Assembly (NCBI GenBank): GCA_905196835.1
Contig: CAJJWN010000004.1
Span: forward strand, 1 to 64,000
DNA length: 64,000 nucleotides
Source: an uncultured Prevotella sp.
GTDB lineage: Bacteria; Bacteroidota; Bacteroidia; Bacteroidales; Bacteroidaceae
Direction of reading: 5' to 3'
Part shown: in pieces, positions 1 to 64,000 of the stretch
Layout of the letters: the number at the start of each line of letters is the position of its first letter
Position numbering within the stretch: the stretch's first letter is position 1
Translations under genes and position numbers: made by a program
Notes under the pieces: model-generated
The model's database searches: none
Told to the model about the DNA's origin: nothing
Seen by the model: only the letters and a program-made list of their open reading frames with translations

Positions 1-3000
1 TGTCGTAGCCCATCGAGAGCGTGTAGCTTGCCGTCTTGCTGTCCGCGCCCGTGTATGTGCCGGTGGCGCTTGACAGGCGGTACAGCGCGTCGTAGGTGTA
101 GGCGTGGCTCATCTGCCCGCCGGCCTTGCCGCTCTGTGGCAGGGCTGCGCCGTTTGTAACTCCAAGCACGTTGCTCACGGCGTCGTAGGCGTAGGCGTTG
201 TCCATGATGGTATTGCCTCCGGCATTCACTTTCAGGCCCTGCAGCCTGCGCCGCTGCGGCTCGTAGGTGTAGAACGTCTCCGCGCCGTTGCAGTATTTCA
301 TGTACGTGCGCTGGCCGAACTTGTCGTAGCCTATGCGGTTCACGTAGTCGTAGCCGTATGACTTGTAGCCGTGGACGTTGGTCAGCTGGCCGCCGAGGTC
401 GTAGGTGTAGGTAATCTTCTCCTCGTCGGGGTATATCATCTCCAGCAGGCGGTTGTGGCTGTCGTAAGTCCACTGCGTCACGTAGGTGGCTATCGCCTGG
501 TTGGGCACAATCAGCGTGCGGCGCGTCTTCGTCACCTCGCCCATCTTGCCGTAGAAGTATTCTATGGCGCCCGTGCCGTCTTCGCGTAGCATCAGCCTGC
601 CGATGCGGTTCTGAGAGGCGTTGCGCCCGCCGTAGTAGTACCTTACGTTGTTCTCCGGGTGGTCGGGGTAGTTGACGCCCGTCAGGCGGTGGTAGTCATA
701 GTCGTAGGTGACGGCTTTGCCTTCCCCTGCGAGGTTGGCCGTCTGCTTGCTTGTCACGTTGCCAAGCGCGTCGTAGGTGAACGTGGTCTTGCCGCTGGCC
801 GGATGAGCCACCTCCGTGCGGCGGTCGCCCATGTCATACGTTGAGGTTGTCACGTTGCCTTCCGTGTCGGTGACGCGCACGAGGCGCTGGATGCCGTCGT
901 ACTCGAACGTCGTGGTGATTGTCCCGTCAGGACCGCTTAGCTGCTCGGTCTTCAGCGTCTTGCCGCTGCCGCTGGTGTAGGTGGCCTGGCGGTTGCCGAG
1001 GGCGTCGGTCACCGTGGCCACGAGGGCGCGGACGCCGCTGTCGGTGCCGTATTCCATCTTGGTCTCCGAGTTGTCGGGCAGGGTCACGCCCGTGGCGCGG
1101 TCGAGCACGTCATACACGGTTACCGTGGGCGAAACGTTGTCGAACGACTTGTTGAACGTGGTCTTGGAGCCCAACGCCTCCGTGGTGGGATAATAGGCTT
1201 TGGCTACGCGGCCGAAGGCGTCGTACACGTTCCTGCCGCTTACTATCATCACGTTCTCCGCCTCCGACGCGCTCCCGTCCTGCACGTCCGTCACGGCGCC
1301 GTCCTTCTTCACCTGCACGGGCCGACCGAAGCCGTCGACGAATGTCACGGTCTCGATGTCGTCGCCGGGGTGCTGGATGTCGTAGTGCCTTGTCACGGCG
1401 TATGCCGGGGCGGTGACGCCGCTCTCATTGGACGTGGCTTTCGGCTGGTACTCGAAGGCTATGGCGTATGACACGCCCGTGGCCAGTTCGTTCGGCCCGC
1501 GGACAGCTGTCACGCGGCCGAGGTTGTCGATGTCGGTCTCGTAGTAGAAGTTGTTTAGGTCGCGACGCTCCAGGGCGATGCCGTAGCGGTAGTCGAAGTT
1601 GGCCGCCTCGCTGCGGTAGCCGAAGGCGTCGGTCACCTGCTCAACGTACATGTTCATTTCCGGCTCGTAGCGGTACTTATACCACATCCGCTGTCCATTG
1701 GCGTTCTCCGGCAGGGTCTTCTGCGTGATGTTGCCGTAGGCGTCGTACTTGTAGTCGGTCACTGCCGTGCCGCCGCCCAGCTGCTGCGTGAGCTGCGTCA
1801 GGTGGTCGGGATAATTGGTGTCGTATGTGGCGGACACGTTGTGGTAGACGGTGCCGTCACCGCCGGTTACGGTCACGTTGGTCGGCAGGCCGAGAATGTT
1901 CTTGGCGCTGTTCGACGTGTACTGTATGGCCGTCTGGTAGTCGAAAGCTCCGCTTCCGTCCTCGCCGAGCGTGCCCTTGTCGCTGTACTTGTACGACTTC
2001 AGTTCGCCGTGGTAGCCGGTGAGATAATATTCGTTCCATGCCTCCGAGGTTACCATGCCGTCGGCCGCACCTTCATATTGGAGGTTTGCCGTATAGCGCA
2101 ACGGTACGAACGCAGACGCACGGTCGCTGCACAGTTCAGGCTGTGCCGTGAAGGTGTAGTCGTCGCCGTCGGCCGTCAGGAAATAGCCGTCGTACTCGTT
2201 CCTTGTCTCGGTGTACTTGTTGCCTTCGCCGTCCTGCACGGATGCGCCGGTGAGGTTGCCCTGCACATAGTAGTTGGCAACATCGTATTCCTCGACCGAC
2301 TGGCGGTAGACCGCATTGTTGCTTTCGGTGTCGAGGTTCTTGGTGACAACCTCGCCGAAGCCGAGGAACTCGCGCTCGTGGCGGTCGCGCTTTCCGTCGC
2401 TGTACTCGAAGGCCGTCGTCATGACAGGGCCGTCGTCGTGTATTCCGTCATCAACGGTAAGGCGCGACATCACCCACTTGCCGCCCGGAAGCCCGTAAGT
2501 CGGGGCGGTGTGTTCGTAGTCGAGAGTGAACGTGCCGCCGAGGGAGTTGGTGACGGACTTCAGCATATTCGTCCTGCCGATTGCAGAGCGCGTCACTTTC
2601 AGCTCGTTCTCCTTGTCGGACTCCACTATGTCGAGGAAGCCGTCGCCGTCAACGTCCTGTAGTGCGTATTTCGGACGGTTTATGCTATGGCCGGTGGAAG
2701 TGCCGGGGTTGGTGGAAATCTTGATGCTCACGACAGGGATGTTTATCGTGACAGTAAACGCGGCGTTTACGGATTCGGAAGTGGAGGCAGACTCGCTCAA
2801 CGCCGTCGCGCCGTTCCATGCCGTCTGCTCGCCGAAGCCGTTGCCAGTGTTCAAGGCTGCCATGACGTTTCCGTCGGCTGTCCACACCTTGTCTGGCAGT
2901 CCGTCGCCGTTGACGTCCATGAGGTTGAACTCTTCCTCGCTCTCGGATGTCACGATGCCGACACCTGCGGATACACTGCCTGAAGCGATGTCAACACCAA

Positions 3001-6000
3001 GTCCGCCGCTGTAAGACAAGCTCTTTCCTCCCTGTATTCTGGTCAAGTCCCAATCTACAGGGTCGGAGAACGAGTATCCGTAATTCAAGCGAACTTTCTT
3101 GTCGGACAGGACTTTGTCCGGCAGCCCGTCACCGTTGATGTCGATAAACGCTTCCACGGCCTCGTCCGTATTCTTCGGGGCACTGCCGGAAATGGAAAAA
3201 TTGGCCAGCCATGATGTCATCTGCATATCCAAAGCCTTTTCTCCGTGTTTTATGGTATTGACGATATTGGATACCGAGGCGACGGGATTGCCTCCGTATC
3301 CCCATGATTCTGACTCGTTGTCAGTAGTCGTGTTCCCGATACCGCCAAGTTTCTCTCCGCTGAGTCCGCCCAGGGTGTTGGTGTATTGGATTGTGCCTCC
3401 GGCCACGATGTCGGGATAGCCATCACCGTTCATGTCCATCATCGTGACTTCCGTGGTGGCGTTTCCGTCGGCGTCGTTATATGTTATGCCCATGGCTCCA
3501 CCTTGGGCGACATTGCTCTTGTTTGAGGCCACCTGCGTTACGGCCGCCGCACCGGTGCCTTGCAGACAGTCTCCCGAAAGGCCGGCAATCTCCACGTCGT
3601 TGTCAAGCGGGTTTGTTACAATCACGTCCTGGTCGCCAAGGCGCGCCGTACCGGCCTCATACGCCGTAAGGTATATATCCTGACGCTGGCCGACCCAGCG
3701 GTCGAGAGTGTTCTGGTCTGTGCCTATGGGAGTGAACGCCATCGTCATCGGGTCGATTTTTACGTCCTCGCTTTCCGGGAGTTTCAGCAGCGACTCGTCT
3801 ATCGGCTTGCCGCAGCGCCCTTCTGACGCGTTGTAGACGAAGCCGCCCCAGCCGCGATACATCATGCCGAAGCCCTCGTTCGCATTTTCTGCGAAGAATC
3901 CGGCTTCAATGCTGTCGGTATCAAGTCCTTTTTGTAAGCGGACACGGGATAAGGCGAGTGTTCCTTCCTCAATGTTTCCGGAATAGCTGAACTCGAACCA
4001 CACCTTGTCGGCGCCAATCTTTCCGAGTGTCAACGTATCGCTGTCAACAACACCGTCCGTGACAGTCAAAGTCTTCTTACCCCAAAGCCTGTCAACGGAC
4101 TTAACCGTCAACGTCACTTCTCCGTTGAACGTGGAGGACAGTGCCAGACGCGGGATTACCGCAAGTGCCGTATCCGTCGCGGCCAATGTATATGACGCGC
4201 CCTCATGCAGCATCTTTGCAAACGTCGCGTAGTGGACCGGCACGGCGACTGTCCGCTCCACACCGGCTGTATCAGTGTATGTGATTGAAGGATTCCACTT
4301 CACGTCCGCCCAGTCTACATTTGAAGTGGACGTGACCTCGAAGCTGAAGTTCGTCAGCTTGTCCGCATTGTCAATACTTGCCTCGATGTCGGTGTCTTCC
4401 GCCGTCTCGTCAGGCGCGAACGTCTTGCTGTAAACCTCTTTCTCCACGTAACCTGGGTTGTCGTTGCCGTCCGCATCCTTCGGGTCGTTCGAACCAATGA
4501 CGCGCAGCGTCACCTCGTCTGTCGTGGCCGGTTTCGTGAACTTGCCGCTTACCGTCAACGCCGCTGCGCCGTCAACCTGCATCATGGTGATTGCGTCGTA
4601 TATGGCACCTTCTTCAGGCTTGTAAACGGTGGTGGAATAACCGTTCGGCAATGTCTCCGACGTACCGGAATAAGTTACCGTAGGAGACCACTCCACATTG
4701 TCGAATGAGCCGTTGGCGGTCTCTTCCGTGCCGGACTGCACGCGGAAATAGATACGGTCGCCGGCCTGTACGGGGATGCCGGATGCGGACGCCTCGTATG
4801 CCGTGCCGTCACCCTTGGCTATTTCCTTGCTCCAGTATTCGGTGCCGCCCTTTTGTACGGCCACGCGCACTCCGTCGGCCTTAGCGTACTCGTCGGCGTC
4901 ATAGTCGCCTTCCGGCGCTACAAGCCGCACCGTTCCGGACACGCTTACCGTACCCGACTTCGGGGCCTGCCATACGCGCACGATGTCCTGCATCGGAGAC
5001 GCGGCGATGGCCTCTTCCTGCTCCTCCGGGCTTATGGTTATCACCGAAGCGTCAATCTTGCCGCTATATATGATGGGGCTTGGAGTGTCGGCGCTGCTCT
5101 CCGTGAACGTCGGCACGGCGTTGCCGTCGCCGTCGAACTCTATGTGGTTGAAGTACACCTTGCCGTAGGAAACGAGGTCGATGAGCCCGTCGCCGTTGAT
5201 GTCGCTGAAATATTCCGTTGTCTGTGTCTTCGTCTTGACAACATCCCCTCCGGCCATTGCCGTAAACGCCATCCAGCCTACGGTAGCCTTCGCACCGCCC
5301 GTATTTGTGGAGCTTTTGACTGTCGAGAAACTGCTTATTCCGGACACCTTTATAGCTTCGCCGTATGTTATCCCGTCATCGGCGGTTCCACGCAGCTGCG
5401 GCCTGTAATACAGCGCGCCGCCTTTGCGGAACACCTTGTCCGGCAGTCCGTCGCCGTTGATGTCCACGAATGCGGACAGACCCTTGCTGTTGTCGGTGGA
5501 ATGGCCGTATGAGCCTCCGGCTGTGTTGCCCTTCCAAGGGCTTGTGTCAACGACACCGACACCGGCATAGAACGACACGCTTGTGGAAGAGCTTGTCGTC
5601 CCTCCCAACGCCGTAGGCCTGTCGCTGAAGCGTCCCGTGCTCTGCAGCGGGTTGATGAACCCGGCGTCAAGGTTGTCATCCTGCAAATTCCATGTCTCGC
5701 TTTCACTGCGGAACGGGCTGTATCCCCCTTCCGCCCGGACGTCGTCGTAGTATGAGAAATCCTGGAACGACACTTCGTTCCCATTGTCGTCATACTGCCT
5801 GACACTTTCCAGCAGGTCTTTCGAGAAAGCGCCGTCCTTGTACGAGAACGTGTAGCTCCTGAGTTCCTGCCCGAGGAATTTCACCGTAACCTTTTCCAAC
5901 AGGCGGCCGGATGAAGTCAGGAAACCATAGCGGGCGTTGTTGGATTTCAGCCGTTTTGCCCTGCTCCCCTCGAACGTGACAACGGTGTGCGGCTCCTGCC

Positions 6001-8011
6001 CTGCATTGCCGGCGCGCACATCCTTGAGATACACCGCCTTGGCCTTCAGGCCGCCCCGCACATCCTCGTCGGCCGTCTCGTACACGTACTCGATGTAGTC
6101 GCCGTGCGTCTCCTCCACGCGTGCGAGCTTCCATTCGGAAATGACCTCGCGCTGCGTGCCGTCAACACCCGTCACCGTACCTTTCAGGATGGCGCCTTCA
6201 CCGCCGTAGGTGTACTTCACGCCCTGCCTGTCTGTGACTTCCCAGTAATAGTCCGACGGGGAGCTACCCTTGCGTACTATGCGGCTGAAGTCTCCTCCCT
6301 GGCGTGTGTAGAACTGCCGGTCGGCCTTGCGTTCCATTTTCTCTCCCCTGTGGGCGACTCCCATGCTGCCGTCGTCTCCGGCGGTTGAAAGCATGGAGCC
6401 TGACAGCAGGTATGTCTCGGTCTCGTCCTCAAGGCTGTACCTCGGCACGCCCCATCGGGTGTCCACCGTTATCGACGGGACGGGGACGTTCCATCCCTCA
6501 CCGAGCCATCCACTTCCGCCCTCGCTGCTGTACTGCAGGCCGAGAGATGGCGCCATGCCGTTGCGGGCCGGCGGCATCTCGAACTGGTACTGGAGGCTGG
6601 CCGTCCCGCGGTTGTTCGCCGCGGGCGGTGCTATCATGTTGATTTTCGCCGTAGGGTCGGCGGCCTTGATGTCGTTCATCATCGTCGGGGCGAAGCCTTC
6701 CGTCTCGGGGGACTCAGGTGCCTGGATGACGCCGTTTATCATGTCCGTGAAGTGCGTGGTCCTTGACACCACGCAGGCGGATTCCTTGTCCACCGCGACA
6801 CGCTCAAGAGCCACCCAGTGCCTCGTCTCGTTGTCGAAATAGTAAGTGCGTATGTCGTCCTCCGTGTAACCGCTCGGTATCCTCGTGCGGTCGTACTTCA
6901 GTTTCACTGTCGCGCCCTCGCCCGTGAAATGCTCGCCGTGCGGAAGGAAGCGGTAGCCTTCGCCCTCGGCGGTGACGTTGGTCATCCCGAAGTCAAGAGC
7001 CGGGACGTCCATGTCACGCAGGGCGTTGACGGACAGTCTCTTTTCCTTAATGAGCGTTTTCCCGTCCACGACAAGCCTTGCGCCGCCGGAGCTGATACTG
7101 TCAGTGGCGCCCTTGACGAACCTTTTGGCGGACGGTTTTGTTGCCACAGATGCTGCGAACACCCGGCTGAAATCGGCCTTTTCCATCGGCGTGACGGCGA
7201 ACCGTCCTGAAACGGCCTTGCCGTCGCTTCCGACTGCCGTTATGGTGAGGCCGGTCCCATCAACGGGTATGACGCCCTCGAACTCTCCGCCGTTGGCGTT
7301 CAGCGGAGTGCCGCCCGCGCGTACTTCCTCCGCGCCGTTGCGGACGAAACCGTGGACGTATGCCTTGCCTCCGTACGAGACAGCGGCCTGCGACAGGGTT
7401 ATCGCGCCGGCCCCGCCGGCTGATGTCTCTATGCGCAGGTTGCGGACTGAATACGCCGGGGATCCTTCAGTGGCTGTGAACATTATCCTGTTAGCCCCGG
7501 CGTTGAGCCATGACGGGTCTATTTCCTCCCTTACGGAAGTCCATCCGTCCGTCTTGACGGAGAAATACCCGCCCGTGGCCGGACGGTCGTTCAGGCTTTT
7601 GCTGACGCCTTCGGACGAGCTTATCCCGTAAAGGTCGTAAACCAACCAAGCCCGGCAGTTTTCCGGAATGTCATTTCCGAGGACCACCTCGAAGAGGTTG
7701 TCTTCCGGATTGTCCGACGTCCTGCCGTCGTGGACACCTATGTGTCCGAGCGGAAGTGTCGACGCGTATGACATTGCCGAAGGCTTGGGAGTGTCCGTGG
7801 CCGCGGTACTGGAAACTGCGGTGACGGCTGCTTCTTGCACCGTTGTCTCCGCCGAAGCCGCTGCTCCTGCCTGGCGGCCATGCGCACCTGATTCCGCAAA
7901 CGCGGCTTTCGGCGTGCTTTCCGACGGGCCGCCCTGAAAACTCTGCGAGGCGGCGAAACCTGCGGCGGCAAGGACCAATACCGTCGCGGTTATTATATGT
8001 ATCCGTTTCAT
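1..8011 (-). CDS. Giant secreted SpvB / FG-GAP / Rhs-repeat protein, 3' end beyond the window
   Basis: The ATG at 8011 opens a hydrophobic signal sequence (MKRIHIITATVLVLAAAGFA). The frame is still open at base 1, so at least 2670 residues are present and the C-terminus is missing. I checked frame consistency at several points, not at every codon. Around residues 440-640 there is an SpvB/TcB-type segment (SLGLQYSSEGGSGWLG). FG-GAP/VCBS motifs such as DINGDGLPDKVF follow near bases 5465, 3140, 2920 and 2650, with Ig-like stretches between them. From about base 1900 to the edge the sequence is YD/Rhs repeats (YDALYRLSSATG). In known Tc/Rhs proteins such repeats form a shell around a variable C-terminal toxin; whether a toxin is present here cannot be seen. 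The gene starts 20 bases after the stop of the T9SS protein gene, so the two are probably one operon. Confidence 0.9.
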   Translation of the reverse strand, partial: MKRIHIITATVLVLAAAGFAASQSFQGGPSESTPKAAFAESGAHGRQAGAAASAETTVQEAAVTAVSSTAATDTPKPSAMSYASTLPLGHIGVHDGRTSDNPEDNLFEVVLGNDIPENCRAWLVYDLYGISSSEGVSKSLNDRPATGGYFSVKTDGWTSVREEIDPSWLNAGANRIMFTATEGSPAYSVRNLRIETSAGGAGAITLSQAAVSYGGKAYVHGFVRNGAEEVRAGGTPLNANGGEFEGVIPVDGTGLTITAVGSDGKAVSGRFAVTPMEKADFSRVFAASVATKPSAKRFVKGATDSISSGGARLVVDGKTLIKEKRLSVNALRDMDVPALDFGMTNVTAEGEGYRFLPHGEHFTGEGATVKLKYDRTRIPSGYTEDDIRTYYFDNETRHWVALERVAVDKESACVVSRTTHFTDMINGVIQAPESPETEGFAPTMMNDIKAADPTAKINMIAPPAANNRGTASLQYQFEMPPARNGMAPSLGLQYSSEGGSGWLGEGWNVPVPSITVDTRWGVPRYSLEDETETYLLSGSMLSTAGDDGSMGVAHRGEKMERKADRQFYTRQGGDFSRIVRKGSSPSDYYWEVTDRQGVKYTYGGEGAILKGTVTGVDGTQREVISEWKLARVEETHGDYIEYVYETADEDVRGGLKAKAVYLKDVRAGNAGQEPHTVVTFEGSRAKRLKSNNARYGFLTSSGRLLEKVTVKFLGQELRSYTFSYKDGAFSKDLLESVRQYDDNGNEVSFQDFSYYDDVRAEGGYSPFRSESETWNLQDDNLDAGFINPLQSTGRFSDRPTALGGTTSSSTSVSFYAGVGVVDTSPWKGNTAGGSYGHSTDNSKGLSAFVDINGDGLPDKVFRKGGALYYRPQLRGTADDGITYGEAIKVSGISSFSTVKSSTNTGGAKATVGWMAFTAMAGGDVVKTKTQTTEYFSDINGDGLIDLVSYGKVYFNHIEFDGDGNAVPTFTESSADTPSPIIYSGKIDASVITISPEEQEEAIAASPMQDIVRVWQAPKSGTVSVSGTVRLVAPEGDYDADEYAKADGVRVAVQKGGTEYWSKEIAKGDGTAYEASASGIPVQAGDRIYFRVQSGTEETANGSFDNVEWSPTVTYSGTSETLPNGYSTTVYKPEEGAIYDAITMMQVDGAAALTVSGKFTKPATTDEVTLRVIGSNDPKDADGNDNPGYVEKEVYSKTFAPDETAEDTDIEASIDNADKLTNFSFEVTSTSNVDWADVKWNPSITYTDTAGVERTVAVPVHYATFAKMLHEGASYTLAATDTALAVIPRLALSSTFNGEVTLTVKSVDRLWGKKTLTVTDGVVDSDTLTLGKIGADKVWFEFSYSGNIEEGTLALSRVRLQKGLDTDSIEAGFFAENANEGFGMMYRGWGGFVYNASEGRCGKPIDESLLKLPESEDVKIDPMTMAFTPIGTDQNTLDRWVGQRQDIYLTAYEAGTARLGDQDVIVTNPLDNDVEIAGLSGDCLQGTGAAAVTQVASNKSNVAQGGAMGITYNDADGNATTEVTMMDMNGDGYPDIVAGGTIQYTNTLGGLSGEKLGGIGNTTTDNESESWGYGGNPVASVSNIVNTIKHGEKALDMQMTSWLANFSISGSAPKNTDEAVEAFIDINGDGLPDKVLSDKKVRLNYGYSFSDPVDWDLTRIQGGKSLSYSGGLGVDIASGSVSAGVGIVTSESEEEFNLMDVNGDGLPDKVWTADGNVMAALNTGNGFGEQTAWNGATALSESASTSESVNAAFTVTINIPVVSIKISTNPGTSTGHSINRPKYALQDVDGDGFLDIVESDKENELKVTRSAIGRTNMLKSVTNSLGGTFTLDYEHTAPTYGLPGGKWVMSRLTVDDGIHDDGPVMTTAFEYSDGKRDRHEREFLGFGEVVTKNLDTESNNAVYRQSVEEYDVANYYVQGNLTGASVQDGEGNKYTETRNEYDGYFLTADGDDYTFTAQPELCSDRASAFVPLRYTANLQYEGAADGMVTSEAWNEYYLTGYHGELKSYKYSDKGTLGEDGSGAFDYQTAIQYTSNSAKNILGLPTNVTVTGGDGTVYHNVSATYDTNYPDHLTQLTQQLGGGTAVTDYKYDAYGNITQKTLPENANGQRMWYKYRYEPEMNMYVEQVTDAFGYRSEAANFDYRYGIALERRDLNNFYYETDIDNLGRVTAVRGPNELATGVSYAIAFEYQPKATSNESGVTAPAYAVTRHYDIQHPGDDIETVTFVDGFGRPVQVKKDGAVTDVQDGSASEAENVMIVSGRNVYDAFGRVAKAYYPTTEALGSKTTFNKSFDNVSPTVTVYDVLDRATGVTLPDNSETKMEYGTDSGVRALVATVTDALGNRQATYTSGSGKTLKTEQLSGPDGTITTTFEYDGIQRLVRVTDTEGNVTTSTYDMGDRRTEVAHPASGKTTFTYDALGNVTSKQTANLAGEGKAVTYDYDYHRLTGVNYPDHPENNVRYYYGGRNASQNRIGRLMLREDGTGAIEYFYGKMGEVTKTRRTLIVPNQAIATYVTQWTYDSHNRLLEMIYPDEEKITYTYDLGGQLTNVHGYKSYGYDYVNRIGYDKFGQRTYMKYCNGAETFYTYEPQRRRLQGLKVNAGGNTIMDNAYAYDAVSNVLGVTNGAALPQSGKAGGQMSHAYTYDALYRLSSATGTYTGADSKTASYTLSMGYD

Positions 8012-8031
8012 CGTTTCTTGTTTTTTAGGTT

Positions 8032-10995
8032 TTACTTGGCGATAATCTTCTTTGTATATTCCTTGCCGTCTGAAGTGAGGGCCTTGACAATGTAGACACC
8101 GGCGCCGGGTACGTTGAAGTCCGCAGCCTTGCGGGTGCCGCCCTGCATCTCTTTCTGTACCAGCAGCTTGCCGGACACGTCGAATACGGTCAGTACGGCG
8201 TCGCTTTCCACGTTGCGCTCAAGGGCGGCGTTGAATATCCTAGTGGCCTCGCCTGTCCCGTTCACGCTGAACTCGCTTTGTTCCGCCGGCTCCATGTCAT
8301 GGCTGACTTCGGCCAGGCGTTCTTTCTTTTCCTCCGTACCGTTGGGCATGGTTTCGTCACACTCGCTGCCTACATGGACTGTGAGCTGCACAGTGTTCTG
8401 TTTCGGCGTCTCGATTTGTACGCTGCCTTCCGTGGTGAAGGACTCCACGGGTTCTCCGTTCACTGTGAGGTTCGTTATGTGCGTCTCGCCGGTTCCGTAC
8501 TTGATGCAGAACCGCCACGCACGGATGGACCATATAACTTCGCGGTGGAACACCTCCCCGTTGACGCGGTAGACCACCTGCATGTTGCCTACCGATACGC
8601 TTAGCACGTCACCTTCCTTGACCGTCACGTACTGTGTGGCACTTGTGTAGCCGTCGTATATGATGTGTGCCCTGTCGCCGCGTACGTCGAATCCGTACTG
8701 AGTGATTTCGTCGGAAAGGCTCGGCTCAAGCCCCACGCGGTAGTTCGAGTTGGTCTCCGCAATAGTCCACGTGATTTCACCTGACAGGTATGAACGGGTA
8801 TCGTGTGAGTAAACAGTGTAAAGAGGGTTGCCGGTGCCGTATATGTCGTTTCCTCCACCCTGAGTCACCGTGAGCGTGTACGTTCCGGGTGCGAGGCTGT
8901 CTATCCTGTGCGTATCCCTGATGAAGGTTCCGCTCGCTATGGTCTCGCCGTGTTCCTTTCCGGCCACTGTGTCCACAGAAAGGACGTAGTTGTATACGGG
9001 CGTTCCGATGTCTATGCCTATTTCAATGCTTCCGTCGTTTTTCGGCGCGCCGTCCTCGCAGGTCGACGGGGTCGGCTTGGCTTCTATGGAAAGGCCGTCA
9101 TAGTACGCGAAGGTGAAAACGTCGCTGCCGTTGCCGTCCGCGTCCCAGAATATGTTGTGGAACATGGTCTTTCCCCTGGCTATGTCAGGTTTGGAACACC
9201 TTATCATTGTCATGTTGTCCGTATCGAACTCTCCTTCGCCAGTCGGGTCTATGAGCATGACCGTGCGTTTGCGGCAGTAGTCCTCGAATTCCCTTGAGGC
9301 GGTGAGGCCGTAGCTGAGTTCGGCCTGGCTGCCGGTGTCGCCGATGCCGCCCGTGCGGACGGAATGCAGCGCCAGCGGCTCCTCCGCAGTTTCCGTCCGT
9401 ACCACGCCGTTGTATGATGCGGCCGTGTCGGGCATGGCTATTGTATAATCAACGCTGCCGGCACCGTCGATGCGCAGGAAGAGGTTTCCTTCCTGCCTTT
9501 GCAATGACACCGTGCTGCCGCTGATGTCAGACGCCACGGCCCTGTTGGAAACCTGGCCTCCGGCAATCGTCCGCACGGAACCGTCGTTGCCGAAGCGGAA
9601 GCCGTATGCGCACTCGCTGCCGCCGCTCTCGGCGAATCCCACGTCGAATGTCGGGTGGCTTGTAGGACACTGGAACTCGATATAGCCGGCGTTCTTCTGC
9701 ATGGCCGGCGTCACCGCGAAAGCACCGGCGGTGGCGGTTTCCTGCGTTATGTCGTCGAGGAAGCCGTCTCTCGACACTTCGAGGCCGTTCCCGGTCCATC
9801 GGGTCGCGAGGCTGTCCGCCGTGGACTGGACGTTGGTCTTCACGAGCCACGTGCGGTTCATGATGTGCCACAGGGTGTCGGCCGGTGATGTGTACGTGGT
9901 GGTGGGAGCGTCGTCGTCGCCCCAGAACACGTAGCCCTTGTCAGGCATGGCGTTGCCGTACTCGCGGCCCATGACCAACAGTCGGGCGGAGGACGGGAGG
10001 TTGTATGAGTTGGATTGGTGATAGCTGTCGTTTTCCTTCAGTGCCGAGAAATTCGGCGCTTCCTCGTATGATGTCGCCGACATCGGCTGTTCCAGCCCTC
10101 CGGCGGCGTCGTTCCCGTATGCCGCGACGCGGTTGTGGTACGCAGGGGCTTCGTCCCTGTCCCACAGCAGGTTGCCGTCGCTGTCAAGATACGAGCCGTC
10201 GAGCGTGATGCCGTACTTGACGGCAAGGTAGCTTTCCGCGCGCCGTCTTTCCAGCGGGGTGAGGTAACGGCTGTAGACGATGAACTCGGGCGTGTATCCG
10301 TCGAACTCCTCGTTGCCGAAGGCAGACTCGTCGAACATTGTGCCGAAGTCTGGGTTTGCCGCACTGTATGTAGTGCCGAAAGATATTGCCGCGTCGGACG
10401 CCTCTCCCCATACGCTGAAGCTTGGCCTGTCGGCCTTGAGGTATGTGGCTATGCGCGGGGATGTCTCGCGGAAACCGTCGGCCGGAAGCGAGTCCGTGGA
10501 AGCATAAAGCAGGTCTTCGCCTGTCTCGCTGCCGTAGTCGAGCGGCTCCGTGCCCTGGACACGGACGGCCTTGTCCTTCGTAAACACGGTGCCGGCTCCT
10601 TCGCGACCTCCCATGCCGTACAGCAGCATGTCCGTCCCGTCCGTATCGGGCAGGGATGCGAACACTCCTATGACCGTCGCCTGCGAAAGGTTTGAGTATT
10701 TCATGCGGGCGACCTTGCCTAACAGGCCTTCGGAAAGGCTGAACGCCGGATGGAAGTTGAACGTGTGAAGGAGGGCGCGCGACTGCGTGAACTCGGTGTT
10801 ACCTTGGCTTGAAAGTCCCCGCTGGGTTAAAGCCACGGAATCGCCGGAGAAGTCCTGCCAGCGGTAAAGCCCCTGAAGATTTGATGTGGCGGGCACAGCC
10901 TTGTACCATAAGTCTGCACCGTTTACGCCGCCGGGTGACTGTGCGTATAAAGGCAAGGCTGCGACGCCAAGCAGAAAAAGTAAAAGCTTTTTCAT
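8032..10995 (-). CDS. Large exported surface protein with T9SS type A-like C-terminal sorting domain
   Basis: 987 residues. A signal peptide (MKKLLLFLLGVAALPLYAQ) is followed by a long beta-rich region with a LamG/concanavalin-like look around residues 60-270 and several Ig-like stretches. The last 80 or so residues (VFDVSGKLLVQKEMQGG ... GVYIVKALTSDGKEYTKKII) match type IX secretion C-terminal sorting domains, which direct Bacteroidota proteins across the outer membrane. It is the upstream partner of the Rhs-type gene, 20 bases away. Co-transcription suggests a cell-surface or secreted pair, perhaps an adhesin or toxin carrier; that role is inferred. No clear TAnnTTTG promoter was found immediately upstream. 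Confidence 0.85.
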   Translation of the reverse strand: MKKLLLFLLGVAALPLYAQSPGGVNGADLWYKAVPATSNLQGLYRWQDFSGDSVALTQRGLSSQGNTEFTQSRALLHTFNFHPAFSLSEGLLGKVARMKYSNLSQATVIGVFASLPDTDGTDMLLYGMGGREGAGTVFTKDKAVRVQGTEPLDYGSETGEDLLYASTDSLPADGFRETSPRIATYLKADRPSFSVWGEASDAAISFGTTYSAANPDFGTMFDESAFGNEEFDGYTPEFIVYSRYLTPLERRRAESYLAVKYGITLDGSYLDSDGNLLWDRDEAPAYHNRVAAYGNDAAGGLEQPMSATSYEEAPNFSALKENDSYHQSNSYNLPSSARLLVMGREYGNAMPDKGYVFWGDDDAPTTTYTSPADTLWHIMNRTWLVKTNVQSTADSLATRWTGNGLEVSRDGFLDDITQETATAGAFAVTPAMQKNAGYIEFQCPTSHPTFDVGFAESGGSECAYGFRFGNDGSVRTIAGGQVSNRAVASDISGSTVSLQRQEGNLFLRIDGAGSVDYTIAMPDTAASYNGVVRTETAEEPLALHSVRTGGIGDTGSQAELSYGLTASREFEDYCRKRTVMLIDPTGEGEFDTDNMTMIRCSKPDIARGKTMFHNIFWDADGNGSDVFTFAYYDGLSIEAKPTPSTCEDGAPKNDGSIEIGIDIGTPVYNYVLSVDTVAGKEHGETIASGTFIRDTHRIDSLAPGTYTLTVTQGGGNDIYGTGNPLYTVYSHDTRSYLSGEITWTIAETNSNYRVGLEPSLSDEITQYGFDVRGDRAHIIYDGYTSATQYVTVKEGDVLSVSVGNMQVVYRVNGEVFHREVIWSIRAWRFCIKYGTGETHITNLTVNGEPVESFTTEGSVQIETPKQNTVQLTVHVGSECDETMPNGTEEKKERLAEVSHDMEPAEQSEFSVNGTGEATRIFNAALERNVESDAVLTVFDVSGKLLVQKEMQGGTRKAADFNVPGAGVYIVKALTSDGKEYTKKIIAK

Positions 10996-11541
10996 AGAAA
11001 ACTATTTTAAAATTTGATAATGTTTAGGTAAGTGCCTTCAAACCACGCTTGGTTGAGCACAAGTCAGAGAAATATCCAAGCGATGGTAGACACTAAGCTG
11101 GCATAATGTTCTTCAAGAATGGGAGTATTCATATTGTACACCCGTTAGTCGCCGTAAATTTACACATTTATTTTTAAACAACATCATAAATTTCTATAAA
11201 TCGTTAATAATTTAATACATATTACAATATTAAAAATGCAAGATTGTTATATTTAATATTTTTCCGCTTATAGTTCTCAACAATAAATATAGTTAAAAAA
11301 ACAACATAAGGGTGACACGTTTGTGGCATCATCACTTGGTGTCATGTTCATCTATGGTGCTGAAGCTGAACTATGGAAAAAACATTGTGAAACCCCGTCT
11401 GAACTGGTACAGAAAACCAGACTACTTATCTGGTACGAGAAAAAAGCATCAGTGCTATCCTGTCGGAAGGCGCATGACGCGACCGCCTACGTTATGGACG
11501 GGAAAGGTGTACAAGGGACACTTTCTTTCCCATCCATCTTA
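10996..11541. other. AT-rich intergenic stretch with no recognised gene
   Basis: This is markedly more AT-rich than the operon to its left. Short open frames on the plus strand from about 11312 have no recognisable domain. This may be the boundary between chromosome and mobile element, but I see no tRNA, integrase or clear direct repeat marking an attachment site. Confidence 0.4.
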
Positions 11542-11685
11542 TTATCTTCGTGGCTCAATCACCACCAAATCCATGTGTACGCGTCCATGCTCTTTCCTGC
11601 CAAGCAAGCCATTCGGCAAAATTTCAGCGTTTTCATTGTCGATAACCTCTTTCAGACATCCTTCAATGCTATAAACCGTTTCTAT
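11542..11685 (-). CDS. Small protein of about 47 residues with ATA in place of the start codon
   Basis: Read leftward, the frame encodes (I/M)ETVYSIEGCLKEVIDN ... GRVHMDLVVIEPRR, a protein-like composition ending in a clean stop. The frame is closed by TAA just upstream and the only sensible initiation position is ATA at 11685-11683. Either ATG has mutated to ATA and the gene is dying, or an atypical start is used. It lies just left of the structured promoter unit at 11735-11945, in the same arrangement as the leftward genes elsewhere in the element. Family unknown. Confidence 0.45.
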   Translation of the reverse strand: METVYSIEGCLKEVIDNENAEILPNGLLGRKEHGRVHMDLVVIEPRR

Positions 11686-11734
11686 ACTTTATATGATTTT
11701 ATTGTTTGTTTTTCCCTAACTTCGGAGGTGCTGC

Positions 11735-11945
11735 CAGGTCCGTCGGGATTTGATTTTACGTGCGGCGGGTAAAGCAAAATGAGGGAACAAGGCAAGGAGG
11801 AAGCGGAAAAGCCATAGGAGGTTCGTTTGTGTTGACAAGTTTAAAGAGCCTGTGAACTGATGGTTGTTAAGCGCAAAGGAATGACGCGCCTTGCAGGTTC
11901 GCTACAGCCTTAAATTTGCACGAGGAAGTCAATGGACGGCGGTGA
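11735..11945 (+). promoter_or_regulatory. Candidate single-strand DNA promoter unit, copy A0
   Basis: A rightward promoter (TTG 11891-11893, N17, TAAATTTG 11911-11918) is followed by a segment (11918-11932) complementary in parts to 11749-11763 (TTTGATTTTACGTGC): CGTGC pairs with GCACG, and TTGA pairs with the GTCAA side imperfectly. It has the organisation of A1 and A2 but is the most diverged copy. In the ssDNA-promoter model it would drive the small leftward gene at 11542-11685. Confidence 0.45.
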
Positions 11946-12059
11946 AAGCCAATTCGATGGTTAAGCAAATGTGCAACAAGGGAGGCATATACAAATACGA
12001 TAATAGAGATAATCCATCTGGTTTATAGTATATTGCACCAAAATGTCCCAAACTTTTTA

Positions 12060-12067
12060 TACCTTTG
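12060..12067 (+). promoter_or_regulatory. -7 box (TACCTTTG) ahead of the AlbA_2/HATPase gene
   Basis: A perfect Bacteroidota -7 box 16 bases before the ATG at 12084, implying a very short leader. No well-spaced -33 TTTG is visible, so activity may be weak or depend on an activator. Confidence 0.55.
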
Positions 12068-12083
12068 CATAAAATAGCATATT

Positions 12084-13577
12084 ATGTTGGCAAAAACAGA
12101 TATAAGAAATCTCCTTAACGATATAGAGAATGAACGTGTAGAACGCACTATCTCTACCTCAAACACGGACAAGTTCGCCCAAGCCGTATGCGCGTTTGCC
12201 AATGACATACGGAACAGTAACCAGCCCGGCTACCTGTTTATCGGAGCCAATGATGACGGTTCGCTGAACGGATTGAAAGTGACGGACGAATTGTTGCGCA
12301 ACCTCGCCGGACTCCGTTCAGACGGCAATATCCTTCCACAGCCAGCCTTAATGGTGTATAAAGAAAACTTCCCGGACGGAGATGTGGCTGTTGTGGAAGT
12401 GCAGCCCAGCCTTATGCCTCCTGTAAGATACAAAGGAAAGACGTGGATACGCATAGGAGCCAGAAAAGCGGTAGCCAATGAGGAAGAAGAACGGATACTT
12501 ACGGAAAAACGGCAATTCCATATCAGCACGTTTGATACCAAGCCATGCTTTGGTGCCACATTAGACGATTTGGACATACCCTTGTTCCAAAGCGAATATC
12601 TCCCCAAAGCCATCTCCCCGGAGATATTGAAAGACGACAAGAGGGATGTAGTGCAGCAACTGGCTTCATTGCGATTGTTCGACCGAAACTATAACTGTCC
12701 GACCAATGCCGGAATGTTGTTGCTCGGGCATAATCCACAGCCATATATCTTTGGCGCTTATATCCAGTATGTGCGTTTTGAAGGTTTGAACAGAGCAGCC
12801 AAAGTGGTCAAAGAAAACCGTTTTTCTGGCAACCTGATACAAATGCTGAAAGAATTGGATTCTTTTGTCAAATACACCATTGAAGCCAAACGTCCCGTTC
12901 TTGTATCAGCCTTGCGGGAAGAAGAACGGATAAACTACCCTTATATAGCCATACGTGAGTTGCTTATGAACTCAGTCATGCACCGCTCATACGAAGGGAG
13001 CAATGCCCCAACAAAGTTTTACGAGTATGCAGACCGCATCGAAATAGACAACCCCGGCAACTTATATGGCAAGGCCCGTATTGAGAATTTCCCCAATGAA
13101 AACGATTATCGCAATCCGGTAGTGGCCGAAGCCATGAAGACATTGGGGTATGTCAACAAGTTCGGACGTGGCATTAACATGGTGCAAGATGTACTGACCG
13201 AGAACGGCAACACCTCCGCGCAATTTGTCTTGGACGACATTACCACGTTCAAAGTTGTTGTGCGGAATGCAGAATATATACCTGAAAATGAGGAATACAA
13301 TAAGAATGTCAGTGGTGATGTCAGTGGTGATGTCAGTGGTGATGTCAGTGGTGATGTCAGTGGTGGTATCAAAACTCAAATTGCTGCTGCCAATGCCCGT
13401 AGAGATTCCATTATTAAATTAGTCAAGCAGAATAAGAACTATTCGGTTTCAAAGTTAGCCGAATTGTTGAATGTTTCTTCGCGTACTATATCGCGCGATA
13501 TAGAGAAACTGAAGACGGAAAAAAGAATCCAACGTGTAGGAGATGAAAACACGGGATATTGGATAGTATTGAATTAA
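12084..13577 (+). CDS. AlbA_2 / HATPase-type ATP-binding protein with C-terminal winged helix
   Basis: 497 residues. The N-terminal third is an AlbA_2-type (schlafen-like, PF04326) domain (VERTISTSNTDKFAQAVCAF ... GYLFIGANDDGSLNGL). The middle is a HATPase_c_4-like region (LLMNSVMHRSYEGS, RIEIDNPGNL). A VSGD tandem linker is followed by a helix-turn-helix (SVSKLAELLNVSSRTISRDIEKLK). Family members are annotated as ATP-binding or putative transcriptional regulators and are common in defence-rich islands; the activity here is unknown. The unknown gene at 13604 starts 26 bases after the stop, so the two probably form one operon. Both are more AT-rich than the transfer genes, suggesting later acquisition. 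Confidence 0.85.
   Translation: MLAKTDIRNLLNDIENERVERTISTSNTDKFAQAVCAFANDIRNSNQPGYLFIGANDDGSLNGLKVTDELLRNLAGLRSDGNILPQPALMVYKENFPDGDVAVVEVQPSLMPPVRYKGKTWIRIGARKAVANEEEERILTEKRQFHISTFDTKPCFGATLDDLDIPLFQSEYLPKAISPEILKDDKRDVVQQLASLRLFDRNYNCPTNAGMLLLGHNPQPYIFGAYIQYVRFEGLNRAAKVVKENRFSGNLIQMLKELDSFVKYTIEAKRPVLVSALREEERINYPYIAIRELLMNSVMHRSYEGSNAPTKFYEYADRIEIDNPGNLYGKARIENFPNENDYRNPVVAEAMKTLGYVNKFGRGINMVQDVLTENGNTSAQFVLDDITTFKVVVRNAEYIPENEEYNKNVSGDVSGDVSGDVSGDVSGGIKTQIAAANARRDSIIKLVKQNKNYSVSKLAELLNVSSRTISRDIEKLKTEKRIQRVGDENTGYWIVLN
13308..13367 (+). repeat. Five tandem 12-base units encoding VSGD
   Basis: Five in-frame copies of GTCAGTGGTGAT (the last ends GGT) lie inside the AlbA_2/HATPase gene between the ATPase region and the HTH. 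Because the unit is a multiple of three, copy-number slippage would change linker length without breaking the frame. Confidence 0.95.
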
Positions 13578-13603
13578 CTTGCAACTTATTAAGGACAAAG
13601 AAT

Positions 13604-14761
13604 ATGTTTGAAAGAATTCTTATAAAACCTCAATTAAAAATTGGAGGTAATCATGTATTAAACATTGAGAATCTTGTAGATATGATGCTTTATTATCAAG
13701 AAGTGCATATCATTATTTCTCATATAGAATTGTCCCAACTTCTATCTGCATTTGGAGAAGAAGTTTTATTGGAATTAGTTAAAAGTAAGAGAATAATTCT
13801 GCATCCATGTTGCCAGCACGTTGGGGCTGGATTTACAGGAAATTCATATAGTATTGGATTGTTTAGTCAAAATTTTAGCACACATCAAATGCTGTATGAA
13901 TTTCATCATAAAATAGAACCAGAAAATAGAGAAGGGAATAGTAAATTTGCAGATTCTTTTGCAAAACATTTATCTGTATATAAATATCCATCTTTTGTGA
14001 ATGACAAATTGTTTCAAGATATGGATGATGTTCAGTTCCTAAAAAATGCCACTGAGGCATATCTTAAACAGTATTTCCCTACATATATAAATCCATATGA
14101 AAATATAGAAATATCAGCTAAGCCCAATAAAAATTTTGAAGGATTTTACCAAATTGAAAGTAATTTGGATACACCTCAATTAAATCAAATTTTGCAAAAA
14201 CAAGGATATAATCATAAATTTGGATATGAAGGGTTGTTATTATCTATTGGGGAGACTTGTCTTGATTGTTATAATGCGTCCTGTATGAAGAGTGAGCTTG
14301 TTGCTGATCCACGCTATACGGAAATTTATAAAGTAAGATTAAATACAAATATAGAAAGAGCTAATAATAGCTATCGAAATATTGAACATTTTGGTGAAGC
14401 ATTCTCATATGGTTTTTTATCGTTGGGTAAAGCTTTTACAAGAAAAATCATATCGTCAACTGATTTGTTAGACAAATTAAACGATAACAATAGCAGAAAA
14501 TTTAGAGACTGGTTGTCCGGATTGCCAGAAGATGCCAAATTAACAGGCGAATTTTATAACGAATGTGAAGACAGACTGAGTCAAAAAGGAATCACCAAAG
14601 GAATACGTTTCGGTGTCACTACTGCTGTAGGTTTTATACCTGGCATCGGTACAGCTATTTCTGCATTAGACCAATTTGTCGTAGATAGAATGATAGATGG
14701 ATGGAAGCCTAAGATTTTCTTAGACAAAATCCTAAGAGATAAAAAACTTTCAGCTAAATAA
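13604..14761 (+). CDS. Unknown protein with C-terminal hydrophobic segment, partner of the AlbA_2 gene
   Basis: 385 residues from ATG 13604. The N-terminus (MFERILIKPQLKIGG) looks like a globular alpha/beta domain. There is a Cys-rich patch (ETCLDCYNASCMKS) near residue 220 and a Gly/Ala-rich hydrophobic segment near residue 345 (VTTAVGFIPGIGTAISALDQ) that could insert in a membrane. The coding sequence is strongly AT-rich compared with the transfer genes. Its position directly behind an ATP-binding/HTH gene, at the edge of a mobile element, makes a two-gene defence or addiction module plausible, but no known family was recognised. Confidence 0.75.
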   Translation: MFERILIKPQLKIGGNHVLNIENLVDMMLYYQEVHIIISHIELSQLLSAFGEEVLLELVKSKRIILHPCCQHVGAGFTGNSYSIGLFSQNFSTHQMLYEFHHKIEPENREGNSKFADSFAKHLSVYKYPSFVNDKLFQDMDDVQFLKNATEAYLKQYFPTYINPYENIEISAKPNKNFEGFYQIESNLDTPQLNQILQKQGYNHKFGYEGLLLSIGETCLDCYNASCMKSELVADPRYTEIYKVRLNTNIERANNSYRNIEHFGEAFSYGFLSLGKAFTRKIISSTDLLDKLNDNNSRKFRDWLSGLPEDAKLTGEFYNECEDRLSQKGITKGIRFGVTTAVGFIPGIGTAISALDQFVVDRMIDGWKPKIFLDKILRDKKLSAK

Positions 14762-14795
14762 TCACAAATGCACGGTCCAATGATATTTAATAGAT

Positions 14796-15467
14796 TCATT
14801 TCATAATAATATAGTTGTATGTTGTAGTTTTTATCTCACGAATAGCATTTAATAAAACAAGGGGATTGACGTATTTCTTACGGTAGTGGACGGTGATGTG
14901 CAGGTGTTCGCCCGTACTTCTTCCCGTTGAGCCGGTTATGCCGACCACTTCGCCCGGACGCACGGATGCGCCCTTGACCGTCAAAATGCGCGAGAGGTGG
15001 CAATAACTGACGGTATAGTCACCGTGGCGCAGGACAACATACTTACCCGACCGTTTGTCCTGCCCTGTCTTGAAGACCTGCCCGTCCAGCATGGCAAACA
15101 CCTCGTCGTTACGTGCATACAGGTCGATGCCGTTGTGCTTGGACTTCTTTCCCGTGAACGGGTCACGGCGTACACCGTAGGGAGAATTTACCTTGATTTT
15201 ACGGAGTGGATAGGACACGCTCATGTAGCGACCTATCCACTCTTTCCGTTTGGCGGCTGTATCATCCGATGTGGATGGTGCAGCCGCTTTTGCGTTCATC
15301 GCGTCCGGTTTGTTCTCCGCAACCTTGCTTCCTGCATTTTCGGAAGCGGCTTCCACCACTTTCAGCCTGCAATGACCATGGTCATAACGAACCGTATGAA
15401 ACTGCGCCCTTACAGCCGACGGGAGCATGACGCATCCCCCTATCAACATCATCATCCATCTTTTCAT
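14796..15467 (-). CDS. Exported M23 (LytM-type) peptidoglycan endopeptidase
   Basis: 223 residues. A signal peptide (MKRWMMMLIGGCVMLPSAVRAQ) and low-complexity linker precede an M23 domain with the zinc-ligand motifs HNGIDL (about residue 109) and HLH in EHLHITVHY (about residue 188), so the active site looks complete. These enzymes cut peptide cross-links in the periplasm and often serve conjugation machinery. It is divergent from the 15.7 kb operon, with the shared upstream region holding an inverted-repeat operator. It is one of three M23 domains in the window. Confidence 0.9.
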   Translation of the reverse strand: MKRWMMMLIGGCVMLPSAVRAQFHTVRYDHGHCRLKVVEAASENAGSKVAENKPDAMNAKAAAPSTSDDTAAKRKEWIGRYMSVSYPLRKIKVNSPYGVRRDPFTGKKSKHNGIDLYARNDEVFAMLDGQVFKTGQDKRSGKYVVLRHGDYTVSYCHLSRILTVKGASVRPGEVVGITGSTGRSTGEHLHITVHYRKKYVNPLVLLNAIREIKTTTYNYIIMK

Positions 15468-15546
15468 GCCTGCAAAAGTAAGTATAACTCCACAGCCTGA
15501 CGAAAAAAAACGGCTCCGGACACAGAAGATATAACATTAAATAAAG

Positions 15547-15581
15547 TTTGAGTATGAAAATGCAATAAAATCATACTCAAA
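15547..15581. promoter_or_regulatory. Inverted-repeat operator of the AGTATGATT family
   Basis: Perfect 11-base arms, TTTGAGTATGA (15547-15557) and its reverse complement (15571-15581), are separated by 13 bases in the divergent region between the M23 gene and the 15.7 kb operon. The right arm reads TTTGAGTATGATTTT on the minus strand, identical to a site at 55333. Confidence 0.8.
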
Positions 15582-15646
15582 ATATAAACTAACCTAAAAC
15601 AAAACCGCGTTAAACCCAAAAACAACGGATTATAAAAGAATAGGCA

Positions 15647-15705
15647 TACCTTTGTCGGAGTATGATTCAAATTATATTTTATAAGTATGAAACAAGTACG
15701 ATTTG
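15647..15705 (+). promoter_or_regulatory. Promoter and operator cluster of the 15.7 kb transfer operon
   Basis: A -7 box TACCTTTG (15647-15654) is followed by GAGTATGATT (15658-15667), by AAGTATGA spanning the start codon (15684-15690) and by a one-mismatch copy AAGTACGATT (15694-15703). No good -33 box is visible. Operator copies downstream of the -7 box and over the ATG suggest repression, perhaps by the recombinase-like protein at 55673; that link is inferred. Confidence 0.6.
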
Positions 15706-16439
15706 AAGAGCAAGAAGTACCATACAAGGTACTCGGACAGTTCGGACTGACCCGTGAGATGATAGAAGACCTGCCCCTGTTCGCCTTGGAGGACATCGGA
15801 CGCGGCAGACGCTCGCCCGTGCTGCCCATCCGGGTGTCGGACGAGGACGGCCAGACCATCAAGAGCCGCACCCGCTTCGCCCTTGTCCGGCTGGACGACG
15901 GCAAGGTGGACGTGGTATTCTATCCCGTGCTGGAAACCTCACCGTTGGAACAGTACAATGAGGAACAGCAAAAGCAACTGATGGAGGGCAAGGCCATCCT
16001 TGCCCATGTGGAAACGGCGGAAGGCCGTCAAAAGATGTTCGTACAGATAGACCCCGGAACCAGGCAGGTAATGTCCGTGGCCACTCCCGTCATCGGCCGC
16101 AACCTGCAGGTGCTGTCGGACGAAATGCGCCTTGGCTCCGCCGAGATCCGCAGCATACAGAACGGGGAGCCCTTGACTTTCCTCGTGGACGATGAAACCA
16201 TCACTGTGGGCATCGACCTGAATGACAGCACCGGCCTGCGCTTCTGCGAGGGCGACAGCCGGAAATGGAAAGAACAGGGCAAGCGCGAATGGGACAAGTA
16301 CACCTTCGGCTGTTACGGCTGCTGGGTGACGGACGAGGACGGCAACCTGGACTATGTGCCGGAAGAACAATACACCGAAGAACTCTGGAACGAACAGAAG
16401 AAAAGCGCGGAACGCCATGCCGCCTCCCTCCGCAAATAA
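15687..16439 (+). CDS. DUF4099 / DUF3945 protein
   Basis: 250 residues. Residues 1-80 match DUF4099 (VPYKVLGQFGLTREMIEDLP ... RRSPVLPIRV). The rest contains DUF3945-type segments (YNEEQQKQLMEGKAILAHVE, FVQIDPGTRQVM). Such proteins are widespread in Bacteroidales mobile elements, often next to toprim primase-like and anti-restriction proteins; their biochemical role is not established. It is the first gene of the long rightward run, and operator copies overlap its start codon. Confidence 0.85.
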   Translation: MKQVRFEEQEVPYKVLGQFGLTREMIEDLPLFALEDIGRGRRSPVLPIRVSDEDGQTIKSRTRFALVRLDDGKVDVVFYPVLETSPLEQYNEEQQKQLMEGKAILAHVETAEGRQKMFVQIDPGTRQVMSVATPVIGRNLQVLSDEMRLGSAEIRSIQNGEPLTFLVDDETITVGIDLNDSTGLRFCEGDSRKWKEQGKREWDKYTFGCYGCWVTDEDGNLDYVPEEQYTEELWNEQKKSAERHAASLRK

Positions 16440-16448
16440 AACAGGCCT

Positions 16449-16673
16449 ATGGAAACGACAAGTTTTTATTCTGAAGACATCCTCATCGAAAAGATGCAGG
16501 ACGGCGAATACGGCTGGCTGGACTATGTGAACCATCACAGCCACGAGTGGCAGGAGGAATATGCCGCCTATTGCGAACAACACTCCCTTCCGGCCAATGA
16601 CGAGAGCGCGGAACAATTCGTCCATCATAAAGACGCACAACTGGAAGCCGCCTTGGAAAGCGGCGACGCATAA
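16449..16673 (+). CDS. Small acidic protein, unknown
   Basis: 74 residues (METTSFYSEDILIEKMQDGE ... LEAALESGDA), acidic and predicted helical. It sits 9 bases after the DUF4099 gene and 19 before the next, clearly inside the operon. No family recognised. Confidence 0.75.
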   Translation: METTSFYSEDILIEKMQDGEYGWLDYVNHHSHEWQEEYAAYCEQHSLPANDESAEQFVHHKDAQLEAALESGDA

Positions 16674-16692
16674 CCCTTGACAGATTACGACT

Positions 16693-18270
16693 ATGGCCAT
16701 CAGAAAGAACACCAACCCCAGGGCTACGGACCTGCAACCCGAACTGCGCGACATCCTGCTGCGTAACGGGATGCAGGCCCATGTCGTCATGGACGGCGGC
16801 AGCTACAAGCTACTGGTACAAGGACACGACTCCCCGCTCTTGTCCTATCCACTCACGGACAGGCAAGTGTCGGCCCTGACCGACTGGGGTACGAACTACG
16901 CCAACAAGAAAGCCTACAACACCTTTACCGAGATTGTGGACGGCGACTTCTACCTGCCCCGTAACTTCGTACACGCACGCAACGCCAACGGACGGGTGGC
17001 GATAGGTCTTCACGGCTACCGCATCGGTGCAGGGGAATACGGACGGCTCGGCTGGCATCCCGCCTTCTTAGGCTGGACACCAAGGCAACAGGGAGGCTGG
17101 CACCTGCGCCGTGTGGGCGGTGCCTTGTTCTATCCCGGCGCGCCGATGGTGGCCGAGCGTCCCGACGGACGGCTGAAACCCGGCGAACTGCAATCGGGCG
17201 GCTACGGCTTTTACTACAAAGGCCAAGTCCGTTCCTCCGTACCGGCCAGCCAGGACGTGCTGCAAGACCTGGAGGCCGTCATCACTCCCGTCCACACCGT
17301 GCCGAGAAGCCCGGAGCCGGCCAAGCCTTACAAGGAACTGATAACATCGCCCGTGTATTTCTCCAACGAGAAATGGCAGGAATGCCTGGCCTCGCACGGC
17401 CTCCTTATCGACCAGGAACGGAAGATCCTGACCGTACAATCCGACAAGGTGGCGGCAGACATGGTGTACGACCTGACCGACGAGGAACTGGCCGTGCTGA
17501 CCTCCAATTCCCTAAAGGAACATTCCTTGGAACAAAGGCTGGAAACGCTGAACGGCATCATCCAATCCGACTTCGCCTCCGCCGTCACGATGGAAACGCT
17601 GAACGGCAAGGAACGCATCGCCATCGACCTGCGCCCGGAAGTGCGGCAGGAAATAGACGCGGCCCAAGCACAGGAAACGGAGGTTGAAACGAGGATACAA
17701 CCGGCACAAGCCCTTGACGGGTATTCCGTGGAAGCGGAAACGCCCCGCGAAGGTGCGTCCGTATATGGGGATGACCTGGCCTACCTCAATGAAGACAAGG
17801 GATGGTTCAGGGAAGGGAGGCACGGCAGGGAGGTCAGCGTGGGTGAAATCCGCGTGGAACCCTCCGAAGCAGAAGGCAAATACCGCATGACCGCCGTCAT
17901 CGACGGTGAACGGGTGAGCCACGAGATTACCCAAAAAGACTACGACAAGTTCCTTGCCGTGGACGACTACCACCGCATGAAGCTGTTTTCCAAGATATTC
18001 GGCGAGGTTGACATGAAGAGCCGTACCGGGCTGGGTGCGAAAATCGGCGGTGCCCTGCTGGCCGGAGCAGCCGTGATTGGCGGTCTGGCCCATGACGCGC
18101 ACCATCCTCCACACCACGCCCCGGTCGTGTTCGCCGACCGTTTCGGACCGCCCCCTCCACGTCCGTACTTCAAGCCGGGCGTGGACACCCCGATGGACGT
18201 GGCGGCAAGGAACTTCGAGGCGGCCATGAACGCGGAACACAGGGACATGCACTTAGGCAACGGCAGATAA
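16693..18270 (+). CDS. Large soluble protein with DUF3945-like repeats, transfer operon
   Basis: 525 residues. Repeating stretches of the type LRDILLRNGMQAHV...SYKLLVQG...LTDRQVSAL and KWQECLASHGLLID...LTVQSDKVAADMVYDLTDEELAVL suggest duplicated small domains related to those in DUF3945-containing proteins. A Gly/Ala hydrophobic patch near residue 455 (IGGALLAGAAVIGGL) is followed by a His/Pro-rich tail. It lies between the small acidic gene and the primase-like gene. Function unknown; a polyvalent accessory protein of the element is the best guess. Confidence 0.75.
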   Translation: MAIRKNTNPRATDLQPELRDILLRNGMQAHVVMDGGSYKLLVQGHDSPLLSYPLTDRQVSALTDWGTNYANKKAYNTFTEIVDGDFYLPRNFVHARNANGRVAIGLHGYRIGAGEYGRLGWHPAFLGWTPRQQGGWHLRRVGGALFYPGAPMVAERPDGRLKPGELQSGGYGFYYKGQVRSSVPASQDVLQDLEAVITPVHTVPRSPEPAKPYKELITSPVYFSNEKWQECLASHGLLIDQERKILTVQSDKVAADMVYDLTDEELAVLTSNSLKEHSLEQRLETLNGIIQSDFASAVTMETLNGKERIAIDLRPEVRQEIDAAQAQETEVETRIQPAQALDGYSVEAETPREGASVYGDDLAYLNEDKGWFREGRHGREVSVGEIRVEPSEAEGKYRMTAVIDGERVSHEITQKDYDKFLAVDDYHRMKLFSKIFGEVDMKSRTGLGAKIGGALLAGAAVIGGLAHDAHHPPHHAPVVFADRFGPPPPRPYFKPGVDTPMDVAARNFEAAMNAEHRDMHLGNGR

Positions 18271-18303
18271 ACAAGAGATACAACTGGATAAACGATAAGA
18301 GCA

Positions 18304-19689
18304 ATGCGAGAAGGTGACCTTACCTACGATGATTTCCTGCGTCGGATAGATATACAGGACGTGTTGAAGGACGCGGGCTACCGCCTGAACCGGCGCGACG
18401 GCCTGCGCTATCCCAGCTACGTCCGCGTGGACGGAGACGGCAGGCGTGTCCGTGGCGACAAGTTCATCGTCACGGCCAATGGAACCGGCTGTTTCCAACC
18501 GCCTGAACAGAGGGTGTACAATGTCATCTCCTTCATCAAGGAACATCCGCAATACTTCTCCGACTATCGGGGCGGAATGTCGCCCGACCGGCTGGTCAAC
18601 TTGGTATGCAACCGCCTGCTGCACCATTTCACGGACGCCCGCGCCACGAGGGTCCTGCAGCCGCTCAAGGAAAGCAAGCCCTTCTCGATGGACGACTACG
18701 ACATCCACCGTTTCAATCCGCAAGAGAGGGAAACCCAAAAGAAGTTCTATCCTTATTTCAAGTTCCGCGGCATCGACCTCTACACGCAGTATGCGTTCCA
18801 CAGGCATTTCTGCCTGGCCACCAAACACCGTGCGGACGGCCTGACCTTTTCCAACCTCGCCTTTCCCATGTCCTTGCCCGGCAAGGAAGGAACGGTAGGG
18901 CTGGAAGAACGCGGGCGGCCAAGGCTGGACGGCAGCGGCGGCTACAAGGGAAAAGCCGAGGGCAGCAACTCGTCGGAAGGACTTTGGATAGCCAGCCCGG
19001 CCGAAACGCCGCTGTCCTCCGCCACGCGCGTCTATTGGTTTGAAAGCGCCTACGACGCGATGGCCTACTACCAGCTCCATCAAAAAGAAGACAGGGAACT
19101 GAGAAAGGCAGTGTTCGTCTCCACGGGCGGCAACCCGACCGTCGGACAGATGCGCAGTGTCATCTCGCACAGCCGCTCTGCCGTACACCACATCTGCTTC
19201 GACACGGATTCCGCAGGCAAGGAGTTCGCGGAGAACCTGAAAAAGGAAATCCGCCATGCGGTACGCTCGGACATCGAACCGACCCCGGAACGGAAGCCTT
19301 ACCTTGATTCCATACCCGAAGGAGGCAGCATCGACAAAGGCGACGCAGACCTGCTGCCCGACGGAGTGCGCGCCGCCTACGGGAAATACGAAGCGGCGTG
19401 GGAAGAAACGTCGGTCATGCGTTCGGGCGGACTGAGCCACCCGGACGACATTAGGGAACAGACGGAGGCCATGAACGGGTACTACAAGGATTTCAAGAAA
19501 GGGCTGTCGGAATTTCTCGGTCTGGACGAAAGGAATGACACTCAATCCGTCCGCGAAGAGCCGCTTTATGCCTGCAAGGACTGGAACGACCAACTCCTGA
19601 AACTACGGAAGCAGGAAGAAGCCGTCCGCCAAAGACAGGATGTGAACAACGAAAACGAACAGAAACGACCCACAGGATTCCACCGATGA
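18304..19689 (+). CDS. DUF3991 / toprim-domain primase-like protein
   Basis: 461 residues. The N-terminal DUF3991-type region (DFLRRIDIQDVLKDAGY) is followed by a toprim fold with the conserved glutamate in VYWFESAYDAMAYY (about residue 240) and the DxD motif in ICFDTDSAGKEF (about residue 300). Toprim domains bind metal for primase or topoisomerase chemistry; in mobile elements such proteins probably prime the transferred strand. No zinc-finger typical of DnaG is seen. The stop overlaps the next start (19686), indicating translational coupling. Confidence 0.85.
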   Translation: MREGDLTYDDFLRRIDIQDVLKDAGYRLNRRDGLRYPSYVRVDGDGRRVRGDKFIVTANGTGCFQPPEQRVYNVISFIKEHPQYFSDYRGGMSPDRLVNLVCNRLLHHFTDARATRVLQPLKESKPFSMDDYDIHRFNPQERETQKKFYPYFKFRGIDLYTQYAFHRHFCLATKHRADGLTFSNLAFPMSLPGKEGTVGLEERGRPRLDGSGGYKGKAEGSNSSEGLWIASPAETPLSSATRVYWFESAYDAMAYYQLHQKEDRELRKAVFVSTGGNPTVGQMRSVISHSRSAVHHICFDTDSAGKEFAENLKKEIRHAVRSDIEPTPERKPYLDSIPEGGSIDKGDADLLPDGVRAAYGKYEAAWEETSVMRSGGLSHPDDIREQTEAMNGYYKDFKKGLSEFLGLDERNDTQSVREEPLYACKDWNDQLLKLRKQEEAVRQRQDVNNENEQKRPTGFHR

Positions 19690-20180
19690 ACCAGTCAGCA
19701 TACATACCTTACTTCCCGACTATCGTCCTGCAGCCGCACCCGGCACAGTTTGCCATAGACGAACTGCCCCTGCTGTTGCTTTGCCCCGTGGGGCTGGCCT
19801 ACGGCGGCATGGAAAAGCCGTTGTCCGGCTTGGCACTGGCCGTGTCGCTGCTGCTGTGCCTGTGCCTGCTCTACCGTTTCATCTACTTCAGGCGCATCCG
19901 TTACCGCATCGGCGGCGAACAGCTTGTCTGCGAGCGGGGCGTGTTCCTGCGCAAGGTGGACTACATGGAACTGTACCGCGTGGTGGATTTCCACGAGCAC
20001 CAGACGCTGATGCAACAGATTTTCGGGCTGAAGACCGTCCGTGTCTATTCCACGGACAGGAATACGCCCTGGCAGGACCTGACCGGCATCCGGCAGGATT
20101 CGGACATCGTGCGCACCATCCGCGAAAGGGTGGAATACAACAGACAAAAGAAAGGCATTTATGAAATCGCGAACCATTAA
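19686..20180 (+). CDS. Membrane protein with bacterial PH-like (bPH2) domain
   Basis: 164 residues. Two membrane segments lie near residues 20-60 (LLLLCPVGLAYGG, LALAVSLLLCLCLLYRFIYF). They are followed by a bPH2-like domain (YRIGGEQLVCERGVFLRKVDYMELYRVVDF). It overlaps both the toprim gene (4 bases) and the following gene (20 bases). The role in the element is unknown. Confidence 0.8.
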   Translation: MNQSAYIPYFPTIVLQPHPAQFAIDELPLLLLCPVGLAYGGMEKPLSGLALAVSLLLCLCLLYRFIYFRRIRYRIGGEQLVCERGVFLRKVDYMELYRVVDFHEHQTLMQQIFGLKTVRVYSTDRNTPWQDLTGIRQDSDIVRTIRERVEYNRQKKGIYEIANH

Positions 20181-20859
20181 CATGCTGTTCCTGCTTGCCG
20201 TCCTCGCCTGCACGGGGATGAAAGGCCGCGCGCAGATAGTCACCGCCAACCCGCTGGAATGGATGGCGCTGGCCGAGGGCAACGAACTGATAGACGGGCA
20301 GATGGAAAGCCAGATAAAGGGGCAGACCCAGACGGCCATGCTGCAGAACACCATCGCCGCCGAGTTCAACCAGATACACGGCTGGCAGGAGAAATATAAC
20401 AACTACCTGAAAACCGCCAGCGGCTATGCCTCCTCGCTCAAGGCCTGCACCCACCTCTACAACGACGGTGTGCGCATCTTCATCACGCTGGGCAAGTTGC
20501 GTAAGGCCGTCAGCGACAATCCGCAAGGCATCGCGGCCACGCTGAGCATGAACAACCTGTATATGGAAACCGCCACGGAACTGGTGTCCGTGTTCACCCT
20601 GCTGAAGGACGCGGTGGCCAAGGGCGGCCCGGAGAACATGCTCACCGGCGCGGAACGCTCCAAGACCCTGTGGGCACTCAATGATAGGCTGGAACTGTTC
20701 GGAAAAAAATTGCACCTGCTCCACCTGAGCATACGCTACTACACCCTGACGGACGTATGGAACAACACCACCGCCGGAATGCTCGACCGCAGTTACGGGG
20801 AAGTGGCCTCTATGGCCATAGAACGTTGGCGGAGGGCTGCCCTCACGGCAGGCCGATAG
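20161..20859 (+). CDS. Exported helical transfer-type protein, paralogue of 20872
   Basis: 232 residues. A signal peptide ends in RAQ, and the mature part is helical and coiled. Its C-terminal block (YYTLTDVWNN ... MAIERWRRA) parallels that of the next protein (YTTLGDIWAE ... AAMQRWKRN), so the two are tandem paralogues. Position and size recall periplasmic pilus-type (VirB5/TrbJ-like) components, but there is no motif that proves this. Confidence 0.75.
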   Translation: MKSRTINMLFLLAVLACTGMKGRAQIVTANPLEWMALAEGNELIDGQMESQIKGQTQTAMLQNTIAAEFNQIHGWQEKYNNYLKTASGYASSLKACTHLYNDGVRIFITLGKLRKAVSDNPQGIAATLSMNNLYMETATELVSVFTLLKDAVAKGGPENMLTGAERSKTLWALNDRLELFGKKLHLLHLSIRYYTLTDVWNNTTAGMLDRSYGEVASMAIERWRRAALTAGR

Positions 20860-20871
20860 GAGGAACGCATC

Positions 20872-21561
20872 ATGGAAAAGAGATTGTACATCCTGTTTAC
20901 CGCCGTCCTCATCGCCTTTTCCGGCTGGAACGAGGCCCGTGCGCAGGTTGACCCGACCCTGGCCGGGATGATACTGGTCTATACCGACAAGGCGGAAAAG
21001 TCATTGAAGAACCAGGAGAAAGTGATGCTCCTGCAAACGACCGGGCACATCTGGACCAAAGAAGAGGTGAAGGCCACGGCAGACCTGCAACGGGAGTTCA
21101 ACGACTACCTGGACTCGTTCCGCTCCGTCATCAGCTACGCGGCGGAAATCTACGGTTTCTACCACGAAGTGACCGCCTTGTGCGACAACCTGGGCGACTT
21201 TTCCCGGCAGTTGGGCAAATCGCCCGACAACGCCCTTGCCGTGGCCCTTTCCACGCGCCGGAACAAAATCTACAGGGAGGTCATACTCGGCGGCGTGGAA
21301 ATCGTGAACGACATCCGCACCGCCTGTATGGGCGACAGCAAGATGACGGAAAAGGAACGGATGGAGACCGTGTTCGGCATCCGTCCGAAACTGAAACAGA
21401 TGAACCGGAAAATACGGCGGCTGACTAAGGCGGTGAAATACACCACGCTCGGCGACATCTGGGCGGAGATAGACGAAGGCTCGCGGCCGACGGCCGACAA
21501 GAAAGAGATAGCCCGCGCTGCCATGCAACGGTGGAAGCGGAACGGGCATAAGGGATTTTAA
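20872..21561 (+). CDS. Exported helical transfer-type protein, paralogue of 20161
   Basis: 229 residues. A signal peptide (LYILFTAVLIAFSGWNEARAQ) precedes a long helical region (AEKSLKNQEKVMLLQTTGHI) and a C-terminal block shared with the preceding gene. It starts 12 bases after it. It probably acts in the periplasm alongside its paralogue. The duplication suggests hetero-oligomer partners, which is inference. Confidence 0.75.
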   Translation: MEKRLYILFTAVLIAFSGWNEARAQVDPTLAGMILVYTDKAEKSLKNQEKVMLLQTTGHIWTKEEVKATADLQREFNDYLDSFRSVISYAAEIYGFYHEVTALCDNLGDFSRQLGKSPDNALAVALSTRRNKIYREVILGGVEIVNDIRTACMGDSKMTEKERMETVFGIRPKLKQMNRKIRRLTKAVKYTTLGDIWAEIDEGSRPTADKKEIARAAMQRWKRNGHKGF

Positions 21562-21586
21562 GTACACCATATTATATAGTAAGGAT

Positions 21587-22234
21587 ATGAGTTTTTGGAG
21601 CAGTTTACTGAAATACGGAAGCACGGCGGCCCGTGGCATCGGAAAAGCCACCGGACAGGCAGGCAAATCGGCAGGCCATGCCGTCCTGCATCCCTCGCAA
21701 ACCCTGCGCGGGGCCGGGCAGGCCATGAAGACCGCCGCCGTGGGAGGTGCAGCCGGTTACGTGGCATGGGAAAAGCTCACCACAGACAAGAGCGTGGCAC
21801 GGATTGTCAGCGACGCGGTGATAGGCGAAAACACCACGGACGAGGTTGTGGAAAGCGTGGGCGACCTGAAAGAGAAAGCCGGGGAAACGATGGACTCCGT
21901 GGGCGCGACTGCCGACCGCTGGAACGGCATCGGCAACTTTTTCCAAGGCATCTTCAGCGGCAACGCCCTGGATATGTTCGGCAACTTCTTCGGCAACCTC
22001 GCCAAAGGCAACGTGTCCGGCCTGAGCCTCGCCGGGCTGGTCGCCGCTGCCTACCTCATTTTCGGACGTACCGGCTGGCTGGGCAAGATTGCCGGGTTGC
22101 TGCTCGGCCTGATGCTCATCGGCAACAACTCCAACGTGCGCGAACTGGCCGGAGATACACGGACGCAAACCCCTCGGCCACAGGAAAACGGGGAGGAAGC
22201 GGCACGGGAGCAATCCACAGGAATGAGAAGATAA
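21587..22234 (+). CDS. Membrane protein of the transfer operon, unknown
   Basis: 215 residues. A Gly/Ala-rich N-terminal half is followed by two hydrophobic segments near residues 145-185 (LSLAGLVAAAYLIFGRTGWL, KIAGLLLGLMLIG) and a polar C-terminal tail. The short leader before it (21562-21586) is AT-rich. No family recognised; an inner-membrane component is likely. Confidence 0.7.
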   Translation: MSFWSSLLKYGSTAARGIGKATGQAGKSAGHAVLHPSQTLRGAGQAMKTAAVGGAAGYVAWEKLTTDKSVARIVSDAVIGENTTDEVVESVGDLKEKAGETMDSVGATADRWNGIGNFFQGIFSGNALDMFGNFFGNLAKGNVSGLSLAGLVAAAYLIFGRTGWLGKIAGLLLGLMLIGNNSNVRELAGDTRTQTPRPQENGEEAAREQSTGMRR

Positions 22235-22255
22235 GAAAACGACATACATACGACA

Positions 22256-23379
22256 ATGGAATATACCGTAGAAATGATATTGCGCTCCCCCAGCGGATAT
22301 TGTATGCCCTTCGAGGAGACAAAAGAAGACGTGACCTTATCCTTGGGCTACGGGGAACAGACGCATCCCGCCACCGGGGAAAAGTTCTTCCATCACGGCA
22401 TTGACTTTCCGGTCAGCCACCGCCTGCTGGCTGCCGTGGCCAGCGGTACGGTGACAGCCGTCGGCAGTGACCGGACACACGGCATCTGCCAGACCATCCG
22501 TTACGGAAAGTATGAAGTGACCTACGGCCACCTGGCCAACGTGTACGCCGGTTTTGGTCAGTCTGTCCAAGCCGGGGAGCCGGTGGCGCTCAGCGGCCGC
22601 CTGCTGCACATGGAAGTGAAGTTCGACGGGGAGGAACTGGACCCGCTGGAGTTCCTGACCATGCTGTACGGCAACCTGAAAGCCGTCGGCCTTCCGGACG
22701 GCCAGATGCAGGGAGGTTTGGAAGCCCCCGGCATCCGGACACGCTATGACAAAGACCGTCAGGAGATAGAAACGCTGATGCTCCGCTTCCTGCCACGCTA
22801 CCTGGACGACCTGTGCCACGGCCTTTACGCATCGCCACAGCGGACGGAACAGTCGCTCCGCAACCTCTTCACCCAGGCGGCCGCAAGGAACTACTTTTTC
22901 GAGACCGTGCCGTCCATGGACAACCCACTCGGCATCGGACACCGTGCCCTGCCATTGGCCTGCAAGGTACAGGAACTGCTGATAGCGGACTTCCTGAATT
23001 ACCTCGCCGCCAAGCAAGGCGTATTCCTCTCCACACTGGACGATGCCGTAAAAAAAAAGTCCGTGAACAAGCCTTAGCGGCGGATGCCGCCATCGACCCG
23101 TTGGCCGGGCTTGACATCGACGTGCAGAGCTTCGACATACCGAGGCTTGTCAGCGTCTATCCCGACAGGGCCGGTGTCCGATGGTGGACGAAAGCCTGGT
23201 TCAACAACCGGGAAGAGGGCGAGCCTTCGGTGGAAATCACCCGGCAGGCGGCCATCCTGTTCCTGCACGACCAGATTGACAAGGACGGATGGCTGGAAGA
23301 GCATTTTCCGCATCAGATGGAAGTCTATCACCGGGCCATCGAGCAGACCAGGGAACAACTAATCTCAATGAAGAATTAA
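22256..23379 (+). CDS. M23-type endopeptidase-like protein with frameshift at A9 (two reading frames)
   Basis: The zero frame from ATG 22256 encodes 273 residues with an M23 fold (FFHHGIDFPVSHRLLAAVAS, YEVTYGHLANVYA, LLHMEVKF) and stops at 23077. The expected C-terminal part continues in the -1 frame from the A9 run to 23379 (REQALAADAAIDPLAGLDID ... EQTREQLISMKN), giving about 374 residues in all. The catalytic set is altered: HxxxD is present, but the usual HxH reads LHMEV, so activity is doubtful. The shift sits on A AAA AAG in the zero-frame phase, so programmed -1 frameshifting is possible; a real indel or a homopolymer sequencing error is also possible. Confidence 0.75.
23050..23059 (+). 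other. Slippery run A9-G, candidate -1 frameshift site
   Basis: Nine A then G in the phase GTA AAA AAA AAG; the last seven bases form A AAA AAG, the dnaX-type slippery heptamer. The zero-frame stop is 16 bases on, and a small GC-rich hairpin (GGCGG/CCGCC) can form just after it. Spacing to the hairpin is longer than in classical sites. Confidence 0.5.
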
Positions 23380-23406
23380 GAATTAAAAATCAAGAATGAA
23401 GAATCA
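23373..23406. repeat. AT-rich short direct repeat (AAGAATTAAGAATTAAAAA type)
   Basis: Near-copies of AAGAATTA/AAGAATGA lie between the M23-like gene and the next gene, in sharp compositional contrast to the GC-rich coding sequence on both sides. Confidence 0.7.
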
Positions 23407-23417
23407 GCAATAACCGG

Positions 23418-25226
23418 ATGGGCAAGATAAAAGACATACAGCGTTTTGCCGGGGTTGAATGGCTGTTACAGGACTATTTCAACTTCCACCTCGCCCCCGT
23501 CATGGAGGATGTCCGCAAGGAACTCGGGCGCAGGCAGGCGGAAGAGATGCGCGACTATTCGTGCAGCGCGGCAGGCATACTCAGCTTCATGGCTTCCTCG
23601 CAGATGCCCGGAAGCGACCCTTACCAGTTGCTCAAGGTGACGGGGGAATGGAACTCAAAGACCACGGAGGATTACGTGGAGATGTGCCGCCAACGCATCC
23701 TCGGCTCCCGGAAACTCCAACAGGATTTGTCCTTGCTCGCCGGGGAATGGCGTCATGCCGTCGTGGAGGAAATCGGACGGGAACAGTACGACGAGTGCTC
23801 GGCACGTATCGGCTGCGACCTGGCCTATGCCTACGTGGGCTACCGGGTGGAACAACGGATGATAGACAAGCTGGTGAAAGACGGTATGCCCAAGTCATCG
23901 GCGGACTATATCCTCCGCAAAGCCGCCAAGACCAGCCTGTTCGGCATGGCGCAAAGCCTGAACCGCTCACCGCTGGCTGCGGAAATAGAAGCGCGGGGGG
24001 AAGCCGCCTACAAGCCTACCAAGGCCGAACAAGGCGCCGGATGGACTTTGGGAACAGCAGCGGACGTTTTGGCGATGGGCGGCGCAGGCTCATGGACGTC
24101 TTTCCTCCGCCTTATAGGATTCGATGCCGGCATGACCGCCGTGGCCAACCATGTAAACGGGAAAAAAGAAGCCATACCTACCACGGACGACATGGAAACG
24201 AGCATCAGCGAAGGCGTGTTCGGCAGCAAGGCCAACGTATTCGACGACATCAGGGAAGAAAAGAAACAACTGCAGCCGCATAAGGATGCCTACATCACCG
24301 GCACCAACGAAAAGCTGGCCAACAAGATACCTATTGTGGACTTTGACTTTGGATTTATGGGATGTGATAAACAAAGCAACCAAACTTTCCCCTTCAAGCC
24401 GTTTACCGGCCTGGGCAAGTATAAACGGGACGAGAAATACAAGGACGTGCCTTTGATTGTCGCTCCGGGACAGGAGGAAGCCTACCTGGAAGAGAAAGCG
24501 AAGCTGGAGGCGGAACGGGCCAAACGGGAAGCCGCCGAGGCAGCACAGGAAGAAAAGCGAAAGAAAGAAGCAGAAAATGCCGCCGGGCAAGAGGAAACAC
24601 GGCCATCCGGCGATGGCACGGAACAGTCGGAAAACCGTGCCACGGCCACCAATGAAAACGGCTGGGAAGGCTTGTTGGCCAACTTCGGCCTGAACGGCAT
24701 GGGTGACATCGGGCAGAATCTCGGTTACGTGCTGGCCATGCTGCCAGACCTGCTCGTGGGCATATTCACGGGAAAGACAAAATCGCTGGGGCTGAAGGAC
24801 AATCTCGTTCCGATAGCCTCCATCATCGCCGGGCTGTTCGTCAAGAACCCGTTGCTGAAGATGTTGCTTATCGGTGTAGGCGGCCTGAACCTGCTGAACA
24901 AAGCCGGGCATGAGGCACTGGAACGTGGCAGACAGGAAGAACACCCCCTGCAGGCCCGTTACAAGACCTATCCCGACGAGCCGTTGGATGCACGCATCAA
25001 CCATCCCGCGCTGCAAGGGAACACCCTTGTGGCCACCATCGACAAGATACCCTGTACCATCCAACTGACAGATACGGTGGCCGATGCCTACCGTGCCGGG
25101 GCCTTGCCGCTGAACACGCTGGCCAACGCCGTACTGAAACGCTACGACCGGATGCGGCAGATGGCGGAACAGAACTACGAGCAAACTGAAAATCCAAGCA
25201 TACACCGCACGCGCGGCATCCAATAA
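23418..25226 (+). CDS. Large membrane-associated transfer-operon protein, unknown
   Basis: 602 residues. The N-terminal 250 residues are helical. A Glu/Lys/Ala coiled coil occupies roughly residues 350-395 (AYLEEKAKLEAERAKREAAE). Hydrophobic segments lie near 430-500 (LGYVLAMLPDLLVGIFTG, LVPIASIIAGLFV, MLLIGVGGLNLL). The C-terminal tail is soluble. It resembles a channel or scaffold component in layout only. Neighbours are the M23-like gene upstream and the ArdC/MutS-I protein 25 bases downstream. Confidence 0.75.
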   Translation: MGKIKDIQRFAGVEWLLQDYFNFHLAPVMEDVRKELGRRQAEEMRDYSCSAAGILSFMASSQMPGSDPYQLLKVTGEWNSKTTEDYVEMCRQRILGSRKLQQDLSLLAGEWRHAVVEEIGREQYDECSARIGCDLAYAYVGYRVEQRMIDKLVKDGMPKSSADYILRKAAKTSLFGMAQSLNRSPLAAEIEARGEAAYKPTKAEQGAGWTLGTAADVLAMGGAGSWTSFLRLIGFDAGMTAVANHVNGKKEAIPTTDDMETSISEGVFGSKANVFDDIREEKKQLQPHKDAYITGTNEKLANKIPIVDFDFGFMGCDKQSNQTFPFKPFTGLGKYKRDEKYKDVPLIVAPGQEEAYLEEKAKLEAERAKREAAEAAQEEKRKKEAENAAGQEETRPSGDGTEQSENRATATNENGWEGLLANFGLNGMGDIGQNLGYVLAMLPDLLVGIFTGKTKSLGLKDNLVPIASIIAGLFVKNPLLKMLLIGVGGLNLLNKAGHEALERGRQEEHPLQARYKTYPDEPLDARINHPALQGNTLVATIDKIPCTIQLTDTVADAYRAGALPLNTLANAVLKRYDRMRQMAEQNYEQTENPSIHRTRGIQ

Positions 25227-25251
25227 GGACACATCTAAAAAACATTGATAT

Positions 25252-27906
25252 ATGAACGAAAAATCATCCATCGAAAAGAACGCGGCACAGAAACAGGCCG
25301 GACTGCTGATACAAGCCATCAACGGTGCAGGAGAGGCCGGTAGATACTGGCTCAACCCGTCGGGCAAGACCCGACCGAGGTTTTATCCCAATGGAGTGTC
25401 TATAAGCCCCTTCAACGCCTTGGTCATGGCACTCGACTCTGACGCGAAAGGATGCAAGACCAACCTCTTCACCCTCTTCGCCGAAGCGAAGCAACGCGGG
25501 GAGCCGGTGCGCGAACACGAGAAAGGTGCGCCTTTCCTGTTCTACAACTGGAACAGGTACGTGAACCGCAACAACCCGGAGGACGTGATAGGCCGCCAAA
25601 CCTACCTGCAACTGGAGAAAAGCGAGCAGGAACGCTACAAGGGCATCCACAACCGGGAAGTCCGTACCGTGTTCAACATTGACCAGACCCTTTTGCCTAT
25701 GGTGGATGTGCAAGCCTATGAAGGCCTGTTGAAAAGGGACGGTGGCACCAGGGAACGCGGCTACGGGGAAAACGACGACCGCAAACTGCACATACGCATC
25801 AACGACTTCCTGCTGAAAATGCGCGACAATCTGGTACCTGTCCGCATGGACGGCAGCGGCGTGGCCCATTACGACAGCACGAGGGATGCCGTCTATGTAC
25901 CACGCCAAAAGGACTTCGAGCATTACCACGACTACGTGCAGGAGGTGTTCCGGCAGGTGGTGAGCGCCACCGGCCACCAGCAACGGCTGGCCCGCGAGGG
26001 CATGGTGATGAAAGACGGAAAAGCCCCGTCCGAAGAAGCGGTCAGGCAGGAACGGCTCATCGTGGAACTGGCCTCCGGCCTCAAGATGCTGGAGTTGGGC
26101 CTGCCCGCCCGTCTGAGAAGCGACAGCATGGCCCTGACCGACTATTGGACGAGGGAACTGAAAGAGAACCCGCAGCTTATTGACATCATCGAGAGCGACG
26201 TGAACAACGCCCTTGACGTGATACACAAGGCGGAACGCGGCGAGAAAATCGAATACGCCACGCACCGCAACCGGCGTGAAACCGCCAAGTTGGAAAAGGA
26301 ACAGCCTTTGTACCATTTCATCGCTGACGAGATAGCCAAGCATCCCGACAAGGAAAAAAAGACTTTCGTGGTGGTCAGGGACAATAACGGGAAAAGTGCC
26401 GATGTCATCCTCCCCGCAGGAGCCTCGCCGGAAGCGGAGAACGAAGTGCCGGGCATGTCAAAACAGCGCATACGGAACATACTGGGCAAGGAGGGCATCG
26501 AAAACGTGGCGTTCTACAACCCGGACGGCGCATGGGGCTACCATCCTGACGACCTGACCTTTGAAGGCAAGCAGGTCTCGGTGGCCAAGCTGCGGAACTG
26601 GTCGATGGAAACCCTTTCCACCTTAGACGTGTCCGAAGCCCTGAAACGTGCCGGCCAGGTACGCTTCGAGCAGGTGCAGATGATACAGGATGACGAAAAA
26701 CGCTGGGCCTTGTACATCAAGCCGGAAGGCAAGGCGGGGTACAGCGTCTATCCCGACAAGGACGACCTCAACCGTTTCTTCACGACCCTGAAACAGGCCA
26801 TGCAGAACATCTCCGCCGTGCGTGGCGAATTGGCCAGCAAGTATTACCTCCTGGCCGAAAGCCGTCCGGAACTCAAGGCAGACCTGTTCTCCACTCATGA
26901 GGAGGGCATCGACTTGAACCAAATCGAGCGTGTGTCCGTGTACAAGACCCGGACGGACGGCATACAATGCGCCGTCACCATCAACGGGGAGAAGTTGCCG
27001 CCGCGCAGTGTGACCCCGCAGCAATGGCAACGGATGTGGGTGGCCGACGACCCCGTAAAGTACAAGAAGCACCTTGCGGCCACCCTCTTTGCGGACGTTC
27101 TTCGGAAAGGACTGGCACAGGAACAGACGACGGGCGAGAAAGCGTCCGCAGACACGGACCAGAAGCAGACGGAAAAGGCGGCCGTCGACAATCCGGTAAG
27201 GAACGATTTTTCCATAAAAGATATTCCTGAATCCCAATATGAACGATACAAACAGCTTAAAGAGGAACAACCGGAAGCGATTGTTCTTTTCAAGCATGGA
27301 AACTGCTATTACTCTTCGATGTATGATGCGGAAACCATTGCAAACGAACTGAATCTGCCTCCGGAGAAAGAACGTGCCCCTTATCAGTCAGACAGGATTA
27401 TTCCTATATTCAACCATGATGACGAGCGGACAAGGCAGCAGATTCTCCGTTTACGTGCCTATGTCATAGAGTGCAATGCCGTTTCAAAAAAACAGTTGGA
27501 TGGAAAAGCCGGGATTACCACCGGACAAGATGAAGGCACACAATCTGGAAAAGACAGGAAAGCTACAGACAGTCTAAAAACAGATTCTTCCATTTTGGAA
27601 CAATGGAAGCAACTGAAAGAGAAACACCCAGATGCCGTCCTTCTGTTCCGAAAGGATGACAGTTATGAAGCCTACAAGGAAGATGCCGGAAAGGCCGGGA
27701 AGATATTGAACCTCGAAATCCAGCAGAGAGGCTGCACGGACGGAAGGGACATGGGAACAGTGGCCTTCCCGTCAAAAGACTTAGATATGTTCCTGCCCAA
27801 ACTGATACGTGCCGGATGCAGGGTGGCCATCTGCGACCAGATAGAGCCGAAGCAGGAACAACACTGGGAAAGGCTGGAAGAACAGGCCAGGGGAATGAAA
27901 CGCTGA
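25252..27906 (+). CDS. Polyvalent ArdC-like protein with two MutS-I-like C-terminal modules
   Basis: 884 residues. The first 250 or so resemble the ArdC N-terminal ssDNA-binding/anti-restriction domain (PNGVSISPFNALVMALDSDA, KGAPFLFYNWNRYV, VFNIDQT), but the HExxH zincin motif is replaced (HYHDYVQEVFRQVV). The middle carries DUF3945-type stretches. Near residues 660-745 and 781-875 are two copies of a MutS domain I-like module; the second is clear (LEQWKQLKEKHPDAVLLFRK ... RAGCRVAICDQIEP) and the first is diverged. MutS-I contacts mismatched DNA in MutS. Such multi-domain proteins are thought to protect incoming DNA; this one probably acts on ssDNA or unusual DNA. Confidence 0.8.
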   Translation: MNEKSSIEKNAAQKQAGLLIQAINGAGEAGRYWLNPSGKTRPRFYPNGVSISPFNALVMALDSDAKGCKTNLFTLFAEAKQRGEPVREHEKGAPFLFYNWNRYVNRNNPEDVIGRQTYLQLEKSEQERYKGIHNREVRTVFNIDQTLLPMVDVQAYEGLLKRDGGTRERGYGENDDRKLHIRINDFLLKMRDNLVPVRMDGSGVAHYDSTRDAVYVPRQKDFEHYHDYVQEVFRQVVSATGHQQRLAREGMVMKDGKAPSEEAVRQERLIVELASGLKMLELGLPARLRSDSMALTDYWTRELKENPQLIDIIESDVNNALDVIHKAERGEKIEYATHRNRRETAKLEKEQPLYHFIADEIAKHPDKEKKTFVVVRDNNGKSADVILPAGASPEAENEVPGMSKQRIRNILGKEGIENVAFYNPDGAWGYHPDDLTFEGKQVSVAKLRNWSMETLSTLDVSEALKRAGQVRFEQVQMIQDDEKRWALYIKPEGKAGYSVYPDKDDLNRFFTTLKQAMQNISAVRGELASKYYLLAESRPELKADLFSTHEEGIDLNQIERVSVYKTRTDGIQCAVTINGEKLPPRSVTPQQWQRMWVADDPVKYKKHLAATLFADVLRKGLAQEQTTGEKASADTDQKQTEKAAVDNPVRNDFSIKDIPESQYERYKQLKEEQPEAIVLFKHGNCYYSSMYDAETIANELNLPPEKERAPYQSDRIIPIFNHDDERTRQQILRLRAYVIECNAVSKKQLDGKAGITTGQDEGTQSGKDRKATDSLKTDSSILEQWKQLKEKHPDAVLLFRKDDSYEAYKEDAGKAGKILNLEIQQRGCTDGRDMGTVAFPSKDLDMFLPKLIRAGCRVAICDQIEPKQEQHWERLEEQARGMKR

Positions 27907-27937
27907 CAATATAATCTTTAATCATGACATTACAGCA

Positions 27938-29479
27938 ATGAGCAAGAACCAAGAATACGCGGAACAGTATGCGGAATTTGCGAAGGAGCAGATGAAACGC
28001 TACGGCATACCGGCCTCCGTCACCCTCGCACAGGGCATACTGGAAAGCAGCAACGGGCAGAGTGAACTGGCCCGGAAGGGGAACAACCATTTCGGCATTA
28101 AGGCCACGTCCGCATGGCTAAGGGATGGTGGCGGCTATTTGGTATATACCGACGACCGACCCGACGAGAAATTCTGCAAGTATGCTTCCGTGGGCGACAG
28201 CTACGAGCGCCACTCACAGTTCCTGAAAGGGAACGGACGCTATGCCAAGTGTTTCACCTTGCCGCCCGATGACTACAAAGGATGGACGGAAAGCATCGAG
28301 AAAGCCGGGTATGCCACAGGAGGAGGATATGCCGCCAAGCTGCAACAGATTATCGAGCGGAACGGGCTGCAGAAATACGACCGGATGGTGATGCAGGAAA
28401 TGAAGGCGCAAGGAAAGTCATTCGGTGTGGAGGGGAATCCGAGGAACACGGAGAGCCGGACACCGTATTCATTCCCGGTCAGCCGGGAGGAATACCTGTT
28501 CGTCACCTCGCCTTTCGGGATGCGTACCGACCCGATGGACGGAACCAAGCAACAGATGCACAAGGGCATCGACATCCGCACGGACCACGACGACGTGCTG
28601 GCCACCGAAGCGGATGGAAAAGTGGTAGGCATAAACCACAACGCCCAAACCACCGGCGGAAAATCCGTCACCGTCGAATACGCACGGGAAGACGGCGGCA
28701 GGCTGCAAGTCGCCTATATGCACCTGGACAGCATTGCCGTGAAAAAAGGCGACACGGTGCAGGCCGGGCAGAAGCTCGGCGTATCGGGATACACCGGCAC
28801 CCGCACCACGGGCGAGCATCTGCATTTCGAGGTCAAGGACATTGCCAAGGACGGAACGGAAAGGCATATCGACCCGGCCGCCTACCTAGCGGACATCGCA
28901 CAGAAAGGCGACATCCGCCTACAAGCCCTGCATAACGGAAACGACCTATTGGCCAAATACAAGTCGGAAACGCCGGATGCCAATCGTCCGTTGTCCACGG
29001 AGGCATGGATGAAGAAGCTGCTCTCCTCGGAAGACAGCGGCGTGGGCGTCACCGGCGCAGACCCGATAGTGGAAATGGCCATGAACGCCTATACCTCGCT
29101 GATGCTGCTGGCCGTGCAGATAGACGGCAAGACCGAAGGGGAACGGAAAGCGTTGGTGTCGGAATACACGTACCGGAAGCAGGCGGACCTGACCGCCCTC
29201 GTACCCGGCATGAAAAGCTGCACCATCGGTATGGAGGCAAACGGGAAGGCCGTCCTCCGGGCAGACAACGGAATGGTGGCGGTCAGGCACGAACTGAGTG
29301 CTACAGATTTGAACCGCCTCTCGCTGGTGTTGTCCAACGGGAACCTGTCCGACGAAGCCAAGCGGATGCGCGTGGCCGGGCTGGTGAACGGCATCGTATT
29401 GAGCCGTCAAGCTGCCCAAAACTATGAGCAAGGCATGAGCGAGGGGCAGGAACGGACAGAAACCCTGCAACGGAAATAA
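27938..29479 (+). CDS. Glucosaminidase plus M23 endopeptidase, VirB1-like cell-wall enzyme
   Basis: 513 residues. Residues 1-150 form a FlgJ-type glucosaminidase (YGIPASVTLAQGILESSNGQ, NNHFGIKA, GYATGGGYAAKLQQII). Residues 180-330 form an M23 domain with intact HKGIDI and HLHFEV motifs. The remaining 180 residues are of unknown fold. There is no clear signal peptide, so export would need another route. Enzymes with both activities open the peptidoglycan for conjugation machinery. Confidence 0.9.
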   Translation: MSKNQEYAEQYAEFAKEQMKRYGIPASVTLAQGILESSNGQSELARKGNNHFGIKATSAWLRDGGGYLVYTDDRPDEKFCKYASVGDSYERHSQFLKGNGRYAKCFTLPPDDYKGWTESIEKAGYATGGGYAAKLQQIIERNGLQKYDRMVMQEMKAQGKSFGVEGNPRNTESRTPYSFPVSREEYLFVTSPFGMRTDPMDGTKQQMHKGIDIRTDHDDVLATEADGKVVGINHNAQTTGGKSVTVEYAREDGGRLQVAYMHLDSIAVKKGDTVQAGQKLGVSGYTGTRTTGEHLHFEVKDIAKDGTERHIDPAAYLADIAQKGDIRLQALHNGNDLLAKYKSETPDANRPLSTEAWMKKLLSSEDSGVGVTGADPIVEMAMNAYTSLMLLAVQIDGKTEGERKALVSEYTYRKQADLTALVPGMKSCTIGMEANGKAVLRADNGMVAVRHELSATDLNRLSLVLSNGNLSDEAKRMRVAGLVNGIVLSRQAAQNYEQGMSEGQERTETLQRK

Positions 29480-29490
29480 GGGAATAGACT

Positions 29491-29673
29491 ATGAAAGGAA
29501 TGATTTTTTATTTGGCGCAAGGGTTGTTGGCCTTGTCGGTGCTGGCACTCCACGTAACGGTCTGCCTGCTGCTGTTGGGCAGGACGGGCGCGTTGGTTTA
29601 CCTCGGCATCCAGGCAGCCATCGCCGCTTGGATTATCTATGAAATGATACGGGCGCCAGTCTATGACGACTGA
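29491..29673 (+). CDS. Small two-segment membrane protein
   Basis: 60 residues, nearly all hydrophobic (MIFYLAQGLLALSVLALHVT, GALVYLGIQAAIAAWIIYEM). It follows the cell-wall enzyme by 11 bases. No family recognised. Confidence 0.7.
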   Translation: MKGMIFYLAQGLLALSVLALHVTVCLLLLGRTGALVYLGIQAAIAAWIIYEMIRAPVYDD

Positions 29674-29753
29674 CCATACACTACAACATTTTCCATTATC
29701 AACCATCTGACACATTAGACGCTCGGACAGAACTTCATTTTAATTCAAGACGT

Positions 29754-30365
29754 ATGATTAAATGCAATGTGACAGTGTGCGGCACCGTCAGCCGGGAAGC
29801 GGCGGTACGCACCGACAAAGAGGGCAAGCCTTTCGTGAGCTTCTCCCTGAACGTGGTAATCCCGGCCAGAAACGGCATCAACAAGACCATCGAGGTGAGC
29901 GTGGCCAAGGACGGCAACGAAACAGACATGACGGCTTACCGTCCGGGAACAAGGCTGGAGGTGCCCGGTACGCTCATCCTGAAGAAACGGGAGGAACGGC
30001 TGTATTTCAACCTCTCCGCTTCGGGCGTGAACTTCGCCACTACGGAAGACAAGGATTTCATCAAAGGCAAGATGGAGTTCCGTGGCAAAATCGGCAAGTC
30101 CGTGGAGGAGCGCAAGGACAAGAACGGCAAGGACTACATCCAGTTCTCCGCCTTCAGTGCCGAGAAGGTCGGCGACGGCTTCACCTATATCTGGGTGCGT
30201 TTCTTCTGTTTCGGCAAGGAACGTGAGGCATGGCTGCAGCCCGGTGCCAAGACGGAAGTCAAGGGTGAACTGGAAGTGTCCGCGTATAACGACAGCCTGA
30301 ACCTGTCATGCCGCGTGGACGAGATGAACGAATATGTCAAACCGCCTTATCCGGCCAATGACTGA
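29754..30365 (+). CDS. Double OB-fold single-stranded DNA-binding protein
   Basis: 203 residues. Two SSB-like OB folds in tandem: residues 1-95 (MIKCNVTVCGTVSREAAVRT ... RLEVPGTLILKKREERLYFN) and 100-195 (MEFRGKIGKSVEERKDKNGK ... AKTEVKGELEVSAYNDSLNL). It lacks the acidic C-terminal tail of housekeeping SSB. It probably coats the transferred strand. It is 5 bases upstream of the split ardC-like gene and distinct from the single-OB SSB at 61042. Confidence 0.8.
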   Translation: MIKCNVTVCGTVSREAAVRTDKEGKPFVSFSLNVVIPARNGINKTIEVSVAKDGNETDMTAYRPGTRLEVPGTLILKKREERLYFNLSASGVNFATTEDKDFIKGKMEFRGKIGKSVEERKDKNGKDYIQFSAFSAEKVGDGFTYIWVRFFCFGKEREAWLQPGAKTEVKGELEVSAYNDSLNLSCRVDEMNEYVKPPYPAND

Positions 30366-30370
30366 CGCTT

Positions 30371-30563
30371 ATGGGTTATAGGAAAAACAACCAGGACGGG
30401 CCGAGCAGCGAGGACAAGGCTTTGGACCTCTTCGCGGAGATGATGATACAGAAAATCGAGGAAATCAAGAAGGACTGGAGAAAACCTTGGTTTACGGACG
30501 GTGCGCTCACATGGCCGAAGAACATGGCAGGCCGCGAGTATAACGGACTCAATGCGCTGATGT
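30371..30563 (+). CDS. ArdC-type antirestriction/zincin protein, exon 1 (split by group II intron)
   Basis: Exon 1 encodes MGYRKNNQDGPSSEDKALDL ... NGLNALM plus the first base of codon 65. The frame runs into the intron and stops after ten more codons. Joining 30563 to 33049 restores an open frame of 1692 bases (563 residues), with NGLNALMLLMHCEDKGY matching the spacing of the ArdC N-terminal motif. ArdC proteins bind ssDNA and shield entering DNA from restriction. Confidence 0.9.
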
Positions 30564-33048
30564 GTGCGCCAGTATTGGCTGCGTAATAAATATCTCTTTG
30601 GCAAGAGATTAGGTGAGGATTCGAATCACCTACTACCAACTGACTTATCCGTAGGGGAAACCCGATGGGGAGTGTAGCATGTCAGTAAAACCCTAAGTCA
30701 ACTAATTGCCATGTTGCTACTGAGGGGTGAGGTAGAAAGATAGATACAAGGATGAAACCTTGATTGGTTAAACGATAGTCAAGTGGCATACGCTGTGGCT
30801 GCGTCGGAAGGCAATTACAAACGACGTATCGTAACACCCTCATTCAAAACATCAGTCTGAGTGGCAAAAGAATCGGTTACGACACACTGCAATAAGTAGA
30901 AAAAGACGAAAGTCGCATCCGAAAATCTATCGTGCTAATAGTTATTACGTAACTAAACTGGGATTACCTAAATCGGGATGCCGAAAGGCTATGAATTATA
31001 GGTTCTGAATACCCGACATGGTAACGGAGCTCTCGTAGTAGTCCGAGCAAGGGAAAGCCTTGCACATGGCGAAGGAGAGCAGTTAATAACTTAATACAAA
31101 CAAAGGATAATGTGAGAGACATTATGAGAAATCCAGAGCAAGTATTAAACAATCTAATCGTTCACAGCAAAGTTTCGGATTACAAGTTCGAAAGGCTGTA
31201 TCGGAATCTATTCAATGAACAGATGTTCTATATTGCTTATCAGCGCATATATGCAAAGCCAGGCAATATGACACCTGGAGCAGATGGCAAAACTATAGAC
31301 CAAATGTCAACTCAAAGAATAGAAAGACTCATCGAAAGCCTCAAAAACGAGACTTACCAACCAGTTCCGGCAAGAAGAACGTATATACCAAAGAAAAACG
31401 GAAAACTCCGTCCTCTTGGTATTCCGTCCTTTGAGGATAAACTTGTGCAAGAGGTAACAAGAATGCTTCTTGAAGCCATATATGAAGGGCATTTTGAATG
31501 CACTTCTCACGGCTTTAGACCTTTCAAGAGTTGCCATACTGCAATGGATGACATCCAAAAACACTTCACTGGTGCGAAATGGTTTATCGAAGGAGACATA
31601 AAAGGTTTCTTTGATAATATTGACCATAATGTACTCATCGATATTCTCAAACTGAGAATTAGTGACGAACGTTTTCTACGACTAATCCGCAAGTTTCTCA
31701 ATGCTGGCTATATGGAGAAATGGACATATCACAAGACGTACTCGGGAACACCCCAAGGTGGAATCGTTAGCCCAATTTTGGCAAACATTTATCTTGACCA
31801 GTTCGATAAGTATATCAAGGAATATGCCGAAAACTTCAACACTGGAAAAGGCAGAAGGGTCAACCCCGAGTATAACCGTTTCTGCAACAAACGTAATGCA
31901 CTGAAACGCAAGCTTAAAAGCGAAATGGACGAATCTGTTAGACAACAACTAATGGACGAAATCCAAGCATTGAAAGCCAAAATGGTTACAATTCCGTACA
32001 ACATGGCAATGGATGAAAACTACAAACGAATGAAATATGTTCGTTATGCAGACGATTTCCTAATCGGAGTAATTGGCAGTAAAGAAGATTGCAAGAAGAT
32101 GAAAGAGGACATCACGATTTATATGCGTGATAAACTGAAGTTGGAACTTTCCGATGAAAAGACCTTAATCACTCATTCGCATGAACATGCTAAATTTCTC
32201 GGATTCGAAATCTCAGTCCAAAAGTCAAATACGCTACGAAGAAATAGCCTTGGCTTCACCCGTAGGTCTTTCCAAGGGAAGGTTGTCATATCGCTCTCTC
32301 CCGATAATGTCGAAAAGAAACTTTTGGCTCTAAAGGCCATAAGAATCAAGGACATTCAAGGAAGAAGATTATGGTGGCCCGAATCTCGTGGATATTTAGT
32401 CGGTAAGAAGGAAGAAGAAATCTTGATGCAATACAATCTTGAAATCAGAGGTTTCTACAATTATTTCTCTATTGCCAACAATATAGCTGCGGTAGGAAGC
32501 GGATTTGGCTATGCGATGAGGTTTAGCCTATACAAAACCCTTGCCAACAAGCACAACAGTACTATCAGTAAGGTAAGAAATAAATACCGAAAAGATAAGG
32601 ACTTTGTGATTCCCTACAAGGATAAGAATGGCAAAGAGAAATGTGTAGTGTTATACAATCAAGGCTTTAAGCGCCAAACTATCAACGATTTTCCCGAAGT
32701 GGACAATCTGCCAAATACTTGTTGGCTTCCTGAGCCAACTCTTGTTGACAGACTTAAAACTTCATGTTGCGAACTATGCGGTCAAACTGGCAATGTAGTG
32801 ATGCATCACGTGCGTAAACTCACACTTTTAAAGGGTGAGAACGAATGGGAAAAACTTATGCTCAAAAAGCGCAGGAAAACGTTAGTAGTATGCGAAACAT
32901 GCAATGCGAAAATCCAAAGAGCAAGTGAAAAATAGATTGATGTTATTAATGGAAAGCCGTATACATGGAGACATGTACGTACGGTTTGGGGGCAGATATT
33001 TGGAAACCTACCACCGAAAGGTGTCAAGGCGTCGAATATCGAGCCTAC
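30564..33048 (+). mobile_element. Complete group II intron (LtrB-like) in an ardC-type gene
   Basis: 2485 bases. The 5' end GTGCGCC matches the LtrB-type GUGCG start. The 3' end is ...GAGCCTAC, a normal AY end. Bases 30849-30855 (ACATCAG, EBS1) are an exact complement of the last seven exon bases 30557-30563 (CTGATGT, IBS1). A domain V hairpin lies at 32952-32988 (AAAGCCGT/ACGGTTT arms, AGC triad). The stretch 30960-31090 parallels the Lactococcus LtrB domain region before its ORF. All parts needed for splicing and retrohoming appear present; activity is inferred. Confidence 0.93.
31112..32935 (+). CDS. ltrA: Group II intron-encoded reverse transcriptase/maturase/endonuclease (LtrA family)
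   Basis: 607 residues if GTG 31112 is the start; ATG 31124 (MRNPEQVLNN) is an equally good choice. Reverse-transcriptase blocks are present: RPLGIPSFEDKLVQEV, HGFRPFKSCHTAMDDI, FIEGDIKGFFDNIDH, SGTPQGGIVSPILANI and the catalytic VRYADDF (about residue 310). The maturase X region follows. The C-terminus carries an HNH endonuclease (CCELCGQTGNVVMHH ... LVVCETCNAKIQ). Length and motif order match LtrA. It lies in intron domain IV. Confidence 0.96.
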   Translation: MRDIMRNPEQVLNNLIVHSKVSDYKFERLYRNLFNEQMFYIAYQRIYAKPGNMTPGADGKTIDQMSTQRIERLIESLKNETYQPVPARRTYIPKKNGKLRPLGIPSFEDKLVQEVTRMLLEAIYEGHFECTSHGFRPFKSCHTAMDDIQKHFTGAKWFIEGDIKGFFDNIDHNVLIDILKLRISDERFLRLIRKFLNAGYMEKWTYHKTYSGTPQGGIVSPILANIYLDQFDKYIKEYAENFNTGKGRRVNPEYNRFCNKRNALKRKLKSEMDESVRQQLMDEIQALKAKMVTIPYNMAMDENYKRMKYVRYADDFLIGVIGSKEDCKKMKEDITIYMRDKLKLELSDEKTLITHSHEHAKFLGFEISVQKSNTLRRNSLGFTRRSFQGKVVISLSPDNVEKKLLALKAIRIKDIQGRRLWWPESRGYLVGKKEEEILMQYNLEIRGFYNYFSIANNIAAVGSGFGYAMRFSLYKTLANKHNSTISKVRNKYRKDKDFVIPYKDKNGKEKCVVLYNQGFKRQTINDFPEVDNLPNTCWLPEPTLVDRLKTSCCELCGQTGNVVMHHVRKLTLLKGENEWEKLMLKKRRKTLVVCETCNAKIQRASEK

Positions 33049-34547
33049 TGCTCATGCACTGCGAGGACAAAGGATACAGGATACCCCGGTTCTGTACGTT
33101 TGATGCGGTGACGCGCATGAACGGCAAGACGGACAAGGAAGGCAATGACTTGCCGAGGGTGTCCGTCCTCCGTGGCGAGAAGTCCTTTCCGGTGATGCTG
33201 ACCACTTTCACCTGCATCGACAAGGAAACCAAGGAAAAAATCAAGTATGAGGACTACAAGAAGCTGAGCGAGGAAGAAAAGAGGCAGTACAATGTCTATC
33301 CCAAGATGCAGGCTTTCAGGGTGTTCAACGTAGACCAAACCAACCTGAAGGAAAGCCGCCCGGAACTCTATGAGAAACTGGCGAGGGAAAGCGGACTACG
33401 GAAACCCGGACAGCCGGGGGAACAGTTCAGCTTTGAGCCGGTGGACCGGATGATGCAGGAGGGGAAATGGGTATGCCCCATCCGCCAAGTGTACCAGAAC
33501 AGTGCCTATTATTCCATCAGCAAGGATGAGATTGTCGTGCCGGAAAAGGCGCAGTTCAAGGACGGCGAATCGTTCTACGGCACATTGTTCCATGAGATGA
33601 CGCACTCGACCGGGGCGGAAAGCCGCCTCGGACGTATCAAGCCCGCTGCCTTCGGGTCGGACGACTACGCCCGCGAGGAACTGGTGGCGGAACTTGGCAG
33701 CGCACTGGTGGCACAGCGATACGGCATGAGCCGGCATCTGAAGGAGGACAGCGCGGCTTATCTGAAATCCTGGCTCAGCAGTCTGAAAGAATCCCCGCAG
33801 TTCATCAAGACCACCCTGTTGGACGTGAAAAAGGCCACCTCCATGATGACCCAACACATCGACCGCATCGCGCAGGAACTGGAACAGGCCGTTAAGGAAA
33901 AGCAAGACGGACAGGAACAGGGAAAGATGTTCTATTCTTCCGTGGCCTACCTACAGTCCACCGACGACACTTCCAGGCTTGACACCCTCAAGGATAAAGG
34001 CGACTATGACAACCTTCTGAAACTGGCCAAGGAGTATTACGATGGCAACGGGATGGACGAGAAGTACACTTTTCGGTCGCCGTTACAGAACAAGGGTGAT
34101 GACCTGCTTGTCGAGGACAAGGACTTTGCCGTCGTGTACAACGGCAGCGTGGGCGGCACCTATGAGGTGATGCTCAAGTTCACGGAAGAGGATGTGCGCG
34201 ACCACATCCGACGTTACGGCACCGACCGGGCCAGCGAAGATGTAAAAGAAGTGGCGAAGGACATGGTGGCGGAGGAATTTTCAGCGATGGCAGACCGCCT
34301 GATGCCCGTCCTGGAAATGGAGAACGGGGAGGTGCTGCACCTTCAGTACAACCGGGACAAGGACACCATAGAAGTGGGGACGGCCACCAATGCCGGTCTA
34401 GCCGTCCGGCACAGCTTTGGCTATGACCACGGCTCCACCCTGGAAGCCAACCTGCAGGAAGTGAACGACCGCTTGTCGGAAATGGAGGAATACAAACAGG
34501 AACAGGAGGAAGCGGCCTATTCATCCGGCGGAGGATGGCACAGGTGA
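33049..34547 (+). CDS. ArdC-type antirestriction/zincin protein, exon 2
   Basis: About 499 residues after splicing. The rest of the ArdC N-terminal domain (LLMHCEDKGYRIPRFCTFDA, FPVMLTTFTCIDKETKEKI, AFRVFNVDQTNLKESRPELY) leads to an intact zincin motif (LFHEMTHSTGAESRLGR, HExxH). The C-terminal 200 residues resemble accessory stretches of polyvalent proteins. Unlike the 884-residue relative upstream, this copy keeps the metalloprotease motif. It is the last gene of the rightward run, followed by a strong hairpin. Without splicing only a truncated product would be made. Confidence 0.88.
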
Positions 34548-34555
34548 TTGCAAAA

Positions 34556-34590
34556 GGCCAGCCGCAGGGAACACTATCCTGCGGCTGGTC
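34556..34590. terminator. Strong hairpin between converging transcription units
   Basis: A 12-base stem (GCCAGCCGCAGG with CCTGCGGCTGGT, one G-T) with a 9-base loop lies between the ardC stop (34547) and the leftward gene ending at 34595. The following T content is modest, so efficiency is uncertain; it could serve both directions. Confidence 0.7.
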
Positions 34591-34594
34591 GTCC

Positions 34595-34861
34595 TTACTG
34601 TTCCCTACTTTGCAGCCAAGTGCGCCAATCCTCTTCGTCAAGGGTCAATTTGTGCAAGTCCCAATCGTACTCGACATCAGGCATCGGCTCTCTCGAATAG
34701 GGGAAATAGAGGCTGAAGCCTATCTGCCCATACGAGCAGAACAAGGGCTGCGCACAGATGTAACGCCCGAAATAGCTTTTTGCCGTGCAATACTTCCGCC
34801 AGTTGAAACGTCCGCTGATGATGTTCCGGCAAAGCCTGCGAATGTATTTGTCTGTATCCAT
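34595..34861 (-). CDS. Small protein, unknown, last gene of a leftward four-gene set
   Basis: 88 residues (MDTDKYIRRLCRNIISGRFN ... DEEDWRTWLQSREQ) with a Cys/Tyr-rich middle (YFGRYICAQPLFCSYGQIGF). It follows the 121-residue gene by about 50 bases and ends at the shared terminator. No family recognised. Leading-region anti-defence factors are often small proteins of this kind, but nothing here proves it. Confidence 0.6.
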   Translation of the reverse strand: MDTDKYIRRLCRNIISGRFNWRKYCTAKSYFGRYICAQPLFCSYGQIGFSLYFPYSREPMPDVEYDWDLHKLTLDEEDWRTWLQSREQ

Positions 34862-34912
34862 CTTTTATGAATTTATGGGGAGGTGGTCGGCCTCCCCGTT
34901 ACCTTATTATAT

Positions 34913-35278
34913 TCATTCGTCATCGTCCGACTCCTGATAGGCGACGCATAAGTCCAACACCATATCTTCGGCTGCTTCCATGTCCTCCACGATGTCCTTC
35001 ATGTTGTATGGCGCACCTTTTTTTCCGTGTCCGTCCGGTCCCAGCCAAAGATACGCCTCGCTGTCGGGGTCGAAGGCATCCAAAAAATAACGGATGCTGT
35101 CAATGAGCGTCTGAATGTCGCCGTCCACCATTTCAGCCTGAAAATTGAAATCCTGCCCGTAAGGAGTGAACTTTGAAAATTCAAAAATCACCTTGTCGTT
35201 GTTTCCGTTATTGCCGATATGAACATACCATCCGTTTTCCTCCGCAATGGCGATAATCTTTTCCTGTGTCATAGTCAT
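34913..35278 (-). CDS. Small acidic protein, unknown
   Basis: 121 residues from ATG 35278 (MTMTQEKIIAIAEENGWYVH). The open frame extends further upstream, but that part overlaps the preceding gene out of phase, so this ATG is preferred. The C-terminus is very acidic (VAYQESDDDE). Acidic, possibly DNA-mimic-like composition fits leading-region proteins; the role is unproven. Confidence 0.75.
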   Translation of the reverse strand: MTMTQEKIIAIAEENGWYVHIGNNGNNDKVIFEFSKFTPYGQDFNFQAEMVDGDIQTLIDSIRYFLDAFDPDSEAYLWLGPDGHGKKGAPYNMKDIVEDMEAAEDMVLDLCVAYQESDDDE

Positions 35279-35291
35279 CTGGTTTTGCCCT

Positions 35292-35591
35292 TTAATAATC
35301 CTCATTTTCAAGCGTGGGGTAATAAAGCCCTTGCGCCTCCAATGCGTCCATTGCCGCTGCGGCCAGCCTGCAAGCCCATTCGTTGCGTTGGTCATAACGG
35401 CCTTTGCGCCAGTCGGCGGCCAGCGTTTCCATGAAATAGAACATGACTTTGCCTTTTTCATTCACCAAATAACGGTGGTCGGCGGCCATTGCCCTGCCTG
35501 TTTTCTCCGCAGAACGCATCCCGCCGTTTACGAAACGGGAAAACTCGTCCACAAACTGCTTGTCTTTCTCTGAAATCTGACTGTAATCCAT
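35292..35591 (-). CDS. Small protein, unknown
   Basis: 99 residues (MDYSQISEKDKQFVDEFSRF ... LYYPTLENEDY), predicted mostly helical and acidic at the end. It is 13 bases upstream of the 121-residue gene, in the operon headed by 35650-36135. Confidence 0.75.
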   Translation of the reverse strand: MDYSQISEKDKQFVDEFSRFVNGGMRSAEKTGRAMAADHRYLVNEKGKVMFYFMETLAADWRKGRYDQRNEWACRLAAAAMDALEAQGLYYPTLENEDY

Positions 35592-35649
35592 AATCCTTTG
35601 TATTTTAATAGTTTGGAAATCGGTTGAGAATTAACCCTTTGCTGTATTT

Positions 35650-36135
35650 TCAAATATGATAATCAATGACACCGCCGATATAAAGCAATGTGCCGGGCTT
35701 CATGTTGCTGACGGCGCACATGAACTCATACGACTCTTCCGCATAGCTTTGTGTGCCTCCCTCGTCCATATAGAACTGCCACCCCGTATGCAACGGGTTC
35801 TTCAGTTGCTTTACAAGCTGGTAAACGGGGCCAACGAACTTGTATGCGTTTCCTGTCGTGATTTCACACGCTCCCAATCGTATATTGCTAACAAATTTTT
35901 CCGTCCATTCTTCTATACCCCCGTTATAACGAAGTACATTCTCCGCAACAAGTTCAAACATTCCGGTTGGCAGGATTTCATCCACCAAATAGGAAATACA
36001 TTCTTGCCGTTCCTCATCGTCAATCTCCGAACAATAATCGTAATCCGTGCCGTCACCCTGTTCAATGGTGTTTTCTGTAAGGCGGCAATCCTCGTCCACC
36101 TTGGAAGTTGTGATTTGAAAAATCTTTCCGTGCAT
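35650..36135 (-). CDS. Acidic protein, unknown, first gene behind promoter unit A1
   Basis: 161 residues (MHGKIFQITTSKVDEDCRLT ... LLYIGGVIDYHI) with an acidic N-terminal third (EQGDGTDYDYCSEIDDEERQ). No family recognised. It begins about 40 bases from structured unit A1 and is followed by three more small leftward genes. Confidence 0.75.
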   Translation of the reverse strand: MHGKIFQITTSKVDEDCRLTENTIEQGDGTDYDYCSEIDDEERQECISYLVDEILPTGMFELVAENVLRYNGGIEEWTEKFVSNIRLGACEITTGNAYKFVGPVYQLVKQLKNPLHTGWQFYMDEGGTQSYAEESYEFMCAVSNMKPGTLLYIGGVIDYHI

Positions 36136-36164
36136 AATTGTAATGATTTAATTGTTTTATTTCC

Positions 36165-36395
36165 CTTTGTTCGGAGCATTTCCGGCTCCGCCATCGGAAT
36201 TTGATTTTACGTGCCGGGCGGACTGCGGAAAGGGAAATGCAAGACAAGGAAATCCGTTCAAATCTTACGGAACGCCCAAAAGGCACGGCTTTTGCGGAAG
36301 GCTGCCGTCAGATTTTAGCGGATTAGTCCGAGGACGGTACTTGACGGCATGGACGGGCAGTAGCTTTGCACGGGAAAATCAAGGCCGGAGGCGCG
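36165..36395 (+). promoter_or_regulatory. Candidate single-strand DNA promoter unit, copy A1
   Basis: The rightward promoter (TTG 36341-36343, N17, TAGCTTTG 36361-36368) is followed at 36368-36382 by GCACGGGAAAATCAA, which pairs with TTTGATTTTACGTGC at 36200-36214. Inside, GAAAT (36249-36253) can pair with ATTTT (36312-36316), enclosing further small hairpins (CAAAAG/CTTTTG). The -7 box faces a poorly paired segment. It closely resembles A2. On a folded plus strand it would fire toward the gene starting at 36135. Confidence 0.6.
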
Positions 36396-36507
36396 GGCGG
36401 ATGCGAAATAACGGAAATAGGAAGAATGGTATAAAAGGAGGGAACAAAAGGAATATAAATGCTTGGTAAAACGGGCCAGGAGCAATATAAAAGGAAGCGG
36501 AGCATAA

Positions 36508-36538
36508 AAAAAGCCCCGGCTGTAATGGCCAGAGCTTT
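36508..36538 (-). terminator. Rho-independent terminator of the DUF1848 gene
   Basis: On the minus strand AAAGCTCTGGC and GCCGGGGCTTT form an 11-base stem (two G-T pairs, 7-base loop) followed by a run of T. It lies 13 bases past the stop of the DUF1848 gene. Confidence 0.8.
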
Positions 36539-36550
36539 AAGGAGGTTCGG

Positions 36551-37612
36551 TTATCTGCCTGTGATTGTTTCCGCAAATTTGTTTTCCTGATACCGCTTCC
36601 AATTCGCCAAAGCCGATTGCTTGGTGGAATTGGCATAACAGTATTCACAAAGATGGGGGCAAGTGTCATACTCCCCGATGTCTTTTGAAGCCATGCAGCC
36701 ACACAACAGGCGTTGACCGGGGTCTTTCTTATGGTTGCTTATGAAATATCGGTTGCCCGGCAATAGAATGGCACCGGGCGGCAACAAGCCGTCATCAAAC
36801 AGTCCATGCGAAGCCGTTTCTTTGATTTCTATGCCCATGTGTTTCATTAACGCCTTATCCTGCCAGGCCAAACGAGCAATCAAGTCGGCATCAACACAGC
36901 GGTTGTGGACTATGCCATACCGGGTCAAGTCCACCTTTTCGCCACAGGTCGCCAAGGCGTAATTCCAACCGTTCTTCTTGTCCAACTCGGAAAGACGCTC
37001 GGCAAACTCAATCATCTGCTCTTCAGACCATTCCCGGTAAAATACTCCGTTTTTGTCCAAATTGGCTTTCACCTTTTTGTAGCTGCCGATGTCCGCATAA
37101 CTGAACACCAATTTTTCGGTATATCCCTTAAGAAGGTCGCCTATACGTTCCACTTTCCCAAGCAAACCGTCCATCGAGAGGCTGTCCGTAAGCATCATGG
37201 GGTCAAAACGCCATATCACGGCTTTCTTACCCAAACGCGCGGCCAACATCTTGAACGTGTCTATGCGTTCCGATAAGGGAGGGACACCCGTTTCCAGACG
37301 CTCATGTTCATAATCATTTAATGTGTATTGTATGTAACACCCGATGCCTTTCTCCTCCAAAATTTCCAGATAGGACAACAACGGACGTGGGTTCTTTGAC
37401 CAAAATACGATGAACCTTGTATTCTCGTAAGATATATAGCTTTGGGCTTTGTTGAAAGGGTTTGTCCATACCGAATAACCTATCTTAAGGCGGTGGAAAA
37501 ACCAATCGGCGTAAAACGCCGGAATGTCTGTACTGCGGCTTGCGGAAACAATGACGGGACAACTTGCCACGGCACTGGCTCCGTTTTCCAATATAATGCT
37601 TCGTCTGTCCAT
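36551..37612 (-). CDS. DUF1848 family protein with C-terminal cysteine cluster
   Basis: 353 residues. It has the TIM-barrel-like layout of DUF1848 proteins (VIVSASRSTDIPAFYADWFF, TRFIVFWSKNPRPLL, KAVIWRFDPMML). The C-terminal cysteine cluster (CGCMASKDIGEYDTCPHLCEYCY) may hold an iron-sulfur cluster. The family is related to radical-SAM/SPL-like enzymes by fold prediction, but the substrate is unknown. It has its own leftward promoter and its own terminator, so it is an independent unit. Confidence 0.85.
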   Translation of the reverse strand: MDRRSIILENGASAVASCPVIVSASRSTDIPAFYADWFFHRLKIGYSVWTNPFNKAQSYISYENTRFIVFWSKNPRPLLSYLEILEEKGIGCYIQYTLNDYEHERLETGVPPLSERIDTFKMLAARLGKKAVIWRFDPMMLTDSLSMDGLLGKVERIGDLLKGYTEKLVFSYADIGSYKKVKANLDKNGVFYREWSEEQMIEFAERLSELDKKNGWNYALATCGEKVDLTRYGIVHNRCVDADLIARLAWQDKALMKHMGIEIKETASHGLFDDGLLPPGAILLPGNRYFISNHKKDPGQRLLCGCMASKDIGEYDTCPHLCEYCYANSTKQSALANWKRYQENKFAETITGR

Positions 37613-37639
37613 ATTCTATGATTTTATGTGCAAAATAAA

Positions 37640-37666
37640 CAAATATAATTCATCATCGGCTTCCAA
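37640..37666 (-). promoter_or_regulatory. Leftward promoter of the DUF1848 gene
   Basis: On the minus strand TTG (37666-37664), N16 and TATATTTG (37647-37640) lie about 30 bases before the ATG at 37612. The spacing is slightly short. Unlike the structured units this is an ordinary promoter pointing at its gene. Confidence 0.5.
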
Positions 37667-37708
37667 TCAGACTTTTTCAATCGAATAAAGTAAGGTCTGA
37701 AAAAATAG

Positions 37709-37749
37709 TATGGGCAGGCATACCGGGTTGCCCGATATGCCTGCCCATA
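37709..37749 (-). terminator. Rho-independent terminator of the 37.8-38.9 kb leftward unit
   Basis: Perfect 14-base arms (TATGGGCAGGCATA at 37709-37722 with 37736-37749), an extra CGGG/CCCG apical stem, and on the minus strand a following T6 run. One of the strongest terminators in the window. Confidence 0.92.
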
Positions 37750-37754
37750 ATGGT

Positions 37755-37940
37755 TTACAGTGGTGACAATTCCGTGGGGAATACCTCTGTTTCCGAAAAT
37801 CCGGAAGTTATCAGGATGATACTGTCATCCTCAATTTCTTCAGGGACGGATATAACCTCGTACACTCCGTCCGACAAGCCTCAATCCGGGTCGTGCCAGA
37901 AAACCATAGCCCCTTCCTTGATAAAATCGTAATCATTCAT
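37755..37940 (-). pseudogene. Small gene interrupted by an in-frame TGA
   Basis: From ATG 37940 the frame reads MNDYDFIKEGAMVFWHDPD, then TGA (37883-37881), then GLSDGVYEVISVPEEI ... PTELSPL and a normal stop. Protein-like sequence on both sides of the stop, and a terminator right after it, indicate a 61-codon gene with a nonsense change at codon 20 (CGA or TGG to TGA would explain it). The protein family is common in Bacteroidales mobile elements but its function is unknown. Confidence 0.75.
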
Positions 37941-38027
37941 AACGCAGTCATTTATAAAATCAACAAATCACTTCCGATTGTTTGATGCCCTCCGACCCAA
38001 GGAAAGCCGGAGGGATTTACCAAACAT

Positions 38028-38237
38028 TCAATCAAATTCTATTTCATCGGGATAAACATCCAGTTCCGCACCGCTGCTGACCTGTACGACAAATCCCCTG
38101 TCCGTCCTGCCGACAATGGTCGCGCTGCGGTAGCCTCTCCAAGGAGTAATCAGATAGCATTGCCTGCCATACTCCGCAAAATCCGTGTAATCATCCTTTT
38201 CAAACATAAGCCGTTCATTTTGAGTAATCAGCATCAA
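38028..38237 (-). CDS. Small protein, unknown
   Basis: 69 residues (MMLITQNERLMFEKDDYTDF ... SSGAELDVYPDEIEFD), acidic and beta-rich. Its start overlaps the stop of the preceding gene by 4 bases (ATGA), indicating translational coupling. Confidence 0.75.
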   Translation of the reverse strand: MMLITQNERLMFEKDDYTDFAEYGRQCYLITPWRGYRSATIVGRTDRGFVVQVSSGAELDVYPDEIEFD

Positions 38238-38866
38238 TCCACATCATAACCGATAAAGGTTTCATCGTTGATTAACAAGTAATAATAGCCGTTACCGTAC
38301 CCTCGGAATTCCTTGCTGAAACCGGCTGTGACTTTGCCGTCGCCTTTCCTATTGACCCAAAGCGAACCGTCATACCCACAAAAGTCAAAGCGGTAGGAAT
38401 GAAAATCCTCGCATTTCCTTACAGCAGCCTTGAAATTCGCCATAAGATAAAATCCTGCATATTTTTCCATAGTAGAAAGCCTAATGCACTGCCCGTCTAT
38501 CCGTGTGCCTGTCGTGATATGGTTCTCATAAAGCGACTTGGCCGGGTCTGCCTTGGCTATGTCTGCCAGCCAGTCATTGGTAAATGAAGCGGATTGGGCC
38601 AGACGTTGGTATTTCAACACCAGTTTGCGATTGCGTTCTTCCTCACAGGTCTGGACGGGGTAGAAAATCTTTTCGATGGACTGCCAATTAGTAAAAACAA
38701 ATCCGCGTTTACGTTTTCCTATGCCCAATATGCCAATTCCGCCTTCATCCCTGTTGATAAACAGGCGGCGACGTTTGCCGCCAATCTGCACACAAAGTCT
38801 TGTAGGATTTTCAGGGTTGCGGAGATAGGCTTCCGCCTCGTGCATGATTTCTTTTCGTACTTCCAT
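38234..38866 (-). CDS. Unknown protein, first gene behind promoter unit A2
   Basis: 210 residues (MEVRKEIMHEAEAYLRNPEN ... NGYYYLLINDETFIGYDVD). A basic patch (GGKRRRLFINRDEG, GKRKRGF) near residues 30-60 suggests nucleic-acid contact; no family recognised. It heads a unit with the 69-residue gene and the broken small gene, ending at the strong terminator at 37709. Confidence 0.75.
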   Translation of the reverse strand: MEVRKEIMHEAEAYLRNPENPTRLCVQIGGKRRRLFINRDEGGIGILGIGKRKRGFVFTNWQSIEKIFYPVQTCEEERNRKLVLKYQRLAQSASFTNDWLADIAKADPAKSLYENHITTGTRIDGQCIRLSTMEKYAGFYLMANFKAAVRKCEDFHSYRFDFCGYDGSLWVNRKGDGKVTAGFSKEFRGYGNGYYYLLINDETFIGYDVD

Positions 38867-38904
38867 AACATTTTTGTTTTTAGTGAATTGTTTTTATTTT
38901 CCCT

Positions 38905-39125
38905 TTGTTCGGAGCTTTCCGCCCCGACATAGGGTTTATTTTGCGTGCCAGGCCGACTGCGAAAGGGAAATGCAAGGCAAGGAAATCCGCTTAAATCTTA
39001 TGGAATACCCAAAAGGTATGGCTTTTGCGGAAGGTTGCCGTCAGATTTCAACGGATTAGTCCGGGGACGGTACTTGACGACATGGCCCGGCAGTAGCTTT
39101 GCACGAAAAATCAAAGCCGGATGCG
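38905..39125 (+). promoter_or_regulatory. Candidate single-strand DNA promoter unit, copy A2
   Basis: Rightward promoter TTG 39074-39076, N17, TAGCTTTG 39094-39101. The following GCACGAAAAATCAAA (39101-39115) pairs with TTTATTTTGCGTGC (38935-38948) with one bulge and one mismatch. GAAAT (38982-38986) pairs with ATTTC (39045-39049). Much of the unit is shared with A1, with small differences spread over it. The gene it would drive on a folded plus strand starts at 38866. Confidence 0.6.
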
Positions 39126-39160
39126 GGGGCGGATGCGAAATAAGGGAGGAATATCCAAAC

Positions 39161-39256
39161 GGTATAAAAGGGATATAAGGGGATGGTATAAAAGGAGGAA
39201 CGGAATGGTATAAAAGGGTGAGGGCTTTCGTACAGAAAGAATATCCTATAAAAGGA
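39161..39256 (+). repeat. Cluster of TATAAAAGG words
   Basis: Four copies of TATAAAAG at about 39163, 39187, 39209 and 39247, three of them within GGTATAAAAGG. The same word recurs in other intergenic regions (36430, 36486, 44653, 44675, 46995, 60528, 60968, 62029, 62070, 62094). Function unknown. Confidence 0.7.
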
Positions 39257-39354
39257 AGCGGGGGCGGCGAAAAAGCAAAAATTCCTCCGCCTCCGAATAG
39301 AGGCAGAAGAATTGTATTGTAATGTAGCAATGGGTGTGCGCCACCCATCGCCCG

Positions 39355-42300
39355 TTATGCTGCATAGTCGGGAACAGAAACTGGCTCTGCCATTACCGGC
39401 TGCTCCGCTTCCTTGAGGGAACGGTCTATCTTTTCCTGCAATTCCTTGCACTCCAACTTCAACCGTTTCAGTTCATCTTCCTTGCCCCAGCGACGGCCAA
39501 GCATCTGTTGCAGGACAGGCTGCTCATTTTCCAACTCCGCCAGCTTTTTACGCTGCCGTTCCACCAGCCTCGGTATGTTTTCCAAAGCCGCTTTCGGATA
39601 TGCTGCCGCTCCGGCAAGACTTGGCGGCAATGCGCCGGACACCCCGCATTTGTACTTCAAACCGCTTTTTCCCTCGACAAAGAAGATGTTGCGCTCAAAC
39701 ACACCGTCCAGCCGATACTCGCTGCGCACATACAGGCGCAATCCCATATAGCTGCCTACCGCCTTCAACTCCTCGCCACGGTTTTTCCTTGAAATGGAAT
39801 GAAGCTCACGCCCGATTTCTTCCGTTGTCAGTTGTGGCTTTCCGTCCATTTCCACCACGGCGTGGCCGGCCGATGCGTTAAAGTGTTCCCAATCCATTGA
39901 CATACAGGCAATGTTATTCTTGCTGTTTTCCATTTCCCGGCTATTGGTGTCAATCTTGCGTTCCGCACGGTAACGTTCCTTGTTGAAAGCCGCCTGTTCC
40001 TTTTCCAGCTGCATCACCTTGTTGTCGAGCTTCGCCTTATCCAAGAGGTCGGTGTTCCCCGACAGGATGGCTACGAACTCGGCGAAATTCATGCCGTTGT
40101 TTTCATCCATGCAGTCCTCATCAATCCGGCGCACGGCAATAGTGCCGTTATTGATTTGGTTGATGAACATCTGCTTGTTCCGTAACAAGTTGAACTTATA
40201 CGCATCCAAGGTCTTTTCCGTACCATAGATGATAATGTCAACCTTGTTTCCGCCCCAGAATTTCACCGTGTTGCCCTTGCGGACGGCACGCCCATTGCGT
40301 TGCTCCAAATCGGCAGGACGCCAGGGTATCTCCAAATGATGCACCGCAACAGCCCTTTTCTGCGCGTTTACACCCGTTCCCAACATCGAAGTCGAGCCGA
40401 ACAGCACACGGATTGTCCCGTTGTTCATATCCTCGAACATCTTTTTACGCGCCTTTTCCGTCTTGGCGGTTTGGATGAACTGGATTTCATGAGCCGGGAT
40501 GCCCATCGCCACCAACTTGTCCTTGATGTCTTGGCAGATGTTCCACTCGTTAGGCTTATACGTGCTTAAATCGCTGAATACGAACTGTGTGCCACGGTTT
40601 GCCTTGTAGCGCACATAATACTCATAAATGGTCTTTGCGCACCGTGTAGCCTTGTTTGCAGGGTCATCGCAGAACTGGCTGCCCAACAGTCGCATATCCA
40701 AGGACATCTTACGCGCCACGTTAGTTGCTATCAGCATTTTTGCCTTTTCCAAATGTTCCGGTTCGGGCATATCCAACTCCAAATCATACCAGCTTCCGCT
40801 TTGGGCAAAACGCACCAGCCGCTCAATCATGGCCTCCTGCTCCACGGTCGGTTTGGCAGAAAGAAAACGCACGTTCCTTTCGGGTATGTCGAGATTTATC
40901 ATATCCGCCGTGCGATAGTCGGTAATTTCACGCAGGAAAGCCGCCAGTTCCGGCACTTTGATATAGGTTCTAAAGCGTTCTTTCCGCTTGATGGAGCCTG
41001 TCACGCTCAACTCGTAGTCGGTCGTTTTCTTGGTGAAGATGGCCGCCCATGCGTCAAAACAGCCAACCTGTTGCTTGGCAAGCTCTTTCGGGCGCAAGTA
41101 TTTGAAAAGCACATACAACTCGGTCAATGCGTTCACGACCACCGTACCCGACAAGAATGTAGCCCCCAAGTCCTTTCCCGTGCGTCGTTGGATGTCACGG
41201 ATGGCGATTAACAGGTTCATCGCACGTTGCGAGCCCTGGTTGTTGCCGATGCCTGCCACCCTTGTATGCCGGGTCTGGAACATCAAGTTTTTGAAATAGT
41301 GGCATTCGTCCACAAATATATGGTCGATGCCCATTGAATGAAAATCAATGCCCTTGTCTTTCTTTTCCTCCATGCGCGCCTTCAGCGACTGCAAGCTGGC
41401 TGTCAGGTTCTCCTGCCGCTTTTCCAAGGCTTTCCGCATACGGCGGTTGCGCCATGCCATGCCGCTGTCATCCAAAACTTTCAAAGAGCGTTCCACGTCT
41501 GCAAGTTCCTGTTCCATAATATACTGCATGGTTTCTTCCGACTGTGGTATCTTGGCGAACTGGTCGTGCGTAAGAATGATGCAGTCCCAATTATTGTTCT
41601 TGATTTTGGAAAACAGTTCTTCACGGTTGGCCGGGGTAAAGTCCTCCTTGCCGGGATAGAGCAGCTTGCCTGTGGGATATGCCTTGCGGAACGTGTCGGC
41701 TATCTCGTGTACATTGGCTTTCAATCCGATTATCAAAGGCTTCTGAACCAGCCCCAGCCGTTTCATTTCGTAGGCGGCCACGCACATTACCATCGTCTTG
41801 CCTGCGCCGACTTCGTGCCAGCACACACCGCCGCCGTTCTGCTTAATCATCCAAACAGCGTCTTTCTGTGACGGATAAAGCGCTTTATATGGGAACTGCG
41901 CAAAGGAGAGGCCGGGGAACGTCTGTGCCGAACCGTCATAGGTCGGACGGACATAACAGTTGAAACGCCTGTTATAAAGCCTGACCAATTCGTCACGCAC
42001 GGCTATCGGCTGGTTGTCAAGCCAAACATTGAACTTATCGCGGATTTCCTGTATCTTGGTGGACGCTTCCTGCATGGCTTCCTCGTCGGGCACTTTCACC
42101 CATTCCCCATTTTTAAGCACCTCTTTCTTGATTTCGGGAACAGTATTATGCAACGCATGAACCATAAGCTCCTCGCCGTTGTATCTTCCCACAGAATATA
42201 CGTTATAGGCAACGGGCGAATATCCCTTGAGCGACACTACATAAGTATCGTTCACGTCCAAATACATCACTTCGACATCCACCCCGAACAAGTCCGTGGC

Positions 42301-44340
42301 AAAATCGGCATACAAAGAAGTCGGCATCCAGCGTTCCCCAAAGTTAAAATCCAGTTCCTCGTAAGGTATCAATTCGGGGGTGACTTCTTCCAAGGCTCTT
42401 ACGGTCTTTTCCGTCCACGCCTTTTCCCGTCCTGCCAATTCCGCTCCGCAAGCGGAATACACTTCCCGTTTTTCCACGACATTGCCAGCCAGGATGCGCC
42501 CCTTTTCCTCCCACAATCCTGTTGCCGGATTATAATACATCTCACCCTCCAAAGCCTCGATGACCTCATTTTCGCTTAAGCCCGTGGTTTGTGTGATGTA
42601 GTCCATTTTCACCATGCAATAATAGTTCAAGCTGCCGGCCAAAGCTTCCAACGGGGCAAGCCTGACGTTGGCATCCACCTTTTTGAACGCCACAGGCTCG
42701 CGCATGATGTCGGCTTTCATAATGCTGCCGCCAATCTGCATTTCTATGGTATAGACTTCCATCCCAAGGCTGTCAAGCATGATGAACTCCTTGTTGTCGT
42801 TGGCATGGAAACAGCCCCATTTCGCCACAAATCCATCGTATAGCCTGTTCAGTTCCTCACGAAGCCGTGGTTGTTCCTTGTGTGTTTCCGCCTCGGTCGT
42901 TGCCAGCAGGAAATAGGTTTTCCGCAACGGGAAATAGTCATTGGCCCTCTCCATGTTCAAGGGGTTGGACTGCATCGGCACAAAATAGGCTTCCATGCTT
43001 GAGAAACGGTCGGCCCGCCTGCATTGGAGCGTACCCAACTGCCCCTCGAAAACAACCATCGCACCGTCTTTCATCCAGTCGGCCAGCATGTCGGTATATG
43101 GACGTTTGCCGACATTCGGCTGCGGCGCGTTTTCCACCATGCCGAACAAGTCAAAAAGGGACGAAGCGCCGTTATGGCTTTCCATGCTGCCAAACAGACG
43201 TGGGTTGAAATAGTGCGAAAAGTTTTCTTCCAACATCAAGGCAAGCCGCTGGCGCATTTCTTTCTCGCTCCCGTCCCACAGGTGCTTGCGTACAAGTTTC
43301 CCGTATTGGTTGCCCTGAATGATACTGCTTGTGGAAAGCGTACTCTTGGGAAGCGTGAAAGTCCTGTTGGCATATTCCGTAAGACGGCCTTCGGGGGTAC
43401 ATTCCCTGCATACCTCCAAAAACATGCGCTCCCTTGCCGTCAAGTTTTCCTTGTGCGTGTCTTTCTGAAGGATGAACAAATCGCTGCCCACCTCAATGCC
43501 GCCCGTCTGCATGAAAAGGCTGTCTGGCAAGCGCAAAGCCGTAATGATATGCGCATGGCGCACCAGATAATCCCTTATGAACCTGTTGCCCAAGCTATCG
43601 GCCACACCACGTGACGTGACAAAGGCCAACAAGCCGCCCTCTCTCAGTTTTTCAACGGCTTTCACGAAGAAATAATTATGCACGGCCTTAAGAGCCTGTT
43701 TGTAAACCGTTCCCTTATGTTCAAATTCCGCATCGAACACTTTTATCGTGCCGAAAGGGATGTTGGAGGCTATCACGTCAAAACTTCCTTGTTCCAAATC
43801 ATGGCTCTCTATCGTTTCAAAGCCGTCTATCACGGTTTTTGTATCATCCTGCAAGGCTGTCAAGACAAGCCCTGTCACCAAATCCTTTTCAAATGCGACC
43901 TTGTGCGTTCCCTGTACAGCCACCGGCAGAAAGCCGCCTATGCCTGCGGATGGCTCAAGAAACGAGTTCATGCGCAAGCCGTTGGCGGCCAAAGCGGACT
44001 GCACTTGCCCGGCCACGGCCTCGATGACGAAGCGCGGCGTGTAAAAAGCCGTAAGCACGGATGACTTTATGCTGTCCGTCAGTTCCTTGTAAAACCTTTC
44101 ATTCCCTTGCGCAATGGCGGACAAGACATTTTCCAGTTTCTGCAAGGCCTTTTTCATGCCCGGAGATACGGGGTTGTCCGTTCCCATGTCAAGCACCTCT
44201 TTGATACCTCCGAAACCTGAATACCTTGCCAGCGTTGCACGTTCCGCTTCTGTCGCTTTCCGCTTTTCTCCGACCACCTTAAAGGCGGTGTCAATGGCTG
44301 CGATGTTCGCTTCCAATGACTGTAATTTGTTATAGCCCAT
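39355..44340 (-). CDS. Giant DNA methylase / SNF2-type helicase polyvalent protein
   Basis: 1661 residues. The N-terminal part is an N6-adenine methylase-like domain with SAM motif FLEPSAGIGGFLPVAV (about 128) and IASNIPFG (about 192) in place of NPPF. From about residue 830 there is a superfamily 2 helicase core: Walker A HEVGAGKTMVM (842), DECH box (1010), GTGVNAQKRAVAVHHLEIPW with an arginine-finger block (1337). The C-terminus is coiled. Such fusions are typical of Bacteroidales mobile elements and probably methylate or remodel incoming DNA against restriction. It is transcribed alone behind unit B1. Confidence 0.88.
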   Translation of the reverse strand: MGYNKLQSLEANIAAIDTAFKVVGEKRKATEAERATLARYSGFGGIKEVLDMGTDNPVSPGMKKALQKLENVLSAIAQGNERFYKELTDSIKSSVLTAFYTPRFVIEAVAGQVQSALAANGLRMNSFLEPSAGIGGFLPVAVQGTHKVAFEKDLVTGLVLTALQDDTKTVIDGFETIESHDLEQGSFDVIASNIPFGTIKVFDAEFEHKGTVYKQALKAVHNYFFVKAVEKLREGGLLAFVTSRGVADSLGNRFIRDYLVRHAHIITALRLPDSLFMQTGGIEVGSDLFILQKDTHKENLTARERMFLEVCRECTPEGRLTEYANRTFTLPKSTLSTSSIIQGNQYGKLVRKHLWDGSEKEMRQRLALMLEENFSHYFNPRLFGSMESHNGASSLFDLFGMVENAPQPNVGKRPYTDMLADWMKDGAMVVFEGQLGTLQCRRADRFSSMEAYFVPMQSNPLNMERANDYFPLRKTYFLLATTEAETHKEQPRLREELNRLYDGFVAKWGCFHANDNKEFIMLDSLGMEVYTIEMQIGGSIMKADIMREPVAFKKVDANVRLAPLEALAGSLNYYCMVKMDYITQTTGLSENEVIEALEGEMYYNPATGLWEEKGRILAGNVVEKREVYSACGAELAGREKAWTEKTVRALEEVTPELIPYEELDFNFGERWMPTSLYADFATDLFGVDVEVMYLDVNDTYVVSLKGYSPVAYNVYSVGRYNGEELMVHALHNTVPEIKKEVLKNGEWVKVPDEEAMQEASTKIQEIRDKFNVWLDNQPIAVRDELVRLYNRRFNCYVRPTYDGSAQTFPGLSFAQFPYKALYPSQKDAVWMIKQNGGGVCWHEVGAGKTMVMCVAAYEMKRLGLVQKPLIIGLKANVHEIADTFRKAYPTGKLLYPGKEDFTPANREELFSKIKNNNWDCIILTHDQFAKIPQSEETMQYIMEQELADVERSLKVLDDSGMAWRNRRMRKALEKRQENLTASLQSLKARMEEKKDKGIDFHSMGIDHIFVDECHYFKNLMFQTRHTRVAGIGNNQGSQRAMNLLIAIRDIQRRTGKDLGATFLSGTVVVNALTELYVLFKYLRPKELAKQQVGCFDAWAAIFTKKTTDYELSVTGSIKRKERFRTYIKVPELAAFLREITDYRTADMINLDIPERNVRFLSAKPTVEQEAMIERLVRFAQSGSWYDLELDMPEPEHLEKAKMLIATNVARKMSLDMRLLGSQFCDDPANKATRCAKTIYEYYVRYKANRGTQFVFSDLSTYKPNEWNICQDIKDKLVAMGIPAHEIQFIQTAKTEKARKKMFEDMNNGTIRVLFGSTSMLGTGVNAQKRAVAVHHLEIPWRPADLEQRNGRAVRKGNTVKFWGGNKVDIIIYGTEKTLDAYKFNLLRNKQMFINQINNGTIAVRRIDEDCMDENNGMNFAEFVAILSGNTDLLDKAKLDNKVMQLEKEQAAFNKERYRAERKIDTNSREMENSKNNIACMSMDWEHFNASAGHAVVEMDGKPQLTTEEIGRELHSISRKNRGEELKAVGSYMGLRLYVRSEYRLDGVFERNIFFVEGKSGLKYKCGVSGALPPSLAGAAAYPKAALENIPRLVERQRKKLAELENEQPVLQQMLGRRWGKEDELKRLKLECKELQEKIDRSLKEAEQPVMAEPVSVPDYAA

Positions 44341-44375
44341 ATCTTCAAATTTTATTTATTCCCTTATGTTGCCAT

Positions 44376-44565
44376 CTTCACGGCCTGCAACGGGATTATT
44401 TTTCTGCCCCGTCAAAGGCAAAAGGACAAAAGGGCAAATCTGACGGCGGAAATACGCTTTGTACGCAAAGGAAGATTTCCGGCAGGCACCCGGAGGGCGG
44501 AGAAACGGATTTGCATATTGGCCGCCGGCCGTTAATTTTGCAGGAAAATAATCCGTGCAGGTCCG
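44376..44565 (+). promoter_or_regulatory. Candidate single-strand DNA promoter unit, copy B1
   Basis: A consensus rightward promoter: TTTG 44510-44513, N19, TAATTTTG 44533-44540. Directly after it GCAGGAAAATAAT (44540-44552) pairs over 13 bases (one G-T) with 44395-44407. Outer arms CCTGCA (44384-44389) and TGCAGG (44556-44561) extend the stem. The -33 box pairs within GCAAATC/GATTTGC, while the -7 box faces unpaired sequence. The apex is hairpin 44448-44480 (GGAAATACG-stem-GAAGATTTCC). Confidence 0.7.
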
Positions 44566-44781
44566 TAGATGGGCAAGAACGGGAAACCTGACCGGTCATC
44601 TAAAAGCGTCGTGAGTTGAAAAGGTATAAAGGGAGAAGTATAATGGGGATGGTATAAAAGGGATGAACGGAATGGTATAAAAGGTTGAGAGCTTCCATCC
44701 GGGAAGGCTGTCTATAAGTGGTATCCTGCACGGCAAATGGAGGCAGGACGGCTTTCACCGCCCAGCCTCTCATCATCAAAA

Positions 44782-46479
44782 TCACGCTGCGGCCTCTTCG
44801 GCTTGTCGCTGTTCCCCGGATGGCTGCGGTTCTTCGGCCTGTTCCGCTTCCTTGGCCAGCAAGGCCGCTTTCTTTTCCTCTATGCGCTGGTGACGCTTCT
44901 CATAGACTTCATCATACCCGCTCTTGATGTCGGCCAATGTTTCGGGCATGTGCTTCCGTGCAAAGTCAAGCAACAGGGAGGCCACTGCATTGCCGCCACG
45001 GGCTTCCTTGAACTTGGCAATCAGAAAATCCCTGCGGATGACGGCTTTTGCCTTGGCCGTGAGGTTGGCGACAATGTTCATTTTCTCCTCGTCTGTAAGG
45101 TATGGCACTTCAGTGTCAATGCCGAGTGTCTGATAATGCTCTTTACGGAGGTCGGCCAACAGAAAGAAGTATATCATCTTGTCCTCGTCCGCACCAAACT
45201 TGGTTTCCGTGATGTCTGCTTCCAAAATGCGTTTCTTTGTGTCCTCCACCGTCTTTTCAAGGGCTATCTCCTTGTTGCGCTTGTCTTGCTTCTCCAGCTT
45301 CTCAATGGGTGAGGCTGGCTTCCCGTCCGTGCCGTCATTCCGCTCTGCCTTTTTATAACACAAAGTGATGTCGTTCCGCTCCACCCTCGCATAGAGTATG
45401 ATTTCCCCTGCATCGGCCTTGCTGTTTATTTCTTCGCACCTCTCGTCATAAACGGCCATGTCCTGCCCGTAATCCTTGCAGGCCTGCTCGTACTCCTCTT
45501 GGGTGTCGTATTCGTCCGTCTGCGGTTCTTCGGGGCGGCTGGGATAGGCTGACAGATAGCCTTGCATATTTTCCACCACATATCCCATGCCTGCAAGACG
45601 CTCCACGGCTTTGTCGTTGCTGCCGTATGCTTCACGGCAAAGGACGACGGTAGGCTGCCGCTCCATAACCTGCATGGCCTTCTCCACCAAAAACGACACG
45701 TTCTTTTCCTCCAGACAACTCCGCTTGGCGCAATTTCCACATCCCTCCTCGTGGAACAGGCTCATATTGTTGGTGTTAAACGGACATGTGGCGCATGGGG
45801 TCTTGTCGAACAGATAATGGCGCAGGTCGGTGGTGAAGTCACGCTCGATGTTCCTGGCCACCTCGGATGCTTTCAGTCCTCGCCAACTGCCATATACGCC
45901 CTCTTTCAAATGACGGTCATACACCTCTTGCTGGATGTCCTCTCCGTAACGGCAGATTTCACTTGCCACGCTGACGGACAGTTCGTCCGTTTCCAGCAAT
46001 TCGGCGATTTCGGGTATCAATGCCGTAAACTTAAGGCGTGTGCGGATGTAATCCTCCGACTTGCCGAACTGCACAGCTAAAGACTGAACGTCATAACACC
46101 CGCCCTCCAGCAACTTCTGATAGGCTCTGGCTTCCTCCATAGGGGTAACATCCTTGCGCTGGAGGTTTTCCGTCACGGCCATTTCCACGGCTGCGTCATC
46201 CGTGATGTCAAGGACTACCGCCGGGATTTCATCCGTTCCTGCCATGACTGACGCACGGTATCTGCGCTCGCCGAACACAATCTCAAACAGGCCGGTGTCC
46301 GCGATGGGGCGCACTCCGATAGGCTGCAGGACACCCTGCTGGCGAATGCTGTCGGCAAGTTCGCCAAGACTTTCCTCGTCAAAATGCTTGCGTGGGTTGA
46401 AATCGCTCGGACGGATGTCTGCCAATGCCAACGATACGATGTTTCTCTCTGCTACGGTCTGAATGTCTTTAGTTTCCAT
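44782..46479 (-). CDS. ParB-like (Spo0J/KorB-type N-terminal) protein with cysteine cluster
   Basis: 565 residues. The N-terminal ParB/Srx domain (IRPSDFNPRKHFDEESLGEL, FGERRYRAS, VTENLQRKDVTPMEEARAY) is followed by an HTH (YDVQSLAVQFGKSEDYIRTR). A Cys cluster near residue 235 (CATCPFNTNN ... GCGNCAKRSC) and a long charged C-terminal half follow. ParB-like proteins of mobile elements serve partition or, in leading regions, act as early-expressed regulators or nucleases; which applies here cannot be told. It is alone behind unit B2. Confidence 0.88.
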   Translation of the reverse strand: METKDIQTVAERNIVSLALADIRPSDFNPRKHFDEESLGELADSIRQQGVLQPIGVRPIADTGLFEIVFGERRYRASVMAGTDEIPAVVLDITDDAAVEMAVTENLQRKDVTPMEEARAYQKLLEGGCYDVQSLAVQFGKSEDYIRTRLKFTALIPEIAELLETDELSVSVASEICRYGEDIQQEVYDRHLKEGVYGSWRGLKASEVARNIERDFTTDLRHYLFDKTPCATCPFNTNNMSLFHEEGCGNCAKRSCLEEKNVSFLVEKAMQVMERQPTVVLCREAYGSNDKAVERLAGMGYVVENMQGYLSAYPSRPEEPQTDEYDTQEEYEQACKDYGQDMAVYDERCEEINSKADAGEIILYARVERNDITLCYKKAERNDGTDGKPASPIEKLEKQDKRNKEIALEKTVEDTKKRILEADITETKFGADEDKMIYFFLLADLRKEHYQTLGIDTEVPYLTDEEKMNIVANLTAKAKAVIRRDFLIAKFKEARGGNAVASLLLDFARKHMPETLADIKSGYDEVYEKRHQRIEEKKAALLAKEAEQAEEPQPSGEQRQAEEAAA

Positions 46480-46539
46480 ACGTTTTTGTTTTTAATTGTT
46501 GATGATTGAATTTCTTTTATTTCCCTTATGTAGCCATTT

Positions 46540-46725
46540 TCACGGCCTGCAACGGGGTTATTTTTCTGCCCAATCAAAGGGCCAAAGGACATAAAGGCAA
46601 ATCTGACGGCGGAAATACGCTTTGTACGCAAAGGAAGATTTCCGGCAGGCACCTTTGGCGGAACCGGATTTGCTGACTGGACGCAGCCCGTTACCTTTGC
46701 GGAAAAATAATCCGTGGCTGGCCAT
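46540..46725 (+). promoter_or_regulatory. Candidate single-strand DNA promoter unit, copy B2
   Basis: Exact consensus rightward promoter: TTTG 46669-46672, N19, TACCTTTG 46692-46699. GCGGAAAAATAA (46699-46710) pairs over 12 bases (one G-T) with TTATTTTTCTGC (46558-46569). GATTTGC of the -33 region (46667-46673) pairs with GCAAATC (46597-46603). The apex is hairpin 46611-46643, identical to that of B1. The leftward gene starts at 46479. Confidence 0.7.
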
Positions 46726-46800
46726 GTGAATGCGAAAGAAGCCGGAATAAACGCTTGTATAACCGTAGGATGAACGCTTAAAACGGCCAGGTGAAAAAAG

Positions 46801-47044
46801 TGACATATCTGTCAACTTTTTGACATAGAAAAGGTAGAAGGATGGGTATAAGGGGAAAATACAAGTGGATACTGACGGAAAATGACATTTCTGCCATTTT
46901 TTGATAATAGAAAGGATTTAGGAAGAGCCATTTCATGGCTTCCATGTTAAAAAAATGACATTTCTGTCATTTTTTTAATGCAGATTGCAGACAGTATAAA
47001 AGGAATAGCTACCTTTGCAGGTGATAAAAATGACATTTCTGTCA
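46801..47044 (+). promoter_or_regulatory. Four palindromic TGACA-N4-TGTCA operators with the ATPase promoter
   Basis: Sites at 46801-46814, 46883-46896 (one mismatch), 46956-46969 and 47031-47044. Those at 46956 and 47031 share the spacer TTTC, and the one at 46956 extends to AAATGACA/TGTCATTT arms. The -7 box TACCTTTG (47010-47017) is preceded by TATAAAAGG. The last operator covers the expected transcription start, which suggests repression of the 47062 gene. Confidence 0.8.
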
Positions 47045-47061
47045 AAAATATGACGTAGTGT

Positions 47062-48315
47062 ATGAACATATCAAGGAACTCATACCTGAACCAACTGGCC
47101 GCCGGACAGGGGAACGGGCTGATTAAGATTGTGACCGGCATCAGGCGGTGCGGCAAATCGTACCTCCTTTTCAAGCTGTTCCACGATTACCTCATTTCCA
47201 AAGGTGTCAAGGAAGACTACATTGTAAAAGTGGCTTTGGACGACCTCATGAACGAGGAACTGAGGGAGCCTCACGCCCTCCTCAGGCATATCCGGGAGCG
47301 CATCCAAGACGAAGGGACGTATTATGTGCTGCTTGACGAAATTCAGCTTGTCCCAAATTTCCACGAAGTCCTTAACAGCCTCCTGCACGTGCGAAACGCG
47401 GATGTCTATGTGACGGGGAGCAACTCCAAGTTCCTTTCCAAGGACGTGGTCACGGAGTTTCGCGGCAGAGGGGATGAAATACACCTGTTTCCTTTGTCGT
47501 TTTCCGAGTTCATGCAGGGGTACCAAGGCGACAAGTGGAACGGCTGGAGGGAATACTATACTTTCGGCGGTCTTCCGCTTATCCTGTCATTGGAAACGGA
47601 ACAGAAAAAATCCGAGTACCTGAAGAATCTTTATGAAAGCGTTTACCTGGTTGACATATTGGAACGGAACAAGGTAAGGAACAAGGCCGAGTTTGACGAG
47701 CTGACACGGATTATCGCCTCTTCCATAGGCTCCCCATGCAACCCGACCAAGCTGTCCAATACGTTCAAGAGCGTAAAGAACGTTACGGTGTCATCGGCGA
47801 GCATCGCAAGATACCTTTCTTATATGGAATACGCCTTCCTGATAGAAAAATCCGTCCGTTACAACATCAAGGGGAAAAAGTACATCAACACGCTGTCCAA
47901 GTATTATTTCTCCGACCTTGGAATCCGCAACGCCTTGCTGGGCTTCCGCCAACAGGAAGAAAGCCACATTATGGAAAACATCATCTACAACGAACTGCGT
48001 ACAAGAGGGTATCATGTGGATGTCGGCATGGTGGAGGAACGCACCACGGACAGGAACAACAAGACGATACGCAAGCAGTACGAAGTGGACTTTGTGGCCA
48101 ACCAGGGCAACAGGCGTTATTACATCCAGTCGGCATTCGCCATGCCCGACGAGGCGAAAATAAGGCAGGAGACCGCCTCGCTGACACGCATCGACGACTC
48201 GTTCAAAAAAATCATTGTGGTGGGGGGCGACATCATGCCCAAAAGGGATGAAAACGGCATCGTGACGATAGGCATCATGGACTTCCTGTTGCACCCGGAC
48301 TGCATGGACTATTGA
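47062..48315 (+). CDS. AAA ATPase with C-terminal DUF4143 domain
   Basis: 417 residues. Walker A GIRRCGKSYLL (about 27-37), Walker B YVLLDEIQ (about 90) and sensor YVTGSNSKFLS. The C-terminal DUF4143 region ends in a PD-(D/E)xK-like strand pattern (YEVDFVANQGNRRYYIQSAF). The family is widespread in gut bacteria and of unclear role; its variable chromosomal distribution suggests defence or stress functions. It is followed after 7 bases by the phosphoribosyltransferase locus and has four operators upstream. Confidence 0.88.
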   Translation: MNISRNSYLNQLAAGQGNGLIKIVTGIRRCGKSYLLFKLFHDYLISKGVKEDYIVKVALDDLMNEELREPHALLRHIRERIQDEGTYYVLLDEIQLVPNFHEVLNSLLHVRNADVYVTGSNSKFLSKDVVTEFRGRGDEIHLFPLSFSEFMQGYQGDKWNGWREYYTFGGLPLILSLETEQKKSEYLKNLYESVYLVDILERNKVRNKAEFDELTRIIASSIGSPCNPTKLSNTFKSVKNVTVSSASIARYLSYMEYAFLIEKSVRYNIKGKKYINTLSKYYFSDLGIRNALLGFRQQEESHIMENIIYNELRTRGYHVDVGMVEERTTDRNNKTIRKQYEVDFVANQGNRRYYIQSAFAMPDEAKIRQETASLTRIDDSFKKIIVVGGDIMPKRDENGIVTIGIMDFLLHPDCMDY

Positions 48316-48322
48316 ACGGCTT

Positions 48323-49151
48323 ATGGACGAGGTGACATTCAGGTTGGCCGGGCTGCTGTTCATCGGTTGGTCGATGCTCCTGCTGGCCTATGCCGGATTC
48401 TGGAAGCGAAGGGCAGGAAGGGCGTACTATCACGCCGCCGTGCAGGCATCGGACGACAAGGAGAGGAAGGAACTTGTCATGCGAGGCGTGCTGGCCGGAA
48501 ACATGGAGGCAGCCAGGCTTTATGCCGTCATGCAGCCCGACGAGTTCTCATCCAGACAAGGCATTCAAACGGAAAGGTGTCCGCTGCGTGTTCCACCACT
48601 TCTACTACCCGAAAAGATACGAAACCTACTTGGATTTTGAGCAGTGCTGCGCCTGCAAGGACGTGCTTGACTTCAAGGACGGCCAGGCGGACGGCGTGGA
48701 TTTCTTCAGTTCGGGCATATCCAAGTTGAACCCCAACCCCGGAACGGTCGTCCTGTTCATGCCGTGCAGCACAGGTTGGAAATACTGGAGACGTTTCAAA
48801 GGCATGTCAAACCACATCAGATGCCAATGCCCTGACCTGGACAGCGGCATTTCATACCTGAAATACACGGGAGAACGGCAAAGCCTGCACCTTCAAAAGG
48901 GAAGGGCGGACATACAGATGGAAAAGAACTACGAGTTGACCGAAAACCTGAAAGGCAAGGAAATCATCATCGTGGACGACCTCCTGACGACGGGCAAAAG
49001 TCTGAAAGCCTTTAAGGAAGAAGTCGAGAAGAAAGGCGGCAAGGTTGTCGGGGCCATCTTTGCGGCGCACACATTCAAGATGCCCACCCGGATGGAGATT
49101 TTCATACATGCTCTTTTCTCATATTGGGACCAGCGGAACAAGGAAAGGTGA
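48323..49151 (+). pseudogene. Membrane-anchored phosphoribosyltransferase, broken by a frameshift near 48550
   Basis: Frame one (ATG 48323) gives a hydrophobic N-terminus (LAGLLFIGWSMLLLAYAGF) and a helical stretch up to MQPDEFSS. The next frame then continues DKAFKRKGVRCVFHHFYYPK ... to 49151. It contains a PRTase signature (IIIVDDLLTTGKS) and a cysteine pair (CCAC). One extra base, or two missing, around 48545-48560 explains the break; there is no homopolymer there. It may be a real mutation, an error or a +1 frameshift. An intact relative lies at 59672. Confidence 0.75.
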
Positions 49152-49216
49152 GCCTGTCCGTCACGGACAAGCCCACCGGTACCAAAAAGCAAAGAAAATG
49201 TATATGGCCGTGCCGA

Positions 49217-50680
49217 CTATCGGGGAATGGACAGGCGCACCTGCGTATGCCGATTGCCTTCCAAGGGAGTGTAATCGGAAATGCCACCTATGTCCGCCTT
49301 TTCAATCCTGTCCGGTGCGACACCCCGACGGACAAGTTCCCGGGCGATGTATTCCGCCCTTGCCCTGCCGAGGCGGTCGTTGATTTCCTCCGTCCCGGTC
49401 ATGCTGTCAGCCGCTCCCGTAACGGTCACATGCAGGCTATGCCGGATGATTACGTGCGCCAGCGCGTCGAGGTTGATGCTTTGTGAAGGCTCGGTCAGAT
49501 TGGTTGTTCCCAATTCAAAGAAGAAGTAAACCGGGATGTCCATGTCGCCGCCATCGGAACTTGCCGACTGCCGGATGGAACGCGCGTCCGTCTGATTGGA
49601 AACACCGGCCATAGCCGTGCTGTCTTGTACGCCTCCCATATCAGGCTCCTGCCGTGTATCGGCATATTCCTTTTCGCCAACCGTATCGGTCGGCGAGGCC
49701 AACGGGTCCGTTCCGTTCCAATGCCTGTTCCTTAACCGGGCCATGAGGGAGTTCAGCCCGCTGTAATCGTTCCCAGGATTGCCCGTGTCGCTGCCATACA
49801 GGCTGTCCGCAGCCCATCCGTATTTGTCAAGCAGGCCTTCCAACTCCAGTATCTTGCGCAACTCACGGATAATCCTGCCGTCTTTTTCGTGGCGGCTTGC
49901 GTAACGGCGGTTGGCACCGGCCAACGCTTCCGACCGCCTCACGAGCCATTCGTTCCGGCAAACATACGGCCTTGCGTCCACCGCACGTTTCCAGCCCGTC
50001 TTTCCGATGGTGACGGACAACCCGGCTGAAAGCGTCAGGAACCTGTCACCCCATTTGCCAATCTTCCCATATCCGTCAAATTCCCGGAATGTGGTGCATC
50101 CGCCAAGCTCCATGGTGGCAGCCAGCCGTCCGGTAATCCGATAACGGCCCTGTATGCCGTAGGATAAGGAGAACTGTTTTTGTCCGTTGCCCTTGTGGTG
50201 TAATAGGCCCACACCCACATAGGGGACAAGACTCCACTCCGCCGGAGTGCCGTCTTTCCGCTGCTCGCCCAAAACGCTCCAGAGCAAGTCCGCATGGTAA
50301 TGGTGGAAATTCCGCGTGTCCAATGCACCGTCCTTGAACTTGCCACCCTGCCAGCCGATACGGCTCCCGATGTGAGGGGTGAACCATTTTCCGACATTGA
50401 CAGCCCATGAAGGCTGCAGGCGGCCGAACAAGTCCTCGCAGCCGAGAGGATTTCCCAGGAAGGCGGAAGCCCCTCCCGACACGCCGATGAACCAGTTGGC
50501 CGTCCACGGGGAAGCCACCAGCACACCGTCCAAATACGACGGCGTGGTGGCGGATTGCACTTCTTCTATGGAATATTGATAGCCGCTGTTTCCTATTGAA
50601 TCTGTCGGCACGGGGCCGGCAACAGCCCTTGCCCACAAGGAGCAGGATGCCGCAAAAATGAAAATGAATCTCTTTGTCAT
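49217..50680 (-). CDS. Outer-membrane beta-barrel protein with OmpA-like C-terminal domain
   Basis: 487 residues from MTKRFIFIFAASCSLWARAVA (signal peptide; a start ten codons upstream is possible). A beta-barrel-like half contains FIGVSGGASAFLGNPLG. A linker with helices follows, then an OmpA-type peptidoglycan-binding domain (INLDALAHVIIRHSLHVTVT, NDRLGRARAEYIARELVRRG). Such proteins link outer membrane and cell wall and are frequent next to mobilization genes in Bacteroidales. Confidence 0.85.
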   Translation of the reverse strand: MTKRFIFIFAASCSLWARAVAGPVPTDSIGNSGYQYSIEEVQSATTPSYLDGVLVASPWTANWFIGVSGGASAFLGNPLGCEDLFGRLQPSWAVNVGKWFTPHIGSRIGWQGGKFKDGALDTRNFHHYHADLLWSVLGEQRKDGTPAEWSLVPYVGVGLLHHKGNGQKQFSLSYGIQGRYRITGRLAATMELGGCTTFREFDGYGKIGKWGDRFLTLSAGLSVTIGKTGWKRAVDARPYVCRNEWLVRRSEALAGANRRYASRHEKDGRIIRELRKILELEGLLDKYGWAADSLYGSDTGNPGNDYSGLNSLMARLRNRHWNGTDPLASPTDTVGEKEYADTRQEPDMGGVQDSTAMAGVSNQTDARSIRQSASSDGGDMDIPVYFFFELGTTNLTEPSQSINLDALAHVIIRHSLHVTVTGAADSMTGTEEINDRLGRARAEYIARELVRRGVAPDRIEKADIGGISDYTPLEGNRHTQVRLSIPR

Positions 50681-50732
50681 AATGTTCAACATGAATTGGT
50701 GATTATACAAATGGATAAGAAAAAAGTGAAGG

Positions 50733-52190
50733 TCAGCGTTTGGGCTTCTTGCCGGTGGCCGGACGCATCATGCGCTGTGCCATCATCATGCAACGGTATG
50801 CCCAGCGGCGGTCGTCCTCGTCATCGTCACGCCTCCATTCCAGGCCGTTCCCTCCGCCGCCCCCTCCCTGGCCTTCGGCAAAAGTAGTGGCGGCATCCAC
50901 GTAACCGAAGAACAGCAGCGTAGCGCAATGGAGGACTTCCGCACCCTGCTCGGAAATGCTCTGCATGAGCGTTCCGTCAAAAGTGCCGCGCGCTTCCGCG
51001 CCAGACCGTGCCATCAGTTCCCGGTGTTCGCCGACCAGACGTTCCACCAGCACATCCTTCAACAGACCGTCCACCTTCGCGTGGATGTCGCGTGAATACC
51101 GGTAGGCTTCCTCGCGCAGTTCCCCGGTGCGGTCTTGGATGGCATCCATGTCCTTTTGGAGCAAGGCCAGTTGCCGGTCGGCGGCTTCCAGCTTTCCCTG
51201 CTTGTCCGCCAGCCGCTCCCGGACACAGGAAAGCTCCTTTTCCAACCGGGATATTTCTGCGGCCAAGGACATGGCGTCGCCGCTTTGCGACTGCAGTTCA
51301 CGGCGGTATGCCGCCAGTTGCGCCTCTTTCTCCGCCTTCTCCTTCTTCAGGTTCTCCACCATCGTGTTCAAGCCTTTCACCCTGCGCTCTGCCAGGCGTA
51401 TTTCCACACGGAGGTCCGCCAAAGCCTTCCGGTGCTGCTCTATCTGCTCCTCGATGGAAGAGCATTCCTCATTAAGGTGGCGGCGGTATTCCTCCGTGGA
51501 GCGGTGCTTGGCCCCGGTGATGGCGACACTGGAGCCACGGTTGAGTTCCCATTTCCGGTTTATTGCGGCCAGTTCGTTGTGAAGCTCGCGGAAGCGTCTG
51601 CTGCCCTCGTACATGTCCTTGCCGGAAAAGATTTTCTTGTAGGCGAACTCGCCGTCCTTGATTGGCAGGAGGGTGCAATGTATGTGCGGATTCAATTCGT
51701 CCAAGTGTACATAGAAGCCGACGATGTTCTCCTCGCCGAATTTGCCGGACACGAAAGCGTAGATGTCCTGCGCCCATTTCTCTATCTCCGGCTTTCTTTT
51801 GACCGATGAATTGTCCGCGCCCTTGTCAAAGTCCACCTTCTGGCCTCCGAAGGCCAGTTCGCGCATACGGGATTGCGAGCCGCCAAAGATAAAGTTGGCG
51901 ACGGTGCGGTACTTGGGTTCCGCCAGCCCCTCGTTCCTGTCACGGATGCCGCGACTGCGCAGGTTCTCCGCCATCCGCTCCGGGATGCTTTTCGATTTGT
52001 CCACGGGCTGCACCTTGCCGCCTTTGACGACTTCAAAGTTCAGGTGTTCGCGCGTGGGGTCATAATTGCCCTTGCTGACGGCGTGTTCCCAGCCTTTTTC
52101 CGTCCACCTGCGCTGGTGTTCGTCGCTTTGGGCGGTCGTGATGCCCGCCGACGGGCGGATGTCCATCACCTGTTTTGCGTTTACTGCCAT
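50733..52190 (-). CDS. MobV-family relaxase (Pre/Mob)
   Basis: 485 residues from ATG 52190 (MAVNAKQVMDIRPSAGITTA). Conserved motifs include HLNFEVVKGG (about residue 65) and the metal-binding FYVHLDELNPHIHC (about 167). A long coiled coil and a Gly-rich tail follow. MobV relaxases nick oriT and stay covalently on the 5' end of the transferred strand. The catalytic residue in this family is debated (His or Tyr). The gene upstream (52402) and the intergenic hairpins fit a mobilization locus. Confidence 0.92.
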   Translation of the reverse strand: MAVNAKQVMDIRPSAGITTAQSDEHQRRWTEKGWEHAVSKGNYDPTREHLNFEVVKGGKVQPVDKSKSIPERMAENLRSRGIRDRNEGLAEPKYRTVANFIFGGSQSRMRELAFGGQKVDFDKGADNSSVKRKPEIEKWAQDIYAFVSGKFGEENIVGFYVHLDELNPHIHCTLLPIKDGEFAYKKIFSGKDMYEGSRRFRELHNELAAINRKWELNRGSSVAITGAKHRSTEEYRRHLNEECSSIEEQIEQHRKALADLRVEIRLAERRVKGLNTMVENLKKEKAEKEAQLAAYRRELQSQSGDAMSLAAEISRLEKELSCVRERLADKQGKLEAADRQLALLQKDMDAIQDRTGELREEAYRYSRDIHAKVDGLLKDVLVERLVGEHRELMARSGAEARGTFDGTLMQSISEQGAEVLHCATLLFFGYVDAATTFAEGQGGGGGGNGLEWRRDDDEDDRRWAYRCMMMAQRMMRPATGKKPKR

Positions 52191-52401
52191 ATCGTCTGTA
52201 TCTGTTTTGCGGACAACCGCACTGTCCCAGCTTGCTGCCCTGTCGGACAGCCCCTCCCATCGCCGTCGGCGCATGGGGTATTAGGCTACCCACTTCCCTT
52301 TGTTCGTGGCAGGCGGGCGAGCCCGTCGCGCCATGCCACCGGCAAGCCTGTAAGGGGCATATTACGCCTTATAACAGGTGGTTGTCCAAGGTCTCATACT
52401 T
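52191..52401. other. Candidate origin of transfer (oriT) with inverted repeats
   Basis: The space between the relaxase and the mobilization accessory gene holds GGGTA-TTAGGC-TACCC (around 52275-52290). It also holds a longer hairpin with GTGGCA/TGCCAC outer and CGGGC/GCCCG inner arms (around 52306-52339). oriT commonly lies beside the relaxase gene. No exact match to a known MobV nick site was recognised. Confidence 0.45.
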
Positions 52402-53235
52402 TCAGTTGCCGCCCTCCGATGACATACAGCTTGCAAGCACTGCCTTGAATGGTTTGCAAAGAGCCAGGAACGTGTCTTTTGTCTGACGGCTTTCCAACTC
52501 CAAGGATTCCGACTCGCCGTCGATTACCAGTTCCGCAAGCGTTTCCATTGCTTCCGGCATCAGCGTCCAGTCCTCTGCAAGGTCTTCTTTGAAAAAGCCG
52601 TCCAGAAGACCAGTCGGGTCAAAACGGTACTTGCGCAGGACGCGGCGGACGGAGGCCAAGGCCATCCGCTCCATTATTGCCCGGCAGGTTTCCGCATAGG
52701 CCGCCTTGCCATTATCCGGCAGGCCGTCCGTAGTTTTGTTGGCATCATCCAGCGTTTCAGCATCTGTCAGGCGTTGGCAAGCCTGCCCGCATTCCGCGCC
52801 GGACACCCTGCCAAAGACCCAATCGGACAACGAGGCGTCCACCTTTTCCATAAGCGGATTGTTTATTTTCCCTTTGTTCTTTCCGGCTTCCTTTTCATTT
52901 CCGCCGGTCTCCGCCATCGTAATGACGTAGCTGCGAGTCAGGGCGGACTTTTTGATTTGTCCGAGGGATTCCAGTCCGTTCAGAAACGTGCGGACGGTGG
53001 CGCGATGCCAATGCCAGCACTCGGCCAGGTCCGTAATCGTCACGGCCAACTGTCCCGGCTGCAGTTCCACGTCCAGTTTCCTCAGCGCACCGGAAACATA
53101 GCCTGCCAAAGCTTTGTCCAGCAGGTCGCAATAGGCTTCCAGTTTGGTGTGCCGCTCGCCAGACTTCTCCTTGAGATAGTCCAATACCGGCTTGCCTGCC
53201 GGGATGCAAGCGGATAATGTTGATTTGTCTTTCAT
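52402..53235 (-). CDS. Mobilization-associated protein with winged-helix-like region
   Basis: 277 residues from ATG 53235 (MKDKSTLSACIPAGKPVLDY; ATG 53262 is an alternative). The N-terminal part contains a helix-turn-helix-like stretch (LAVTITDLAECWHWHRATVR ... LNGLESLGQIKKSA), typical of DNA-binding accessory proteins that assist MobV relaxases at oriT. The C-terminal half is helical. It lies upstream of the relaxase across the oriT candidate. Confidence 0.75.
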   Translation of the reverse strand: MKDKSTLSACIPAGKPVLDYLKEKSGERHTKLEAYCDLLDKALAGYVSGALRKLDVELQPGQLAVTITDLAECWHWHRATVRTFLNGLESLGQIKKSALTRSYVITMAETGGNEKEAGKNKGKINNPLMEKVDASLSDWVFGRVSGAECGQACQRLTDAETLDDANKTTDGLPDNGKAAYAETCRAIMERMALASVRRVLRKYRFDPTGLLDGFFKEDLAEDWTLMPEAMETLAELVIDGESESLELESRQTKDTFLALCKPFKAVLASCMSSEGGN

Positions 53236-53302
53236 CGTCTTTCGTATTTTCTTGTTTGTCATAAAATCATCGTGTGCCTGCCACTGGCGGCCGGACACCG
53301 GC

Positions 53303-53797
53303 TCAATAATAATGTCCGGCCAGCACTTCCGAGTGTTTTCTCCAATGTTCCCGTGTCTTTTCATCCTTCCATCCGGCCAACACCGTACAGGAAGGATAAA
53401 ACAGGGCCGCCAAAAGAAGAAAGCCCACCGTGACCGCCATCGTGTACAGATGGGGAATGAAGCCTGCCGCCAGTGCCGCAAGTACCACCGGAGCGAATGC
53501 CCTGCGGTCTTCATGGATGCGGTGAAGCCACCTGTCCGCCCGCTTGAACGGACACAACAGAGCGGACAACACAGTGGAAGGCAAAACGCCGTATTCGCCG
53601 GGATGGCCGCTCACGTACACGAAATGGAACACCAGCAGGAACACCACCAGCAGTTGCACGTAGAATTTCCGGGCGGTTTCCGAACCGGCCATCATCCAGT
53701 AAAAGCAGGCCATCTTTTTGCCGTTTCTCCCGTACAGGCACCACGGCATGATTACCAAAAGTGCCGGGAATAAGAATTGAATCATGTTCCAAACCAT
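53303..53797 (-). CDS. Inner-membrane protein, unknown
   Basis: 164 residues with about four membrane segments (MIQFLFPALLVIMPWCLYG, FYVQLLVVFLLVFHFVYV, FAPVVLAALAAGFIPHLY, VTVGFLLLAALFYPSC). No family recognised. It sits in the leftward run upstream of the mobilization genes. Confidence 0.7.
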   Translation of the reverse strand: MVWNMIQFLFPALLVIMPWCLYGRNGKKMACFYWMMAGSETARKFYVQLLVVFLLVFHFVYVSGHPGEYGVLPSTVLSALLCPFKRADRWLHRIHEDRRAFAPVVLAALAAGFIPHLYTMAVTVGFLLLAALFYPSCTVLAGWKDEKTREHWRKHSEVLAGHYY

Positions 53798-53831
53798 AAT
53801 AGTGTCTGATTAAAAAGATAATGTCCGGTCA

Positions 53832-54278
53832 TCAAAGGAAGTCCAACAGCACGTCCGCCTTGTCTTTCCTGTATTTGTAGTGTCCGGCCTTGTCATGAAG
53901 CGCGAGGTCGTTGCATACCTCCCCGCACATCTGTTCAAGCGAATCGAATAATGTCACTTGGACGGTTCTCACCCGTCCGCCGCCGTCCGTGCGCGCATTG
54001 ATTTTGAACATGCGTCCGAATGACGGATTAGAATAGGTGCTGGCACTGTGGCCGAATGCCGTGGCGCAGGACGGGACATGATGGTAAAGCAGCACCATTT
54101 CCATGTCGTCTTCCAGCATATCCATCACTTCCTCCAGCGTGAAGTTGCCGGAAACAGGAAAGGTCAGCAGGATGTAATCATCATACACCAACGGGGGGTC
54201 CATCGTTTCGGCATCCAGCAAGCCGGGAAAACGAAGCGGCACGAAAGCCATGAAGTCATCAAGAAATTTTTGCAGCAT
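53832..54278 (-). CDS. Unknown soluble protein
   Basis: 148 residues (MLQKFLDDFMAFVPLRFPGL ... YKYRKDKADVLLDFL), acidic in the middle (EEVMDMLEDDMEMV). No family recognised; same orientation as its neighbours. Confidence 0.7.
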   Translation of the reverse strand: MLQKFLDDFMAFVPLRFPGLLDAETMDPPLVYDDYILLTFPVSGNFTLEEVMDMLEDDMEMVLLYHHVPSCATAFGHSASTYSNPSFGRMFKINARTDGGGRVRTVQVTLFDSLEQMCGEVCNDLALHDKAGHYKYRKDKADVLLDFL

Positions 54279-54308
54279 ATAATGGTTTTTTATCGGATAA
54301 TATCCGCG

Positions 54309-55430
54309 TCAGAGTGTGGAAAGATGGATTTTCAGCAGGAGTATGGGCATCTCTTCCAGCCGTTCCTTGTCATAGCCGAGAGTGCCACAAAGGCGGTCGA
54401 TGGCTGCCGGCATATTGTCCGCCAGGCCATAGAGTGCTCTCCTTTGGTCCGGCGTGAGCAAAGCCATATCGTTACCGTCCATGCCCATAAGCGGCTGCAT
54501 CAGCATCCACAGGTACGCCTGCGCCTGTTCCGGTGATTGCAGCTTGCCGTCATTGACACCTTTCATACAGGCCGAGGCGTTCTGCAGCAAACGGCGGTTG
54601 GTACGCATGGTCAGGTAGCGCACGGCTTCTTCAATGGTAAAAGAGGGCTTTCCGGTTGCCTGCATGGCCAGGAGGCAGCATCTCTCCGTCTTGTCCGTGA
54701 TTCCGGCCATTGACGTGCCTGCCAGTTCGGGAAGACGGGCCAGGTAGGAGCGGAACAGGACCTCCTCGTTCCGCAGGAACTCAAGGAATTGCCCTTTGTC
54801 CGCAATGCCGCGTTCCAGCGTGGAGGAAAGGAAACGGTCGTAACGGGCCAGTGCCTGTCCGGGTGTGTCCTTATATATAGGTATGGTGTCAAGCGACGCG
54901 AAGAAAGGCTGCAACTTTTCCGCTTGCTGGTGCAAGTCCTCGCGCCTTGCCGCCGGTGTCCCTTGTTCCTTCAGGTAAAGCACGTCCCTGTACGTCCTCG
55001 GCTTTGCCAAGGCCAGCCTTTCATATTCAGCGGCGATGGAACGGTGGACGGCGCGGAATGTATCTCCGGGATAGGCATGCGCCCGGTGGGTGGTGTCGCG
55101 CTGCAAGGCGGCGGACACCGAGTCGCGGAGTTCCTGCCATGAAGCCACCGAAGCAGCCAGTTCGTCCCATTCCATGCTTTCCGTATTTTGCACGGCAGAC
55201 AGATGTTCCCGATAGGCGGTGACGGCTTCACCGGACGTTTCAAAATGCGGTCCGGCGTTTTCCTGCGAACAGGATGCCGTCAGGATTGAAATCGCCGCAA
55301 CGGCACAACCGGCGGACAACAAGCCTGAAATTTTTGAGTATGATTTTTGTATTCCTGACATCCAAGATGGATGATTGGCATCGGTAAGGAGCGGATGAGG
55401 ATGTCTTGTAAGTTCGATTTTCTGCTTCAT
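54309..55430 (-). CDS. Predicted lipoprotein, unknown
   Basis: 373 residues from ATG 55430; a start at 55361 (MSGIQKSYSKISGLLSAGCA) would give a more normal lipoprotein signal of 31 residues ending in LTASC. The mature part is helical (YREHLSAVQNTESMEWDELA ... PILLLKIHLSTL). It probably resides in a membrane facing the periplasm. An AGTATGATT site (55333) lies inside the signal-peptide codons. It is divergent from the recombinase-like regulator. Confidence 0.7.
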   Translation of the reverse strand: MKQKIELTRHPHPLLTDANHPSWMSGIQKSYSKISGLLSAGCAVAAISILTASCSQENAGPHFETSGEAVTAYREHLSAVQNTESMEWDELAASVASWQELRDSVSAALQRDTTHRAHAYPGDTFRAVHRSIAAEYERLALAKPRTYRDVLYLKEQGTPAARREDLHQQAEKLQPFFASLDTIPIYKDTPGQALARYDRFLSSTLERGIADKGQFLEFLRNEEVLFRSYLARLPELAGTSMAGITDKTERCCLLAMQATGKPSFTIEEAVRYLTMRTNRRLLQNASACMKGVNDGKLQSPEQAQAYLWMLMQPLMGMDGNDMALLTPDQRRALYGLADNMPAAIDRLCGTLGYDKERLEEMPILLLKIHLSTL

Positions 55431-55541
55431 GCGGATATAAAGTTTGATTTTTGCCGCAAAATTAGGGCATATATGGCTCATAAAAGACATTGCAAGTCAA
55501 ACTTTACCGATAATTATAAATCATACTCATAAGTATGATTT
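55333..55541. promoter_or_regulatory. AGTATGATT-family operators in the 55.5 kb divergent region
   Basis: One site TTTGAGTATGATTTTT at 55333-55348, and one perfect inverted repeat AAATCATACT-CATA-AGTATGATTT at 55518-55541. The first is identical over 15 bases to the arm of the 15.5 kb operator on the other strand. Confidence 0.8.
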
Positions 55542-55605
55542 CAGATGCAAGCAAGTGAAAGGAAGTGGATTTTTTCGAGTTTAATAATCTTAAAGGGAGG
55601 TCCAA

Positions 55606-55640
55606 GTATGATTGTTCCTTGGGGAAAATTTGTACTTTTG
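55606..55640 (+). promoter_or_regulatory. Promoter of the recombinase-like regulator with operator over the -33 box
   Basis: TTG 55612-55614, N18, -7 box TACTTTTG 55633-55640, 33 bases before the ATG at 55673. AGTATGATT (55606-55614) covers the -33 element, which predicts repression of this gene by whatever binds the motif. Confidence 0.7.
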
Positions 55641-55672
55641 CAGTTGTTATCATTCAAATACGCTTATCGGAT

Positions 55673-56305
55673 ATGGCAAAAGTGGGTTACATCTTCCATG
55701 CGGACCAATATGAGGGTTTCGACGCGGACAAGCGTTGGATGGAAGAATACGGATGCGTACAAGTGGTGGAGGAACTGTCCGGACAGGAAAAGCTGCGCCC
55801 GGCATGGAAGCAACTACTGGCAAGCCTCGGATGGGGCGACGAGCTGGTGGTGGCGAAATTCAGCAATGCCGTGCGCGGGGTGCGCGAACTGGCCGTACTG
55901 CTGGAGCTCTGCCGCGTGAAAGTAGTGCGTCTGGTTTCCGTCCATGACCGGATAGATTCGCATGGCACCCTGTTCCCTGACACGAAAATCGGGGACGTAC
56001 TGGAGATGTTCGGCTCGCTGCCGGAGGAAACCGCCGCATTACGCAGGGCTTCCGCCCATGTGGCACGGCTCAGGATGGCCAGCAAGAAAGTGAAGACCCA
56101 GGCAGGCAAGATGAAAGCCGACAGGGAGGAATGTATCGTGCATATGTACGAGGAAGGACATTCCATCGACGAGATTTGGGAGGTCAGCGGATTCAAGAGC
56201 CGCAGTTCCGTGTTCCGCATCCTCAACAAACACGGGGTGACGCTGAACAGGGGACCGCACCAGGGGCCGCTAAAGAGGCGGAGTGATGACACATTGGAGG
56301 AATGA
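55673..56305 (+). CDS. Serine-recombinase-like protein lacking the catalytic serine; probable regulator
   Basis: 210 residues from ATG 55673. The N-terminal domain follows the resolvase pattern (MAKVGYIFHADQYEGFDADK ... LRPAWKQLLASLGWGDELVV ... VVRLVSVHDRIDS). However, the nucleophile region that normally reads YxRVS is YIFHADQ, and the arginine-rich DRLGRS block is SNAVRG. The C-terminal HTH is intact (SIDEIWEVSGFKSRSSVFRI). Loss of active-site residues with retention of the HTH points to a DNA-binding regulator. The AGTATGATT sites around its own promoter make autoregulation likely, which is inference. Confidence 0.75.
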   Translation: MAKVGYIFHADQYEGFDADKRWMEEYGCVQVVEELSGQEKLRPAWKQLLASLGWGDELVVAKFSNAVRGVRELAVLLELCRVKVVRLVSVHDRIDSHGTLFPDTKIGDVLEMFGSLPEETAALRRASAHVARLRMASKKVKTQAGKMKADREECIVHMYEEGHSIDEIWEVSGFKSRSSVFRILNKHGVTLNRGPHQGPLKRRSDDTLEE

Positions 56306-56496
56306 ATAGTGAGGAAACGCATTAGCGGAGAAATCAAGAAGTGAAACTGCCTGTATTTAAGGGCATCGCAATACATATCTTTTTATGATGCAAAAGATGG
56401 CGTATTGCAACGCAAAAGGACATCTTTCATAAGCCGATATGCCACATATTGTCGGATGTATGGAAATAATTTTATAATAGATAAAAAAACATCGCG

Positions 56497-56793
56497 ATGG
56501 AAACTTTCAACGACGTGATTTCAGAAGACCGCCTGGTGCTGGTGGACTTCTTCGCCACTTGGTGCCAGCCCTGCAAGATGATGCACCCCGTGCTGGAACA
56601 GCTTAAGGACACGCTGGGCGACAAGGTGCGCATCATCAAGGTGGACGTGGACAAATACGGACAGACTGCCGCCCAATACGGGATACAGGCCGTGCCTACC
56701 TTGATGCTGTTCCGCAATGGCCAAACACTTTGGAGGCAAAGCGGCATGATGTCGAGGGTCGACCTGCTCGCCGTAATCAACCAATATCTATGA
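56497..56793 (+). CDS. Thioredoxin
   Basis: 98 residues with the thioredoxin fold and WCQPCK active site (VDFFATWCQPCKMMHPVLEQ) and the cis-proline motif AVPTLMLF. No signal peptide, so cytoplasmic. It starts a three-gene rightward cassette with a small helical protein and an FKBP-type isomerase; such folding helpers as element cargo are unusual. Confidence 0.93.
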   Translation: METFNDVISEDRLVLVDFFATWCQPCKMMHPVLEQLKDTLGDKVRIIKVDVDKYGQTAAQYGIQAVPTLMLFRNGQTLWRQSGMMSRVDLLAVINQYL

Positions 56794-56803
56794 TGGCAAT
56801 ATC

Positions 56804-57013
56804 ATGACAACGAAAGAACAGGCTTTGTACACGCTCATGGAAAGTCAGGGCTACAGCTACGGCCTTATGCAGACTGCCCTACATTTGCTGGGGCAATCAA
56901 AGGAGGCGTTGGACGAGATGATAGTATTTGTCGAGGATAGGCATCCGTCTGAAGAAGAGTTCATCGGACAGATGGCCGCCTTGTGCGAAAAACGGCAACA
57001 ACACGGAATATGA
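56804..57013 (+). CDS. Small helical protein, unknown
   Basis: 69 residues (MTTKEQALYTLMESQGYSYG ... ALCEKRQQHGI), helical, with a UBA-like look in ALHLLGQSKEALDEMI. Its stop overlaps the start of the next gene (ATATGATG), so the two are translationally coupled. Confidence 0.7.
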   Translation: MTTKEQALYTLMESQGYSYGLMQTALHLLGQSKEALDEMIVFVEDRHPSEEEFIGQMAALCEKRQQHGI

Positions 57014-57410
57014 TGAACAAAAGGGAATACGCGCAGGCCAACAAGGACTGGCTTGCACAAAAATCACAGGAAGAGGGGGGCAAACACTCCCCAAAGGCAT
57101 CTGCTACAAAGTCCTTGCGGAAGGAAAAGCCGACGGCAGGCATCCTGGGCCGCGCAGCATCGTGATCGCCCACTACACCGGACGGACGATTGACGGGCGG
57201 CAGTTTGACAGCAGCCGTGGCGGCGCACCACTGGCCATCCGCCTTTGCGACCTCATCGAGGGATGGATTGTCGCCATGCAGCAGATGTGCGTGGGCGACA
57301 AGTGGGAGGTTTACATTCCGGCGGAAATGGGCTACGGCAAGTTTTCCCAGCCGGGCATACCGGCCAATTCCACGCTGGTGTTTGAAATTGAACTTTTAGG
57401 GATAGCGTAA
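57010..57410 (+). CDS. FKBP-type peptidyl-prolyl isomerase with frameshift at G6
   Basis: The zero frame from ATG 57010 gives MMNKREYAQANKDWLAQKSQ and then meets GAG GGG GGC at 57073-57081. In the -1 frame the protein continues LPKGICYKVLAEGKADG ... to 57410. It has full FKBP motifs: AHYTGRTIDGRQFDSS, LIEGWIVAMQQMCVGDKWEV, IPANSTLVFEIELLGIA. The zero frame alone ends at 57165. G GGG GGC is in slippery phase, so programmed -1 shifting, an indel and a homopolymer error are all possible. Confidence 0.75.
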
Positions 57411-57532
57411 AGTATGGAAAAAGAACAGAATCATTGCTTGTATTTGCCAACAGGAAATTTGCGAACCATGCTGGAAATTTCATTGAATTTAAATTGTAAG
57501 ATTATCTATAAATAATTAAAACTAAAATTTTT

Positions 57533-58279
57533 ATGTGTAACAAATACTATAAATTAAGAAATATGCGTGATAGCCTAAACAAGGAAGACCATATCTATAA
57601 ATATATTCCCTTAAAGTATGTCTTAATGATGGTTGGTAATAAACAATTACTTATGAATAAAGTGAATAGCTGGGAGGACCCATATGAAAACTTTTTCTAT
57701 AAGGAAGACTTCAAAATGCCTGACGGAAGACAAGTTTCCGCATTAGATTTAACGAATGGCATATTTGGCCAATCTTGGACGTTGTTAGAAGAATCTGATG
57801 CCATGTGGAGGATATATTCACAAAATAAAGATGCAATAAAAATAAAGACTACAGCAGAAAAACTTTTTAATATCATTTATACGGATGATGCATGTATGGC
57901 TACGTCATACATTGGAAAAGTTAATTATTTTACTCAAAGTAAAATTCAGAGTTGGATTTCAAGTCTAAGTTTAGAATATTCTAACATTAACCAAATAGCG
58001 ACAGAATCAATGTTTATGAAGCGTGACGCGTTTTCACACGAACAAGAAGTTCGTATTATTAAAGTGCTTGATTCCCACGCCCCAGAAAGGAACAAAGTGT
58101 CGTTATCATATGATATTGACCCTGAATATCTAATTGACGAATATTGTCTTGATCCAAGATTAGACGATTATATGACAGATGTTTATAAACAAGGTTTAAT
58201 CCATGTTGGTGTAAATCCTACGAAAATTACAAAATCAAGATTGTATGAATTTACACCACAGACAATCAATTTAAGATAA
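57533..58279 (+). CDS. DUF2971 family protein, AT-rich cargo
   Basis: 248 residues with the DUF2971 pattern (IYKYIPLKYVLMMVGNKQLL, NSWEDPYENFF, AMWRIYSQNKDAIKIKT, MKRDAFSHEQEVRII). Its AT-rich codons contrast sharply with the genes on both sides, a sign of separate acquisition. DUF2971 genes are often found near defence or restriction genes, but the activity is unknown. Confidence 0.85.
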   Translation: MCNKYYKLRNMRDSLNKEDHIYKYIPLKYVLMMVGNKQLLMNKVNSWEDPYENFFYKEDFKMPDGRQVSALDLTNGIFGQSWTLLEESDAMWRIYSQNKDAIKIKTTAEKLFNIIYTDDACMATSYIGKVNYFTQSKIQSWISSLSLEYSNINQIATESMFMKRDAFSHEQEVRIIKVLDSHAPERNKVSLSYDIDPEYLIDEYCLDPRLDDYMTDVYKQGLIHVGVNPTKITKSRLYEFTPQTINLR

Positions 58280-58521
58280 TTAAAACGTAATAGAAAAATC
58301 AAATAAAGAAAGTCTATTATCAAGCATATTTTTGCCATCAATAGCCCACTATTTTATACAAAACCAAATTATTTATACATATAAAACTTAAAACAGGCAC
58401 ACCTGCCGCAGTCCAGCATATTTCCGCTTCAATTCCATTTTGGCTATATCGTAATTGAACTGCACACCATAAGTTAGACACAAAACTTTTGGACAGTTCA
58501 ATTACGACATAGCCCATTCCC

Positions 58522-59001
58522 TTAGGTAGTAATTTGGGGATACTGCCGCTCAAGTATACGTATGCTGCACGACACAGCTTCCTTATAGTCCGCTATCGGT
58601 TCGTCCCAGACGGACGGATAGCTTCCGCCTCCTGCATTGCTTGTAGCCCAACTGATCGTAACGGCATACAGGCCGTTGACGGATTGGCCGATGCGTATCA
58701 CATTGAAATCGTCCAACGCGATGTTTTCCACAATGGGCAACATTCCCCTTATCCAGCCGTATTCGTCAAACTGCTTGTCCGCATAACCGAACAGCTTTCC
58801 ACGCTCGTAGGTGGAGATATTCAATATGACATGGTGGACGCTTTGGCCAAAACTCTCGAACCACGCCACCTGCTCCGTGTCGTCATGGCGGAGTGCCAGG
58901 ATATAACGCAACACGTATTGCCGCTCATGACGGCACGGCAGGTAGTCCGCCAACGCCTGCAACTTTTCTTCCTTGCTCATTTGGGATAATTCCTTTTCCA
59001 T
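58522..59001 (-). CDS. Unknown acidic protein, last gene of the 58.5-60.3 kb leftward operon
   Basis: 159 residues (MEKELSQMSKEEKLQALADY ... SIRILERQYPQITT). No family recognised. It follows the 41-residue membrane protein by about 35 bases. Expression from unit B3 is predicted by position. Confidence 0.7.
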   Translation of the reverse strand: MEKELSQMSKEEKLQALADYLPCRHERQYVLRYILALRHDDTEQVAWFESFGQSVHHVILNISTYERGKLFGYADKQFDEYGWIRGMLPIVENIALDDFNVIRIGQSVNGLYAVTISWATSNAGGGSYPSVWDEPIADYKEAVSCSIRILERQYPQITT

Positions 59002-59036
59002 ATATACATTTGTTTACATTTTACAATCGGTTCCGC

Positions 59037-59162
59037 TTAGCGGTCCCTCCTAAAATCATTCCACCTGTCACCGCCAATGATGGCCTTGAGGATAATCCAC
59101 AAAACGCGGAATACTATGGCGGCAATGACGATGCCTGCAATGTCCTTCATAATTTTAATCAT
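59037..59162 (-). CDS. Tiny single-pass membrane protein
   Basis: 41 residues (MIKIMKDIAGIVIAAIVFRV LWIILKAIIGG ... RRDR), with one membrane helix and a basic tail. It starts 9 bases after the SLOG gene stop, consistent with an operon member. Confidence 0.65.
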   Translation of the reverse strand: MIKIMKDIAGIVIAAIVFRVLWIILKAIIGGDRWNDFRRDR

Positions 59163-59171
59163 TTTGATTGT

Positions 59172-59669
59172 TCATACACTGCCGTACAGGTTGGTTACAT
59201 CCAGTCCATGCAACTTTGCCTTCTTACACGTATAGTACGTGCCGCCCTTGGGCTGTCCGTCAAAATAGGCTATCACGCCGGTTGAACGCTCCAGCATATA
59301 GTCGTTCCGCTTCAAAAGGCAGCCGTCATAGTAATATCCGCTCAACACGACCGTTCCGTCCACGTTGGCAAGGATGTCCTCGTACAGTTCACGGTCTTTC
59401 TCCGTCCAGCGGTCGGCCTGCCCCCTGAACGGCACAACGGCTGTCACTCTCAAGTCGGGCAGCTCGCATTGCAGCGAAAGGGCGGCTGTGGCCGCCAGCG
59501 TGTCAAAGCCGAGGGCCATGCCGCAATAAAAATTGCGCACGCCCCTTGAATATGCCTTTATTATCTCCACCCTCAACACCTGCTTCAACTCCGTCCGCTT
59601 TTCTTGCGGAACAAGGCGGTGTCCGCTGAAGCATACGGACAACTCCTTGATGTCTTTTGTCTTTTCCAT
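59172..59669 (-). CDS. SLOG-superfamily protein (DUF1273/YpsA-like)
   Basis: 165 residues. Rossmann-like fold with the SLOG signatures VCFSGHR (residues 12-18) and YCGMALGFDTLAA (about 48-60), then VVPFRGQADRW and GVIAYFDGQPKGGT. SLOG domains bind nucleotides or modified nucleotides and occur in anti-phage and conflict systems. Just 2 bases separate it from the upstream phosphoribosyltransferase, so the two probably act together on nucleotide metabolism in the recipient. Confidence 0.88.
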   Translation of the reverse strand: MEKTKDIKELSVCFSGHRLVPQEKRTELKQVLRVEIIKAYSRGVRNFYCGMALGFDTLAATAALSLQCELPDLRVTAVVPFRGQADRWTEKDRELYEDILANVDGTVVLSGYYYDGCLLKRNDYMLERSTGVIAYFDGQPKGGTYYTCKKAKLHGLDVTNLYGSV

Positions 59670-59671
59670 AA

Positions 59672-60250
59672 TCAGTTCTCTTTTTTATATCTATAATGTG
59701 TCCTGCTCAAGAAAACGCCTCCCACCACTTTCGCGCCCAGCCGTTCAAGCCGGTCTGCGAACATCCCATAGCTTTGCCCCGTGGAAATCACATCGTCAAA
59801 GACGCAGATGGTCTTTCCGTTGATTAGCCCTGCATCGAATGTCACCGTGTCAACCATAACGGGTGTCTTGCCGTGGCGGTGCTCATGCAAGGCCGGGCGT
59901 TCCCCCGAAACGTGAACGAATGAAAAGCCGTTGGCAATGCCGCAAAGCTCGCTCACACGCTGACAGAAATGCTTGTAACGGCTCTCGTTCTTTTCCTCGC
60001 TGCTCGCCGGAACGCAGATAAAGGTCATGTCTTTAACCTTATCCCCGTATTGGCAGACGAGATACCCTGCCGTCATCCGTGCCACACGCTCGGTGGCTTC
60101 TTCCTTCGCGTCCTTGAACGCCCACACGAGATTGTGCGCCTTGATGGCGTCCTCCCCGACGTTGCGGATGCGTACCGGAAAATACTTGCAGAACCAAACC
60201 TGCGGCTTGGCCAACTGCCTTTTGATGCTCTCATTGATTGCCTGTGCCAT
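59672..60250 (-). CDS. Phosphoribosyltransferase-domain protein
   Basis: 192 residues. The type I PRTase signature is CVFDDVISTGQS (about residue 150), with flanking strands DMTFICVPASS and KVVGGVFLSRT. Substrate unknown; nucleobase or DNA-linked roles are possible. It is the first gene behind unit B3, upstream of SLOG, and the intact relative of the broken gene at 48323. Confidence 0.88.
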   Translation of the reverse strand: MAQAINESIKRQLAKPQVWFCKYFPVRIRNVGEDAIKAHNLVWAFKDAKEEATERVARMTAGYLVCQYGDKVKDMTFICVPASSEEKNESRYKHFCQRVSELCGIANGFSFVHVSGERPALHEHRHGKTPVMVDTVTFDAGLINGKTICVFDDVISTGQSYGMFADRLERLGAKVVGGVFLSRTHYRYKKEN

Positions 60251-60279
60251 AACTCTGTTTTTTCCCCTCTGTTCGCAAG

Positions 60280-60470
60280 CCTTTCAGCTTGCTCAAGGGA
60301 TATTTTTTGCATAGGGAGTGACGGCGGCAATACGGCAAGGCAGTCAAGGGAAATACGCTCCTGAACGAAGTCCCGGAGGAAGATTTCCCGCAGAAACACC
60401 GTGCCTGTGCTTGCCATTTGCAGACAGGACGGCACTATTTTTGCAAGAAATATCCTTTAGGGCAATGCTG
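60280..60470 (+). promoter_or_regulatory. Candidate single-strand DNA promoter unit, copy B3
   Basis: Rightward -7 box TATTTTTG (60436-60443); the -33 is less clear (TTG 60411, N22). TGCAAGAAATATCC (60442-60455) pairs over 14 bases (one G-T) with 60298-60311. AGTG/CACT pairing continues beyond the -7 box, leaving it in a bubble. Apical hairpin 60348-60389 has the flanks GGAAATACG and GAAGATTTCC, but its inner stem is CTCC/GGAG instead of CTTTG/CAAAG. Confidence 0.68.
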
Positions 60471-61002
60471 ACCGGCGGAATGGCGGAAGATTGGAACATA
60501 CCCGTATAAGAGTTGATTGAAAGGATATAAAAGGTGACGGGTGGGCGCGTGGAGCGTCCGGGCAGCCGTGCGAACTCCCTGACGGACGCACTTGCGCCCA
60601 TAGGGGCGAGTATGTCCGTGTTCGCTTTCCGGCGGACAGGCGTTCCTGCACCATAGCGGCCTGCTGCCATGTGCAGCGACGCTTTTCCTGCCGGACTGCC
60701 CTTGACGCTCCGCAAAGGCGTGGGGCGCAGCTTTATGACAAAAGGCGACAGCAAGGACGGTTATAAGCGGGCCGACAAAGAAAAGACGGGGGCGGACATC
60801 TGGGAACTTGCCCGGCAGGCTTGTCGGGTGTGTTCCGTCCGTTCCTTTGCGTGAAGGGGCGGCGCAGGACGTAGCAGGCCTTGTCCTGCCACATGCTGCA
60901 CCGCCTGTTCAGGCAAATCGTTCTTTGGAATATAACGGGGCTTAGAAGCTACAAAATGCAAAGGCCGGTATAAAAGAGGGTATGCCAAAATGTAGCGAGC
61001 AA
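60471..61002. other. Intergenic stretch with short repeats, no recognised gene
   Basis: It contains TATAAAAGG words (60528, 60968) and a palindrome GCCTGTTCAGGC (60903-60914) that recurs at 61718. Open frames here (for example 60669-60854) have no recognisable features and are not called. Confidence 0.4.
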
Positions 61003-61027
61003 TAAAAAACGGCCCAAAGGCCGCTTT
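61003..61027 (-). terminator. Rho-independent terminator of the ssb gene
   Basis: On the minus strand GCGGCC-TTTG-GGCCGT forms a stem followed by a T6 run, 15 bases past the ssb stop. Confidence 0.85.
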
Positions 61028-61041
61028 GTGGGATGGCAGGA

Positions 61042-61425
61042 TTATTGCTTGCCTTTCTTCTTCTCCGCCTTTTTCTGCTCGGCAGGAGCCTCTTCTTCTT
61101 CGGGAACGGGATAGAACTTGGTGGCGACCATGATGACGCGATTGTGCTTTACGCCGTCCTTGTCGGTCCACTCTTCGGGCTTGAAATATCCCTCGAAAGT
61201 GAGCAGCGCGCCTTTGGCCAACTGGTCGAATGATTCCGTATGCTCGTTCTTGCGCCATACTTCCATATTGACGAAAGCCGATACGCGCTTGGTTTCATCG
61301 CCGTTGGTTTCCTGGCGGCCGATTGCCAAGGGGAAACGGGCTACGCTTGCATTGGTGAACTGGCGGATTTCTGCGTCCTTGCCTACGAAACCGGATACTG
61401 TGAAGATGTTTTGAAACTTTTTCAT
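61042..61425 (-). CDS. ssb: Single-stranded DNA-binding protein
   Basis: 127 residues. A single OB fold (FTVSGFVGKDAEIRQFTNAS, RFPLAIGR, FVNMEVWRKN, LLTFEGYFKPEEWTDKDGVK) is followed by a charged tail (EEEEAPAEQKKAEKKKGKQ) without the usual DDDIPF end. It would coat the entering strand in the recipient and is a classic leading-region gene. It stands alone between unit B4 and its own terminator. Confidence 0.92.
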   Translation of the reverse strand: MKKFQNIFTVSGFVGKDAEIRQFTNASVARFPLAIGRQETNGDETKRVSAFVNMEVWRKNEHTESFDQLAKGALLTFEGYFKPEEWTDKDGVKHNRVIMVATKFYPVPEEEEAPAEQKKAEKKKGKQ

Positions 61426-61449
61426 AATGAATTTTTTTAGAAGTGAAAC

Positions 61450-61650
61450 TTAATTTTTACATGCAAGGACAAGCAGGCCCGTATCAATGTGGACAAGCCA
61501 TGAAAATCGGGCTGAATACTCTTTATTTTGTGCAGGAAAATAAAGGAAGATTCCGGACTATTTTATTGGCAGGAGTGCAACGCCCACACAAGATGGCCAT
61601 TCGTAGCCATCGAAGCGGGACGCTAACTTTGCATCGGAAAAATGAGTGGC
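61450..61650 (+). promoter_or_regulatory. Candidate single-strand DNA promoter unit, copy B4
   Basis: Rightward -7 box TAACTTTG (61624-61631). TTGCAT and AAAAAT just after it pair with ATTTTT and ATGCAA at 61453-61466. The apical hairpin 61514-61553 has a perfect 9-base inner stem (CTTTATTTT/AAAATAAAG) inside GAATACT and GAAGATTC. The unit lies 25-30 bases from the ssb start. Confidence 0.6.
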
Positions 61651-62167
61651 TTCTCAAAAGCACAATTCAGAAAAGTGAAGGTAAGCACTTCACGCGGTTT
61701 TGCTGCAAGGGCCATCCGCCTGTTCAGGCAAGCTGCTGCGTTTCCGGCAACCGGCATAAAAGCTGTGGAACAGGCGTTGAAAGCTATCGGGCCGTATTGT
61801 CTGTATGGAGGCGCAAGAAAGCGCATGGTTCGACCGGCATAAGCGGGATGTTTCCTGCGGAGGGAAAGCCCGAAGTGTCCTGCCGGCCAAAAGAAAAAGG
61901 CGGAAGCGCAACGGCATGGTCGCCGGTTCTGTCCCCCGATAAAGGAAGGGGGGGGTGGAAAAGGCGAAAGGCAAAATCCGGCATTCCTTAAAGCGGAATG
62001 GATGCCTTCCAGCGAGCGGAACAGTGTTTATAAAAGGAAATCACGCAACCGGGAAGGCGGTGCGTATAATATAAAAGGAATAATGGTCAAGACTATAAAA
62101 GGCTATAGGCGGCTGAATGGACGGTGTGGAAGCCATCCACACCATCCATCCCGGCTTTGAGGAAAGG
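61651..62167. other. Intergenic stretch with repeats, no recognised gene
   Basis: It holds the palindrome GCCTGTTCAGGC (61718-61729, also at 60903) and three TATAAAAG words (62029, 62070, 62094). An open frame at 61443-61991 overlaps unit B4 and is not called. Confidence 0.4.
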
Positions 62168-62479
62168 TCAATCGCCAAAGCCCCATTCCGTAATAGCTAT
62201 TTCCTCGTTATTCCCGATGCCGCTTATTGGCTCGCATATCAATGTGCCGAAGAAATTTACTACAACGCAGCCGTTCTTTACGGTTGCCGGTTCCGTATCG
62301 TCATCGTCCGCATGGCGGAGTTGATACCAAGTCTTGCCTTGCGGCAAGGTTTCCACGGAAATCCTCAAGTCGATGAACTCGCCCTCGACGGTCAATCCGT
62401 TTTCCAATGTCAGGCACATTGGCCTCTTGTCTTCATTACTGTAATCATACAACATAGCAGTCCATTTTATAAGGGTCAA
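62168..62479 (-). CDS. Small acidic protein, unknown
   Basis: 103 residues (MTLIKWTAMLYDYSNEDKRP ... EEIAITEWGFGD), acidic and beta-rich. It overlaps the upstream gene stop by 4 bases (coupling). Last gene of the three-gene set behind unit B5. Confidence 0.75.
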   Translation of the reverse strand: MTLIKWTAMLYDYSNEDKRPMCLTLENGLTVEGEFIDLRISVETLPQGKTWYQLRHADDDDTEPATVKNGCVVVNFFGTLICEPISGIGNNEEIAITEWGFGD

Positions 62480-62694
62480 TCAAATACCAGCACTTCATCA
62501 CGGCCTCTTACCACCTCCTTGCCGTTTATCAGCTTCACGACAATCTCCCGTCCGTAATCCCATACCACTTCTCCGTCCGTATATCCCTTGTACGGCTCCA
62601 GCAGCGTACAGCTACAGCCGATGATGTCCGTTTCATTGTCATATCCGCACATAGTCCTGTCGTTTTTCATGGTTTTCAGCACTTGACATCCCAT
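62476..62694 (-). CDS. Small acidic protein, unknown
   Basis: 72 residues (MGCQVLKTMKNDRTMCGYDN ... GRDEVLVFD). It overlaps both neighbours by a few bases, so the three genes form a tightly coupled unit. Confidence 0.72.
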   Translation of the reverse strand: MGCQVLKTMKNDRTMCGYDNETDIIGCSCTLLEPYKGYTDGEVVWDYGREIVVKLINGKEVVRGRDEVLVFD

Positions 62695-62972
62695 TCTCCG
62701 TTTTTGAAAACCCTGAAGCTCACATATTCATTACAAAGCTCGTGGGTCAACACCCTGATGTAAATGTCGTTCTTGTCCTCCAAAAGGGAAATCATTTTGT
62801 CTATCGTTTCTTCGGGGTAATCCCATTTTGAGGAGAACTCGCAGTCAAGGCCATTCTCCAGCCTGTTTACGTAACAATCACAAAAGTTCTCTTCCAGATA
62901 GTCCTCGACCTTTTTAAGGTCGTTTCCGTTCTTTGTCTCCGCATAGAACAGATAGGTCGCATAGTTTGCCAT
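62676..62972 (-). CDS. Small acidic protein, unknown, first gene behind unit B5
   Basis: 98 residues (MANYATYLFYAETKNGNDLK ... FRVFKNGEWDVKC), alpha/beta, acidic. No family recognised. Position behind a structured promoter unit fits an early leading-region product. Confidence 0.75.
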   Translation of the reverse strand: MANYATYLFYAETKNGNDLKKVEDYLEENFCDCYVNRLENGLDCEFSSKWDYPEETIDKMISLLEDKNDIYIRVLTHELCNEYVSFRVFKNGEWDVKC

Positions 62973-63019
62973 AATCTCCAGTTTTTAGGTTTATTCATAT
63001 CCCTCATGTAGTTCTGCTA

Positions 63020-63205
63020 CTTTTGGGCTTGACTATAATTTTGTCGCCTTGAAAGGTTCCATGCTGCTCCGGCAAGGTTTCGGGACGAAATACTACCTCC
63101 CAAGGCGGAGGTGGAGATTTTGGCTATGAACCGCAAGGCACCGACCTTGCACGGAAGCATGGCATGGGAGTTACCTTTGCGGCACAATTATGTCAAGCTG
63201 CCCGG
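63020..63205 (+). promoter_or_regulatory. Candidate single-strand DNA promoter unit, copy B5
   Basis: Rightward promoter TTG 63147-63149, N22, TACCTTTG 63172-63179. The next 20 bases (63179-63198) pair with 63027-63047 with one bulge and about two non-pairs (TTGAC/GTCAA, ATAATT/AATTAT, CGC/GCG). The apical hairpin 63087-63121 keeps the flanks GAAATACT and GGAGATTTT but has a different, perfect 6-base inner stem ACCTCC/GGAGGT. Confidence 0.65.
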
Positions 63206-63463
63206 AAGAAGCAGCGCAATGGCAAGGGGTAACAAGGATATAATTGGCACTGCCTACAAAAGGGTACTGGACAAAAAATAAAATGGGGATTGGCCGGAAC
63301 TGGCGGATGGCTTACGGACGCTTTATGACAGGAGGCGATATTCTATATAAACTGACAGAAAAGATATACTGTCCTAAAACTACAGGTACAAAGCAGAATA
63401 TAACAGGGAATATAACAGGCACGACTTGCCTCAAAAGTACGGGTAACTGCCGGGCAAACAAAA

Positions 63464-63485
63464 AGCGGTCAAAACCGCTCTTTGC
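63464..63485 (-). terminator. Rho-independent terminator of the 63.5-64 kb leftward unit
   Basis: AGCGGT-CAAA-ACCGCT; on the minus strand the stem is followed by TTTTTG. It lies about 20 bases past the stop of the 63502 gene. Confidence 0.75.
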
Positions 63486-63501
63486 TTGTCGGCATACCAT
63501 T

Positions 63502-63837
63502 TTAGACGACTACCCATCCCGTTGGGTTTGCATCTTCATCCGAAACTGGCGATGGGGTTTTCATCTTTTTGTCATATTCCAAGATTTCCGCCATAGTCAG
63601 CCATTCGGGTTTTTCATCTTTATTGAAACTCTCGTGCAATTTTATCATCGCTTCGATTTGCCTTTGCTCATCGCCTGCCCATAGGCATCCTGGAAACCTG
63701 TTGCCGTAATTCAGATAATAATCGCAATCAGACTGCAAGCGTGAGAGTAACATATACCGAAATCTCAAATCTCGGTTTACAATATCGTCAAACGTTGTAG
63801 TTCGTGGGGTAATTTGTTTCTTTTCTATCATAATCAT
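63502..63837 (-). CDS. Small protein, unknown
   Basis: 111 residues (MIMIEKKQITPRTTTFDDIV ... SDEDANPTGWVVV), containing LLSRLQSDCDYYLNYGNRFP. Similar small proteins occur widely in Bacteroidales mobile elements; function unknown. It follows the partial gene at the right edge by 12 bases. Confidence 0.75.
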   Translation of the reverse strand: MIMIEKKQITPRTTTFDDIVNRDLRFRYMLLSRLQSDCDYYLNYGNRFPGCLWAGDEQRQIEAMIKLHESFNKDEKPEWLTMAEILEYDKKMKTPSPVSDEDANPTGWVVV

Positions 63838-63849
63838 TCGGTTTTATAA

Positions 63850-64000
63850 TTAGTCCGTTATTTCCAGAAAGTAATCCAACTCGTCATCTTTCAGATTATC
63901 CATAGCAAATTGGTCAGCCTGTCGCCAAAGGGTATTATACAACATGGCAAGTTGGGGATGTTTCTCGTAGTGCTGCCAAATCTTGTGGTTGAGTACCAAT
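63850..64000 (-). CDS. Small protein, 5' end beyond the window
   Basis: The last 49 codons are visible (LVLNHKIWQHYEKHPQLAML ... DDELDYFLEITD), with an acidic C-terminus. The frame is open to the right edge. No family recognised. Confidence 0.7.
   Translation of the reverse strand, partial: LVLNHKIWQHYEKHPQLAMLYNTLWRQADQFAMDNLKDDELDYFLEITD

Follow-up and report, generated by a model that had tools for sequence, protein, structure and literature searches.

The closest described counterparts of the elements analysed here are Frpo1 and Frpo2 of plasmid F and the ssi sites of ColIb-P9, in which ssb and other leading genes are likewise preceded by a promoter located in a stem-loop of the single strand. 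In the parts of the literature compared here, single-stranded DNA (ssDNA) promoters come from enterobacterial plasmids or from searches that used the E. coli consensus. Further candidates, Frpo' and Frpo*, were searched for with TTGACA/TATAAT boxes and BLAST to known Frpo, and the main text of that study does not contain the term "Bacteroid" (Samuel et al., 2024; PMC11541004). An ssDNA promoter was also considered for the EGeRS1 elements of pLS20, which like the elements described below are repeated regulatory sequences of establishment genes. In the passages concerned, the pLS20 authors rejected it on the grounds that transfer moves the non-template strand and that the predicted structure lacks a promoter (PMC8708921).

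The window, the whole stretch of 64,000 nucleotides analysed here, had been proposed in an initial annotation to contain eight such promoters (U1 to U8), each with a rightward TTG and TAnnTTTG element, complementary to sequence nearer the leftward side and separated by 25-70 bases from the leftward gene that it precedes. The rightward TAnnTTTG element was found at the claimed position in all eight. The pairing of the promoter with sequence nearer the leftward side is present in each of U1-U8, and the three pairings quoted for U4, U5 and U6 were confirmed in the sequence. The TTG element is present in U1-U6 and U8, which show the arrangement TTG-N17-22-TAnnTTTG, the Bacteroidota -33/-7 promoter type; U7 has none at the -33 distance. 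Canonical -35 TTGACA and -10 TATAAT boxes are missing from the window units. The distance of 25-70 bases, taken from the unit edge to the start codon, holds for U2-U8 and fails for U1, for which the nearest leftward ORF starts at 10995, approximately 740 nt away.

Coordinates of the hairpin units, their adjoining genes and the transfer-related features of the window.
Feature	Position	Strand	Details
U1	11730..11942	+	5' arm 11730-11764; -33 TTG 11891; -7 TAAATTTG 11911-11918; 3' arm 11917-11942
U2	36183..36392	+	5' arm 36183-36215; TTG 36341; -7 TAGCTTTG 36361-36368; 3' arm 36367-36392
U2 gene	35650-36135	-	161 aa; U2 lies before it
U3	38924..39125	+	5' arm 38924-38949; TTG 39074; -7 TAGCTTTG 39094-39101; 3' arm 39100-39125
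U3 gene	38234-38866	-	210 aa; U3 lies before it
U4	44381..44564	+	5' arm 44381-44408; TTG 44511; -7 TAATTTTG 44533-44540; 3' arm 44539-44564
U4 gene	39355..44340	-	1661-aa N6-methylase/SNF2-type helicase
U5	46543..46723	+	5' arm 46543-46570; TTG 46670; -7 TACCTTTG 46692-46699; 3' arm 46698-46723
U5 gene	44782..46479	-	ParB-family protein
U6	60288..60466	+	5' arm 60288-60312; TTG 60411; -7 TATTTTTG 60436-60443; 3' arm 60442-60466
U6 gene	59672-60250	-	followed closely by SLOG/YpsA gene 59172-59669 (-)
U7	61438..61655	+	5' arm 61438-61466; no TTG at -33; -7 TAACTTTG 61624-61631; 3' arm 61630-61655
U7 gene	61042..61425	-	single-strand binding protein (SSB)
U8	63026..63199	+	5' arm 63026-63048; TTG 63147; -7 TACCTTTG 63172-63179; 3' arm 63178-63199
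U8 gene	62676-62972	-	98 aa
TATAAAAGG, thirteen copies	36430..62102	+	9 of 13 within 150 nt 3' of a -7 element
MobV relaxase	50733..52274	-	true start probably some 25 codons inside the listed ORF
Candidate oriT	52256..52287	+	hairpin 52256-52277, then conserved GTATTAGGCT at 52278-52287

Genes downstream of units include those for SSB, ParB, the helicase-methylase and small proteins without assigned family; family searches with the products of the U2 gene (161 aa) and the U3 gene (210 aa) assigned none. The U7 gene product scores above the Pfam cut-off for SSB and just below that of NCBIfam (53.0, cut-off 53.95). Relatives' copies of the helicase/N6-methylase gene behind U4 have units upstream as well; a DNA search of U4 against the plasmid collection gave no match.

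Plus-strand DNA folds were compared with 150 shuffles per unit. The hairpins that had been claimed for all units are borne out in U2-U8 (7 of 8 units), with z values of -3.8, -3.5, -3.7, -3.5, -3.0, -2.4 and -6.9 for U2 to U8; the numbers of shuffles folding equally well were 0, 1, 0, 0, 1, 4 and 0, respectively. With wider fold windows, z was -5.9 for U4 and -3.6 for U2, and for each of them none of 200 shuffles was as good. On these models, U2-U8 are very probably plus-strand hairpins with a Bacteroidota-type promoter in the 3' arm, predicted to be ssDNA promoters that fire the adjacent leftward gene. U1 is the exception: despite its matching arms and promoter, the whole fold has a z of +1.05 and 132 of 150 shuffles are as good. 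By eye it resembles a unit at 22005 in locus L093, and a tblastn search with the gene beside that unit found no match in the window. U1 is probably a decayed copy without gene.

The pairing covaries in homologues, with two-sided change in 24 of 50 pairs. In the hairpin alignment 86.9% of cells are paired; none of 500 shuffles was as good and slid controls reached at most 50.9%. Two stems are predicted, with the -7 element left in the loop between them. The distal stem, which was not used in selection, shows a pairing of 0.64 compared to 0.12 after shuffling of the interior (n=67). Alignment A3 comprises 20 of the 25 distinct helicase-upstream rows; omitted were L018 (masked), L019, L022 and L027 (different layout) and L036 (a near copy of L021). 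Alignment A4 combines 19 of these 20 rows (without L028) with U5 and five units from the geometry scan described below, and is partly selected for pairing because these five were picked from that scan. Consensus folding of the helicase-type alignment recovered the apical stem alone with DNA parameters, on either strand, and 26 pairs, nine with two-sided change, with RNA parameters; for this alignment it was replaced by averaged pair probabilities. The -7 box does pair in the helicase-type alignment, with a mean probability of about 0.6. A fully paired -7 box was rejected as a rule for the family: the complement of a unit's own nnTTT lies just behind the 5' arm in 14 of 81 units, and permuted boxes gave an average of 7.5 and a maximum of 14 in 500 permutations.

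The units closely precede start codons, where mRNA leaders are normally found, and could be leader structures of the riboswitch or attenuator kind at the 5' end of leftward mRNAs made from ordinary leftward promoters. The complement strand, which corresponds to such an mRNA, does fold somewhat better than shuffles, with a mean z of -2.2 compared to -3.8 for the promoter strand. Against a leader, the promoter strand is the stabler one in 20 of 20 aligned regions. Base composition alone favours it; beyond composition, the strand difference has a z below -2 in 13 of 20 regions. In the window units taken singly this bias is modest, with a difference z of -0.4 to -3.0 for U2-U8 and 0 for U1. The wobbles also favour the promoter strand: on pairs backed by folds of both strands, 36 G.T stand against 14 A.C. 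Structure is thus not better conserved on the mRNA strand, as would be expected of a leader or riboswitch, and Rfam yielded no match at the gathering score other than a group II intron (32952-33048). The ordinary leftward promoters that a leader would need were searched for as well: a full sense TTG-N17-24-TAnnTTTG precedes none of 46 unit genes compared to 44 of 320 others (P=0.003), and a sense TAnnTTTG without TTG was found for five of the 46. We regard a leader as very unlikely. The modelled strand bias argues against an mRNA leader and against a cruciform alike; the latter is disfavoured since strand bias is not expected of it.

Frpo is said, after the work of Masai and Arai in 1997, to serve primer RNA synthesis as well as transcription. 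The units might accordingly be primarily single-strand origins, at which the hairpin promoter would prime synthesis of the complementary strand, with a secondary role in gene expression; the strand and hairpin evidence fits this equally well. The high number of units in an element, every one of them in front of a gene, the distance of 190-250 nt from the start codon in 62 of 81 cases and the missing full sense promoters speak for gene expression instead, and a role mainly as origins is improbable, if less so than a leader. The least likely of the three alternatives is that the rightward promoter is used on ordinary double-stranded DNA to transcribe an antisense or regulatory RNA rightwards, the complementarity being incidental. 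The promoter agrees with the Bacteroidota consensus and could fire on double-stranded DNA. The rightward RNA could not contain the hairpin, since the whole of the pairing partner is upstream of the start site, and yet the pairing covaries.

The geometry scan yielded 98 non-redundant matches, 81 with an ORF behind and 17 with none, some of which are surely chance. The covariance model gave 108 matches at E<=0.001 across 15 genomes, 12 of which supplied rows to the model. Among these matches, all units lie on the same strand in 27 of 27 multi-unit clusters (79 units), and 61 of the 63 located within 60 kb of mobV are on the strand opposite to it; the latter count covers matches with E<=0.001 and 27 mobV places, leaving aside weak or partial mobV matches and one mobV on a unit-free contig. 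A scan of mobV neighbourhoods (<=40 kb; 20 genomes, L093 and the window), which missed U7, counted U1 and included near-duplicate genomes, found 73 units opposite to mobV and 10 on the same strand. In 91 loci matched by a helicase gene (in five plasmid loci ParB), hairpin-promoters of -11 kcal/mol or below run against the matched gene in 76 cases and with it in 10, out of 1030 and 837 motifs, respectively; at a cut-off of -16 kcal/mol the numbers are 24 and 0. For the helicase loci in genome and viral contigs, single-sequence scans were unsuccessful and the alignment-based scan was successful. Since many relatives are near-copies, unit counts are not independent events. Judged from these scans, the unit family is widespread among Bacteroidales mobile elements.

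Strand uniformity extends to the motif TATAAAAGG, with 13 copies in the window compared to 0.37 expected and none on the minus strand. Upstream of mobV, 32 rows were collected, 25 of them distinct and long enough, and the candidate oriT core is present in all 25 distinct mobV loci. Many alignments with MobV homologues start near residue 24-31 of the listed ORF. The plus strand would be the transferred strand, judging from the candidate oriT, where the hairpin precedes the conserved core in the 5' to 3' direction; the adjoining leftward gene has the folded strand as its template. With this polarity, U6-U8 would lie on the leading side, about 8-11 kb from the candidate oriT, as would 42 of the 63 matches near mobV. 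U2-U5 would be on the trailing side and therefore enter late rather than early. In the map of pMV158, mobM is located 3' of the nick on the nicked strand, which is opposite to the layout proposed here and counts against this polarity. The nick of pMV158, the experimental MobV model, is given in the relevant part of the source as 3595/3596, upstream of mobM (PMC5863519). Among the papers listed by a literature search, none with a mapped nick of a Bacteroidales MobV was found.

Predicted fold, covariation, promoter-strand bias, orientation, absence of full sense promoters and recurrence in relatives were all computed here, and the ssDNA-promoter interpretation of the initial annotation is supported, with ssDNA as the presumed template. 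The proximal stem would extend from the final G of TAnnTTTG across the likely start site and the distal stem would cover the -33 side; with the -7 element looped between them, the structure would be similar to a promoter already partly open. RNA polymerase would gain access to this imperfect duplex, initiate close to the hairpin base and run off the hairpin along the single-stranded 5' side, which is the template for the leftward gene, yielding mRNA for the helicase-methylase, SSB, ParB and small proteins. The units would be active while the transferred strand is still single, for instance on entry into a new cell. Once the complementary strand is made, the hairpin would be lost, the promoter would face away from the gene and expression would stop.

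If the units work, the use of incoming single strands for gene expression has at least two origins, in phyla whose promoter consensus differs, and Bacteroidales elements possess a sequence-predictable programme of early expression. The genes behind the units are a ready candidate list for establishment and anti-defence functions, the covariance model can be used to find further units, and the stability of promoter strand versus complement is a cheap strand test for other phyla. We consider it fairly probable that the units form a second, independently evolved Bacteroidota class of ssDNA promoter: a two-stem hairpin with pre-opened -7 loop before many establishment genes of large MobV elements, genes run solely from the single-stranded transfer intermediate, together with the transferred-strand-specific motif TATAAAAGG.

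In the models, the units are best read as Frpo-like ssDNA promoters with a Bacteroidota consensus and without sequence kinship to Frpo; an unrelated phylum has likely arrived independently at the mechanism known from the E. coli F plasmid. As in Frpo and ssi, the predicted folds of 7 of 8 window units are stable hairpins of one strand with the promoter in the 3' arm, facing away from the gene. The leading region of F has a parallel gene content (SSB, ParB family, methylase), and in the same test the strand folded for the region upstream of its ssb gave a z of -5.2. A comparison of the 98 units with F 48-68 kb gave no match at E<=1e-3 (best E 0.004), and thus none at the E<=1e-6 by which BLAST homology to Frpo/ssi is defined in the part of the source concerned (PMC11541004). 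Frpo has -35/-10 boxes, whereas the units have the -33/-7 consensus, with the -7 element looped between two stems. Units are also present in many more copies per element, some on the trailing side, and are known by prediction. In this they resemble Frpo' and Frpo*, which as presented in that paper are in silico hairpin promoters upstream of leading-region genes (PMC11541004). Compared to EGeRS1, both points raised against an ssDNA promoter are reversed here: the predicted structure contains a promoter, and the transferred strand would be the template strand.

The initial annotation had described eight hairpin units (U1 to U8), predicted plus-strand folds with a rightward promoter in the 3' arm. 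Plus-strand DNA of U2 to U8, which precede leftward genes, folded better than dinucleotide shuffles (z -2.4 to -6.9; matched or beaten by 0 to 4 of 150 shuffles), and the family stands for these seven; U1, however, adjoins no gene and folded no better than its shuffles (z +1.05, 132 of 150 as good). A promoter of TTG and TAnnTTTG, ascribed to every unit, was found in seven, with a gap of 17-22 nt, but U7 has no TTG at the -33 place. We take this pair to be the Bacteroidota -33/-7 consensus.

Related loci were scanned for the same geometry; the only requirements were a TAnnTTTG, a duplex that starts from its final G, and a pairing partner located 100-165 nt upstream. The scan covered 91 loci (2.1 Mb), each oriented to place its matched helicase gene, or ParB for five plasmid loci, on the plus strand. 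Matches on the opposite strand and on the same strand numbered 76 versus 10 at -11 kcal/mol (1030 and 837 motifs tested), 52 versus 2 at -14 kcal/mol and 24 versus 0 at -16 kcal/mol. Around mobV (up to 40 kb; 20 genomes, locus L093 and the window), 73 of 400 motifs opposite mobV matched and 10 of 296 on its strand. Pooled with the window, the loci yielded 177 raw matches, 98 of them non-redundant; behind 81 of the 98, at a distance of 120-300 nt on the other strand, lies an ORF of 60 or more codons that starts with ATG, and in 62 of these cases the distance is 190-250 nt. A unit (L003:9420-9590) on the Bacteroides uniformis plasmid pBuniCL06T06-1 has a stem of ~24 bp and precedes a DUF2958 gene; the element around it has other annotated mobilization genes, BfmA/BtgA and DUF5712.

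Covariation, proposed earlier as a check, was present in 25 aligned units analyzed with one named 50-pair structure: 86.9% of the cells are paired, 24 of the 50 pairs show two-sided changes, compensatory cells number 87 versus a shuffled mean of 28, and none of five covariation measures was reached by shuffles (0/500). Sliding the structure by one column reduced pairing to 51%, a control that leans in the structure's favour because the structure was derived from the same sequences. The covariance model matched in all 15 helicase-bearing genomes searched, 12 of which had contributed rows to it, with up to 24 matches per genome at E<=0.01. At E<=0.001, 79 of 108 matches form 27 clusters, all strand-uniform. 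Within 60 kb of mobV, 61 of 63 matches lie on the strand opposite to it and 42 of 63 on its start-codon side. An even sample of the order gave E<=0.001 matches in 10 of 149 genomes, including one (G004) that was itself a source for the model.

In 67 non-redundant units, the mean probability that positions -8 to -3 before the TA are paired with the 30-nt stretch behind the 5' arm is 0.64, versus 0.12 when the interior was shuffled and the arms were kept (above 0.5 in 73% of real and 8% of shuffled units); for the -33 side the values are 0.50 versus 0.16 (54% versus 8%). Neither pairing played a part in unit selection. Over TAnnTTTG, pairing is low at +1 to +5 (0.36-0.57) and reaches 0.95 at the last G, a profile pointing to a predicted hairpin of two stems, separated by a loop that holds the -7 element. 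In the helicase-type alignment (U4 and relatives upstream of the homologous helicase/methylase gene) the -7 box is partly paired as well; such pairing was rejected as a family-wide rule. The -33 TTG of this subgroup pairs with CAA (C-G 25/25, A-T 25/25, A-T 24/25).

The two strands were compared in the regions upstream of the helicase gene, 20 in all (that of U4 and those of 19 relatives), picked by gene context. The promoter strand was stabler than its complement in 20/20, with DNA and RNA parameters alike; base composition alone also favours this strand, and all regions but L028 (z +0.5) differ by more than 60 shuffles do on average (19 of 20; mean z -2.6 over the regions, below -2 in 13). 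Among pairs backed by the folds of both strands there are 36 G.T cells versus 14 A.C cells, and under a more stringent threshold 24 versus 5. An mRNA leader would be expected to show the opposite bias in both respects. On average both strands fold better than shuffles (mean z -3.8 for the promoter strand, -2.2 for the complement); a cruciform would not be expected to show a strand bias, yet one was found. Because the start region pairs with sequence upstream of the promoter, RNA from a unit promoter would not contain the hairpin.

Ordinary sense promoters, which would have spoken against single-strand use, were sought by sequence in front of genes whose gap is 150 nt or more. The full sense promoter TTG-N17-24-TAnnTTTG precedes 0 of 46 unit genes, compared with 44 of 320 other genes (P 0.003, Fisher test), and sense TAnnTTTG alone 5 of 46 versus 101 of 320 (P 0.003). 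In the window, sense TAnnTTTG is absent within 500 nt for six of seven unit genes; the U8 gene has one at 467 nt, and the unit-less DUF1848 gene one at 35 nt.

The window represents a section of a mobile element of Bacteroidales type. MobV homologues were present in 28 of 29 helicase-bearing genomes, and a Bacteroides finegoldii plasmid, according to its record's annotation, has a similar order of SSB, LPD11, MobV and OmpA genes. The two ArdC-like/zincin proteins, the first with a MutS domain I match, are not part of the unit-bearing set. For the protein encoded behind U6, PADLOC gave a match to its ShosT model (E 4e-14), and there is a weak match to a phosphoribosyltransferase domain; the protein is possibly defence-related.

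Features of the mobile element in the window
Feature	Position	Strand	Remarks
ArdC-like/zincin protein	25252-27906	rightward	
Group II intron and reverse transcriptase	31112-33048		amid mobile-element genes; domain V match 32952-33048
ArdC-like/zincin protein	32904-34547	rightward	
MobV relaxase	50733-52274	minus	NCBIfam MobV, score above cut-off
Candidate oriT	52256-52287		beside mobV; hairpin and conserved GTATTAGGCT core
U6 gene	59672-60250	leftward	
TATAAAAGG motif	36430, 36486, 39163, 39187, 39209, 39247, 44653, 44676, 46995, 60526, 62029, 62070, 62094	plus	
Further element proteins			ParB, 1661-aa helicase/N6-methylase, SSB, SLOG, ArdC-type, toprim

The core AGCnTAAT(A)C of the candidate oriT was found upstream of mobV in 25/25 distinct loci, and the strand opposite mobV reads hairpin, then GTATTAGGCT. 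Predicted folds, inspected by eye, place a hairpin of varying sequence directly before the core in 23 of 25 loci (not in L114, offset in L115). A second inverted repeat, GGGCTTGCCC, lies ~30 nt off and was not seen in loci L094, L118, L119 and L120. Relaxase sites usually have the order hairpin, then nick; IR1 of pMV158, the experimental MobV model, is located 8 nt upstream of the nick (PMC5863519). If this order applies here, the plus strand of the window, which is the template of the unit genes, would be the one transferred, rightwards first into the SSB region, and U2 to U5 would enter last. The overall layout of pMV158, where the nicked strand carries mobM on the 3' side of the nick, counts against this polarity. 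The motif TATAAAAGG has 13 copies on the plus strand of the window and none on the minus strand (0.37 expected), nine of which follow a -7 element on its 3' side at a distance of no more than 150 nt; in 22 mobV neighbourhoods including the window it favours the same strand by 73 to 3, and TATAAAAG is their most strand-skewed 8-mer (122 to 17).

Among the papers searched, none joins 'ssDNA promoter' with 'Bacteroides' and none since 2023 combines five related terms; neither PMC11541004 nor PMC12826799 has 'Bacteroid' in its main text. In plasmid F, the ssDNA promoters Frpo1 and Frpo2 are described as stem-loops with -10/-35 boxes, whose deletion abolishes early expression of the downstream genes (PMC9849209). 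Methylase, SSB, ParB-family and psiB genes of plasmid F all point in one direction, and the region upstream of ssb folds with z -5.2. No sequence similarity was detected between the units and the 48-68 kb stretch of plasmid F (98 units, 0 matches at E<=1e-3). The Frpo-like reading of the initial annotation holds on the computable points, on which the modelled units work like Frpo; their use by polymerase and its timing are predicted, and we infer the nick strand. Judged by sequence and promoter consensus the units are not members of the Frpo family, and their likeness to Frpo is likely convergent.
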